Source of the DNA: Mytilus galloprovincialis
Lineage: Eukaryota; Mollusca; Bivalvia; Mytilida; Mytilidae
Reading direction: 5' to 3'
Length of the DNA stretch: 64,000 nt
Assembly (NCBI RefSeq): GCF_965363235.1
Contig: NC_134842.1
Location: 7,219,112 to 7,283,111, forward strand
Under the pieces are notes generated by a model that saw nothing but the letters and a program-made list of their open reading frames with translations, was not told the origin of the DNA and did not search any database. The translations under genes and the position numbers were made by a program. Shown here piece after piece: positions 1 through 64,000 of the stretch; position 1 is the stretch's first letter; each line of letters starts with the position of its first letter.

Positions 1-941
1 TATATAATGACGTTTGCAGTCAGATAGTTTCATTGGGGTCTAATAGTTTCCTTGACCGGTCAAACAGTTAATCGCTTGCAAATTGAAAAATAGTCAAAAT
101 ATCGTGTACTTTTTTTATATAGAAAATGATAACTGAGGTATAATGATATAGAATATTAAATTAAGATCCCAAATTTAATGTAAAGGTGCATTTGTTCTAT
201 GATCATAATACCGATACCAACCCAAAAAAAGCAAATTAATGTAAAAGAAACAATTTCCTAATCTTGAACTATAACCAATTGTGTCTTCATTAAATGACAT
301 CTTTACTATTTCATTGATAATTACCTACCGAATCAATACTGATAAAATTATTCAATTCATACGAACTCCTCTTGATAAACAATGTTCACTGTATTTAAAC
401 CGGGACATGTCTAGCAAATGTGAAAGGTGATTGTGGTCTAAGGTTTTAGTCATCGAAAATAAAAGGGTACTATCCAGGCCAACTATACACAACGCTTTTA
501 TTGCTTCAAAAGGCGCACGACCCAGTTCATATTCTAAACGGCTCATAATACCGCTTTGGATGGAGTTCGTTGTAAGTTGGTGGTATATATGTACATTGAA
601 GAACACAGATACCCTATACCTACTTATTAAACGGGGACAACATCTAGAAAATACTTCTATATTTCCTAAAATTTCATTTGAAAGAAAAAGAAACTTGTTC
701 CATAAATACAGTGATAACTAAATGTGACTATCTATTGAACAATTGATTGAGATAAATTGGGGTTTTTTTGCTTGAATGAAGTTTTTTCAGCGAGTTTCAA
801 GAAAAATGCAAAACGCATTGTCTAACCAGTAAGAATGATACAAAAAGGAAATAACATATTAGTGTATGTATATTACACTAAATTTTCCCAAATTCATGTG
901 ATACGTCTCCGTAAGATATCTATATAATAGTGTCTTTTTAG

Positions 942-2365
942 GAACAGAAACTGTATTGAATGCTTGTCGGAGAGAAAATGTTCCATATTTAATTTACTGT
1001 GGATCAGCTTCTATATATTTCGGTGGCGAAGAAGCAAGCTAGAGCAGCAACAGAGACTAACATTCAAACTCCATCTAAATTATGTTTTGGGAAATATGCA
1101 AAAACAAAAACAGAAGTACAGAATATGGTTCTATCGGCAAACAATTCTTATTTACACAATGGTTATTATAGAAAAGTAATTAGAGATAAAATTTTCAACA
1201 CTATGGTGTCAGTATTTTCTCTTCATTCCAATTGCTATGTCTATCACCTGTTACAAAGAAAGCATCGCTTGAAGCGTCATCAACACTTCGAAAAAATTTA
1301 ACCAAGTACAAAGGAAAAGTAAAAATACAAAAATACTGAATTCCGAAGAAAATGTAAAACTGAAAGTCCCTCATCTAACGGCAAAATCAAAAACTCATAC
1401 ACATCAAACCAATCGATAACAACTGTCATATTCTTATCTTCGATCAGGCATTTTCTGATGTAGTAGCTGGTTAATCAAAACTAGTTTTATGGCTAGCCAA
1501 GCTTCTTTCTTGAATGACATTCGCATCAAAGATAAGAAGATGGAAATTATCAGGAACTATGATTTGAAAATAAAACTGATAATACAATGAAAAAGTCCTA
1601 AATGAACATACAAAATAAAAGATTACAACAAAAAATTGGGATGATCGGGCAATTTGAATGTGTGATAAATAATATCCTCCACTAGTGACAGCTATTGTGT
1701 TTTTAATGTTTTAATCTCTTGGTAGTTACTCGTAAAGAACGTCAATCACATGAATTGTGTACTAGCTAACTGATTAGTTGTAATGCTTTATATATCACGA
1801 TTCTATTTCAGGAAAACGATTGAAGACACTTGCCCTTCTCCCATTTGGAATGTATGGTTAACTAGATTACGGTAATATTCCGGCAGCAGTTCGACCATTC
1901 AATGGCAGAGCATTTCCACTAGTCGGTCAAATGAAAGCTAAAATACAATACAGTTATGTTGGGAATGTGGCAATGATGTTTGTAAAAGCAGTGGAGAAAC
2001 TTCCAAAGTATCCAAAATAAGACGGTCAATATTTCTTCTCCGTAGATGACACACCGCCTGATACTGTTCCGGGTGTTTTTAAGCCTTTCCTGGATCATTT
2101 TAGCAGTAAGCCCTCGTCATGGTATATTCCGTATTGGCTTGCTATTGTTATTGTTTTCTTAATAACCTGTTTGACATTTTTGTTGAGATGCTTTACAAAT
2201 GGTCATTTACTACTGTCACATTTTACATTTGGAAACATAGCATATTTGAATACCACATTTTATGTAACAAACGTTTAAGCCAGAAGATTACTTGGATATA
2301 CGCCCGTTTACGATTATAATAATGCAATTGCGCAGTCAAATAAGTTCTATGAAACAATCATTTGA
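942..2365 (+). pseudogene. 3-beta-hydroxysteroid dehydrogenase-like pseudogene, exons 3 and 4
   Basis: Two exons match exons 3 and 4 of the intact gene at 18402-26122. Exon 3 is 942-1161; it is 4 nt longer than its twin (220 against 216), which shifts the frame and gives a TAG at 1040-1042. Its donor is GTTATT where the intact copy has GTAATT. Exon 4 is 1812-2365, exactly the same length as its twin (554 nt) but with three in-frame TAA stops at 1859-1861, 2018-2020 and 2276-2278. Acceptors are still recognisable (TTTTTAG and ATTTCAG). Most other codons still align, including the C-terminal membrane segment, so loss looks fairly recent. Exons 1 and 2 are not in the window; they would lie left of base 1 or may be missing. 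Confidence 0.94.
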
Positions 2366-3709
2366 AGGTAAACATTTTCAACAAATTTTATTTTTAGAGA
2401 ATGTGAAAATTCAATAGTCACACATCTACTTTTTTATTTTTTATTTGTATTTCTTATTTCCTTCAATGCTGTTAAATGTATACTACCTCGTGCTTAAAGC
2501 TACATCAATGTCATCATATTTATCTTCATAGTCATTGTCCTTATCCGCATCATCATAATCATCATCAATCTAGACTCACACAAGTTCTTTTAGCCATGGC
2601 AATATCTATTTTCCCCATGTTAATTATTATCAAATACTTATATATGTACATTTAAAGTCATACGACCACTTGTCTATTTAATGTCCTGTTTAACAAATAC
2701 AATGACTTTATTTGTAAAAAAAATTTCTAATGTATTTTTTTATGTACTAGTGATTTGACTCTTCCGGAGTATGTGAACACACTCTGGGTCCGTATTGATT
2801 GATCTTTAATTTCTAATGACGTTGATTTGCTTCTCCTTTTTCCCTCTGGTCAGTAAAATTTATATACATTTTGTATGTTCTAGACTTGTAGTTTTTATCG
2901 ACATCGAAATATGTCTTGGTTTTTTAAATATTAAGGTCGTTATCTCCTGCCTTCACGATGAAAACATTTCAATTCTTTTTTATTTGAGATGGATTAAAAC
3001 CAGATTTATTTTACCATTTTCCAACTGACTATAGCAAGTATGGAACTGACAGTTGTAATCAATTCGTTTGATGTGTTTGAGCTTTTGAAATTGCTATTTG
3101 ATTAGACACTTTCCGATTTCAATTTTCCTCGCAGTTTGGTATTTTTGTAATGCCTCTTTTGCAATTATGCATAGGTTATACAGGTATTTCTCTTTCTATG
3201 TCATCATGCATTCAGTAAAGGTGTTCCTCGGTATACATACATTAACCATTAACTTGAATTGCTGGTCTCTGAATCGCATCCAAGGAAATGGTTCGGACAT
3301 GTTAGCATGACCTGCTTTATGATAGGTTTAGCGATACTAAATTTCTTGAATACAAAACAAAAGCACCCATATGGAACGTATTGCAATCACTGACACAGTT
3401 TCAAAGCTTGGACATGAATATGCGATATTATTAAAATAGTAACGCTCGGTTTTGTAATTATTTGGGTTTATTTTTCTTATCAAAAAATATCGTAAAATTA
3501 ATGTGGAGACAGTCTAAAAGAGTGAAAAGGAGGAAGGGACTTTTGTTAGTTCAACATAGTATATTTTGTCACTTCCTCCTGTCAGCTTCTCACTCTGAGG
3601 CATCGATACAATATGTAAACTTGGAACTGCATTATGTGTTATCAAAGAATTAAAAGAAGACCTGTTAGTTTTTCTGAATTTTTATTGAAATCGATGACAT
3701 ATCTAGGAA
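2366..3709. other. Gene-less spacer of the left block
   Basis: This is the 3' flank between the 3bHSD pseudogene and the minus-strand tail exons. It is AT-rich and partly alignable with 26123-27315. It contains short pieces of dispersed repeats, for example about 3040-3160, which resembles 61560-61700. I see no coding signal. Confidence 0.6.
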
Positions 3710-5305
3710 CTAGTAGTCGTATCCTTGGCTGTAATCTGCAATAAAAGAGAACACAAAAAGTACATACAAAATCAAAATTCTTTAGTTATGTTAGGTTGAG
3801 TAATTATCACATGATTAATCAATTTAAAGTTGATTAACAGTGGCAGACATTTTTAAAGAATATAGTTCATGCTTTTTGTTCACTAACGGATTTGTTTATA
3901 TTATCGTGTAATGCATAGAAACAACTGACAGTATGTATATAAAGTCCACAACACACGACACAATTACATGTATCTTAGCCATGACTTGTTATGTAACAAT
4001 TCATGCTTTAAAATGAAGGTTCCACATTCAATTTGTTGAATGTGTACTAATTGATGCTCAGGAGAGAATATAACTTATCACGTAACGGGTGGAGCAAGAA
4101 AGCCAGAAGATGGTTCCATCCAAAAGTTTGCCTGTATTTATTGGAAAAATATATATCTCATTCCTGTTTTGTTTTAATACACAATATAAAAAAGAAGATG
4201 TGGTATGATTGCCAATGAGACAACTATCCACAAAAGACCAAAATGACACAGACATTAACAACTATAGGTCACCGTACGGCCTTCAACAATGAGCAAAGCC
4301 CATACCGCATAGTCAGCTATAAAAGACCCCGATAAGACAATGTAAAACAATTCAAACGAGAAAACTAACGGCCTTATTTATGTAAAAAAATGAACGAAAA
4401 ACAAATATGTAACACATAAACAAACGACAACCACTGAATATACAGGCTCCTGACTTGGGACAGGCACATACATAAATAGTGTGGCGGGGTTAAACATGTT
4501 AGAGGGATCCCAACCCTCCCCCTAACCTGGGACTGTGGTATGCCTAAATTATAATTCAATTTACCTGCATTTCTTCTATAACCTGTAATGTTAGCAAAGA
4601 GATCGAATGAACGTTTGACTATAAGTGACATACTATATGAATATCAAATAAAAGCTATACCAGTACCATTCAATAGTGAAATTTACTATTGAACGAAGTA
4701 TTTCAAAATCTGCGTAATTGAAATGCATCTGTAGTCTCAAACTCCATACACCGTTTCGTTCGGGTGTAAAGAAGCGTAGCCAGATGTCACCGCTAGTTCG
4801 GGGTTTGCTGTATTCTATGATCTATGACATCGTTTGGTTTTTTTTTTTTTCTCAATCAATTTATGACTTTTATACAGCAGTATACTACGTTTGCCTTCAT
4901 TTGTTTTGTCCAAACTTGAAAAGAAAAAATGTGTAATGTAATACTTAACTATAATCATGAATTTGAAAAGATCGAATAAAAAAAACAAGATGGTTATTCC
5001 TGAACTATATATGTCAAAACCATCATAGTAGAAAGTGGCTTTTACTTTGAAGTCCATTACTTGATATTAAGGTTTCGGAGGTAGTCAGAGGTTTGTGACA
5101 AAGTGTTAAAATTTAAACAATTTTTTTTTATTAAACTTAACTCTTATTTTCATCAAGAAACAAATTCGTGACGACATGCGTATCTATATTAATTTCCTAT
5201 TAAAAGCGAGGTATGCACATATTGTATGTCGAAATATTATTTGATAAAATAAATATAAATCTGATTTGTACTTACGTCTTTTTCCTCCCATCATGCCTCC
5301 CATCC
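3710..5305 (-). pseudogene. Truncated glycine/methionine-rich gene (A'), last three exons
   Basis: Three minus-strand exons are preserved with good splice sites and matching phases. They are 5305-5276 (30 nt, encoding GMGGMMGGKR), 4582-4565 (18-nt micro-exon, RYRRNA) and 3735-3710 (DYSQGYDY then TAG). They equal exons 2-4 of gene A, and the encoded residues are unchanged. A poly(A) signal (AATAAA on the minus strand) sits at 3681-3686. No GMGG signal-peptide exon follows on the 5' side; homology to gene A stops near 5450. It is therefore either a truncated pseudogene or the 3' part of a short gene that uses a different first exon (see 6351-6405). The unchanged tail and splice sites leave both options open. 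Confidence 0.7.
4194..4538 (+). repeat. Dispersed repeat family R1, near-complete copy
   Basis: This is a roughly 340-bp repeat that starts with GATGTGGTATGATTGCCAAT and ends near the motif CCTAACCTGGGACTGTGG. Other copies are at 13652-14033, 14608-14967 and 38931-39253, with fragments at 21145-21229 and 35281-35411. I recognise it as a very common mussel repeat. It sits in the intron between the micro-exon and the last exon of gene A'. Confidence 0.85.
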
Positions 5306-5450
5306 CTGTAACGTTGATAAATAGATAATATTATAGAATTTTGGCGAAGGGTTGAAACGCTGTGCCATATTAAAACTTTATTATATTTACAACTGATGCA
5401 GATGTTTTGTCGAACCACCAGGCTCATGAGTGCAACTTGAGTGGAAAAGC

Positions 5451-7234
5451 GAAAAAATAACAAATACAAAAAGACATTGAACAGGATAAATAGCATGATC
5501 GGTGGCAAATGAATAGCAGGAGATAATCATCCTGTCAACATACCTCGTCATATACTGTTCATATGCTTATTCTTCTTTTTTTCCTTTGTATTCAATATTC
5601 TCTTGTGATAATTTACAGTAACATTTGATTAACAACAAAAGTAACAAAGATATATATTAATCAAACTGCTATCAATAGAAAACGGTTCCATCTTCTAAAA
5701 AAAACATACATTAACACACGGTGCTGTCTGGTGTAACTGGATACCTAAGATTTAAGCATCATTTTGGTAAAATCAGAAAAAAAAACAATCATAGGAAAAT
5801 ATTGTGATAATGAATTCATGAAATTTTGTGATTTCATATTTCTTCTAGGTGTATTATTTCATACTTGCTGTTCGTCCAAAATCAGGGAAACTCTATAGCT
5901 AGTTCTGTCATTTAAATCATTACTCGTGTAAATGTACCAATCACGAACATAGCTTGCCTTTATCTTTTTTTAGTCATGATTAATTGATACGTGATTTCTT
6001 GAAATATATTTTTATTTCGGAAGAGAAAAACATGCAAGCAAACGCCACCCAGAATAAACGATGTAAATAGTATATAAAATAAAATTACATACATAATTAC
6101 TGCTATTGATATCCATCACAGATGAATAATCTTTTTTATAATAATGTAAATACATTCCTTTTATGTCGTCACACATAACAGTTTTGATATGGATGAAAAT
6201 AATTTCATACTTATTTCATATTCATTGAGATTACATAGGATTGAAACCTACCCATCCGAGGAAAATATAGATTTTGAACCGATCTATCATGTTTATTACT
6301 AATGGCAAAGGTAAATACAATATGTATTTTAAAAGAAATATATTGGTTACCTGTAATTGCAAATGCTAATAAGTGGCTGACGGAACTTAATATACGGGAT
6401 AACATGATTCAACTGTTTAGTATTTAGAGTATGAATTACCGAAATCATTTACATTTAAGACCTGTTTTATTTCGCCACTTTCTTTGGAAAGTTTGTTAAC
6501 TCACTCGACTCCAATCTTAGCTATATATATAGTTGAATAGGATAGTCAGTTTTCCTATCAAAGGTCAGTGGGTTTTTTCGGCCACTCCTGCTTCCTCCAC
6601 CAATAAAAACTGGGCGCACCTATTCATAACTAAATACAAACGTCAGTATGCATGACCATAATATCCAAAATAAAACAAAAGAATTTCAGATCAGGAATAC
6701 TACAATATATGAATGATAAAAAGCTAGAAAGTATTTACATAATGATATAATTGAAAATATAGTATATGAATGGGCTACTTAGGTATTCATATATTTGGAA
6801 TTAATTCAGTAAAATATTACTTACCGTAAAATTATTAAAAGGAACCTATTGATGAATTGGTAACCTTTTACAATAAGTTTATAAGATACATAAGTTTATT
6901 CGGATTGTATCAACATTTTGCGCTCTCGGTTAACAGCTTCACAATAAAAGTTAGGATGAGCTAATCTGTTTGAAATATGTTGTGTCTGTTTGTTTTGTTC
7001 GCGCATCGGTGGCAATATAATGGAATTTGATGCGACTGTCATACAAGTGAGAGGTTTAAATAGCTATAAAACCAGGTTCAATCCACCATTTTCTACATTT
7101 GAAAATGCCTGTACCAAGTCAGGAATATGACAGTTCTTGTCCATTCGTTTTTGATGCGTTTTGTTATTTGATTTTGCCATGTGGTTATGGACTTTCTGAA
7201 TTGATTTTCCTCTGAGTTCAGTATTTTTGTGATT
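5451..7234. other. Gene-less AT-rich region
   Basis: No convincing coding exon lies here apart from the candidate at 6351-6405. A TATATATATA run on the minus strand lies near 6520-6530. From about 6965 the sequence belongs to dispersed repeat R5, which has the recurring motif AAACCAGGTTYAATCCACC; other copies are near 14440-14605 and, inverted, at 42320-42520 and 47765-48205. Confidence 0.5.
6351..6405 (-). other. Candidate first coding exon for the A' tail exons
   Basis: On the minus strand an ATG at 6405-6403 opens 18 codons (MLSRILSSVSHLLAFAIT) that end in a phase-1 GT donor at 6350-6349. That phase fits the phase-1 acceptor of the A' exon at 5305. A TATA-like run lies about 115-125 bp upstream on the same strand. 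If joined, the product would be 42 residues: a weakly hydrophobic leader, one short GMGGMMGG stretch, the furin-type site and the Tyr-rich tail. The leader does not resemble the MNP(L/I)Q signal peptides of genes A, C and D, upstream ATGs are present, and no transcript evidence is available, so this is speculative. Confidence 0.25.
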
Positions 7235-7490
7235 TTACTTTTTTCTACAGGTACAGTCAAACCTGCAAAGCAAATCTTTGTACCTATAGAAGAATTTAGT
7301 AAAGTATTTTTGTAATTTGTGGTAATGAAATCCCTGACTTAATAAATTACTTATAAAATAAAGATTACGCTCATTGAAATTCGAAACGGCAGTACAGAAA
7401 TGTGTAAAGCGAACGAGTTTGGATTTATACATGTTATTAACTCCATAAGAAAGTGCTGAAGCAACATCGTCGTCCAAAACAGGAAAAACA
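7235..7490 (-). pseudogene. Reverse-transcriptase retroelement remnant (C-terminal part)
   Basis: The minus-strand reading frame contains SYGVNNMYKSKLVRF, then FNERNLYFISNLLSQGF and HYHKLQKYFTKFFYRYKDLL. This matches, from memory of mussel retroelements, the region downstream of the catalytic motif (pattern SYGVYISQLxRF, then LLxQGYRYHKLRKxFxKFxxRYxDL). No catalytic domain is attached. The frame continues upstream into a GGAC/GAAC tandem stretch at 7577-7605, so the fragment is isolated and most likely dead. Confidence 0.65.
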
Positions 7491-7576
7491 AGAATGTGTC
7501 CCCAGTACACGGTTGCCCCATCCATTTGATTGGACTTCAACTTCATCACAAAATACTTCGACCAAAAACTGTAACC

Positions 7577-7612
7577 TGAAGCGGGACGAACGGACGGACG
7601 GACGAACGAACG
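7577..7612. repeat. Short GGAC/GAAC microsatellite
   Basis: A run of tetranucleotides (ACGGACGGACGG, then ACGAACGAACGG) lies just upstream of the retroelement remnant. Confidence 0.8.
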
Positions 7613-8066
7613 GGTGCACAGACCAGAAAAAATAATGCTCATAAATTTTGTGTAGAGTGGCTGGTGCAACACACAAATATCTAAATATAGGAAAAGACTT
7701 TCATATTAGATGAATTTAAAATAAGAACCTTTGAGTAAATTTCATCACTATTTGTAGAGATTTCTTAATTATTTAACTGACAAAAAAAATTCAAAAGATA
7801 CCAGTTATATGTTTTAAATTTACCAATAAGTTGACTTTAAACGATTCTTTAATAGGTTTGGTTATAAACAACTAAGATAGTGATATTGACAAAAGTGTAC
7901 ATCTAAGTGTTGGAATGTATCATAGAAGAACTAATTGCAAGATATATACTCCATTGAAGCAGAATTTGTCTGTGTGATACTTTTAGTTAGCGTTATATGA
8001 AATTGAAAAATACTACTGGCTTCTTACATATTTTATGACGCACCTGTGTCAACATCTTTAAAATAC

Positions 8067-8185
8067 CAGGAGTAGATTTCACAAAAAAACTTAGGACTAA
8101 GATTGGTCTTAAGTCATGAACAAAGGAGTATACGTGTACTTACGATCAATCTTAGTCGTAAATTTTTTTGTGAAATCGACTCCTG
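8067..8185. mobile_element. Foldback element, about 50-bp arms
   Basis: The left arm starts CAGGAGTAGATTTCACAAAA (8067-8116). The right arm (8136-8185) is its imperfect reverse complement and ends CGACTCCTG. The spacer is about 19 bp. Several mismatches show it is not recent. I saw no target-site duplication. Confidence 0.8.
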
Positions 8186-9162
8186 ATATCTTCATGACAA
8201 ATTTTGAGCATGGACAAAACAAAGGTGGTTTGTTAAACTTTAAACAACGGCTATGATACTGTAGGCAGTGGCTGTATCTATAAGTATACTGGCACCACTG
8301 TCAATGTGACATTTATCAACAACTATTCACCAAATACCCTTCGAAGTAAACAACAACAAGTACGGCTTTTAACTATAAACAAAACCAACAATGTATGTAA
8401 GTAATAAACGGTTTTTAAAATATCAAAGTATTAAGCAAAAGAGGGACGAAAGATACCAGAGGGACAGTCAAATCATAGAGGTTTATGTGTTGCTCAGTCT
8501 TTAGTTTTCCATGATGTGGAATGCGTGATATTGATTATCAATTTGGTCATTTTTCGTTTTCTTGCAATGACATTGTCAGATAATGTTCAATCAACTAGTT
8601 TAAATATCTCTTAGGTGTCTTCTCCTCCCTTTATTGCATATGATAACGTGAACAAGCCCAATGAAGCGAAAAATGAAGACGATTGAAAACGTACTAAGAT
8701 GTATTACTGTAATTCCGTTAAACTATTGCATACAATTTGCCTTGTTAACAGAGTCAGGAACCTATATTGATATTGCAACAATCTATTTCAGTTTTCAAGC
8801 ATATTGTATGAAGGATTATACCAGATCTTTATTATAATCACATCACACTGGGTAATGTTAACTACCATGGACAGTTATCCGATACATCTTACACAATTTA
8901 GAACTTCTGACAAAAACATGAAAATGCTGCAAAGGAGTAGGTCCGGTAAGGGCAGATTTTGGCCTCAAATTTCAGGTTCGTCTAACGATAGATTTTGGAC
9001 ACTTTTTTAACACTTAAGGGTCTATTTCAATTAATTTGAGTAATGTTTGAGAAATATTTTAACTGATTTAGTCATTAAAAACGCTCCGATTCAAGCTTAA
9101 ATATGAAAAATCTATCAAATATGCCAAAAAAAAACCTCACTTTTCAGATGGTTTTTGTCAAA

Positions 9163-9277
9163 AATGAAAGTGGCCGCATCCGTGTTTATCCTCAACCTTT
9201 ACATATGTTATGTATTATCATCAACTTCAACTTACATTTCAATATTATCAATGAACACGAATGCGGCCACTTTCATT
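9163..9277. repeat. Inverted repeat, 24-bp arms
   Basis: AATGAAAGTGGCCGCATCCG at 9163 recurs inverted at 9254-9277 with one mismatch over 24 bp and a spacer of about 67 bp. A short palindrome (GACGGAAACCGTC) follows on the right. Confidence 0.75.
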
Positions 9278-11523
9278 TAAGACGGAAACCGTCTAAAATT
9301 TTACTTAAATGCTAAAATTGTGAAGATTTCAGTAATTTAGCACGACTTAATGATGCTAGTACCCGTTATATGTACATTGTATTGTCAAAAACAGCCTATA
9401 GTTATGTAGCAGGAGCATTCTACTTTCCAATAAATAGCTAAAAGATTACGATTTCATAATTTTATAAAACTGCTGGGGCCAAAAGGGGGTCTTACTGAAC
9501 CTACTCCTTTTTGTTATAATGTCAATAGCTCTTCGACGCCATACTCGAAACTATTATCTATTTTATAAATGCTTCTACATGATATCTTTCAACATTTTTA
9601 GTCAGATTTCTTTAGTTCATAACTTTAAAACTAATTATAATAGTTAAAGTTGATATTAAATTTTATGTGTTTCACACTTCAAAGCGTCAAATTGTAAGTA
9701 TACAGATAGCTATATATCCGTTACTAATGAATGCTGGGATGATAAACTAATCCAAGATAATTTTGTTACGTCTACCAGTAAAAACCACGATAGCAATATG
9801 CAAGACCGTGAAATAGTATTAAAATCAATATGAAAAGTATTAACAATACAAACAACATATACATACATACATACAGTGCATGTGCAAGGACTTTTGCGGG
9901 TAAGACATAGTGACATTATTGAACATATTTGAATATGTGTATATAGATCATACGGTGCATACTAATTTTATGATATGTCATTCTATACTGTTTTCTGTTA
10001 CAGGTGAAACACTGATAAAATATAATAAAAGAGTACTGATAGTTAAACGACTGTAAGTACATGTAACGTGTGTGCTAGGTGACAGGTATTTCATGCATAT
10101 TATCACAAAAATTCAAAAAATTTGTTTTTAATTTACATTCGTGAAACAAGTGTATAAATTAACCTGTAAATATATTTGGTTCAAATGATTGAAAAAGTAA
10201 ACCATGTAAATCTACATTCATGTTATTAGTTTTGATATATTTCCGTTTATAATTCAACATTTGTGTTACGTTTAACTGTTTAATACAAATACTATCTTAC
10301 CGTCATTGTCATTCCAATCATCCGCTCACAAGTCAGGAATTCTGTACACACAGAAATTATTCCCATTATATTTTCTTTTTTTTAAAGCTCCTTTTTTTCC
10401 TCAGACAGCAACGTTGACCTTATATGGATTTGGCTATTCTTAGTTTGTCCCTTTTGATGATATCCTCTTAAAAATGCTTTCTACTCTGGTTCAAAATAAC
10501 AAGTTTTTAAAAGAGACTATTATAAATTGAATGTAAATAAATAATGGAACTACAAAGGCTTAAAAAGGAGCTTCTTTTCAAGATATAAGCTATTAAAAAT
10601 ATGGCTGGAAATGATTCTCTCAAGATTTTTCATACATTACACATTGGCACTTATTTTGGTCAAAAAGTATGAAAAATAACAGGGATTTAATAAGATTTTC
10701 AAATATGGCCTTTATAGTATATCTATATGTTATCAAATTATGAAAAGAAAAGAAGGGGTTAGTGGGTAAATTTTTGAATAACACTACATGGATAAAACCA
10801 GAAGATAACAAATATTTCTTAAAAAAAGAGGTGCGACTATCCTTAACATATTCAAGAACTAACACTTTCCTTTCAACGCCATTTTGGTTTTTAGCGTTCC
10901 TGTAGATCCGAAGTGCTTCAGACGCACATTTAATCTAAATCGTTTCATTGTTTTTATTTACTATCATCAAATCATGCGCAATAATTGTCATGGCATCAAA
11001 ACCTGTATAAGTTTGTCTAGGGGCGGGGGGAGTAGCTTGGTTTACCTTGAGTTTCAAATTTGAATATAGCTAACTCTTAACAACACGTATCGCATCACAC
11101 TCAATGCCAACGATAGAATCTATGATTTTGAAATAGGAAATGATATAAATTTAAAACTTTCCAATGACAATCGAGCAGCTGAATATGTGTTTAAGGAACA
11201 CACGCGCATGTTTAATTATCATCAATGTTTTGCTTCCAAGCAATAGCGATACAATGTAAGTCATGCTACATGGTTACGCTACTCAAGCATATATCTATCT
11301 TCAAACAGTAAATTTGTTTTAATTGAGATGTTACATAATCTATATTCAAATTTTATGGTTTAAACATAGTAATTTTAAATAATAAAATGAAAGAAAGAAA
11401 TATTACGTTTAAATTATCTAACCGTAGCATTTGACTATATCGGATGTATCCGATCTAACTTTATGTTTGTCTTAAGATTTACTTGATATAGACTGATGTT
11501 TTTTATTTACTTCAGCTAACATC

Positions 11524-11793
11524 ATGACTGAAAGAAAAGCTGTTATTAAGAATGCTGACATGTCTGAAGATATGCAACAAGATGCTGTCGAATCTTCTAC
11601 TCAGGCATTGGAAAAGTTTAACATTGAAAAAGACATCGCTGCATTCATCAAAAAGGATTTTGACAAGAAATATAACCCAACATGGCACTGTATCGTTGGC
11701 AGAAATTTTGGAAGCTATGTTACACATGAAAGCAAACATTTCATTTATTTTTATATGGGACAAGTTGCAATACTGTTGTTTAAGTCTGGATAA
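11524..11793 (+). CDS. DYNLL1: Cytoplasmic dynein light chain, LC8 type
   Basis: This encodes an 89-residue LC8 dynein light chain, the usual length for the family. LC8 is a homodimeric hub that binds short linear motifs in many partners and is a subunit of the cytoplasmic dynein motor. Near-invariant family stretches are present: [10 protein letters not shown] at the N-terminus, [37 protein letters not shown] and the C-terminal [14 protein letters not shown]. The ATG is in the sequence TAACATCATGACT, preceded by a good acceptor (TTTATTTACTTCAG, AG at 11514-11515), so a 5'UTR intron is likely. The coding region is uninterrupted. An AATAAA occurs at 11879-11884. It is not part of the 22-kb duplication. 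A retrocopy is possible, but there are no disabling changes and I see no poly(A) tract directly after the gene. Confidence 0.96.
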
Positions 11794-13080
11794 AAGAGAA
11801 AGATAAATATGTTATAAATTAAATACATGGTTTTAAGATGTATATATTTAAAGTATTTTTTTTTTTATGTATAGAAAAATAAAAAGATGTCGTACGAAGG
11901 TCAATGAGACAACTCTCCATCAGGGACCATGTAAAATAACAAGTGTATGTCACAATTCAACCTTCAACGATTACCAGAAGAATGCCTCCCCGTGCTTCAG
12001 GTCTATACTAGATTATACAGTGTTTGTCCGAGCGAGAACTTCTCTAATATATTCATTACTTTAAGAACATTTATAAAAAAAAATTCAGCCCAATTCTACT
12101 ATTAAGATAAACGTCACACTCTGGTCTGATCTACTCTATCTTTTGTTTTATTTTTTCGGGTGATTGATGACAAATAGCGTTTGACGTCTTAATCCGAACA
12201 GTTTTATCATTTTCAAACAATTTAATTTATTGTGTGCTGGTTCATATTCTGGACGCCAGATTTTACTTCTTTCTTATAAAATCCACATAATCATTCGTAC
12301 ATATAACTCAACATGCAGACATCTTATAAGTTCACGTATTTCACATTCAATCTTTAATGAAAATATTCTTTACAAAGCACAAAGGTATTCACTTCAAAAG
12401 CTAACACAACCTTTGAACAGACTTATTAAGAAGGAATATAGTTACGATGATGTTGTCAGGTCATTAAATATTGCATATTTTGGCTTTGGTATTGATTTTC
12501 TTATACGTTCATTACGTCGGAATTAAACACATTTATTCTAAAACAAGTTGTTGGCATGCACGGGTTATATTCTTCTCATATATTTTATGAGTCTATAATA
12601 CTAAACCCCAAACTTGAGGGATTGTGCTTGATATTCATATGATGAAGAAATAATCGTTCGTATCTGACGTTCCATGTTTTGCGTATAGTACATGTGTGAG
12701 TTAACAGGTCGGTCGACACTGGTGAGAACATTACTTAATGGATATTGTTTGTGAACTATAGGCCTGATACTTTTGATGTGTCTTGATCAACGGTTCATAT
12801 CCATGTCAATGCGCGTTTCCAAAACCAGGAAATTGACTGTGGTTGTTCCTGTCCTGAAAATAAATTGCTGAATGTAACTTTATTTATGACCTATTTAAAC
12901 GTTTGTAGCACTAGAATATATTTAAAAGCAACGCATGAACCATGAAAACTACACACATATCACAAAAATGTTAACAAGGTTTAAATACAACCAGACTGGT
13001 TATAGGACCCGATTTAAAACAAATATATTGATGAATAACTCAGCATGTGATCGGTAAGGGTGACAGTTGCATATGGGATA
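11794..13080. other. Gene-less region downstream of the dynein light chain gene
   Basis: A diverged R1-like fragment occupies about 11870-11960 (motif GTCAATGAGACAACTCTCCA). The rest shows no coding signal that I trust; an open frame at 12230-12526 resembles nothing I know. Confidence 0.5.
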
Positions 13081-13294
13081 TATATATCCCAACTTATTCG
13101 ATATTCAAGAGCTTGCAGCTCCTACTCAGACTTTGTAAAACGTCATCAGTGTCTTAGTAGAAAGTTGATAAACCAGGGGTATGTCAAAGAAAGTCTCGTC
13201 CTTTTTCGAAAAAATTTCATATGAAGGTACCAAGACCTTGTCGATAAATATTCTGTATCAACTTCACAAATACATGATGGTCTTGGTGTATAGA
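13081..13294 (+). pseudogene. Reverse-transcriptase retroelement remnant (C-terminal part)
   Basis: Reading the plus strand in the frame of TCC CAA CTT ATT gives SQLIRYSRACSSYSDFVKRH, then CLSRKLINQGYVKESLV, one TGA stop, then RYQDLVDKYSVSTSQIHDGL. This is the same post-catalytic region of a retroelement reverse transcriptase as at 7235-7490 and 58615-59113. One internal stop and no upstream RT domain show that it is dead. Confidence 0.65.
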
Positions 13295-13651
13295 TTATGC
13301 GTACTAATGCTGTTAATCATCTTAACAACGTGTTTTGTTCTTTTATTTGTCTTTGTTCTATTATTAATATTACTTTTACTGTTGAATTGTTTTATGTGAT
13401 ATCCATTTAACGTGCCTCGGTACTAAAACATCCCGTCAATGTGTTTGTATTATCTTTCATGTTTTGCTGGTGTGTTTTGTATATGCGACTTTTTGTGTTT
13501 CTTTGGTTTTTATAACGTGACTCTGTATTTTAATAGATCCCGTCAGTATGATATTGTTCTATTGTAAGTACCGGGCCACGTCCATTTGTATTTTTGTCCA
13601 TCTGATGAGTTAAGCCTTTTTCAACTGATTTTTATAGTTCGTTCTTATGTT

Positions 13652-14033
13652 GTACTGTTATACCACTGTCCCAGGTTAGGGGGAGGTTGGGATCCCGCTA
13701 ACATGTTTAACCACCACCACATTATTTATCTATGTGCCTGTCCCAAGTCAGGAGCCTGTAATTCAGTGGTTGTCGTTTGTTTATGTGTTACATATTTGTT
13801 TTTCGTTCATTTTTTTTTTTTTTTTTTTTTTTATTTTTACATAAATAAGGCCGTTAGTTTTCTCGTTTGAATTGTTTTACATTGTCTTATCGGGGCCTTT
13901 TATAGCTGACTATGCGGTATGGGCTTTGCTCATTGTTGAAGGCCGTACGGTGACCTATAGTTGTTAATGTCTTTGTCATTTGGGTCTTTTGTGGATAGTT
14001 GTCTCATTGGCAATCATACCACATCTTCTTTTT
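13652..14033 (-). repeat. Dispersed repeat R1, copy with poly(T) insertion
   Basis: This is an inverted full-length copy of R1. A T-run of about 20 at 13811-13831 interrupts it. It ends on the right with the R1 start motif (reverse complement of GATGTGGTATGATTGCCAAT). Confidence 0.85.
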
Positions 14034-14229
14034 TTATACATTATGATATATTTCTATTGTGAATTAGAAAATACTTTGAACCACAAACGTCAAAAATGGT
14101 TCAACACGTAGTACTAGTAGAATGAACTATATGTCGATTCTTATAAATTCTGTATAACTTTTTGGACTATTTTAAATCTCGGTCATTTATGAAATTAGTT
14201 CTTTCAAACTTTTGATTTTTTAACCCTGT

Positions 14230-14605
14230 ATGCTAAAATTACCCATGTGGAATTTTAAAATTGTTTGTATATACATTGAACGACAAATTTATGTGACGTA
14301 GAAAATTTTCTGACGTCAGACATGCGAATCAATGAATGTGTTTGTAGATAGATGTTTTTGTGTTCTGTTAAATTGTTCCTTTTAAAAATTTACACGATGA
14401 TGACTGCTGTACCCGTATTTTGATTATTTTATTTATTATGTCAGTTTAGTTCACGCATCATTGTAAATTCAACGGAATTTGATGACACTGTCAACAAAGG
14501 GAGAGGTTTAGCCTATAAAACCAGGTTTAATCCACCATTTTCTACATTTGAAAATGTGTACCAAGTCAGGAATATGACAGTTCTTGTCCATTCGTTTCTG
14601 ATGTG
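14230..14605 (+). repeat. Dispersed repeat R5 copy
   Basis: This copy is related in inverted orientation to 47765-48205. Shared motifs include CAATGAATGTGTTTGTAGAT and AAACCAGGTTTAATCCACC. It abuts an R1 copy on the right. Confidence 0.75.
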
Positions 14606-14607
14606 TT

Positions 14608-14967
14608 TTACTGTTATACCACTGTCGCAGGTTAGGGGAGGGTTGGGATTCCGCTAACATGTTTAACCCCGCCACATTATTTATGTATGTGCCTGTCCCA
14701 AGTCAGGAGCCTGTTATTAAGTGGTAGTCGGTTTTTTATGTGGTACATATTTGTTTTTCGTTCATTTTTTATATAAATAAGGCCGTTACTTTTCTCGTTT
14801 GAATTGTTTTACATTGTCTTATCGGGGCCTTTTATAGTTGACTATGCGGTATGGGCTTTGCACTTTGTTGAAGGCCGTACGGTGACATATAGTTGTTAAT
14901 GTCTGTGTCATTTTTGTCTCTTGTGGGCAGTTGTCTCATTGGAAATCATACCATATCTTCTTTTTTA
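14608..14967 (-). repeat. Dispersed repeat R1, inverted copy
   Basis: This is a near-complete R1 copy in the same orientation as 13652-14033, about 600 bp away from it. Confidence 0.85.
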
Positions 14968-14969
14968 TA

Positions 14970-17900
14970 TTTGTCATTTGATTTTGGCATGTGATTATGG
15001 ACTTTCCGATTGGATTTTCCTCTGAGATTTTTTTTTTTAATTTTTATTCAACAAATTGCACTTTCTATTGTGAACAATATACCTCACTAGTTCAGCATAC
15101 CAGTGAAGAGTCCCTGTTTGTTAATACCAGCAATCCAGGGTTGTTTTCTGGTAAGCATCAGTATATTAAATCAACTTTAGTTTTATAATGTAACAGCTAA
15201 GTTATAAAATTATCAGCAATGAAATAATATATATATCATCTAGCAATAATGACTTTGAAGTATTGGTTTCCGGAAATTTCCTCTGAGTTCAGTATTTTTG
15301 TGATTTTACTAATTGCTGATCAAAAGATACATTTTAAAATTCACTTTGATATGATTTTGATATTGGGATTATGTTTGCGTTTAAATTCAACGATTCTACA
15401 TTTTGTACTGCAAATGTCGTTACTCGTAAAAAGATTCACTCAACACACTCCTATCTTGTAACTGTCAAAAGCAAACGACCTTATTTTTACAGCTAGCCCA
15501 ACCTCCAACGTGTATGACAGTTTCACATGCGATCGAATTTTGGTTATAGATAATTAACATGTAAGGACTGGTTAAACAAGACACATTAAACGATCTGATT
15601 AAAAATGGAGCCTTATAATTAGTTCTGATATTTTAAATAATTTTGTATCAACGATCTGACTGCTTATCAAATTTTGATAGAGAACCTACTGCTCTTCATG
15701 CGCATTGGCAGCAGACGTCTGGTATCAGCTTCCAGAGATAAAATAATCGTAATATATTTTTATGTTTACTATATTCTGGCTGTTTGGGTTTTTAATAAAT
15801 CAGAAGTAAATTTGCCGAATCAAAACAACAATTGTTTCGTAGTAATGGAATAATTGGTCTTCTTTCCAAAAACATTTTGAAGGTGCAAAATATAAGAAGC
15901 GTTTCAACAAGTGAAGCCTAATCTGCGTACCCTTTCGGAGCACCTCATATCACCCCAAGTTTTTGACAGGGTTCGTGTTGCTTAATAATTCTTTAGTTTT
16001 CTATGTTGTGTTTTTGTGCTATTGTTTTTCTGTAAATCATTTTATTCTTTTAGCCATGGCGTTGTAAGTTTATTTTCTACTTATAAGTTTAAATGTTCAT
16101 CTGGTATCTTTCCCCCTTTTTGTAACACTGTACTTCGTGGGATAAAATTCATGGATATATTTCACCTTTAAATCTACAAACTAAACTGATTAAACATATA
16201 TCTTAATTTTGCAGACGGTTCGCAAAAAGCAATCATATTTTGGACAAGTTCGTAACCAAATTTATCTATCTGTATTGCTTATGTGTGTACAGAACAAAGT
16301 TGACCGGTTAGTGTGCATTGTGTCTAGCCTATAAAGTCTGGACTATAATAATGTAATCTGATTATGTTAAAATTAAAGATTAGCAAACCTTTGATATTTG
16401 ATGATACACAATTAGTTTATTCATCTCATTAACAACATTCGAAGCGGGTGAGTTGCATACGAATAAAGCATAAAGGACAAAAGTAAGCTGGTACGTTTTC
16501 TTAAATGTTGTAAATTAGTATTGACCACAAACCCAAAAGAACAACTGTGGTCTTTGTTTGAATTGGAAAATGTAAGATTTTTTCTAAAAAAAAAAAGAAG
16601 TTATCCATATGATTTTACCCAAACGTTTGGTTCTGAACTGCAATGAATGTTAACTGAAACAGCGTGTCGGATGCACGGTTTATTATAAGCATGTATTCTA
16701 GTTTTATTAAATTTAAAATTACAAAGCGCAACTTAAAGCTAAAATATTTTTTGGTTTTTGTTTTTGTCTCATTAAATTGTAAAGAGACATTGAGTTTTTC
16801 AACTTTAGTATTTGAACATTAATTGTTAAAAGATTCCTCCATAAATGCTCAAAGATCGTATTTAAAGTATATTGCATTTATCATAGCGCTATTGTGAATA
16901 AAATTGATTTGCAGATTTCAGGTTAAATGAACGTAAGAAGCTGAGAGGATAACAAAGTCACTTATAACAGAGGAATGAAATTAATCAAGCTTGATGTATA
17001 AAACAAAATTGGAAATTAACTTCAGCAATTTCGTACTTTATTTTGCCTGAAGAAAATATTGATTTGAGCGTCACTAATAAGTCTTGTACAGAAAAAAATA
17101 CATCGAGCGTATAAAATTACAATCCTGGAATGTATGATGAATTGCATTTATTTCATACACGTTTTAATTCTTGAAAGGTTAGGGCACGACATTAGTTTTT
17201 TCTTTATGTTAAGTTTTGCAGAACTTTGAACTTTTATGTCTGTTCTTAAAACGTTGTGAGACAATATTTACAAAAAAAGATTTACTGAAACCGTTACATT
17301 TAATGATGTTTTTACGTCATGATAATGCATAGTATAAGGATGCGAAAATGGAGTGCGCTTGCAATAACCAACACTATTAGTACCGAAATATTTGTCATAT
17401 AAATACAAACTTTCCCTTAAAATGTGTTTTGGTCTATCATACGTTTGGTATTCCAAATAATAAATTTCAATGAAAATCTTCCAACGTTGTCTTTATTTGA
17501 GAATATTATTTTGCTACATGTACCTTTAGACTTTATAAAATCCCTCTGAACATGAATTTTATTTCATAAATAATACACTTAAAACATTCCCATACTTATA
17601 CTTAAAGATAATTTTATCTGTAAAAATATCTAGTTATGTACAAATTCTTGTTGTATACCGATGCAGTCCCTTCTGCATGTTTCCATTTATATATTCATAT
17701 ATTCTTTGAACACACTTTACTATAGCGATTTTGTTTTAACTTTGTTGATGTCGATGCACATTCGCATTTTTGACAATCGCGTGATGCGAGATGAATAAAA
17801 CGCTCGTATTTTGGTGATTTTTTCCTTTTGCAAAGCAAGTTGGTTTGAAAAATTTTGTAATAGTGTTATTCTAACATTTGTAATTATATCGTAAAATTGT

Positions 17901-18390
17901 AAGCCAGAGATATTGTTTCATGAACATTTATTTTTTAACACTAAAAGTTGCATCTTTATCTGGCACAATCACTGTATATAAAGGCAACAGTAGTATACCG
18001 CTGTTCGAAATTCATCAATCGATTGATAAAAAAACAAATCCGGGTTACAAACTAAATCTACAGGGAACACATGAAAACTTCACATTTACGCTTGAAAGGA
18101 TAGTTTGTTAAATGATGTTTGTATTATTGGAAACTCCTAAAATCATATCGACGCTTTTTTAAGATATTTATCATTTTTTTTAAGTTAGTATATAAGAACA
18201 GTGCTCAAATATAATATCTTATGAAATCAGTGACTATGCATAATCCCATGAAAACCGGGATATTATACAATCCCTGAAAAAAACCGTGGTTCTACATATT
18301 CCTTGTAATATATTACCACTACTTGTTATATTTATTATCGCTATTGGTATCCCCCTCTCTCAATTTACAAATAAACAAAACTTATTTCTA
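14970..18390. other. Gene-less region upstream of the 3bHSD gene
   Basis: This region holds AT-rich unique-looking DNA and fragments of dispersed repeats: about 16030-16140 (motif GTATCTTTCCCCC) and 17985-18110 (inverted 3' end of R2). A non-coding first exon and promoter of the 3bHSD gene should lie somewhere here, because an acceptor precedes its ATG; I could not locate them. Confidence 0.5.
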
Positions 18391-18401
18391 CAGAAAAAGA
18401 T

Positions 18402-21400
18402 ATGAAGAAATTTGTTGTCTTGGTAACAGGGGGAAGTGGATTCCTTGGTCAACATGTTGTAAAACACTTGCAGATATATGCAGAAAATGTTCGTGAAATT
18501 CGGGTATTGGATATGGTGCCGTACGAACAAAAACTAGGTAGGTGACTTACAAAATATTTATAAATTTTGCCTATTGTGTATTTTTTTCAAATATAGTATC
18601 CTGTTCTTTTATCCTTTTGAGTTCTAATGTGACTAGTACATTTATCTTACACAGGCTATATAGTTTGCATGTCCTATATAGTAAAATACAATTCTTACGC
18701 TTGAAAACTTATGAATGTCTTTTCAATATCTTTCTCCTCTTTTACACTCTACAAAATTAGCATTCATGTACTAAAAGATATAAAATAAGGACGATTCATA
18801 TCATGGCGTTGTCAGTTTTTTTTCGATTTATGAGTTTGACTGTCCCTCTGGTATCTTTCTTCCCTCTTCTTTAATATCGATTATACCTGGTTTCAATATA
18901 TGTGTATAAAGATTGATTAGGATTCACATGATATGTTTAGGTCTTAACTTAAATCTTAAACTAGAAACTTTAAAAGTCCAACAGCTTCTTAACATTAGAC
19001 AACCATGAAAAGGAAAACTTGACCGAACGGATTAGACAAACGTATACTCATTAAAGGATTAGACAAACGTATACTCATTAAAGGATTAGACAAAAGTATA
19101 ACTCATTAAAGGATTAGACAAACGTCTACTCATTAAAGGATTAGACAAACGTCTACTCATTAAAGGATTAGACAAACGTCTACTCATTAAAAGGGCTAAC
19201 TCTACCATTACACCATCCCCAAGGAAAGGATTAGACAAACGTCTACTCATTAAAGGATTAGACAAACGTCTACTCATTAAAGTGGTACCCAACACTTTAA
19301 CTAGAATTAATTTGGCTCGTTTAATTTTCTTAAAATTTTGACAAAGTATTTACTTTGACCCTTTGACAAAGATATAAAAATTTCAAAAAATTTGAACCAA
19401 CCGTTTTATCAGAAAAATTACACTGGTTATATAGCAGTTTGACAAACACTTATTTTGATCATTGAGAAGCTTAATATTCCCTTAACAACACAACGTAATT
19501 AAAACGTTTAGCTGATTTTACAGAGTTATCTCCCTGTAGTGTTAGGTACCACCTTAAAAGGGCCAACTCTATTAGAGCCATCCCCAAGCGCATTTTCTGT
19601 ATCACCTTCAGGAAAAAAGCGTTAATGTATTTTGCATTCAAAATATTGTTCTTATTCTGTTTCGTTTATTACTTATTTGTTTGTTACTTTTATTGATTTT
19701 TTTAGACTTCCAGTCAAGCAAACCATTGCGTATATATTCTGGAAGTATAACGGATAACAAGTTAGTCAACGAGGCATGTCGTGGGACCGATATTGTTCTA
19801 CATATTGCTTCCAAAATAGATTATTCTAATTTCCCTGACAAGAAAGTATTACAAGAAGTGAACGTAAAAGGTATACGTATATTTCAACTCTGAAGTCAGT
19901 ATTGGTAATGATCAACCTATTCTTTAAACGTGAAATTAACCAAAGTTATTAATGCAGGTGGTAATTGATTGAAGGTGAAACATACATACATGGTGTCACA
20001 TGGGCATTAAATAATAATATTGACAAGGCTATTAAGTAATAAGAAATTGTTTAACTGATGTTGTGTTACTTAACTTATATTTAACAAATATCGTAAAGTC
20101 TTGATATCATATTATCGGTTCCAAAGCGTTTAGAAATATTTCTGAATTGTCATTTAAGTTGTACATTTTCTTCAGCAATTGACCAATATTTAAGGAGTAG
20201 GGAAGATTAAGCAAAGACCAACAGATTTTAACATCACCATATAATCATTTTCCTTGCCGCAAGTCTTGGCGCTCGTCAGCGGTTGTCTTCACTTAATTTT
20301 TCTTTCTCCCGTTTTTGTCATTTAGGCATTGTTATTGTCTGGTTTTGTTTTGATCGTTGGCCGTAATCATTGATTTTTTTATGTTTATTTCCGTCGCCTT
20401 TATTATGTATACCTCTTCTTTGATGAAGACAATATGTAGATTTCAATTTTATTTCAATGTGTTTTTGTGTTGTTAAGTTTTTCTAATTAGACAATAACCG
20501 CAGAATATAATGTATTCTCTAATATTTGTGCTACTTTAACATTTCCTGACCGGTGTGAGAAATATATTTCTCCTCACCAGTGAAAAATCTGTTCTCGGCT
20601 AATGATTGGTTGAAATTTGATTGTGACGTTAAATTTTCTAGTTTTCTTCTGAATTTTCTAATTGTGACGTCATGAAAAAAGGCGACCATGACTGATGACG
20701 TCACATCAAAAGTACACAACTTTCCTCAAATCTTTGAAAAGGAAGGATAAAAGGCATAAGAGAAACAGATTCCACCACTGTAACTCGTGTATTACGATAT
20801 TTCTCCACTCTCAACAGTTAGATTTTAATTACTTAAAAAGCTCGGCAAGCCTCGCGCTTTAAATATTAAAATTTAACTGTCTCGAGTGGAGAAATATCGT
20901 AATACACTTGTTGCAGTTATGGAATCTATATTTCTCAGTAGGGTAAACATTTTATATAGGAACGTTTGTTTCTGTAAAAAAATAAATAATAATCACATGT
21001 AAAAAAAGAGGCTGAATTAGTTTTATCATATTTGAAATTTCATTTAGAAAATATCAAAAAACAAACTTCATGTTTGACGAATGTTTAAACCATTTGATTA
21101 ATATTCTAAATGTTATACAACAATTGCACTTTGGAAATTTCTTGTTACGGTGACCTATAGTTGTTAATGTCTGTTTGGTCTCTTGTGAACAGTTGTCTCA
21201 TTGGCAATCATACCATATCTTCTTTTTTATATTGTAAATCTATAATTAACTGTATCAGTTATGATTGGAATAATGAATGTCAAACTGGTAATCTCTGTTT
21301 GTTTTCTTTTTAATTTGTCCTATAATTCTTATTAAGTGTTCAGCAAGCACGAAAACGGATGAATCATCTTATGGACCGGAAAGGAGACTAACAAATCTGT

Positions 21401-24400
21401 ATCTTAATTTCCAGGTCGTTGACATCTTTACTATTTTCATTGATAATGACCTAAATAAACAATAATGATAAAATGCATGAAGTTATACTATAAACAGTTG
21501 ACAAACAAAATACCTTGGATTTTTACAGGGACAGGTCAAGCAACTATTAAAGGTAATGATCTTGGGTCATAACCGTTCCAAAATCTTATAAACAACTATT
21601 TGTTGGATTTTTAACACTGTCAAGAAGAAACCTTTACCCCGTTGCTTAAAAACTCATATTGCAAGTTAAAGGCAGCAACTTATTTTGCCTTTTTTCTTAA
21701 TTTTGTTGTAGATGTTATACATTACGCTAGTTCTGTGCCTCAAAAGTGTAAATGGGGGAGGAAATCAACGAATTTCACACTTGAACGATGGAAATAAAAA
21801 AAATGCCCGAAAATTTCATTTGTAAATTAAGACACAATATCGATTAATGAGTTATCAAAGGTGTATAATTTGAATAAACATAAAAACAAATAATCCTGGT
21901 ATCTATGATGAGTTTATTAAATACGCCAGACGCGAGTTTCGTCTACATAATAATTATCAGTGTCGCTCCGATCAAAAAAGGTAAAAAGTCAAACAAGTAT
22001 AAAGTTGATTATCCAAAATTCAAAATAAGGTTGTGCCAAATACAGCTACGGTAATATATGCCTGGGATAAGAAATATATGAAAAAAACCTAATCATAAAA
22101 TATTGAATACATGAGTCAAGTTGTCTTGAAGAATCGCTGTATACCTATATCTACTTCTGAAAGCCGCAATGTTAAAAAAAAACAGTAAAATATGTATAAG
22201 AGCCAATTTTCTAATTTTGAACTATAACCAATTGTGCGCTCGTTAAATGACATCTTCACTATTTCATTGATAATCATACCTACTGAATCAATACTGATAA
22301 AAGTATTGAATTCATACAATATCCTACCGATAAAGAATAACCACAGTATTAAAACTGGGACATGTCTAGCAAATGTGAAAGTTGGTTACTGTCTAAGGTT
22401 TTATTCATCGAAAAGAAAAAGAGATGATCCAACTATACACAACGGTTTTTTTTTATTCGAGAGGCACACGACCGAGTTCATATTTAAAACGGGTCATATG
22501 ACCGCTTTGGACAGAATTCGTTGTAAATTGACGCAGATTAAATAATACAGATACCGGGCAAGGGTAGAAAACTGCTTTCTAAACGTGAACATTATCTAGC
22601 AAATACTTCTATATTTCTTAAAATTTCCTTTGAAAGAAAGCGAAGAATATGTCTATTAAATATTTACAGTGATAACTGAATGTAACTATCTATTAAGCAT
22701 TTGATTGAAATTAACATATTTTCCTGAATGAAGTTTTCAACAACTTTCCAGAATCATGAAAAACGAAATGTCTACCCAATATATTACTTTAAGCAAAATA
22801 TTAATGTATGTATTTTAAACTTAATGTTCCCAAATTCATGTAATACGTCTCCGTAAGATATTTAGATAAATGTGTTTATTTTTAGGAACAAAAACTGTAT
22901 TAAGTGCTTGTCGGAGAGAAAACGTTCCATATTTAATTTACTGTGGATCAGCTTCAATATATTTTGGTGGCGACGAAGCGAGAGCAGCAACAGAAACTAC
23001 CATAAAAACTCCATCTAAATTATGTTTTGGAGAATATGCGAAAACTAAAACTGAAGCACAGAATATGGTTCTATCGGCAAACAATTCTTATTTACACAAT
23101 GGTAATTATAGAAAAAAAAAACTCGACATGATTTTCAAATGGTGGTATCAGTATTTTGTCTTCATTCCCATTGATATATTTGTCAATAGTTATCAAAGGT
23201 GTCAACTGTCACGATTGGAGTATCGCTTGCAGCGTCATCATCACTTCGGAATATTTTACTCGACATGAACTACGAAAAAGTAAAATAACAAATGGCAAAA
23301 TTAAAAGATCATAAACGTCACACGAATTGAAAAAAAACTGTCATATTCCTATTTTGGAACAGGCATTTTTCTATGTACAAAATAGTGGATTAAAACTGGT
23401 TTTATAGCTAGAGAAGCCACTCACTTGAATGCCAGTCTCATGAATCAGTTGGAAATTATCAGCAAAGATGGTTCAAAATTAAAACAGATAATACAATGTA
23501 AAAAGTACAAAATGACCATACAACATAAAATTTCACAAAAAGAAATAACCATGGGGCAATTTGAACCACAATGCGTGATAAATACTACCATCATTTGCTC
23601 CACTAGTGACAGCTGTTGTGTTTTCATGTATTAATCTCATGACATGTATGAGTGAGTAACTACATAAGGAATCATAAACAAGGCTTTTTGTAGATGATAA
23701 CAATTTCTACAAATTTTTGAAAATAAAAATGGAACCCAACATCCACATATTCCAACATCCTTATTTAACTCATGTCAAACATTACTTAACCTGTCTAAGG
23801 AATACAATTATTTCATTGCTGGTGATATTTTAATATATTCTAGAAAATCACTAGAACTGACTGAATAAATTTATAGAATTGCTTGCATCGAATCCATGTT
23901 GTTGGGTTCCATTTTTATTTTCAATGGATTGGATGCAAGCAATTCTATAAATTTATTCAGTCAGTTCTAGTGATTTTCTAGAATATATTAAAATATCACC
24001 AGGAATGAAATATTTTTATTCCTTAGACAGGTTAAGTAATGTTTGACATGAGTTAAATAAGGATGTTGGAATATGTGGATGTTGGGTTCCATTTTTATTT
24101 TCATTTCAAAAACTCAGAATGTATGTTCAAATGTGACGTCATTAATTGGTCATTTTTTAAAATTTCTAATATGACGTCACTTGGCGTTGAGTTTAAACTT
24201 ATTCGAATGTTTTGCATTTTTCCTGTATAAATTAGTTAATACTTCAGTTTTATGATGTACGTCTTTTGTATAGTCATTTTATTAAATTTACTGTTTGCAA
24301 AAGTATAAATTATTTTAAATAAGAGGGATGTTCTGGTACCTAACAGAAAACCCTGGCCGTTTTTGGCACAACTGTTTTCACCTTTTGGTCCTCGATGCTG

Positions 24401-26122
24401 TTCAATTTTGTACTTGTTTCGGTTTTCAAACTTTTGTATCTGGGCGTCACTAGTAAGTCTTTTGTGGACAAAATGCACTTCTGGCGTATTAAAAATTTTA
24501 AACTTGTTGCCTCTTGTTAGCTATTATTCGTGTGTTTCTTTGTCAATTGTGTTCTTCTATTTATTTATATTGTAGTCCTGTAATATTGTGTTGTCATTTT
24601 AATGTTATATTTCACATGGCCATAAAAGAGGGAGGTTTGCCACAAAACCTGGTTCGATCCACCATTTTTTCCTTTAAAAATGTCCTGTACCAAGTCAGGA
24701 ATATGGCCATTATTATATTATAGTTCGTTTCTGTGTGTGTTACATTGTAACGTTGTGTTTCCGTTGTGTCGTTTGTTTTCTCTTATTTTTGAGTGTAAAT
24801 TCACATTACTATAAAACGGGTCACGGTACTTATCTATCCAAAATTCATGTATTTGGTCTTGATGTTATATTTGTTATTCTCATAGGATTTTGTCTAATGC
24901 TTAGTCCGTTTCTGTGTGTGTTACATTTTAATGTTGTGTCGTTGTTCTCCTCTTATATTTAATGCGTTTCCCTCAGTTTAAGTTTGTTACCCCGATTTTG
25001 TTTTTTGTCCATGGATTTATGAGTTTTGAACAGTGGTATACTACTGTTGCCTTTATTTGAAACCTTACCTTATTTGGAATATGGATAAAAATAATATGCT
25101 GAAGGATTTAGGTCATTGGAACTGCCACCCTAAATTAACCAAAACACGTCTAGCTCTACATCGTCCAAAGGCTTATGCAAATGATCAATAGATTAAAAAC
25201 TCCGAACTACAAGGTAAAACACATTCTGCTTCAACTTAAACGAAACAATTTGGCACCTACTGCTAAAAATCCTTCCTTTTGAGAGGCACATGAACATGTG
25301 GCTTGGTTTAACAAGTTTTCAAATGTCCCAACCCTGCCACTTTAAATCTCAACCAGTAAACTAACAAAACGTGAAAATATTTTGAGATGTTTCTATTTAG
25401 CAGCTATGCATTGCACGCTACATAATAATATATCAATGCAAAGGTTGAACATTATGATGACTTTGATTTGAAATGTTTAAGAAAGTTACTCGTAAAGAAC
25501 CTTTTTACACCTATCTCTTATAAGCTAGCTGATAAGATTTATTGATTTATATCACGATTCTATTTCAGGAAAACAGTTGAAGACACTTGCCCTACTTCCA
25601 TTTGGGATGTATGGTGAATTGGATTATGGTAATATCCCGGCAGCAGTCCGACCGTTCAAAGGCAGAACATTTCCACTGGTCGGACAAATGAAAGCTAAAA
25701 TACAATACAGTTATGTCGGGAACGTGGCAATGATGTTTGTAAAAGCAGTGGAGAAATTACCAAAGAATCCAAAACTAGGCGGTCAATACTTTTTCTCCGT
25801 AGATAATACACCGCCCGATACTGTTCCGGATGTTCTTAAGCCGTTCCTGGATCATTTTAGCAGTAAGCCCTCGTCATGGTATATTCCGTATTGGCTTGCT
25901 ATTGTTATGGTTTTCTTAATAACCTGTTTGACATTTTTGTTGAAATACTTTACAAATGGTCATTTACCACTGTCACATTTCACATTCGGAAGCATAGCAT
26001 ATTTGAATACCACATTTTATGTAACAAACGATAAAGCCAGAAGATTACTTGGATATACACCTGTTTACGATTATAATAATGCAATTGCGCAGTCAAATAA
26101 GTTCTATGAAACAATCATTTGA
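18402..26122 (+). CDS. 3-beta-hydroxysteroid dehydrogenase/isomerase-like protein
   Basis: Four exons: 18402-18537, 19706-19870, 22886-23101 and 25569-26122. All junctions are phase 1 with GT-AG sites, giving 356 residues, near the roughly 370 of vertebrate 3bHSD enzymes. This SDR family oxidises and isomerises 3beta-hydroxysteroids with NAD on endomembranes; the substrate here is unknown. Visible landmarks are the Rossmann motif TGGSGFLGQH at about residue 9, NVKG at the end of exon 2, the catalytic pair in YAKTK (Y-x3-K, exon 3), LLPFGMYGE, YVGNVA, and a C-terminal membrane segment around WYIPYWLAIVMVFLITCLTF. An acceptor (TTATTTCTACAG) just before the ATG implies an upstream 5'UTR exon. 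Introns 1-3 are loaded with repeats. Gene A lies tail-to-tail 1.2 kb downstream. SDR42E-type or plant-like sterol dehydrogenases are alternatives, but the overall match is best to 3bHSD. Confidence 0.92.
19029..19280. repeat. 27-bp minisatellite in 3bHSD intron 1
   Basis: The unit is GGATTAGACAAACGTCTACT plus CATTAAA. There are about six copies from 19029 to 19190 and two more from 19227 to 19280. They are interrupted by a roughly 36-bp piece (19191-19226) that is homologous to the sequence right of the MITE at 19558-19590. Confidence 0.92.
19281..19553. mobile_element. MITE with TTAA target duplication
   Basis: This 273-bp element starts AGTGGTACCCAACAC and ends GTGTTAGGTACCACC, which are terminal inverted repeats with small differences. 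TTAA flanks it on both sides (19277-19280 and 19554-19557). The sequence after the right TTAA (AAGGGCCAACTCT) continues the sequence seen without insertion at 19187-19200 (TTAAAAGGGCTAAC), so the empty site is visible nearby. TTAA targeting suggests the piggyBac group, but no transposase is present. Confidence 0.85.
20540..20948. mobile_element. Inverted-repeat element in 3bHSD intron 2
   Basis: Near-identical inverted arms of about 70 bp (20769-20840 and 20862-20935, motif GTGTATTACGATATTTCTCC) enclose a short centre. The ends carry related GAGAAATATA sequences. Three TGACGT-type motifs lie in the left half (near 20624, 20664 and 20696). It looks like a non-autonomous DNA element. Confidence 0.7.
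21145..21229 (-). repeat. R1 fragment
   Basis: This is the 5' end of the R1 repeat in inverted orientation, inside 3bHSD intron 2. Confidence 0.8.
21890..21965. repeat. Dispersed SINE-like fragment (GGTATCTATGATGAGTTTAT motif)
   Basis: The motif pair GGTATCTATGATGAGTTTAT and CGCCAGACGCGAGTTTCGTC recurs, in part, at 31955-32018 and 42765-42850. I recognise it as a frequent mussel repeat end. Confidence 0.6.
23719..24102. mobile_element. Large foldback element in 3bHSD intron 3
   Basis: Two arms of about 170-180 bp (23719-23897 and 23934-24102) are nearly perfect reverse complements. The ends are GAAAATAAAAATGGAACCCA and its complement. The 36-bp centre holds a third copy of that terminal sequence, in the orientation of the right end. 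The left duplication block lacks this element, so it inserted after the duplication. Confidence 0.9.
24115..25062 (+). repeat. Dispersed repeat R2, long copy
   Basis: This roughly 0.9-kb repeat ends with the motif GGTATACTACTGTTGCCTTT. Further long copies are at 35700-36600 and 45722-46772; partial copies are at 49465-49697 and, inverted, at 38505-38735 and 17985-18110. A GGTTCGATCC at 24651-24660 fits a pol III B box, which suggests a tRNA-derived SINE part. Confidence 0.8.
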
Positions 26123-27315
26123 AGGCAAAGATGTTTTTTTTTTTATTTTAATAGAATTTGAAGATTCGATAGTCAAACAGTGATCTTTTTGATCTTTTAT
26201 TTGTAGACCTTATTTCCTGCAATGATGTTTAATATATACTACCTCGTCCTAAAATCTACATCAATGTCAGCATACATATTATCATAATTCTCTTCATTAT
26301 CCGCATTGTTATATTCGTCATCAATGTAGACTAAAAACGAAGTTCCATAATCCATTAGAATATATTTGTTCCCATTTATATAATTACATTAAAACTCATG
26401 TAACCACTTGTCTATTTAGTTTCCTGTTTAACAAATACAATGACTTCATTTAATATAATTTGCTTTTTTTCGAATGTAAATATTTTATATACTAATGAAT
26501 TGGCTCTTCCGGGGCATCTGAACTCACTCTGTGTTTGTAGGGCCTGTGTTGAATTTTAGTTTAGTTTCTTGTGAGTTAATGTGTGTCTTCTTTTTCTTTT
26601 GATCAAAGTTCTGTTGTATTTCTTTGATTTGTGGGGTGGTTGTTCCCTTCGTAATATATCCTATTTTACAAAAAGTAGTTGTTATATCCTGTCTCGGCGA
26701 TAGAAACATCTCAATATTGTTTTTCGATTGAGATAGTTACAGTAACATTTCATCGACCGGTTTTAGTTTGTAACCTGGATTTGATTTTTTTTTTTTGTAA
26801 TCGATTACGTCTTTTTAACAGCAGCGTACTACTGTCTAAAGTATAGAAGTTGATACGATAAGCTCAATCGCATCGCACAGAAATGGTTAAGAAATTTTAG
26901 AATAAATTTATCAAATATCTGCAGATTATCGACAATAAATTTTCAAAAAGGAAAAGAAAACATCACCCTGAACACCTAAATACAATCACTGACACAGTTT
27001 TTAAGTTTTGACAGGAAGATTGAATAAAAATAATATCGATTGTTTGATGTTTTTGTTATTTTATTTCAATTTATACCTTATAGTCTAATTCTAAGTGTGG
27101 GGACATTCTAAACGGTTGACAAAGGATAGGAATCTTTTGGAAGTTTAACATAATACTTTTTTGTCTATACCTCTTGTAAACTGTATATATTCAGGGAGTC
27201 AATGAGTAAAGTCATAGAATTCGAGCTTCATCATGTGTTGTAAAACAAATTATAAAAAAAGAAGATCTGTAAGTTTTCTCTGAATATTTATTGAAATTGA
27301 TGACATATCCAGGCA
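26123..27315. other. Convergent intergenic spacer
   Basis: This is the 1.2 kb between the 3bHSD stop and the gene A stop. It includes a fragment of the R2 3' end near 26735-26850. No coding signal is seen. Confidence 0.6.
27287..27292 (-). terminator. Poly(A) signal of gene A
   Basis: AATAAA on the minus strand, 23 nt after the stop codon; the same arrangement is kept in A' at 3681-3686. Confidence 0.7.
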
Positions 27316-29707
27316 CTAGTAGTCGTATCCTTGGCTGTAATCTGCAATTAAAGAGTATACCAAATGTACATACAAAATTGTAATTCTTTTGATAGTCAAG
27401 GGTATTGTCACATGATTAATAAATTTAAAGTTGATTTAAAGTGACAGACAATTTATAGAATATAGTTCATGCTATTTTGTTTAATAAGTAATTTGATGAT
27501 ATAACCGTATAATGCATAGAAACAACTGACAGTATTTATATAAAATCCACAACATACACTACACAATTTGATGTGTCTTAGACATGACTTGTTATGTAAC
27601 AATACATGCTTTAAAATGAAGGCTCCACATTTAATTTGTTGCATTTGTACTACTTGATATTCAGGAGAGAATATAACTTATCACGGTGGAGCGAGAAATC
27701 CAGAAGATTGGTTTACATAAAAGTTTGCCAGTATTTATTGGAAAAATATGTATAAAATTGAGAATGGAAATGGGGAATGTGCCAAAGAGACAACAACCCG
27801 ACCATAGAGCAGACAACAGCAGAAGGTCACCAACAGGTCTTCAGTGCAACGAGAAATTCCCGCACCCAGAAGCGTCCTTCAGCAGGCCCCTAAACAAATA
27901 TATACTAGTTCAGTGATAATGAACGCCATACTAAACTCCAAATTGTACACACAAAACTAAAAGTTAAAATAATACAAGACTAACAAAGGCCAGAGGCTCC
28001 TGACTTAGGCAGGTGCAAAAATGCGGCGGGGTTAAACATTTTTGTGAGATCTCAACCCTCCCCCTATACCTCTATCCAGTGCAGAAAAGTAAACGCATAA
28101 CAATACGCACATCAAAGTTCAGTTCAAGAGAATTATGTCCTTCATGTTTATTTTACTACACTAGCTTAAACTATAATACAATTTACCTGCATTTCTTCTA
28201 TAACCTGTAATATTAGAAAAGAGATCAAATGAACTTGTGACTATAAGTGGCATAATATGAGTATCAAATAAAAACTATACGGCACCATTCAATCGTAAAA
28301 TTTACTATTGAACGATTTACTTCAAAATCATCGTAATCAAAAATTTGTATTCTATGATCTAAGACATCATTTATTTTTTCTCAATCGATTTATGACTTTT
28401 GAACAGCAGTATACTACTTTTGCCTTTATCTATTATGTCCAAACTTGCAAAGAAAAAAATATGTAATGTGATACTCTAATTATTACTGTGAATGTTAAAA
28501 GATCGAACAAAAAAAACAAGATGATTATTCCTAAACAATATATGTCAAAACCATCATTACTTGATGTTAAGGTTTCGGAGGTATAATTAAAACAAAACAT
28601 TTATGTAACTTAACTTTAATAATTGTTATCAAGAAGCACATGTGTGACGGACATGCAAATCTACTCATGTCCTCTTTAAAGCAGAATATGCAGATATATT
28701 ATATGAAGAAATTATTTAAATGATAATATTAGTCTAATTTTTACTTACGTCTTTTTCCTCCCATCATGCCTCCCATACCTGCAATGTTGATAAATAGAGC
28801 ATATTATACGACTTTTTAAATATCACACATGTGTCATCCCAGAACACCAGTATGATGCTAAAACTCTGATAGAGCCCGATTTTGGTGAAGGGTTGATACG
28901 GTGTTCCATATTGAAACATAATTATATTTACAACTGGTTAAGATGTTTTAACAAAACACCAGGCTCAACAGTGCCACTCGAGTCCAAACAATTTAAAATT
29001 AACCAATTTCAACAGAACTCGTTGGATAATGTTTGTTACTTTATTTGCTTTGAATTGTTGCCTAAGACAATTAAAATACTTTCTAAAATGCATTCTATAT
29101 ACAATATGCTCATATGTTAAAAAACACCATAATTGAATTAAGAGAGAAAGTAACGTAGTCATACATGCATCAACATTTTTTCATCGAACATAGTTGTATT
29201 TACTAGATGCAGTCCGGTTTCAACAACGAGTGCACACTTATTTGGCAACTGATACCTCTCACAAACTTAAGCTTGTACCAACAAATTTATTTTCTTGATA
29301 TTTTCCATCTTCAGATTTCAAGGTTAACCTTTTGTTTTTGTTTCTGTATAGTTTTTTAAATCTAGTTGACTTAATTAGACTAAAAAAAACTTACCGCCCA
29401 TCATACCGCCGCCCATTCCACCCATCATGCCACCCATCATCCCACCTGGCATGCCACCCATCATACCACCGGGCATACCACCCATCATGCCACCGGGCAT
29501 GCCACCCATCATAGGATGCATTCCTCCCATCATACCCCCAGGCATACCACCCATCATTCCTCCTCCCATCATACCGCCCATGCCGCCGCCCATGCCGCCG
29601 CCCATGCCGCCGCCCATTCCTCCGCCCATTCCTCTACCATATCCGGCGGCATTTACTGCCACAAAGCATACGGCAAAGACTGCAATAACGGTTTGTAGAG
29701 GATTCAT
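27316..29707 (-). CDS. Gene A: secreted glycine/methionine-rich repeat protein with furin-type site and Tyr-rich tail
   Basis: Four coding exons on the minus strand: 29707-29395, 28778-28749, 28204-28187 and 27341-27316, giving 128 residues; all junctions are phase 1. Residues 1 to about 20 form a signal peptide (MNPLQTVIAVFAVCF, likely cleaved after VNA). GMGG and MPGGMMGG repeats follow, then GGKR, then the 18-nt micro-exon RYRRNA and the terminal exon DYSQGYDY. RYRR fits the furin consensus R-X-K/R-R, so release of a ten-residue Tyr/Asp-rich peptide, or maturation of the repeat domain, is likely but inferred. The ATG follows directly after an acceptor (TTTATTTTCAG), and the non-coding first exon ends at 30590. 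I do not know a named homologue; glycine- and methionine-rich shell-matrix or byssal proteins of bivalves are the nearest idea. Antisense Pro-rich open frames are mirror images of the repeat. Confidence 0.88.
27757..28137 (+). repeat. Dispersed repeat R3
   Basis: This repeat starts with TTGAGAATGGAAATGGGGAA and contains a CCTCCCCCTATACC motif near its end. A second copy is at 55864-56247. I recognise it as a common mussel repeat. It lies in the last intron of gene A. Confidence 0.85.
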
Positions 29708-30589
29708 TCTGAAAATAAATGACTGCATATATTAAGCTATATTCATTAAACATTAATATTTACCATTGTATTTCTTTCCTTGTTATTCAGGTTGAAAATA
29801 CCCGCGGACCAAATTCAGTTAGTGCAACTTACATACATATTATATATTTTGTTTTATTTGGACACCGATCAATAATAGTGAAAAGGTCTTTGTTTATTCA
29901 AATATAACTGACACTATACTTAGGCCATTTTCCTTCCAAACGTTATGTTCTGTAAACACGTTCACAATTAGTTTAAAAATTAAATTTGTTCTTATTAGTA
30001 CAAGGGGTTTACTTACGCGTACATGAGATTTTTTACACGTGTAAACGTAATTTTGTATATTTGGATGTTCTTGTATATAAAAAACAAAAAGTTAAAAAAA
30101 AAATTGTGGAAGGCAATGTTGACCTTTAGATTTATCGATGTTTTTACACAACATATAATCTTTCTGAGGTATGATACCGAATTTGGTAGCCAACATATGC
30201 ATGTTTTTGAAAAAAACTTTGATCACATACGTTATAAAGACCAAAATTCTGCTAAAAACAAAAATCATGAGTAGCAAAACTAAATCAGCTTAAATTGGAT
30301 GATGTCATTTTAGCTTAACGAAGCATAACGAAGGTGTAACCTTTGGGTAAATTGGAGAATTAAATGAAATGAAAATTAATAGCCATCATGTATCATTAAA
30401 ACAATACTATACCCCGGATCGGTTTAATCTGATTATAAAAACTATCAAGTTATACTAGTATTAGTTAAAAAAAAAAAAAAGATTTTGATTTCGTGAACAT
30501 AGAAAAACTACAAATCGATCACTAATCTACAGTAAAAAGATTTTTACTCATTTTATTCTGCAATTTTTTTATGAATCTATTTTACATAC

Positions 30590-30636
30590 CTGTGTTAGAT
30601 GTGGATCCGATGGGAAATGACGGCAAATAGTGGAGT
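30590..30636 (-). other. Non-coding first exon of gene A (5'UTR)
   Basis: The exon ends in CACAG followed by the donor GTATGT (GT at 30589-30588). The matching acceptor is at 29710-29709, one base before the ATG. The start is placed about 30 bp after the TATA box. Confidence 0.65.
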
Positions 30637-30660
30637 AAAGATCGATGGTCAGTTTGGCAT

Positions 30661-30667
30661 TTATATA
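30661..30667 (-). promoter_or_regulatory. TATA box of gene A
   Basis: TATATAA on the minus strand (in CTATATAAATGCC), about 70 bp upstream of the first donor site. Genes C and D have TATA boxes in the same relation to their first exons. Confidence 0.65.
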
Positions 30668-30669
30668 GT

Positions 30670-32985
30670 AAAATAACTCGGAAATACAGACATTAAAAAT
30701 AAAGTAAAGTTACACGATTAACAATGTTAAAATGTCTGTGATTACTTTCTATGTCATGTCTTACATGTTATATGTAAAACTTTCATTCAACTGTATAACT
30801 TAAAGATTGAAGGTTAAACAAATATGTGACTTTATAACTGTAGTATTACATGAACTAGTCGTTAAGATTGTGTAAGATTTTTTTGTAATAATCACAGTAA
30901 TCGTTATCCTGTTGTACAGGAAGATAACAAGATGTTTCTTGTAAATGGGAATGACCAATCGAAACAAGGAAACGGTGTTTTATCCCATTAAATGTGTCAG
31001 AAATTTAAAAGTCGTTTGTGTTTATACATGTAATAACTATACGAAGAATTGTTCGTTTGTCTGTCATTGTTTCTTTTAATTATTTTTGGGTTTTTTATAT
31101 TCTGTTGAGAGGTCTTATATAAATTGTACCCGTTCATTCGCCCAGGTATTAACTATATAGTAAAGATAATACTCATTCCAATGTAATTCTTGTTTTCCAC
31201 AACAGTCATTTTAGTTCGTTTTAAAAACGAGTGTGGTTTGGGTGGAAGGGCATTTCAAAGGCTAATTATATATTTTGCCATTTGTATTTTGTCAGCTGTC
31301 TTAGAAACCTATGATGTGTCAAATATTCAATCACAATCATAATTCAGAGACAGACCGTCCCTTTGGTATATTTCGTCCCTAATTTACTGTTATTGTATTT
31401 AAAACGAAAACCTTAATATGAAGATGCAAGATTGCAAGGTGTGTAGAATACATTACCTAACGGAAAACAGATGCTGGTTTATGTATTGAATATATATGAA
31501 AGTGTGTATTTTATTTACCCATTTGTATTCTTCCGTTGCAAATGGAATATGTAAAATAAAAGCAGGGAACCCTCTGGCAGCTGTCCTGGTCTGCTTTTTT
31601 AAGTATCCTGGTGATTTGAAGTAAAGATGATAACCAAATAAGCAAACAATTAAAAATAATTGTTACAGTAGTACATATACACTTACACATCTCCATTATG
31701 TAAATAATATTAATATTGTATCGTTATATGGATTGAAGATTATGATATTGTTATTATATATTTCTAAGTGAAACAAGTCATCATTTACACAATCAAACAA
31801 AATGTGTCTTTTGATGAACACATTACAGACTGTTATTTCTTTACTATCTTAATACGATAAGCATTTAGACAAAATTTCTTCAAATCAAAACAAAATACAT
31901 TACGGAATATATAATCTTGGACCAGGAGACTGTAATATTCTGTAATAATTTTGTAGGCGAAACGGGCGGCTGGCGCAAACAAAATCCAATCTTGGTATCT
32001 ATGATGAGTTTATTTGTTAGTCCCCCAGGTTCAACAAATTGTCATTAGATAGTAAATGAATACATTTTACAAACAATCACAAAACAAACAAAAATTTCGT
32101 TTTGACAAGGCATAGAATAGATTGAGTCATATTATTTTTTTTTAAACCAACATGTTGTAGAAGCATTGTACAGATTGGGTTATTCTATTATTTTAGAAAC
32201 GTAAAGGTATACTGACTCATGTGGCTATTGCCAATAACATTAGATACTCTGTTATAATGCATTACTAAGAATAAAGCCTGTACACTAAAGTTGTAACTCA
32301 GGGGTGAACCTAATGTTTTATAAGTAGTTATTCGCTTTGTAGGTTGCAATTCTGTTAATATACACAATGCAATTTCCCACTTCTTTTGCGGCTAAAACAG
32401 TACCATTTTTACTATGAAGTTTTGTGAAAATTAGTATCCCAGAACGGAAAGTTTATATGCACTACTATTTTATTCAAAGGTCAAAATATAGGGCTGGGTT
32501 GCATATTTTCAACATGTATATGCCGTGAACCTCTAAGAGTTTAAACTTATTTTCTAATATGACGTGCTTCTTTAGCTTTGTAAAGAAACCATACTTTATT
32601 ATCCAATAAAATTAGTTTTCCCATGCGTATATTGACTACGGCAGAAAAATGAATTTTATTAAATTGGTATACGCATTTAATGTATTTCATTAACTTGGGA
32701 CACTTTTAAACACTAAAATATGATACACATTTTGTTACTAATACTTTTTCAATGACAACAATGTGTTACAATTCGAAATTGACATATTTGACCTAGATAC
32801 CGCAACGTTCATGTTGGCTGTTCTAACTTCAAAACCCCTCCCACTGAAAAACACGTTTCATCTATCTTGTTAAAAGGCATGTATATAATAATTTCATTAA
32901 AACATATGATCTGACGATAAAATATAAAATAAAGTATAGGTTAATTATAACTGTTGTACTGAAATAACAAAATTGTTTCATATTT
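30670..32985. other. Gene-less region upstream of gene A
   Basis: This is AT-rich DNA with a SINE-like fragment at 31955-32018. I see no exon, tail or micro-exon of the glycine/methionine-rich family here. Confidence 0.5.
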
Positions 32986-33001
32986 ATGATAAAATGGATT
33001 G

Positions 33002-33073
33002 ACCCTAGCAGGGAATCGAACCCCATTCTCCTATATAAAAAAATAGGCGTAATTACCAATATACCACCAAGGT
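33002..33073 (-). tRNA. tRNA-like sequence, probably a pseudo-tRNA or SINE head
   Basis: On the minus strand 72 nt fold as a cloverleaf. The acceptor is ACCTTGG/CTAGGGT (7 bp, two wobbles), the anticodon stem CCTAT/ATAGG, and the T arm TGGGG-TTCGATT-CCCTG. The pol III A box (TGGTATATTGG) and B box (GGTTCGATTCC) both fit consensus. The anticodon loop appears to have 8 nt of mostly T and the D stem is weak, so it is probably not a working tRNA. It sits between perfect 12-bp inverted repeats (32990-33001 and 33077-33088). Confidence 0.4.
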
Positions 33074-33214
33074 TTCCAATCCATTTTACAAATGCAACAA
33101 GATTGTCTCTCAGTATTAATTTTAATCATCATGTAATACAGCATTTGAAATCGTCAGATGCACAAAGGCGTACGTGCCCTTTTATCAACTTTACAGAGTG
33201 TAGCTACCGCAAGT

Positions 33215-33333
33215 TTAGTCCAAATAATTATGACGTCTGGCAAGGCTATTTTTTTTTTTCTGGGACGCCGTTGAAGGAAGGCGTCCCAGAAAAAAATTAA
33301 AATAGCCTTGCCAGACGTCGTAATTATTTGGAC
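33215..33333. mobile_element. Foldback MITE with 10-bp target duplication
   Basis: This 119-bp element has near-perfect inverted arms (GTCCAAATAATTATGACGTC on the left, its complement on the right, with one change) around a GGGACGCC...GGCGTCCC core. It is flanked by TACCGCAAGT at 33205-33214 and 33334-33343, a 10-bp direct repeat, as expected for a target-site duplication. Confidence 0.88.
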
Positions 33334-33812
33334 TACCGCAAGTATAAATGAATCTCTGTCAAAGGGCCCCTCCTGCCAAGTCTCGAATGTCAGCACAACT
33401 TTATCAAGGAATCCTCTATCAGATATGAACATATTTACCAATGCTACAATAACCGGCGGAACATTTACCAAATTAATTTAGTAAATAAAGATCGCACTAC
33501 CCGATTCTCCTTGTGCGTCCACCGCCATTGACAACTGACTTGAAAATGTGCGTGTCAGAAATTGACCTCAAAGAAAAAGACGTTGAATTATAACTTTTCC
33601 GTTATTTTGTGACACAAATATTGTTTAAGTTAATAAATTTGTTAATTTCTGTTTCAATTTTAAATTTTAGAAATACACAACTTTGCAAAATTAAACTGGT
33701 TTAAACTAGTTGAATAAAAATCGACAGGGAGGTTGATGGAAGAGCCTACACAAATATTGTACCCTTGAACACAGCGAACATAGAAATTACCGTAATTGTC
33801 CTAATCAGAATC

Positions 33813-33903
33813 GAAATAATTGATGCCAGCTATACTTTATTGTAGTTTTAACATGGGTAAAATGTTAAAACTACAATAAAGTATAGCTGGCATCAATTAT
33901 TTC
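33813..33903. repeat. Perfect 42-bp hairpin with 7-nt loop
   Basis: Arms 33813-33854 and 33862-33903 are exact reverse complements (starting GAAATAATTGATGCCAGCTA). The loop is GGGTAAA. No mismatch is seen, so the inverted duplication is recent or maintained. Confidence 0.93.
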
Positions 33904-35040
33904 TTAACTAAAGTTCTATACTACCCTTGCCTTCATTTTTAGACCTCATGAGAATTAAAATTTAGGCACTACCATGTTTCTGTCCTGGTTACATCTCCAA
34001 TTGATGTCTCTTTGAGATGACACACAGAGATCATTAATGGGAACCAGTACGTCAACAAATTAACATGTGAATGAATATTATATATCGCCACAAAAAAGGA
34101 GTGGTTTGAGAAACAGTTGTCTTTACAAAGTGCAACCTCTAAGGTTTTTGAACCAAAGTGAGTTATCTGTGTATATTGTTTGCTGTATCATTTAATAGCT
34201 GACTATATGATACGGGTTTTTCTATTGTCTAAGTCCGTAAAATAAAGCAGATACGTAAATCCAGTTCATTTATTTCGATTTTGAATAGAAATATCAAGCT
34301 TTTCGTAGTCTCTTTTTTAATCGCGTAACGGTTAAAATACGTTATTCAGAAATGGAATGCATACAAAAGATTACTTTTAATACAGGAAACATATATTAAA
34401 TAACATGATATAGATAAATTTTATGCTAACAAGGAACACTGTATATTCTTGGATCTTCGTTTTTATATCTTTATCAGGAAGCTTAATACCCCAATTTATG
34501 ATAGAAGAGAAGATTTTTCATTTCAATGCACAAAAATGTCGACATTTACCTCAAAAGCTAGCATAACCTTTACAAATTACCTATTACGCAGCAATACAGT
34601 TAGGGTACTGTAGTGAGATCATTTAGGATGGCAGATTTTGTTACTAATATTGATTCACTAATAGGGTTTTTGAAAAGAAAAAAACACATTTGTTCTAACA
34701 CTAGTTGTTGGCACGATACGGGAGACTTTCATTTTAGAATTTTCATGTAGCCCGGTATTTTTGATATTTTACTTTTCACTAAACAGAAATAACTGTGCAT
34801 GTTATGTAAGCATTCAGAAGGCTGTAATTTGGACCATTTGTTATTGAAACAAAAACTCTTTATGATAAAAAATATTCAAGTTTTCAAACAAGTATTAAGT
34901 TTTATAAGACATACAAATATTTATCGAGGTATAATATCATTCATGCAAAACGCATTTCGTTTTCATTATCATCATAGTCATCCGAAACTCTGTCAGTAGT
35001 TTAGTAACATGTAAGCTGTTTATACATTGTATAATATACT

Positions 35041-35179
35041 GTGGATTCATTTATTTTCGTGGTTTTGCCGGAGTCAGCATATTAGCCTTTAGTAAATTCG
35101 TTGAATATTTAATTTCGAGGTTCATCTGCATCCACTTAATCCACGAAAGCTGGTTTCAAACCAAAAATAATGAATCCAC
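35041..35179. mobile_element. Short MITE with GTGGATTCATT ends
   Basis: This 139-bp element starts GTGGATTCATTTATTTTCG and ends with the inverted match AAAATAATGAATCCAC. The flanks are AT-rich, so the target duplication is unclear. Confidence 0.75.
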
Positions 35180-35280
35180 ATAATATATGTTTATATTGTT
35201 TTGTGGCGAAAACATCATAAGTATGTTTTACTTGATTAGTCCTTTGTGGTTCCTTTGTGCCTGGACGGTTTTATTTATTA

Positions 35281-35411
35281 AGAAGATGTGGTATGGTTGC
35301 CAATGAGACAACTCTCCACAAGACACCAAATGACACAGACATTAACAACTATAGGTCACCGTACGGTCTTCGACAAAGAGCAAAGCCCATACCGCATAGT
35401 CAGTTATAAAG
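35281..35411 (+). repeat. R1 5' fragment
   Basis: This is the first 130 bp of the R1 repeat, starting GATGTGGTATGGTTGCC and ending near CATAGTCAGTTATAAA. Confidence 0.85.
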
Positions 35412-35699
35412 GGACTTGTTCTTCAGTCTGTTGCTTAGGTCTCTAAGTGTCTAGGCATTTTGTATTATGAACATTAGGCAATTAACATTCGTAGGAGACA
35501 CGTACTATACGTAGTGTTTTAGGACGGTTTAGTTGGTGAAGTTTTTACGGTGTTGAAGTTTTTACGGTGTTGTCTTATTTGTAAAACTACTGGTGGTATC
35601 GTAGTTATTACAAATTTATATAGTCACTCGTCTCTTAGTCTTTTCTATTTTTTGTTTAATTTCTTTTGTATTAGGCATGTTACGGTCCTCTAAAATGCT

Positions 35700-36600
35700 G
35701 CTATATTCAGTGCTGTACAACTTTGTACCTTTTTCACTTTCGATCTTTTATATCTGGGCGTTATGTATTCGGGTTTAGTTTTCTGTAATTAGTTAATGCT
35801 TCAGTTTCTTTATGTATATCCCTTTCATATTCATTTGATAAAGTTTACTGTTTGCAATAGCATGAATTGTTCTATATAATAAGAATGTTCTTATCCCGGG
35901 CATAAAAACAATGCCGTATTTGGCGAAACCTTTTCAACTTTTGATCTTCAGTGTTGTACAACTTTGTACTTTTTTCACTTTCGATCTTTTATATCTGGGC
36001 GTCACTTGTAAGTCTTGTGTGGACAAGGCGCGTTTTTGGCGTATTGAATTTTAAACCTGATGCTTTTTGTTATCTATTAATCATGTTTTTCTTTGTCTAA
36101 TATGTTCTATTAATTTGTATTGTAGTCCTGTAATATTATGTTGTCATTTCAATGTTATATTTAACTTTGCCATTAAAGTGCGAGGTTTGGCATGCCACAA
36201 AACCAGGTTTAACCCACCACTTTTATTCCCCTTTAAAAGTGTCCTGTACCAAGTCAGGAAGATGGCCATTGTTATATTATTGTTCGTTTCTGTGTGTGTT
36301 GCATTTTAACGTTGAGTCGTTTGTGTTTTCTCTTATTTTGAGAAATTGAGATAAGACGTGGCACGGTACTTGTCTATCCCAAATTCATGTATTTGGTTTT
36401 CATGTTATATTTGTTATTCTCGTGGTGTTTTGTCTGATGCTTGGTCCGTTTCTGTGTGTGTTACGTTTCGGTGTTATGTCGTTGTTCTCCTCTTATATTT
36501 AATGCGTTTCCCTCGGTTTTAGTTTGTTACCCCGATTTTGTTTTTTGTCCATGGATTTATGAGTTTTGAACAGCGGTATACTACTGTTGCCTTTATTTAC
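35700..36600 (+). repeat. Dispersed repeat R2, long copy
   Basis: Same family and orientation as 24115-25062, ending GGTATACTACTGTTGCCTTT. Confidence 0.8.
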
Positions 36601-38504
36601 TTTTTAAATCTAAGGTGAATAGTTTCCTTGTGATCAGCAACCTACACGGATAGAAAAGGGAGATATATCCTCTCTATATAAGAGCTGCTGGAAAGTTGCT
36701 ACACAGAAATGGATCTGTAATTGTGAGATTCCCTGTTTTCCATTTGTGTTATAAAGGAGCCATGTTTGTGTGTATTCAATATTCTTGTGTTTCACCTGGC
36801 CATTTTAACTTTAGGAATATGAATGTGTAAAAGTCTAATTTTCTGCTTCACCAGATACAACTAAGTCATCTGAGTCATAGGGTTCTTTGTTCATTAATTG
36901 TACATCACATGCATTCATCTTACAATTAAATATACTAACCCTGGAATAACAAATAAACAATGGTAAAGATAATAAAATAAACGATACAATTCAATAGCTT
37001 AAAATACTAGTCTATTACATTTCTATTATCATTTCAGTTAACATGTTCTTATATAGTTAAAACATCCTATATTTTAACCTTTAAACTCATAACCGTTTCT
37101 CTCAATCGATCTGACTGAATACATACAAACATCATAAATTCTATACAAACGGTATACGGTTTGAAAATATCAAAATTTAAATTTACAAACAATAAACAAT
37201 AACTTCGTGCAAATTATCATTACAGATAATTTGAGCTTTGTATATAATTTCTTTATAATATAATATAAATGAATTATCATTTATCATCAATAAAAACATA
37301 ATTATTTAACTTCATGTGAATCTAGCTTGAATGTTCATAATCAGGGAAGATAATCCCAGTGTAATATTTCCAAAGTGACAATGAAATATCTGTCATAGTC
37401 AAGTTATACAGGTAAACATAAATAAAATACAAATGCAATCAATTTACACAGTTAAGTAAACTCACCAATTTGTGGAACTGAGTTTGTACAATATATAACA
37501 TCAACAGCTACACTATTTAACTTCTATCCTAGTGTCCTTATACATGTTATACATATCAATATATCATGGATCTATGGTCAATACATAATATCGTTATCTG
37601 AAATCAATAATATAATTATAAGTACAAGATTCTATTAATCAAATAAATCTTTACAAAAAGGTACTTTCATTTATAAACAAACATAATATCATCTGACTTG
37701 TTTACCTTTTAATGTCTACGTCATTATTGACAATACCATACTATACATAGGTCAAGGTCACTGTTAAAATAAATCAAACTCACCCGTACAGCGAATACAC
37801 AAAAGCTCTTAAAACAACCAAATCATATAATCATCTCTCAAACTAAAATCTCACACTCACTTGGACATTAGGGAAACTTACTTTTACCTTGCATGTTAAT
37901 GAAATATCATAATCAGGATTCATACTTCATCCATCTGTCAGAACAAAGGCTCTCAATGTAAATAAATGTAACTTACTAAAATATGCTATATTTGTGGTTC
38001 CTGACTAAATATAAGTGTATCCAATATCACTGAATGATTCAATCCTTATATGAAAAGTAACTACAAAGACTGGATACTAAATAATTAAACTATTTAAACT
38101 TTTGTAAACAAAGACCAAAATTGACCAGCCATTTAATTTGAATTCCCTCTATACAAATGCTATAATGTCACAAGACCACCAATGACCAATAAAATAAGAC
38201 CTAATCACAAGTAGATTGCAAACGAATCACCTACTTCAATAAATCATCTGCAAGAGATATTTAGAATTAGTACATATAATATAATCAATGCATCCAGGGT
38301 AAATGGCAGAAAATCCACTCTACCACAAAGGTATGTACAGTTTGAAATGTGCTCACCTTTCTTTTTTACGGTAGATTTACCAAAAAGACCTTTCCAGGTT
38401 TGTTTTTTTTTTTTTGTGTTGATTGTATGTCGTTGTGTCACTGGCGTTTACCCAAACATCTTTTTTATTTGTAGACATGAACTTGTTCAAAAACATTACA
38501 GAAA

Positions 38505-38735
38505 TAAAGGCAACAGTAGTATACCGCTGTTCAAAACTCGTAAATCTATGGACAAAAAACAAAATCAGGGTAACAAACCAAAACTGAGGGAAACGCATTA
38601 AATATAAGAGGGAGCAACGACACAACATTAAAATGTAACACACATAGAAACGGACTAAGCATAAGACAAAATCCGATGAGAATAACAAATATAACATCAG
38701 CCGTTTCATTCTTGTAAAGGAGATTTGAAAATTCA
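38505..38735 (-). repeat. R2 3' part, inverted
   Basis: This inverted copy of the R2 end starts with the complement of the TACTACTGTTGCCTTT motif. Confidence 0.75.
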
Positions 38736-38930
38736 AAATCATATTTTACCCCGCCATATGCTTTATTCTCCTTTGCCAAACTATGATCAAGTTCTATGAT
38801 CATTAGTTGACGTCTGACTTACTCGATTTACGGATATTGCTGTACTTAAGATTAGGATGTTGTTTTTCTGTTTTAATTGTGTATTTATTACGATAATACC
38901 TTATAATAACTTATTATATATATATATATA

Positions 38931-39253
38931 AATGTGGTATGATTGTCAATGAAACAACTCTCCGCAAGAGACTAAAATGACACAGAAATTAACAACAATA
39001 TGTCACCGTACGGCCTTCAACAATGAGCAAAGCGCATACCGCATAGTCAGCTATAAAAGGCCCCGAATTGACAGTGTAAAACAATTCAAACGAAAAAACT
39101 AACTGCCTTATTTATGTATAAAAAATGAACGAAAAACAAATATGTAACGCATAAACAAACGATAACCACTAAATGACAGACCTATACATACATGATATGG
39201 AGGGTTAAACATGTTAGCGGGATCCCAACCCTCCCCAAACTTGGGACAGTGGT
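38931..39253 (+). repeat. Dispersed repeat R1, plus-strand copy
   Basis: A near-complete R1 copy, preceded by a short TA microsatellite at 38911-38931. Confidence 0.85.
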
Positions 39254-39594
39254 TAGAAAAAAACTAGAATGTTGAAGACAAAATTGGAATTACTCCTAAA
39301 TCAAGAACGGACATCGGCATGATAATGCACATTACATGTCCAGTCAAGTAATGGATGACAGTTCATGACCATGTTTACACACATGAAACATTCAATTATG
39401 AGTTTCGTGTTGTTAATTCTTTAGTATTCTATGTTGTGTCATGAGTGCTGTTATTTGTTTGTCGTTTTCATTTTTAGCCATGGCGTTGTCGGTTTGTTTT
39501 AGATTTATGAGTTTGACTGTCCCTTTGGTATCTTTCGTCCCTCTTTTTACTATCATCATAAGAATACAAATCAAGTCAGATATATGTTTAAACA

Positions 39595-39600
39595 TTTATT
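39595..39600 (-). terminator. Poly(A) signal of gene C
   Basis: AATAAA on the minus strand, about 53 nt after the stop; gene D has the same spacing. Confidence 0.7.
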
Positions 39601-39652
39601 ATACAAGACAAAGATGGAATGTTTATGACAAATACTGCTCACATAACGGTGT

Positions 39653-41847
39653 TCAATAGTCGTATGAATAAGAATCTGAAAGAAAAGAAAGCCAAAATAA
39701 GTAAACGTCAGATGGAAATAGAAATATAAATAAAAATGTTGACATTAACTATTGCAGCGTGTATCATTTATTGTTATTCTCTTTTTTTTCTTTTTTTTCT
39801 AATTTGAAGCAAATAAAACTTCACATTGATTTTATCTATTGACTGCAATAAAACAAATTAACTAAATTTTGTGTTCTTATTTAGCTCTTGTTGTGACATG
39901 ACCTTTTGTTAGGCTTTCATCAATCAATCAATACATGAATCTTAATGAGATGACAGGTACATTTGTAGCAATGACAGTCATGCAGTAATGTATGTTTTAC
40001 TTTAATTTGCCATTTGAGACAAAAAATTAGTCTTTTTTAAATAAATATAAATTAATTCATTATAATAGATATCAGGCTAATATTGTTGTAAGCCAGCTTC
40101 TCTTTTCGTCCTTAAACGACTCTTACGTGATGTTTGAATAAAATAATCAAATAAAGTACGAAGTTGAAAAGCATTGAGGACTCGTAATTCCGATAGGTGT
40201 TTCCAAATAGAGATAATAACTATATTAAATGTGAGTTATAAATACCTGTGGCTCTTTTATATCCTGCAAAATAATATATATCAATATACCAATATACTTA
40301 GAAATATGAATGTGTGTGTTAGTAACAACATGAGATTTAGTGATTTGTTTCGTTGTTTCAATTGTTTTCCTCGGTTTTTAGTTTGTAATCTGGATTTGTT
40401 TTCTCTCAGTCCATTTTCGAACAGCGGTATACTACTGTTGCCTTTATTTTAATGTGTACTACATGTTCAACTCAATATGAAAAGTATTAAAAACAATCAT
40501 ATGAAATGAGAACAAATAATGAAGGATCATTCTTTAAATAATTCACAAAAGAAAAAGCAAGTGTCACGAAATCTTAATATGACATTTCTATTCAATTGTT
40601 CAGATACAAATAGAACATTCGATAACCGTATAGTACATTATAACAAATTGAATCTTCAATGGACTATGACTTACTTTTGCCACCTCCCATGCCTCCGCCC
40701 ATACCACCGCCCATTCCTCCCATACCACCTCCCATAGCTCCGCCCATTCCTCCGCCCATACCTTTAAGAATAGAAAACATATATTGAAATAATACACTAA
40801 ATCTTCCCATAAGAACATGTATTATTTATACAATATACATGGGTTTTTTAAAACTATTATAATATGTTGGACTATTTTGAGATATGCATTTTACTTTGAA
40901 TATTATTTTGAATATACGCATGTATTTTTGCAAATCAATTAAACCCAAGTCCATTTTTTATGTGCTTTTCCACTGTCAGGTGCCTTTTACTCAATTCTTG
41001 TTTTTGGTTGCTGTATGCCATGTACATTTATTTTTGTTAATTGTCTTGTCCTAAATCAGGCATTTAGTTTTCTCTTTTGAAAACATTTATATCAAGGAAA
41101 GCATGATAAGAAATACAAGCTCTCGAATATTGTATCAACTGGAAAAAAGTATATATTAATTATACAGAAAAAAACGTAAATGTAGTTAGCTTGAACAAAT
41201 TGAAATGGAGAAACCAGCAAGTCCTTGACACATTTGTAATAATTGCTAATTATGTGTTCACTTATTTTCAATAACATCTTTGTATTAGAGGTAATAATAA
41301 TCCATGACAGTCAGACATAAAATGCGTTTTAATTACCTCCCATCATAGCAGCCATCATTGCACCTCCCATCTTTGGCATTGGCATAGGCATAGCCATTTC
41401 CATAGGCATTGGCATTCCCATTGGCATTGGCATTGGCATCGGCATTGGCATTGGCATTGGCATTTCCATTGGCATCGGCATCATCATCTTACCCATACCC
41501 ATACCACCTCCCATACCACCCATCATACCGCCCATCATACCACCGCCCATTCCTCCTCCCATACCACCGCCCATCATCTTACCCATACCGCCTCCCATGC
41601 CACCACTCATCATACCGCCTCCCATACCGCCACCCATTCCTCCTCCCATCATACCGCCCATACCGCCACCCATTCCTCCTCCCAACATACCACCTCCCAT
41701 GCCGCCTCCCATCATACCACCTCCCATACCGCCTCCCATTCCTCCTCCCATCATACCACCTCCCATACCGCCACCTTTACCATAACCAGCACCATTAACT
41801 GTGGCGAAGACAGCAATAAATGTGACAACGGTCTGGATGGGATTCAT
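39653..41847 (-). CDS. Gene C: secreted methionine/glycine-rich protein with Met-Pro repeats, furin-type site and Tyr-rich tail
   Basis: Four coding exons on the minus strand: 41847-41337, 40761-40675, 40263-40246 and 39675-39653, giving 212 residues; all junctions are phase 1. Residues 1-19 are a signal peptide (MNPIQTVVTFIAVFATVNG). GMGG and GMMGG repeats run to about residue 120, then a Met-Pro block (MPMPMEMPMPMP and similar) to about residue 159, then MMAAMMGG. Exon 2 gives more GMGG ending in GK. The 18-nt micro-exon gives RYKRAT, a furin-type R-X-K-R site, and the last exon gives DSYSYDY. Roughly one residue in three is Met. The function is not known; an extracellular structural role is inferred from the repeats and signal peptide. 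An acceptor (GTTTTATTTCAG) lies 9 bases before the ATG, and the promoter exon is at about 43815-43845. Confidence 0.88.
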
Positions 41848-42319
41848 GATGAAAGACTGAAATAAAACAATTAAAAAACATTATTTGCAATTATATTTAT
41901 ATTTAGTTTATTGTTTGCTGATATTGAAAATGATTTATTTTAACCCGTTACGTGCTTTTAGTTTTGGCTTTTATGTTTTTGAGCAAGATTTTTTATTGTT
42001 TCAGTAGGACAAAACAATCTTAAATTATTGAAGTTAGTGTACATTTGATGTTACTTTTGTTTTTTGCGTAAAATTAACACTGTTTATTAACTGCTAAATC
42101 AATTTTAGAAATGAACTTTACCTCAGTATGATACAAACTTTAAATACCCATTATTTCACCCAAAAATAATTACAGATGACACGTATTAATTTGTTTTTTT
42201 TTTCAATTTATTGGATGATATTCAGATTGCACTAATGATGAGAGGCATTTCTAATAAGGAAATTGATTTCATCTTGAGGAGTTTAAGACTGAAAAAGTGA
42301 ACTGTAACGTTGTTTGAAG

Positions 42320-42520
42320 TAAAATTACAAAAATACTAAACTCCAAGGAAATATATAAAGAAATGACCATAATCAAAATGCAAAATCAAAAGCCCAATCA
42401 CAAATTCATCAAACAAATGGATAAAATGTGTCATATTCCTGACTTGGTACAGGTATTTTCTTATGTAGAATAAGTGTGGATTAAAACTCGTTTTATAGCT
42501 ATCTTTGTATGACAGTCGCA
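42320..42520 (-). repeat. R5 fragment, inverted
   Basis: This fragment shares CATATTCCTGACTTGGTACA and neighbouring sequence with 47875-47895 and 14560-14575 (complement). It lies in the 5'UTR intron of gene C. Confidence 0.65.
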
Positions 42521-43028
42521 TCTAATTCCACAATTTGACAATGATGCGTTAACAAAACAAACAGATACAATAGATAAAATATCAAAATAGGGGTACATCA
42601 GTCAACATAAAGTTATTAAGTAATTGAGGCAAAATTTATACGAAAAAAACGTCTGTTTACTTTATTTGTTATTGTATATTATATAGTATCCCTGTAAATA
42701 TGTTAGCTTCAAGGGAATTGAAAACAGGTATATGTTTCAGATAAGATTTAATTAAATGTCAAAATTTTGATATGAGCGTCACTAATGAAACGCGCGTAGA
42801 CGAAACGCGCGTCTGGCGTACTAAATTATAATTCTGGTACCTTTGATAACTATTTTGCATTTTTTTCTCAACATTTTACATAATACATTTAAAAAACTTG
42901 TAGAATGTTTTAACTAAAATTAATATCTGCTTATCAAATGTCTAAAGGGCAATTTTATCAACTTACATTCACGATATAAATAAACACACATTCACGAGAC
43001 CAATAAGTATTAATTCATGCTTATTGTT

Positions 43029-43431
43029 AATAAAATTAACGGTACCAATTTTCTTGCACCAGATGCGCATTTCGACAATCCATGTCTCTCCAGTGATGCT
43101 CGTAGCCAAAATATTTGAAATCCAAAGCTTATATAAAAGATGAAGAGCTATATAATCTAAAAGGTCCAAAAAGTATAGCCAAATCCGTGAAAGGAATCAG
43201 AGCTTTGCATGAGGGAGATACATTCCTTAATTTATAATAATTTCTATCATTTTGTAACAGCAAATTTTAATAACACAAACAATTCGTATTTTCATGCCAG
43301 TACCGAAGTACTGGCTACTGGGCTGGTGAAACCCTCGGGGACTTATAGTCCACCAGCAGAGGCATCGACCCAGTGGTAGTAATAAAATTAACGGTACCAA
43401 TTTTCTTGCACCAATGCGCATTTCGACAATC
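43029..43431 (+). repeat. Repeat R4 with 50-bp terminal direct repeats
   Basis: Both ends carry AATAAAATTAACGGTACCAA followed by the TTCTTGCACC...GCGCATTTCGACAAT region (43029-43080 and 43381-43431). The inside includes CTGGCTACTGGGCTGGTGAA. An inverted copy is at 52315-52684. Confidence 0.85.
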
Positions 43432-43814
43432 TAATATATTTGGTTAACAAAAAGAGTTCAATCATTTGACCATTTACATTTTGATCCTATATGGTTCCAC
43501 AATTTATTTATTCACATAAGGTATGTACCGAATGAATTGATAGACACAAAATATATGTTACAATGATTTTCACTTCTATCCCTTTTAACTTTTATGATTG
43601 CACTCGTTTTTTGTTTATTTTCATCATGAACGTTTAAGGCCAAATATTTGATAGCTTAGGATGAATTGAATGTTCAAATCCCGTAAACAACCAGCCATAT
43701 GACCAAAATGACAAATATTTATAGCCAAACAGTAAGGACATTGTCACCTAATGGATGATACACCAAAGTTAACTGTTGAAATCTATATCTTAAATTCAAG
43801 TACAAACAACATAC

Positions 43815-43845
43815 CTTTAGCTGTAGGGAGGACAGGTTAAATTGT
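43815..43845 (-). other. Non-coding first exon of gene C (5'UTR)
   Basis: The exon ends CAGCTAAAG followed by the donor GTATGT (GT at 43814-43813). The next acceptor is at 41858-41857. Similar in sequence to the first exon of gene D (shared TGTCCTCCCT). Confidence 0.7.
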
Positions 43846-43869
43846 GACCATAATCAGAAACTTAACATC

Positions 43870-43876
43870 TTTTATA
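43870..43876 (-). promoter_or_regulatory. TATA box of gene C
   Basis: TATAAAA on the minus strand, about 55 bp upstream of the first donor. The surrounding promoter region aligns with that of gene D at 56875-56881. Confidence 0.75.
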
Positions 43877-43879
43877 AGG

Positions 43880-45140
43880 AATTAGCACAGGAAATAGTGA
43901 ATTCAACTTTAACAACTTGTAAAATATAAACATGCTAAAACATAAGTAATATTTTTATGTGATCATGTATAACTTGTACCTGTTAATTTTATTGTATGTT
44001 TTAACATGTCAAACTAGTTCTTGTTACACGGTATGATTGATGTTATGTTGGTCTTTGATTGTAATAGGCGTGTTACGAAATAATATATACTTGACGCTGA
44101 GGTTGACAAATTTGACTTTGAATGTTAGAATCGTATCAAAACATAAAAGTGATTTGAAGATTTGATCTAATATACATCAATTAAAATTTAAATTTTAGTG
44201 TCTATTTGTTCATATAACAGACTTTTTTTTAAATATTATTATAGACAATGCTGTTGTGAATATTTAAAATTCTATTAATTCATAATATGTGTAACGAAGC
44301 CAAGATAAATTATTTTGGGGAGATAAAAACAAATAACCTGTCAACCTTGAAAAAAAGCTTTATATCATTGGTGTTTTTTTTATCTTGCGTTTTCAATATT
44401 ATTAGTGAAGGACATTTCAACATAATCAAGGTTAGATCTTTTGAAATTTTAACACACAATGTAACCCCGTCTTATCATATAATTAAAATAATATTAGCGG
44501 TGGGCCGGATGACGAATATCTTAGCGGGATCAGTTACCCACTTTAATTTGTGTAATTTACTTATCTGACAGTGTTAACCTAGGGCTTTTTAACTTTGCAC
44601 AATCTGTGTAGTATGTACAAAATAAAAAAATAAATGTGATCGTCCCTTTATAGATACATTTCGTGAAATATACTTATATACTTGAAAATAAAATAAAATT
44701 TGTGATTTTTAACGAGCTCTTGTTACTATTTGCAAATGAACTTATGCATATTTATCTGTTCATATATTCGCCAGGGACACAATTTCGCTGTTTTATGATT
44801 GTGTGGTGTAAAAACGTATTTCTTAGTATTTTTTTGACTGATTGCCCCTCATTTCACTTCTTTTCACCTTTCAAATTTCTGGTATTCATCTAAAATGAAA
44901 TTGATTTGATAAATATTGTTTAAAGCAACGGTTATTGGGTTTTAAATAGTTGTTTAAAAAACGGCGAATATGTGTCCCCCTCTGACAAAACATCAGGAAA
45001 TTTTAAATAGCCTTTAAGCTAACTTTTCAGCTAGATATAATATTTCCCATATAACTTAGAACGTCTATGTGTAACATTAAACATGTTGATCAATTTCTGT
45101 TAAATTGCTTGTGATTATAGAATGGGGATTATATTCATAT
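43880..45140. other. Promoter-side flank of gene C
   Basis: Up to about 44290 the sequence is homologous to the upstream flank of gene D (56885-57310), including the motif CATGTCAAACTAGT in both. Beyond that I see nothing identifiable. Confidence 0.6.
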
Positions 45141-45149
45141 GTACGGGTG

Positions 45150-45435
45150 AAATACATTTTCCCAGGAATGTCGCACCAACTGGGATATACATACTCCGTA
45201 TGCATGTCCTGGAATGATGATTCATAAAAAAACAAAAAACATAATTGGGAATCTGAAATCATCTTTTCAGTTCTAAAGGTTTGCTTTCAACTGACATCAT
45301 TGTCAATTTCTAGTTGTAAGATATGAGGCGGACTTATTTGTATTCTCTTTCTCAAGTTCGGTGAGATCGATTTGTTCAACAAAGTCACCAACTTTTCAAT
45401 TGTTAAGAGAACATAATCTATATAGCGAAAAGTAA
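45150..45435 (-). pseudogene. Reverse-transcriptase retroelement remnant with altered catalytic motif
   Basis: On the minus strand FRYIDYVL (45430-45407) matches the RT catalytic block FRYIDD with the second Asp changed to Tyr. Further on come DDFRFPI (45262-45242), one TGA stop, then AYGVCISQLVRHS. The pieces lie in different frames with stops, so the copy is dead. It is homologous in part to 58800-59290. Confidence 0.6.
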
Positions 45436-45721
45436 AGTCTGAGGATACTGCTAACTTCTTTTACTTAATGCCGATTGTTTGTTGAAAAATACGTCCTCCA
45501 AACTTAACCAATATGTTGTCCATCCCGAAATCAAGCATATGCAAATGTCAGTTTCAAAACAAATGTTATTATAATCAGAGTTATTTTTTACATAGTAGGA
45601 ATTCGTCTCTCTAAGACACGATACTTGTACCTACGTTGGCTATTCTTTTGTCAACTAATCAGAGTCTAGTATATTTCTATTTTAATCTTTAATCAATCCC
45701 AATTCTATCTTACTTTTGAGA

Positions 45722-46772
45722 TATAGTTTTTCATATGTGACGTAATTTTTCTGCTGTTTCAGAAATTTTATATATTCATATGTGACGAAATTTGTAATGC
45801 TTTTTCACCATCGTATGTGACGTAATTTTTAATGCCTTTTCACCATCGTATGTGACGTAATTTTCATAATTTACTGCGTTGAGGCCTGGACTGAGTCGGG
45901 TGTGTCTATTCTGTGTTGGTCATTCATTATGTATTCGTGTTTGTTTTATGTAATGAGTCAATACTTCAGTTTCATTATGTATATCTGTTATATTCATTTG
46001 ATAAAATTTACTGTTTGCAATAGCATTAATTGTTCTAAATAATAAGGATGTTCTTATCCCAAGCATAAAAACTTAGCCGTATTTGACACAACCTTTTTCA
46101 ACTTTTGATCTTCAGTGCTGTACAACTTTGTACTTTTTTTCGCTTTCGATCTTTTAAATATGGGCGACAGTGGTGAGTCTTGTGTGGACGAGGCGCGTTT
46201 TTTTGCGTATTAAATTTTAAACCTGATGCTTTTTGTTATTCATTAATCATGTGTTTCTTTGTCTAATACGTTTTCCTATTTATTTGTATTGTAGTCCTGT
46301 AATATTATGTTGTCATTTCTATGTTATATTTAACATTGCCATTAAAGTGCGAGATTTGGCATGCCACAAAACCAGCTTCAACCCACCATTTTTTCCTTTA
46401 AAAATGTCCTGTACCAAGTCAGGAATATGGCCATTGTTATATTATAGTTCATTTCTGTGTGTGTTACAATTTAACGTTGCGTCGTTTGTTTTCTCTTATT
46501 TTTGAGTGTAAATTGACATTGCGATAAGACGTGTCACGGTACTTGTCTATCCCAAATTCATGTATTTGGTTTTGATGTTATATTTGTTATTCTCGTGGGA
46601 TTTTGTCTGATGCTTGGTCCGTTTCTGTGTGTGTTAGTTACATTGTAGTGTTGTGTCGTTGTTCTCCTTTTATATTTATGCGTTTCCCTCAGTTTTAGTT
46701 TGCTACCCCGTTTTTGTTTTTTTGTCCATGGATTTATGAGTTTGAACAGCGGTATACTACTGTTGCCTTTAT
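45722..46772 (+). repeat. Dispersed repeat R2, long copy with tandem start
   Basis: Same family as 24115-25062. At its left end (45722-45870) a unit of about 35 bp with the motif CATATGTGACGTAATTTTT or CATCGTATGTGACGTAATTT is repeated about four times. Confidence 0.8.
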
Positions 46773-48850
46773 ATATAACACGTCTAATACAACGTTACTG
46801 GGTCATTATCGTTACATCTACATCAAGATTATATTCTTTAAAATGTGACCTTTAGTTTGTAACCAGGATTTGTTTTCTCTGCGGCGATTTATGACTTTCG
46901 AACAGCGTCATAGTACTGTTGCCTTTATATACTCCTTTGAATGTCAGGAATTTATACATCATTGGATGCACGGAATTCATACATCATGTCCGATCTTTGC
47001 TATTATGTTTCCTAATGGACAAAAAGTGAAGATTACGTTTTCGTTACAATATATAGTTTGGTCTCTTTTAACTGCATGTGATTAGATGTTAACTGTATGC
47101 AATTGAAACTGATTGTATTTTGTTTGTATTTTGTTGATCGCTTTTGATATAGAATAAGGATTGTTGAATGAATGCCACAGAAACGGCTATCCACTAAAGT
47201 CCGAATGACATCATTTGCAACTACATTTATATGTCACATTCGGAGTATGAAATGCTTTTCACTTTACTTGAGGAACTACTTGGACTACTCACTTCGATGT
47301 GCGATTGCGTTTGATTTAGTTCCACTTCAGTATTTCTATTATTCTGGTGTTTGCGTCGTTAAATTGATTTGTGTCTCTCTATTTTAATTTGTAACCCGAA
47401 TTTGTTTTCTCCCAATCAATTTATGCCTACTAATTAGCAACATACTACTAATGACTTTTGTCTCATAAACTAATAGACAGTTGTTCGGCGATGACATGAT
47501 TTATGAAAAAAGCTTTCTACAAATGTCCGTTTTTAAATGTCAAAACTATAAAGAAACTTAGGTTTCAACTCCCTCAGGCTAATTTGACCATAGATGGTTT
47601 TTTTTTTTGGTTTTTTTTTTGTATGTCTTTTTTGTAAAAACTAGTTGTCTTGAATATAGGCCAAGAGACTTTAGAACGTTATGTTATGTAATTGTTTTCC
47701 GTACTTTCGCGCTCACTGTTTTATCTAATATGTAACTTAACGTTATGTTACGTATCTAAAAAGTAAAATCGCAAACAAAACTGAACTTAGAGGAAAATCA
47801 ATTCGGAAAGTCCATAATCACATGGCAAAATCAAATAACAAAACCCATCAAAAACGAATGGACAAGAACAGTCATATTCCTGACTTGGTACAGGTATTTT
47901 CAAATGTAGAAAATAGTGGATTAAACCTGGTTTTATAGCGCTAGCCCTTTCACTTTGATGACAGTCTCATCAAATTCTGTTATATTTAAATAGATGCGTT
48001 AACTAAACAGACACAATAAATAAAATAGTCAAAATATTGGTACATCAGTCATCATCAAATAACAATTTTAAAAAGAACAATTTAACAGAAAACAAAAGCA
48101 TCTATCTACAAACACATTCATTGATTTGTGTGTCTGTCGTCAGACATTTTTATACGTCACATAAATTTGTCGTTCAATGTGCATACAAACAATTTTAAAA
48201 TTTACATAGGCAATATTTATCTTACGACCATAAAGCATCTTAACTAGGAAGACGTTATTTTCTTTCACAAGTATTTCAAAGTTAAAAACCCTCAAGATAC
48301 TCGTCAATATGACAGTTCTTGTACATCTTTGGCTGTCAAATATTTGTTTTTGCGTTTTCCTATTGACGATAAATCCCGAAATTTGCTGTAGACGAATGTA
48401 TTTTATAACGTGTTGTTTTTATTTTTACAGCTTTCATCAATGGGTAAAACCCGACCAATTATTGATGCAGGTAAGTCCTGCTGAGTGATTCGGATACAAA
48501 AGGGTTTTGTTTTAACAACGTTGTTTCCATTCGTTACCTTTGTGCTTATGTTTTTGTTTATCATTGTTTTAATATTGTACGGAGTCTGTACTGCATCGGG
48601 AAGGTGTGGGATGATATGGTAAGTACAGTCAAATACAAAACCATTGTTATTGACGTCTTTGTCGATATAATCTCAACAACAAATATACATTTGTATGTCT
48701 GTTTGAATTTTTTAGTCATTTGTGATGAATGTTTATTTGTGACTTCTACTATTATATCCACGATGTCTGTTTGAGTTTCGCATTCAATTTTGTCAATTTC
48801 ACGGAATTATACCCGTCATACAAGTAAGATTGTTAATAAGATAATAATCA
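46773..48850. other. Gene-less repeat-rich region
   Basis: This region includes another R2 3' end at 46850-46930, T-rich runs at 47597-47625 and an inverted R5 copy at 47765-48205. No exon is recognised. Confidence 0.5.
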
Positions 48851-48857
48851 GTTTTAA

Positions 48858-49384
48858 GGTGATGTGGGAGTCTAAAATAAAAAGGATAGAATTTATTCAT
48901 TGTTTGCCAAAAATTAGTATCTACTGATATATGTTCAAAAATATAATAAAAACGATAAGTCACCGCGCATTTTCTCAAGCTACAAGTTGTGACAAAATGA
49001 CACATTTTGTATGGATTATACAGGAATAACACCATTTTGTGATTAGAATCATCAAAAGAAAAGATAGGGTCACCGTATGTTTTTTTCCCGCTAAAATACA
49101 AAACAGGAAAATTCAATGTAGATTCCTTCAGAAAATGACCTGTTTTAGAGTTACCTCCCCTTAAAATGCCAATTTTAAAAAAAAAATGAAAACAACCAAA
49201 GATAATCTATACTTGCAAAAATATTAATATTTATAAGTTATATTCTTAAAAATTGGTTCTTTTTAATGAAATTCATATTAAATATCCGCATTCCTGCATC
49301 AAATTTTGCTAACTTGATAGAAAATCTGAACCTTAGATTGTCTGATTTTTACAATCCAAGATGGCGAAAGGCACCCATACCACC
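48858..49384. mobile_element. MITE with TTAA target site
   Basis: This 527-bp element starts GGTGATGTGGGAG and ends GGCACCCATACCACC (inverted match). TTAA flanks it at 48854-48857 and 49385-49388. The ends resemble those of the MITE at 19281-19553 (GGTGGTA type). No transposase is present. Confidence 0.75.
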
Positions 49385-49464
49385 TTAACTCACCATTCTC
49401 TTCGGATAATGTCTGTATTCAGGATTATGGCAGTTATGTTCATTCGTTCTGTTGATTGATAACG

Positions 49465-49697
49465 TTTGATTTTGACAGATTCAACCCACCAATTTTTTCT
49501 TAAAATGTCATGTACCAAGTCAGGAAAATGGCCATTGTTATATTATAGTTCGTTTTTGTGTTGTGTTTCCGTTGTGTCGTAGTTCTCTTATATATGAGCG
49601 TTTCCCTCAGTTTCAGTTTGTAACCCGGATTTGGTTTTTTTCTCAATCGATTTATGAATTTCAAACAGCGGTATATTACTGTTGCCTTTATTTAAGC
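49465..49697 (+). repeat. R2 fragment
   Basis: A shortened R2 copy from the TTCAACCCACCAATTTTTTC motif to the TTGCCTTTATTT end. Confidence 0.75.
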
Positions 49698-49957
49698 ACT
49701 TGCTCTTTTTTAATCAACATAGCAGTTATTTTTTTAAACAATGTTGATACCATGGATATTGTCTTCTCTCAGACTTTTTGATAAAATGATTTACAAAGAC
49801 GCTCCTCAACAAACTTTCCTTATTGTACATATGGAGCATTATATAGAAATTGTTATAATCGACAACATGACTTGCATAGTATTTATGTCACGTTTTATGT
49901 GTCGTAAATCAAGATACATGAGTTCATCTAGATCTAAATAGGGTGTATGTTTCTTCA

Positions 49958-50061
49958 TTTCGTGTGATGTATAATGAACGCATGTTCGGTTTGTGGCGTA
50001 AAATGTGTATTTCGTGTGATGTATGATGAACGCATGTTAGGTTTATGGCGTAATATGTGTA
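49958..50061. repeat. Tandem duplication, 52-bp unit, two copies
   Basis: The unit contains TTCGTGTGATGTATAATGAA followed by CGCATGTTCGGTTTGTGGCG; the second copy starts near 50010 with a few changes. Confidence 0.85.
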
Positions 50062-50660
50062 TTTCTGCTACTTTTATGTACTGGCAATTGCATTTAAGGT
50101 GTGATTGTAATGACTCAACGCAATTCTGAGATAGTTATACAATATGGTAATGGGCCAATCGTAAGAGACAAGGAATTTACCAAAAAAACTCCTGGTTTTT
50201 ATTGTGTTGTTGGGTCATTTTTCTATGGCATTTTCCTAAACATCTATTTTGAATTATTTAATTTCAATTATATTTAAATATGATTGCCGTATTACTGTTG
50301 AAAGGGATAATTGTGCGGTCACAATCATGCACACACCTAGCGATATTCTTTATACGACTGTCCCAAACCATGCTGTTGGATTTTTTTCTCTTTTAAATTG
50401 TTTATTTATTTAGACAATGTCGTCATGAACAATTATCAAATACTTATTACAATGAAGAAACCAATAATATTGTCGACAAAATTTTTACTAGCTCCTTATT
50501 CACCAACCGTGTCATGATAAAAGTTGATGCATTTGCTGAACAGTAAGGAATAACCCATGACAATGTTTCCTCCAATGAATAAAGGTGTTGTATCGACTAA
50601 ACAGTAATTCATATAAGGGGTGAACATCATAAGAAAACAATTTAGAAACATGTATAAACA

Positions 50661-50666
50661 TTTATT
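50661..50666 (-). terminator. Poly(A) signal of gene D
   Basis: AATAAA on the minus strand, about 53 nt after the stop codon. Confidence 0.7.
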
Positions 50667-50718
50667 ATAATGTACAACAATGGTAAGTTTCGGACTAATA
50701 CGACTTCTATGGTGGTGC

Positions 50719-53700
50719 TCAGTAATCATATGAATAAGAATCTGAAAGAAAACAAAATCCACATGAGTAAACAATAAGTATGAAAAAAAAATCGACTTAT
50801 GTTTCCTTATGCTTACTAAGGGGGGTTCTCAACTCTACGACTAAAATAGATTTTGCTTGTTTATTTTCAAAATTCTTTGATAAAATATTTGCTTTGACTA
50901 CCATAACCACGTGGTTGTTAAAAGTGTGTTAGCTTCTATTGTCGTACCTCTAATGTTTTTTTTTCGTAATATATTGTAGTTGTATAAAGTTATAGAGCAT
51001 TTGTTCATTTATGTATTGATTTATGTATATTAACCATTTGTTCACTGCTGGTGTCTGAGGATAAAAAAACTTGAATCTGATACAAAATAGTGTAATTCCC
51101 TTTTAAGAAATGATTATAGTCTGCTAAATAAATATAAATGCTGGTTCTACATACCAGTAGATCTTCTATATCCTGCAATTTAAAAAATACGTGTTTATCA
51201 ATTTATTGACTTTTATATTGATACAAGATCTATAAATATTTACACTTTCTATATAAAATTATAAAAAGACTTTGTATTTTTGTCAAATAAGTAACCACAA
51301 AAAAAGTTCAAATAATGATGATATAAGCGATTCAATAGTTCATTATTATAAAAATTATTCTGATATGATATGCATATCAAAGAATACGTCAATATGATTG
51401 ATTGAAAGGGTATTTTGTAGAGGATCTGAAAGTCATTAATTTGTAGACGACGTTGACAGACAAGTTAGTTACGATAATGAAACACACTGTTTCGACGTTT
51501 CACATATTTATTTTCACTTCGCGTTCATCTTCTAATTAAACAAGAAACACAAAACATTTATTTGAACCAAAAAAATATATGAAGAAGCCATGCCAATTCA
51601 GTGACACAAATATACAGACAAAATAAAGGATCAAAAGACTTTATGAAGGATAATATTGTATTTTTAACCGAACCACGTCACTCATAAACATATCATAAAA
51701 GTCCTTTTTACTCTGATTAAATCTTGAATGAACTATGACTTACTTTTGCCTCCCATTCCCATTCCTGCCATTGCTCCTCCCATTCCTCCCATTGCTCCAC
51801 CCATTCCACCGGCCATTCCTCCTCCCATTCCCATTCCTCCCATTGCTCCTCCCATTCCTCCTCCCATTCCTCCTCCCATTCCTCCTCCCATTCCTCCCAT
51901 TGATCCGCCCATTCCACCGGCCATTCCTCCTCCCATTCTTCCGCCCATTCCGCCGCTCATACCTATGTGGAAACAAGACATATATTGAACATCATATACA
52001 CTTTACATAATCAATACAAGTAAACAGATATTGTGTACAATATCAACGTTTCATTCATAAATATGATAATGTGTGTCTTACTTTTATGCATGTACAACTT
52101 TAAAATATATAAAATTCATCTTAGCTTATAATCGTGTCTAAATGTATACATTTATTTGTTAAAAGCATTGTCATTGATATCATTATAAAATGTACATTAC
52201 ATGTATCATGACTTTTATTTTTGTATAAGTCTTTTTCGTATTTATATTCGTATTAATTTGTAGGTTTTCAATACACCCGCATGAATCGGTTTTTGTATCA
52301 TTTGTGAAAGGTACGCATCTGGTGCAAGAAAATTGGTACCGTTAATTTTATTACTACCACTGGGTCGATGCCTCTGCTGGTGGACTATTAGTCCCCGAGG
52401 GTATCATCAGCCCAGTAGCCAGTACCGAATTTTTTGTGTTATTAAAATTTGCTGTTACAAAATGATAGAAATTATTATAAAATAAGGAATGTATCTCCCT
52501 CATGCAAAGCTCTGATTCCTTCCACGGATTTGGCTATACTTTTTGGACCTTTTGGATTATAGCTCTTCATCTTTTATATAAGCTTTGGATTTCAAATACT
52601 TTGACCACGAGCATCACTGAAGAGACATGTATTGTCGAAATGCGCATCTGGTGCAAGAAAATTGGTACCGTTAATTTTATTACTTGTAAACATATATATT
52701 ATGTCACATCAATGAATGGATGATACAAAATGGTGAATTTTGTGTTTTCTCCTATACAGCGTGCACAACAATTAATTGAAAAGTAGGAGAAGAAAATGAA
52801 ATCAATTTTATTTACCTCCCATCATGGCAGCCATCATTTTAGCTCCCATCATTTTTGACATTCCTGGTGGCATTTCGATTTCCATTTTTGGCATTGGCTT
52901 TTGCATTGGCATAGGTTCTGGCATCATCATCATTTTAGCCATAGCTGCGCCCATTCCTCCCATACCACCTCCCATTCCACCGCCCATACCGCCTCCCATT
53001 CCACCCATACTGCCTTCCATTTCCATTCCAGCGCCCATTCCTGCGCCCATTCCAGCGCCCATCATACCACCGCTCATGCCGGCGCCCATCATACCACCGC
53101 CCATTCCACCGCCCATCATTCCACCTCCCATCTTTGGCATTGGCATTTCCATTTCCATTTTTGGCATTGGCATTGGCATAGGTTCTGGCATCGACATTGG
53201 CATTTGCATTGGCATAGGCATCATCATCTTACCCATACCACCGCCCATTCCACCGCCCATACCTATATGACATGAAAATAAATAAATAATATCATTAACA
53301 CTTTACATAACCATAAATTATAAAAATAAGGAGATGTGGTATGATTGTCAATATCCACCAAATTAAATTAAAAAAGGGATTTACATTAATATTGAACACA
53401 ATACAAATCGGTTTTGTTTATGTAGGTATCTTACGTTTTCACTTTCCCTAACTTCAACATGAAATACATATTTTTTTTTTTAAATATATTACATTTAATG
53501 TCAGACTTACGACATGAAATTTATTACATGTAATCGCAAACTTTCGACACGATTTACATTGATTTTTTTATTCAATTCGTATCTGATCGTTTTTGATTGA
53601 CTATATTTAAATGACAGGTGAATTATTTTTGTAAGAGGTATCATGCTTAAACATATATATTGTATTATCTGCGGGCAATGAATGGATTATACAAAAGGGT

Positions 53701-54658
53701 GAAGTTTCTCGACCGTACAGCAAACAAAACATTGAATGGAAAAATGTAATTTAAATTTTAAAAAACAATTCTAATTACCTCCCATCATTGACATTGGCAT
53801 TTGTTGTGGCATTGCCATTTGCATTGGCATCGGCATCATCATCATCTGACCCATTCCACCGCCCATTCCACCCATACCACCTCCCATTCCACCTGGGCCG
53901 GCTTCCATTTCAACCTGCATTCCTTTTCCACCGCCCATTCCACCGCCCATTCCACCGCCCATCATCCCACCCATACCGCCCATCATCTGACCCATACCAC
54001 TGCCCATTCCTCCCATACCGCCTCCCATTCCACCGCCCATCTTGTTACCAGCAGCTGGAGCGGGTTTCATTTCAACCTCCATACCCATTCCGCTGCTCAT
54101 TCCTCCCATACCTCCTCCCATTCCACCGCCCATTTTGTTACCAGCAGCTGGAGTGGGTTTCATTTCAACCTCCATACCCATTCCACCGCCCATTCCTCCC
54201 ATACCGCCTCCCATACCACCTCCCATACCGCCGCCCATTCCACCGCCCATCTTGTTACCAGCAGCTGGAGCGGGTTTCATTTCAACCTCCATACCCATTC
54301 CACCGCCCATTCCTCCCATACCGCCTCCCATACCACCTCCCATACCGCCTCCCATTCCACCGCCCATTCTGTTACTAGCAGCTGGAGTGGGTTTCATTTC
54401 AACCTCCATACCCATTCCACCCATACCGCCTCCCATACCACCAGGAGCGGCTTCCATTTCCATCTGCATACCTTTTCTACCGCCCATTCCACCTCCCATT
54501 CCACCGCCCATACCACCACCCATCATTTTACCCATACCCATACCACCCATACCCATACCACCACCCATCATACCGCCGCCCATACCGCCACCGTAGGGAA
54601 AACCATTTACTGTGACGAAGACAGCCATAAATGTGACAACGATCTGAATTGGATTCAT
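50719..54658 (-). CDS. Gene D: large secreted methionine/glycine-rich protein with furin-type site and Tyr-rich tail
   Basis: Five coding exons on the minus strand: 54658-53779, 53262-52816, 51962-51744, 51172-51155 and 50741-50719, giving 528 residues; all junctions are phase 1. The signal peptide is MNPIQIVVTFMAVFVTVNG. Exon 1 holds GMGG repeats with four copies of a module MEVEMKP(T/A)PAAGNK at about residues 84, 123, 162 and 193, flanked by KGMQ(M/V)EMEA elements, and ends in MPMPMQMAMP. Exon 2 holds two Met-Pro blocks (MPMPMQMPMSMPEPMPMPM and similar, with KMEMEMPMPK) and ends MMAAMMGG like exon 1 of gene C. Exon 3 is GMGG ending in GK. The micro-exon gives RYRRST and the last exon DSYSYDY. 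That all five exons belong to one transcript is inferred from matching phases and gene C; two overlapping genes are unlikely because only one signal peptide and one tail exist. Confidence 0.85.
52315..52684 (-). repeat. Repeat R4, inverted copy inside gene D intron
   Basis: Same element as 43029-43431 in opposite orientation, with GGTGCAAGAAAATTGGTACC at both ends (52321 and 52650 regions). It lies in the intron between exons 2 and 3 of gene D. Confidence 0.85.
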
Positions 54659-55863
54659 TATGAAAGACTGAAATAAAAGACGAAATGGTTGTTAGGAAAA
54701 GAAACAAATATTTGTAATTCATTTGTTTTTTCTTTATTGTCTGCTAATATTGAAAATAATTTCATTAGAAGATATTGTTTTGCTTTCCTGACATCGTGTA
54801 ACATGTGTAATCTATTAACACTGTTTAATATTCGCGCAAGAGGCAAAAGAAACAAAAAAGGGAATTTAAACTCATAAGTAAAAAAAACCATTTTACGTGT
54901 ATCTATTATTATTGAAATAGTTTTAGGCAATAAGAATATTCATGAAATATATTTCAGTGATCTATAGAATAAAAATAAATGATAAGACCAATCAATTTTG
55001 TTTTTATGTATAATTTTGATTAAAAAAATCTCTATGGGTAACCATGTTATATTTCAAGCTACAAGTCATGCAAAATTTCTAAAATGTGCATAGATTTTTA
55101 ATGAAAAAAAACACAATTATGTAAGAAAAAAAAGTTAGAATTTTGCAATATGATATCAGAAGATGGGTTTTGTTGGGAATATGGAATATATCTACACATT
55201 ACTTTGTGTCTCAAAATGTATGCAATAAATTATTCTGATATTTGACTGCTATTCAACAATCAAAGATAACAGAATACAGTTCAGCTAGATTAAGTGATAT
55301 ACTTATTATGTATTCAAATACTTAAACATCCTTGCTTTTTAATTTTTCTTTGTGTGGTTTGAGCACTCCTGGTTTATCTACATAACGTTTTTCAAACGAA
55401 TCATATTTATAACGTTCAACATTCATTTTTATTGTAACGATATATGAATGTCTATCAATATATGTAAAATAGAGACAAGACAATTAATGATAATGTTTTG
55501 GTTTTAATTGATGTTTTTTTAAACCTACATTAGAATAGTTACAACAAATTCACGAGGGTATTTTGCATTTTTTAATATGCAATGATTATTGTAAATGTGT
55601 TAAAGATATTAATCAAGTTATGTACAGCCTTATTTCCTTTCGGTTTAAAATGTATGTATTCAACAGTTTCTTATAGGAACTATCACCTAAACGTTGAAGT
55701 AAAGTTTGATGCATATTGAATCTATTCTATGTATAAAAAAATCAGATAAAAACCAGGAAAAAACGAGGAAAAATTCCCAGTTATTGATTTTAAAAATGTG
55801 GTAGTTCAGACCTCATATTTTTATTTAAAATATATCGAATAAAATTTCTATATTTTCCATAAA

Positions 55864-56247
55864 ATTGAGAATGGAAATGGGGAATGTGTCAAAGACACAA
55901 CAACCCGACCAAATAAAAAACAACAGCAGAGGGTCACCAACAGGTCTTCAATGTAGCGAGAAATTCCCGCACCCGGAGGCGTCCTTCAGCTGGCCCCTAA
56001 ACAAATATATACTAGTCCAGTGATAATGAACGCCATACTAATTTCCAAATTGTACACAAGAAACTAAAATTAAAATAATACAAGACTAACAAAGGCCAGA
56101 GGCTCCTGACTTGGGACAGGCGCAAAAATGCGGCGGGGTTAAGCATGTTTGTGAAATCTCAACCCTCCCCCTATACCTAACCAATGTAGAAAAGTAAACG
56201 CATAACAATACGCACATTAAAATTCAGTTCAAGAGAAGTCCGAGTCT
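55864..56247 (+). repeat. Dispersed repeat R3, second copy
   Basis: Same family as 27757-28137, starting TTGAGAATGGAAATGGGGAA. It lies in the 5'UTR intron of gene D. Confidence 0.85.
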
Positions 56248-56797
56248 GATGTCAGAAGATGTAACCAAAGAAAATATACAAAATGACAATAATACATAAA
56301 TAACAACTGACTACTAGCAGTCAACTGACATGCCAGCTCCAGACTTCAATTAAACTGACTGAAAGATTATGATTTCATCATATGAACATCATGCACAATC
56401 CTTCCCAACGTATGTTTCTGTTCAGGAAAACGAAAAATAAATGTTGGTTCGTTAAAGGATACTACTAAATGTTTTAAATATGTCATGTACAATACTTATG
56501 CATTGTATAATTTGAAGACGAAATCGTTCGGGGTGTTTTTTTTAATTGCAGTTAATGAAATAAGATATTAAGTAATTTCAGCTGAATTAACTGGTAGCCT
56601 GTTCTTAATTAACTTTCAATCAAAGTCAAATATTTGAAAGCTAGGTATGAAAAATGAATATCACGAACCCTCATATGCTTAGCAATTCCTTTTAAATAAT
56701 AAACCAACCAATCTAGGGTCATTATTACCTGATGGAGGCGAAACCTTAGTTAAATTGTCAAAACACCAAATAGTAAATTTCTATTAAAACAACCTAC

Positions 56798-56850
56798 CTT
56801 TACTTGTAGCAGTGAGATGCTATGGTAATCAGGGAGGACAATCAAGTTGT
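56798..56850 (-). other. Non-coding first exon of gene D (5'UTR)
   Basis: The exon ends ACAAGTAAAG followed by the donor GTAGGT (GT at 56797-56796). The next acceptor is at 54669-54668, nine bases before the ATG. Confidence 0.7.
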
Positions 56851-56874
56851 GGCCATATTCAGAGACTGGACACC

Positions 56875-56881
56875 TTTTATA
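56875..56881 (-). promoter_or_regulatory. TATA box of gene D
   Basis: TATAAAA on the minus strand in TTATTATAAAAGGTG, in the same setting as in gene C. Confidence 0.75.
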
Positions 56882-56884
56882 ATA

Positions 56885-58610
56885 ATTTACTACAGGAAAC
56901 AGTGCGTTCAACTTTAACGCCTTGTAAAGTAGAAACATGCTAAAACATTAGTCATTTCTCTTTATTATCATGTTTGATTTGAACCTGTTAGATAAATTAT
57001 ACATTTTAGCATGTCAAACTAGTGTGCGATAGATGTAACGTATGTAATCGATTGTAATTAATATGTTACGAAATAGTGTACACTCGATGCTGAGGTTGAC
57101 AAATCACACGTTTAATTTGGGAACGTATCAAAACACAAATTAAAGTGATTTCCAGATTTGAACTATATGTACGTGTGTGTTAGTTGAATTTTGGATTTTA
57201 ACTGAAAAATATACTGATTATTTTTTTTATAACTTTTTGAAAACATTATAACAATTTTCTTATAGATATCAATTATTGAATTCGAATAATTCATAATATA
57301 ATTTGTTGTGAGAATAACGGATTTATAAATTTCTTATCTATGTTCCTTTCATAACACTAAAACTTTTAGCTGTTAAGGTATTGCAATTTCAACAACAAAA
57401 ATATTAAGATGATATCGGCTGTTTCATTTTACTTCCTCATAACTAGTTGTGTATGCCTTACACTACTATATATCTTTAATATAGATATGATATTTTTAAA
57501 AGTTGAATACTGGTACCTACGTCATTTTAAATGTAAAATACATTAAGCCTAGCTTATTTCAAATTAACTCTTTTCAAAGCACCTCCGTGATTTTCAAATA
57601 TGTTCAAATAAAAGGAGACAGATATGATATACTTTTTAATGAGACAGGAGACCATCATAACAATAATATCAAACGTCATTTCGTGATCTACATAAGGTAT
57701 CAAACAAAATATATATGTTCTTAGATTCTTAATCTCAAAAGTTACCTTATTCTTTTATCTTTATGAGATACTGAATACTAATATATTTTGTAGTTTTTAA
57801 TAACCAAAATCATGTGTATTTTAAGTTTTTTTCTGAAATTTGTATAACGAAATATGTTACAGTTTGTATAGCAAAGCACAAATTCCTTTATTCCAACAAG
57901 CGTCGAATTTGTCCTATGCAAGGCTTTGATCAATATGCTTGTGGACGTGCATTGACGCTAACTCGTTTGACCGATGTTCGGTCATTTTGGTTATTAATAC
58001 GAATGTGACTATAGAATATGTCAAATTCAACATTGTCCTTATTCTACAGAAAATGTATTTGTATTCTTGGCTTGCTTACATTATCTAAAGGTCAGCTTAA
58101 CTACTATAAACGTCGATATTTTCCGAGCAGTCGTAAACTCTAATAATAATGGCTTTTACTTCATTGTGACATATGATTTAACGTCATACCAGAAGGGAAA
58201 CAATACTTGTCCTATGGTCGAAAGAATCTGCAATGAAGAAAAAAACGAACGAAACAATAAAGTTTTTTTTTAGATTGTGATGAAAATGTATATGTTATTT
58301 CGTCGTTATGAAACACGCGCTAAACATTTAAAGTTATTATAATCATATGAAGACATCTGAAAGCGGTGTAACATTAAGTTAATTTGATTCAAGACAGGCA
58401 AATGATACCAAAGGGACATTAAAGCTCATAAGTCGAAAATGAAATTACAACGCCAAGGCTATCACAGAAAAAGACAAACAGTAGGACACAAATCATAGAA
58501 AACTAAAGACCGAACAACTAGAACCCCACCAAAAGCTAGTGCACCGGAAGGGTAAGCAGATCCTGTTCTACATGTGCCACCAGTGTTGGACTCATGTTAA
58601 AACAAACTCG
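56885..58610. other. Upstream flank of gene D, no gene seen
   Basis: The first 400 bp align with the gene C flank. Beyond that the DNA is AT-rich; a fragment of a common mussel repeat lies at about 58395-58480. No exon is supported. Confidence 0.5.
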
Positions 58611-58614
58611 GTAA

Positions 58615-59113
58615 TAAGTCTAGTACGGTAGATCACATTCGACATAAGGAACATATCCGCTATCATCTTATGAAACGGATATTCCATAACAGTCAACAAG
58701 CTTGTGATGTCGCCTGTAAAACAACAGGATCATTTAAACTTCACCACTTGAAACTCTTGGTTTAACACCTCTTTTGTGATCAGCATCCTTCCATTGAGGA
58801 AATCATGATAACAAATAAAAGCCCTAAAATATCGTATCAATTGGGCGATATATACTTCGTATGTATGCACTGCTGAAATGCTGTTACATAGAAATAGAAA
58901 CTTTACAATTGGGAAACTGAAATCATCTGTTTTGTCGAAAAGTTTTGTTTTCAAAAGACGCTCATTTTCAATTTTTAGATGTAAGTCATGATATGAAAGA
59001 TACTCAACCATATTTGTTGTATCTTTTATTTCGTGTTTCATGTCATAGATGCGTTCATCATAGTCACCAATTCAGAGTTATTTAGTTAGAGAATATAATC
59101 TATATTGCGGAAA
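58615..59113 (-). pseudogene. Reverse-transcriptase retroelement remnant with altered catalytic motif
   Basis: On the minus strand FRNIDYIL (59113-59089) corresponds to the RT catalytic FRYIDD block. Then come YHDLHLKIENERLLKTKLFD, KTDDFSFPIVKF, YEVYIAQLIRYFRAF and, after a frame change, RRHHKLVDCYGISVS. This is the most complete of the five RT fragments here. Frame changes and stops show that it is dead. The retroelement class is not resolved. Confidence 0.7.
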
Positions 59114-59799
59114 GTAAAGACTTTCCCTTAGAAGAAGTTAATGTATGAAATCAGCTTCAAATGAATGAATCGGAAGGAAGAGGGGAAGTTGGTTATCATG
59201 GGAATGCTGAATGTTTGTTGAAAAACGCAACCTCCAAACGTATAAAGTATGTTGTCATACAAGTAATTTTGTATCTTTGTAATGTCAGAGAATTTTCTGT
59301 TTGAATCAGAGTGATTATTTACGAAGTAGTATGTATGCCTCCGTTCTTGTATCTACGTTGGCCATTATTTTTATGAAATAAAGCAGGACCAATACCTTCA
59401 ATTTTTCTTTTAGTTTGTATTTGTTTAAATACTATAGCGAGATGAAAGAGTTCCTGATTGCAATAGTTATGCAAGAAGTATTTAAGATACATAGCCGGTC
59501 AACAACACGAATATGGTTTAAATTGTTACTGTTAAATCGATAATCAATGTTTTGACACATTCCCTACATTAAAAGTATAATTAGTCAACCTTAGCGTCTG
59601 GTATATACCTTTATTAGTACGTCTGATACAATGTTACCGGGACACGACTGTTACAACCTACAATGTACATCAAGATGATTATATTCCATAATAAGATTTT
59701 GCAATGAAAAAAATGAAAAGATGAACTTATGATTCATATCATGTTTAAATGATTCAAATGGGATAACATGTCATAGAAAGGTGTTTTCAAACATATCGA

Positions 59800-61465
59800 T
59801 CTCCGGATATATTGCATCACTGGATTTCTAGAATTATCTCACTTTTGGATATCAGGAATGTATACACCATTGAAAAAGGAATAAATACATCATTGGATGT
59901 TATGTATTAATGGCATATGATACAGTTAAAGGAGAGGTATAGATGTTGCTAACGTAAAAGTTATTTATCGTGAAATCAAACTGTGACATATCGGGAAAAG
60001 ATGTATGTTTCTTATTTATCATTCGAACGGATTTAACTTGAAAACGAGTTCAATGACCACTTTTTTAATTGATATTTGGTTTGATTACGTACGAAGATTA
60101 TCTGTAGCAGTTTTCATGAGAATCTCTACGATGATTTGGTTTTAGATAAGGTAAATAAGCAGCAACAAAAGTCCGGGTTTTTTTCTTAAATCCTGAAACT
60201 TTGGTTAAAATATTGTATTTTCATAAAATTGCTTTACAAATCTAAAGCATGCTCATGTACAGAAGAATTTTCGAATGTTTTTACAAAAATCTGCTTCTGT
60301 TTATTTTTCAAAACAAAAAAGTAAGGTAATGTCTATCCAACAGATAGAACTGTAAAAATAAACTAATTGTTTTAGTAAATGCCTTAATTTCAACCCCAAT
60401 TATCTTTTTATAGTAGCACATGAAGGTATATCTTTTATTACATATTTGAAAAAGTCTTAGGTAAAAAAAAAACTTGTATGAAAGTTTTGTCAAAAATTCA
60501 ATGTGGGATCGAAACTGGATCGTTTGCCCTTTATTCAACTATTAATTTACTGAATTAATACACCATTGCGTGTAAGGATTTAATAAACCATCGGAAGTAA
60601 TGTTCAAATTCAACTTCGGGTGTAGTGTAATAATACACACATTGGATGTAGGGAACCTTTACACCATTTTATGTTTGGAATTTAAACACCATTCATATAG
60701 GAAATAAAGACAACATTGGATGAAGGACAATTTAAACACTATTGAACATAAGTAATATATACATTACTGGAGGTTATGTATTTGTTCAACTTTAGGTGTA
60801 GTGAATTGATACTCAGTAGTGTGTAGGAAATTAATACACCATTAGAAGTAATGTATTAATTCAACTTTGGATTAAGTGACTTAATACACAAATTGGGTGT
60901 AGGGAACTTTTACACCAATGCATGTAGGGAATAAAGACATATCTTGATGCATACATTTAATTAATAATACACATTTGGATCTAGGGAACTTAATTCTACA
61001 CCACTATATGTATAGAATAAATACACCACTGGGTATAAGGTATTACAACAACATTAGACGCAGGGAAACCATACACGATTTGATGTATAGAATTTTAAAA
61101 TACACCATTAGATATAAGCAAATTATACACCATCAATTGTAAGGAATTAATACACCATTTGATATTGAGAAAGAATGCACTATAACATGCAGGGAATTAT
61201 TTCACAATAATTCGATCTTTACTGTGAACACTATCTTTATTATTGTTATAGATCACTATATGTATAGAATGAATACACCACTAGGTGTAAGATATTACAA
61301 CAACATTAGACGCAGGGAAACCATACACGATTGGATGTATAGAATTAATACATTATTTGATATAAGCAAATTATACACCATCAATTGTAAGGAATTAATG
61401 CACCATTTGATACATGAAAAGAATGCACTATGACATGCAGGAAATTATTACACAATAATCCGATA
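59800..61465. repeat. Degenerate satellite, unit about 24 bp
   Basis: Recurring TACACCATTGGATGTAGGGA-like units, each diverged, run through most of this stretch. A higher-order duplication is visible: 61000-61215 matches 61251-61462, including the rare stretch TTACAACAACATTAGACGCA in both. Confidence 0.8.
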
Positions 61466-63380
61466 TTTACTGTTACGTTACCTTATTGAAAAAGGGTGAA
61501 GACAATCTTTATGTTTTAATATTTTATTTATTTTCTTTTGTTTACATATTTTTTAATACCAAGTACCAAGTACCTGTGCCAAGTCATGAATACAACAGTT
61601 GTTATCAATTCCTTTGATGTGTTTGAGTTTTTGATATTGCCATTTGCTTAGGAACAAACCTTTAAGAATTGTCCTCGGAGTTCGGTATTTTTGTTATTTT
61701 TCTTTTTTAGTGTATGTAAATGAACATGTTGATGTCTAGTTTGTTGTTTGTTGATCTCTTGTTACAAGGATGTGCAATGTGATTGCGATTGCGATAACTA
61801 TTTACTAGTGTCAAAATAGCATAATTTGCATTTTTATGTCTCATTCGAAGGCATGAAATATGTAACGTGTTGTTTTCATTTTTAAAGCACTCTGTTGACC
61901 ATCTGCTGGAAGAATACCAAGTCCTCGATGGTATTATCAGCTCAGTATTGACTACTCCAATACTGATATTATTTACATAACAAACTTCCTTCAATTGTCA
62001 GTTTTTGATTTTAATAAAAAAAAAAAAAAAAAATAAGGTTTCAACTTTTTCAAGCAAATTCACATTAGATGGATTTTACTATTTGTTAGTGGGTTTTTTT
62101 TTATTACATAGATCTTCAACTGTTTTCGTATATCCTATACACCCTTGACTTTTATATATCTGGCTGTATTTGTCCGTTAGAATGTAAATCCTAAAAATGA
62201 TAAAGTGCTGTTTTCCTTCGTTGCTTCTTTCAATAAAGACCAAACTCATTAGAGAAGGCAATTCTATAAAATAAAAAGTGGAACAATTCAAACGAAGATA
62301 CAGCAACCTGATTAAATATAAATACATAAAATTGATATTTATTTTATAGATCCAAATGTAAAATAAACCACACTCACTGATAGGTCTATCATTATTGTTG
62401 CCATATAACCAGCAAAATATGCAAAAAGGATTATATTTGCTGTTTTCGTGCAATTTCATCTTTTAACAAATGGCAAAAAAATCATGAACGGTTCAATATA
62501 TTCAAAAACATAAGTGTGCGGTTATTTACATCACTAAGGTGCAACAATGTGCCAAATATGAACTCATTTTGTAAAAGTGACATTCCGTCGCTTTTGCATG
62601 GTTTTCCGGCAGATTGGAACATGATGCATCGAGAAATTGACAGTGAGCACCCGTTGATAACAAAACTTTAGATCAAAACTAAAAAGAGGACCATAATATT
62701 CCCATTCTCAAATAAACATGTGTTTGTAGAAATCTGCGTCATAACCATCTGCATATTGGTTTTATCTCTAAAATATATAATGAACAAGGGATTTGTCTGA
62801 GACATTTTTGTCCTTTTTCAAAAATATTCCACGGAGAGTACCAAGACCTATTAATAAATATTCAGTGTCTACTTCACAATTAATGTAAGTTGGTCTTCAG
62901 TTATTGATTATTACTGAAGTTGTATTTTTTTGCTTTACAGTTTTCCCTTTGTTTGTCTTTTTGTGCTATTGAGTTTTTTATCTCATGATTAATGACGGTA
63001 TTTATGCATAACGCTGTTATGGTTTTCTTTTAATAACGGCAGTCCCGGTTCAGGTTCAGGTGGGTCCTGATGAACTATAAGGAAAAAAATAGGGATTTAT
63101 TTGTGTTTTGTTTTTTACAGTGTCGTTTCTATTCGTTTTACACAATGTAATTTTATCTGCATCCTTGTCCCCATACTATCAACTACGAAATCTTTTATTT
63201 GCGTCTTTCGAAGATTTAATTGTACGTGTATTTGCATTTTTTGTCAGTTGTAATGCAAGGTAATATGATATTGACTGCGTATCCCAATTATCGTTACATT
63301 TACATGACTTATTCGATTGGTCTCCCAATGTTGTCAATGTAACAGAAATATAAACAAGTGTTATTCATGTGGAAATTTTA
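61466..63380. other. Gene-less region with repeat fragments
   Basis: A repeat fragment at about 61560-61700 resembles 3040-3160. An A-run lies at 62017-62034, and a small RT remnant at 62811-62890. No exon is recognised. Confidence 0.5.
62811..62890 (+). pseudogene. Small reverse-transcriptase remnant
   Basis: The sequence matches the 3' end of 13081-13294 at DNA level (TACCAAGACC, then TAATAAATATTCAGTGTCTA, then CTTCACAA). It has stops in the expected frame. Confidence 0.5.
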
Positions 63381-64000
63381 GCTAGCTAAAAATCAGGTTG
63401 TATGTTTTCCATGGGCAGCAAGTGTGCCTCTTCAATGGCAGACATGTACCTTAGCTAGCTATAAATCGGGTTGTATGTTTTCCATGGACAGCAAGTGTGC
63501 CTCTTCAATGGCAGACATGTACTGTTGCTAGCTATAAATCGGGTTGTATGTTTTCAAAGGACAGCAAGTGTGCCTCTTCAATGGCAGACATGTACTATTG
63601 CTAGCTATAAATCAGGTTATATGTTTTCCATGGACAGCAAGTGCGCCTCTTCAATGGCAGACATGTACTGTTGCTAGCTATAAATCGGGTTGTATGCTTT
63701 CCATGGACAGCAAGTGCACCTCTTCAATGGCAGACATGTACTGTTGCTAGCTATAAATCGGGTTGTATGTTTTCCATGAACAGCAAGTGCGCCTCTTCAA
63801 TGGCAGACATGTACTGTTGCTAGCTATAAATCGGGTTGTATGTTTTCCATGGACAGCAAGTGCGCCTTTTCAAAAGCAGACATGTACTGTTGCTAGCTAT
63901 AAATCGGGTTGTATGTTTTCCATGAACAGCAAGTGCGCCTCTTCAATGGCAGACATGTACTGTTGCTAGCTATAAATCGGGTTGTATGTTTTCCATGGAC
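63381..64000. repeat. 73-bp minisatellite, runs off the window end
   Basis: Units start at 63381, 63454, 63527, 63600, 63673, 63746, 63819 and 63892, with a partial unit from 63965. Each begins GCTAGCTATAAATCGGGTTG and contains TCTTCAATGGCAGACATGTA. Variation between units is only a few bases. The full array length is unknown because the window ends inside it. Confidence 0.97.

Follow-up and report, generated by a model that had tools for sequence, protein, structure and literature searches.

In the 64,000-nucleotide stretch of Mytilus galloprovincialis DNA that we analysed (hereafter the window), a tandem gene family is best read as encoding secreted, probably disordered Met/Gly-rich structural proteins, comparable in kind to those of bivalve hinge ligament and shell matrix, whose ends would cross-link the chains into a network; we give this reading a probability of about 0.45. 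Secretion is predicted from the signal-peptide-like start, and disorder, tissue, cross-linking and a mechanical role we infer. The body would serve as a flexible chain of about 90 to 490 residues, its length shifting through gain and loss of repeats, and the two ends are fixed, with a single Tyr at the mature N-terminus and a basic patch plus Tyr/Asp cassette at the C-terminus. Oxidative tyrosine coupling, together with pairing of basic and acidic stretches, would join the chain ends; chain length would set stretchiness and the joints would stay constant.

Structure of genes A, C and D

Spliced models of three genes, all on the minus strand, were read from the window DNA. They encode 128 (A), 212 (C) and 528 aa (D), show GT-AG and phase 1 at all internal coding junctions, and reproduce the exon chains of the original prediction; exon joining is predicted from the DNA here, as it is for the two further loci, E and A'. 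Gene A spans 27316-29707. Its coding exon 1 (29395..29707) encodes the signal-peptide-like MNPLQTVIAVFAVCFVAVNA, then Tyr23 and a Met/Gly body, and is followed by exon 2 (28749..28778, MGGMMGGKR), an 18-nt micro-exon (28187..28204) with RYRRNA spanning its junctions, and a final coding exon of 26 nt (27316..27341) with DYSQGYDY and the stop. Gene C (39653-41847) begins with coding exon 1 (41337..41847), where a signal-peptide-like start and Tyr22 lead into a Met/Gly and Met/Pro body, continues with body exon 2 (40675..40761, GGGK at its end) and the 18-nt micro-exon (40246..40263, RYKRAT spanning the junctions), and closes with a 23-nt final coding exon (39653..39675, DSYSYDY and stop). In gene D (50719-54658), a signal-peptide-like start and Tyr22 precede a Met/Gly body with 117-nt repeats in coding exon 1 (53779..54658); body exons 2 (52816..53262) and 3 (51744..51962, GGK at its end), the 18-nt micro-exon (51155..51172, RYRRST spanning the junctions) and a 23-nt final coding exon (50719..50741, DSYSYDY and stop) come after it. 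The three first exons were also whole-genome matches, and the three last exons were also found by whole-genome tail searches. The claimed 18-nt micro-exon and tiny last exon were present in three of three genes, and, as claimed, the bodies diverge between a signal-peptide-like end and a tail that the genes have in common. The proteins look like matrix proteins of a rubber or scaffold type in which conservation lies at the ends and not in the bodies.

Further members of the family

A fourth gene, E, lies 5.9 kb past the window, at 69873-72134 on the window scale (L017:5873-8134). It encodes 261 aa and carries RYRRAT and DSYSYDY as micro-exon and tail. A second copy of the last three exons of gene A, here called A', was found at 3710-5305 without a recognised Met/Gly first exon. 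On the minus strand, its copy of exon 2 (5276..5305) differs by one base, and its copies of the micro-exon (4565..4582) and of the last exon (3710..3735, also found by the whole-genome tail search) are identical to those of A. The search for a first exon of A' gave none at the tighter threshold, and the five candidates at the loosest one (e.g. 6405-6351 and 11561-11483) were no more than random pieces yield, so none was accepted.

Whole-genome searches gave match counts that are lower bounds. The N-terminal exon had at least four matches (A, C, D and E) among five candidates scored. The C/D/E tail exon, with up to three mismatches allowed, had at least three, in C, D and E (reversed control pattern, 1 match), and the A tail exon at least two, in A and A' (control, 0). 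No other first exon or tail was present among the matches listed for the 1.38 Gb. An early tail pattern had stayed at chance level (6 matches vs 7 and 7 in controls), and an early, ill-suited micro-exon pattern gave 7 matches against 2.7 expected, none of them a micro-exon. In a 264-kb scan, a 12-nt tail pattern had one further match, on the plus strand at 92314-92325.

A profile built from E, C and A (three of the four proteins, D being omitted) had 13 matches. Four of these, P0002-P0005, are related to A's first exon; they amount to two distinct exon sequences, three of the four being identical over the exon, and in them Tyr at residue 23 is the only Tyr of the exon. Among the nine other matches, the three inspected (P0001, P0006 and P0007) look like unrelated GMGG-bearing proteins and were set aside. 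A scan of viral_contigs and genome_contigs for relatives of P0004 found none.

Conservation of the tail

The tail of C/E differs from that of D at three positions, all synonymous. Between A and A', 1 of 74 coding bases differs, against 138 of 773 non-coding columns. Because the C/E-D change is synonymous only and the A/A' coding bases are near-frozen while the introns drift, the tail is under constraint, which supports the earlier proposal that it is functional. We consider it very improbable that the micro-exon and the tail exons are sequence that arose by chance or has decayed, unjoined to the Met/Gly exons: micro-exon size, order, phase and GT-AG boundaries are alike in four genes, and on this shared structure, the constraint and the genome-wide searches we reject a chance origin. 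Selection in these fast-evolving, low-complexity putative matrix proteins falls on a handful of terminal codons, housed in tiny exons of a sort that can escape gene finders.

Composition and placement of tyrosine

Proteins A, C, D and E have five Tyr each, one at residue 22/23 and four near the C-terminus, within the last 13 residues in A and the last 12 in C, D and E; the body has none. This placement had escaped the original prediction. Its chance values (1.8e-4 to 7e-8) overstate the case for end-linked chains: amplification of Tyr-free repeat units accounts for part of the Tyr-free body, and the genes are paralogous to one another. In A, C and D, Gly makes up 42-55% of the body and Met 30-35%, with Pro at 5.5% (A), 8.0% (C) and 6.3% (D); the hydrophobic signal-peptide-like start leads us to predict secretion. 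Beyond the signal peptide, Phe is absent from A, C and E, and the one Phe of D, Phe20, sits where the mature chain presumably starts. A has a single Cys, at residue 14 within the signal-peptide-like stretch, and C, D and E have none.

In the C-terminal cassette, the basic patch reads KR-Y-(R/K)R (KRRYRR in A), and a Tyr/Asp stretch ending in YDY comes after it; Asp in the four proteins is confined to the tail. Since Tyr directly adjoins Asp in every tail, the stretch might be tyrosine-sulfated or otherwise acidic in the mature protein; by binding mineral or calcium it would then tether the chain to crystal or chitin. Charged ends do occur in shell proteins, for instance the basic C-termini of shematrins (PMC11358866, in its available text), but the tail has just two Asp, next to a strongly basic patch, and we consider this role improbable.

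The basic site and possible release of the tail

The R-X-[KR]-R motif, to which the original prediction had fitted a convertase site, occurs once per protein in A, C and D, across the micro-exon, and was seen by eye in E and A'. It is retained despite the K/R exchange between C and D/E and leaves a remainder of 9-10 residues. Convertase cleavage at this site would fit the sequence. Site and remainder are exactly as had been described, but the freed peptide is the weaker part of the claim, because a motif alone cannot show cleavage and shematrins retain a basic patch beside tyrosine. Two roles had been offered for the tail, and Tyr at both ends favours the second, a retained cross-linking end, over a peptide: with all Tyr at the two ends, an end-cross-linked chain suits better than a peptide precursor. 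A freed Tyr/Asp peptide with a signalling role of its own is rather improbable. The exact site and remainder agree with it, and A', which keeps micro-exon and tail, would fit a self-sufficient tail; against this, the first exon of A' was not found by our searches, each low-complexity precursor (up to 528 residues) holds a single copy, the tail's end is without an amidation signal and the body is of matrix type.

The tail might instead be a propeptide, a doubtful possibility. It would hold the sticky Met/Gly chain in solution along the secretory pathway until a convertase cut after RYRR/RYKR at or after secretion, upon which the chains would assemble and the tail be discarded. The single site and its survival through the K/R exchange are consistent with this, as are precedents among shell proteins: Pif and BMSP are described as cut into working parts (PMC3091754 and PMC11291548, in the parts available), with RMKR cleavage reported for Pif and Mytilus BMSP also cut in two (PMC11291548), and for Pmarg-Pif the prediction is of a RIKR site that corresponds (PMC3091754). 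Pif and BMSP are, however, large and have VWA and chitin-binding domains, whereas A and C, the two of the four full proteins given to Pfam, had no match, and the conserved YDY end is not obviously needed in a discarded tail. For network-forming chains held at their ends, the cleavage that the motif invites is itself a difficulty, as three of the four C-terminal Tyr would go with the tail.

We also put forward, tentatively, a natural telechelic (end-linked) rubber. Its chains, about 90 to 490 residues long, would have reactive Tyr only at the two ends and their C-terminal joints on tiny exons behind a convertase site; one protease step would govern the timing and density of network formation, and repeat gain or loss would tune the mesh. 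If the ends are cross-link joints, the family supplies a natural series of chains, 128 to 528 aa long, that differ in length but not in their joints; rubber theory could be tested on it in a biological material, and Met/Gly elastomers could be modelled on it.

Comparison with known proteins

No mussel GMGG protein was found in the literature searched for this layout, mostly outside subscription journals. The original prediction, which knew of no described system with the exact layout, holds for the combination among the systems compared here; it overlooked abductin, Met-rich ligament and shell proteins, shematrins and, for Pif, the R-X-K-R site. The nearest known systems are abductin, the Met-rich Pinctada ligament and shell proteins and the shematrins, with Pif for cleavage. 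Abductin, the hinge rubber (Argopecten irradians), was compared by its description in the available text of PMC13052691. Like A, C, D and E, it is a Gly/Met-rich repetitive chain (GGFGGMGGGX in abductin) with a GMGG core and few Tyr, and two of its three Tyr are N-terminal and thought to be cross-link points; here Tyr22/23 occurs in four of four genes. The four proteins are nevertheless not abductin by sequence, which counts against our preferred reading: they lack its Phe decapeptide and its Ala-rich N-terminus with two Cys. That text gives abductin "very low proline" with no threshold, against 5-8% in the body of A, C and D, and mentions no basic and Tyr/Asp C-terminal cassette. A search of the mussel's own genome for the Phe-bearing repeat had no match, an empty result that carries no weight.

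In Pinctada, a Met-rich region is common to most of the proteins that were identified in the insoluble residue of ligament, nacre and prism, and in the insoluble fraction of nacre it was tyrosinase that scored highest (PMC7591529, in its available part). Met-rich matrix proteins, among them LMP and NU-5 of P. fucata and MRNP34, resemble the present family in this respect; by their description in that part, NU-5 and others differ in having Glu-, Asp-, Ser- or Gln-rich regions, and no common tail with a basic site is described for the LMP/NU-5 group. Shematrins are lineage-expanded Gly-rich shell proteins with basic-Tyr C-termini, RKKKY, RRKKY or RRRKY (PMC11358866 and PMC4897951, available text). 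Unlike theirs, the KR-Y-(R/K)R patch of A, C, D and E lies on a separate micro-exon and is not terminal: 9-10 residues with the Tyr/Asp stretch follow it, and the body is Met-rich. The available main text of a M. galloprovincialis shell proteome paper (PMC4517812) does not use the words glycine, GMGG or shematrin and describes low-complexity proteins that are GRS-, AGS- and GA-rich; presence in the shell matrix is thus unsupported there. Protein A, the only one compared with the PDB, matched a cyclin-T1/Tat entry (E 0.027), and a protein search with C gave one bacterial-looking match; both were rejected as chance. The last 40 residues of C had no match in a protein search.

Promoter regions

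Upstream of gene A, a TATA-like box (30667-30661) and a putative non-coding first exon with its donor after 30590 lie within 30590..30667 on the minus strand. By blastn, this promoter bears no likeness to those of C or D, which counts against our preferred reading. Gene C has a conserved promoter region at 43815..44169 (minus strand; TATA-like box 43876-43870, putative non-coding first exon ending at 43815), which aligns at 74% identity with that of gene D at 56798..57165 (minus strand; TATA-like box 56881-56875, putative non-coding first exon ending at 56798). The region of D in turn has 77% identity over 283 columns to the sequence upstream of gene E. Promoters 74-77% alike suggest co-expression of C, D and E.

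Structure and extent of the Met/Gly-rich gene family

Rebuilt from the DNA by script, genes A (27316-29707), C (39653-41847) and D (50719-54658) were found to be three complete multi-exon genes on the minus strand of the window. Their spliced models have GT-AG and phase 1 at all internal coding junctions and would encode proteins of 128, 212 and 528 residues, respectively, in agreement with the exon chains and lengths originally predicted. All three share one layout, in which a MNP(L/I)Q signal-peptide-like start is followed by a Met/Gly-rich repeat body (42-55% Gly, 30-35% Met), an 18-nt micro-exon and a last exon of 23-26 nt carrying the Tyr/Asp tail. The C-terminal ends read KRRYRRNADYSQGYDY in A, KRYKRATDSYSYDY in C and KRYRRSTDSYSYDY in D. 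The body occupies two exons in A and C and three in D. Every second or later body exon opens with GTATG and is in phase 1 on both sides, so that a body exon could be gained or lost in frame, as with the extra one in D. When the donors after body exon 1 of C (41337) and body exons 1 (53779) and 2 (52816) of D are read through, a stop is reached within two codons (after MMGGN or MMGGK), and retained introns would thus yield tail-less proteins.

We looked for more copies in 100 kb on either side of the window, which sits at C5:7219112-7283111, and in the whole genome (1.385 Gb, 331 contigs), match counts in the latter being lower bounds. A fourth gene, E, lies at 69873-72134 on the window scale, 5.9 kb beyond the right end, and encodes 261 aa with RYRRAT and DSYSYDY, while a second copy of the last three exons of A, named A', was detected at 3710-5305. 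The first coding exon gave at least four matches among five candidates, namely A, C, D and E only; the C/D/E tail exon gave at least three, in C, D and E only (one match for the reversed control pattern), and matches to the A tail exon, also a lower bound, were confined to A and A'. As far as these searches reach, the family appears to form a single cluster transcribed in the order E-D-C-A-A'. No Met/Gly first exon was recognisable for A' in the 22 kb separating it from A; A' may begin with some other first exon, or its own may have been lost recently. Signal-peptide-like short frames with phase-1 donors occur upstream of A' on the minus strand (11483-11561 and 6351-6405), not above chance. 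Promoter regions are likewise conserved, those of C and D being 74% identical over 349 columns and those of D and E 77% over 283 columns; by blastn, that of A was not alike to C's or D's.

Four database relatives of the first exon of A come from contigs of 3.1-3.3 kb recorded in ENA and JGI and represent two distinct exon sequences (66 and 86 residues) that differ in repeat number. Judged from these first-exon relatives, the family is present in other sequenced material.

Constraint on the terminal exons

The tails of C and D share all seven residues, and the three codon differences between them are all synonymous. For three random changes in the tail, the probability that none alters a residue is 0.005 to 0.016, varying with the assumed transition bias. 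The tail exons of C and E are identical, so this pair provides no independent case of constraint. Among C, D and E, the micro-exon amino-acid changes are A/S and K/R, the latter retaining R-X-K/R-R; this motif, originally predicted for A, C and D, was recovered in the sequence of all three. The tail of A, DYSQGYDY, has a middle unlike the others. Between C and D, the introns flanking the micro-exon show no higher alignment scores than shuffled sequence does (0.56 and 0.59 vs shuffled means of 0.57), and somewhat better scores were obtained for the 100 bases upstream of the tail (0.64 vs a shuffled maximum of 0.62) and for 70 bases of 3'UTR (0.69 vs 0.61). Their first 25 codons show six amino-acid and four silent differences, indicating weaker constraint on the signal end than on the tail. 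A and A' differ at 1 of 74 coding bases and at 138 of 773 aligned non-coding columns (Fisher p = 2.4e-5), the sole coding difference sitting in a split Gly codon and being silent provided the phase is kept. The terminal exons have thus been kept while their surroundings drifted, which bears out the claim of a tail preserved on diverging bodies.

Tyrosine placement and a proposed role for the tail

A point overlooked in the original prediction is that tyrosines are placed only at the ends. A, C, D and E each contain exactly five: one at residue 22 or 23, right behind the presumed signal peptide, and four inside the last 13 residues (the last 12 in C, D and E). No body contains any, even the 491-residue body of D, and Asp is confined to the tail in 4/4 proteins. 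Under random placement, the chance of every Tyr falling among the first 6 or the last 15 residues of the mature chain, as presumed, ranges from 1.8e-4 (A) to 7e-8 (D), values that overstate the case since the genes are paralogues whose bodies grew by amplifying Tyr-free repeats. In all four relatives of the A first exon, that is, in two distinct sequences, the Tyr of this exon is at residue 23 only.

Abductin is built on a Gly/Met repeat, GGFGGMGGGX, its N-terminal part contains Tyr that is believed to form cross-links (PMC13052691), and it is said to take polyproline-II conformations (PMC12571646). Most of the proteins identified in insoluble material from Pinctada ligament, nacre and prism are described as Met-rich in some region, and the nacre fraction also contained tyrosinase (PMC7591529). 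On the basis of these findings and of a composition as in abductin-like and Met-rich matrix proteins, we propose that the proteins would be secreted as flexible chains linked to others at the chain ends, the C-terminal joint consisting of KR-Y-RR and the Tyr/Asp stretches. We give a retained joint of this kind a probability of about 0.45. A convertase step at R-X-K/R-R is plausible because the motif is real and because Pif is reported to be cleaved at RMKR and Mytilus BMSP to be cut into two parts (PMC11291548); Pmarg-Pif, too, has a predicted site of this kind (PMC3091754). Such a cut would leave one Tyr near each chain end and remove three. The tail could then be a brake on assembly that is taken off, which we consider unlikely, or a released peptide, as first suggested, which seems more doubtful still.

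The family resembles abductin in its composition and in having a Tyr near the N-terminus. Judged by the diagnostic features of those proteins, it is neither an abductin nor a shematrin. A word search of a Mytilus shell proteome paper, in the part of its text covered, gave no sign of such Met/Gly proteins (PMC4517812). The original prediction knew of no system with this exact layout. Mollusc matrix proteins are already known to include repeat families that are conserved or expanding, Met/Gly elastomers, and proteins with R-X-K-R sites; in the literature searched, their combination, the tiny exons and the end-only tyrosines were not found described. The observation is real and the tail is constrained, and we probably deal with a family of Met/Gly matrix proteins that is lineage-specific and has fixed ends.

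Other features of the region

Several mutually related frames, which we take to be 3-beta-hydroxysteroid-dehydrogenase/isomerase-like, lie among and beside the Met/Gly cluster, at 19576-26122 (+) and, in the right flank on the window scale, at 76960-77547 (-), 84227-84790 (-) and 99752-100327 (+). Copies of a dispersed element, 91% identical, occur in the last intron of A (27752-28132) and the first intron of D (55859-56237). Two palindromes were detected, at 33813-33903 (42-nt arms, 100% complementary) and 33216-33335 (44-nt arms, 93%). A tRNA-like sequence (33001-33073, minus strand) with a four-base anticodon that is not assignable is possibly a tRNA-derived repeat. Finally, a tandem array of a 73-bp unit (8.5 copies, 63381-64000) reaches the window end.
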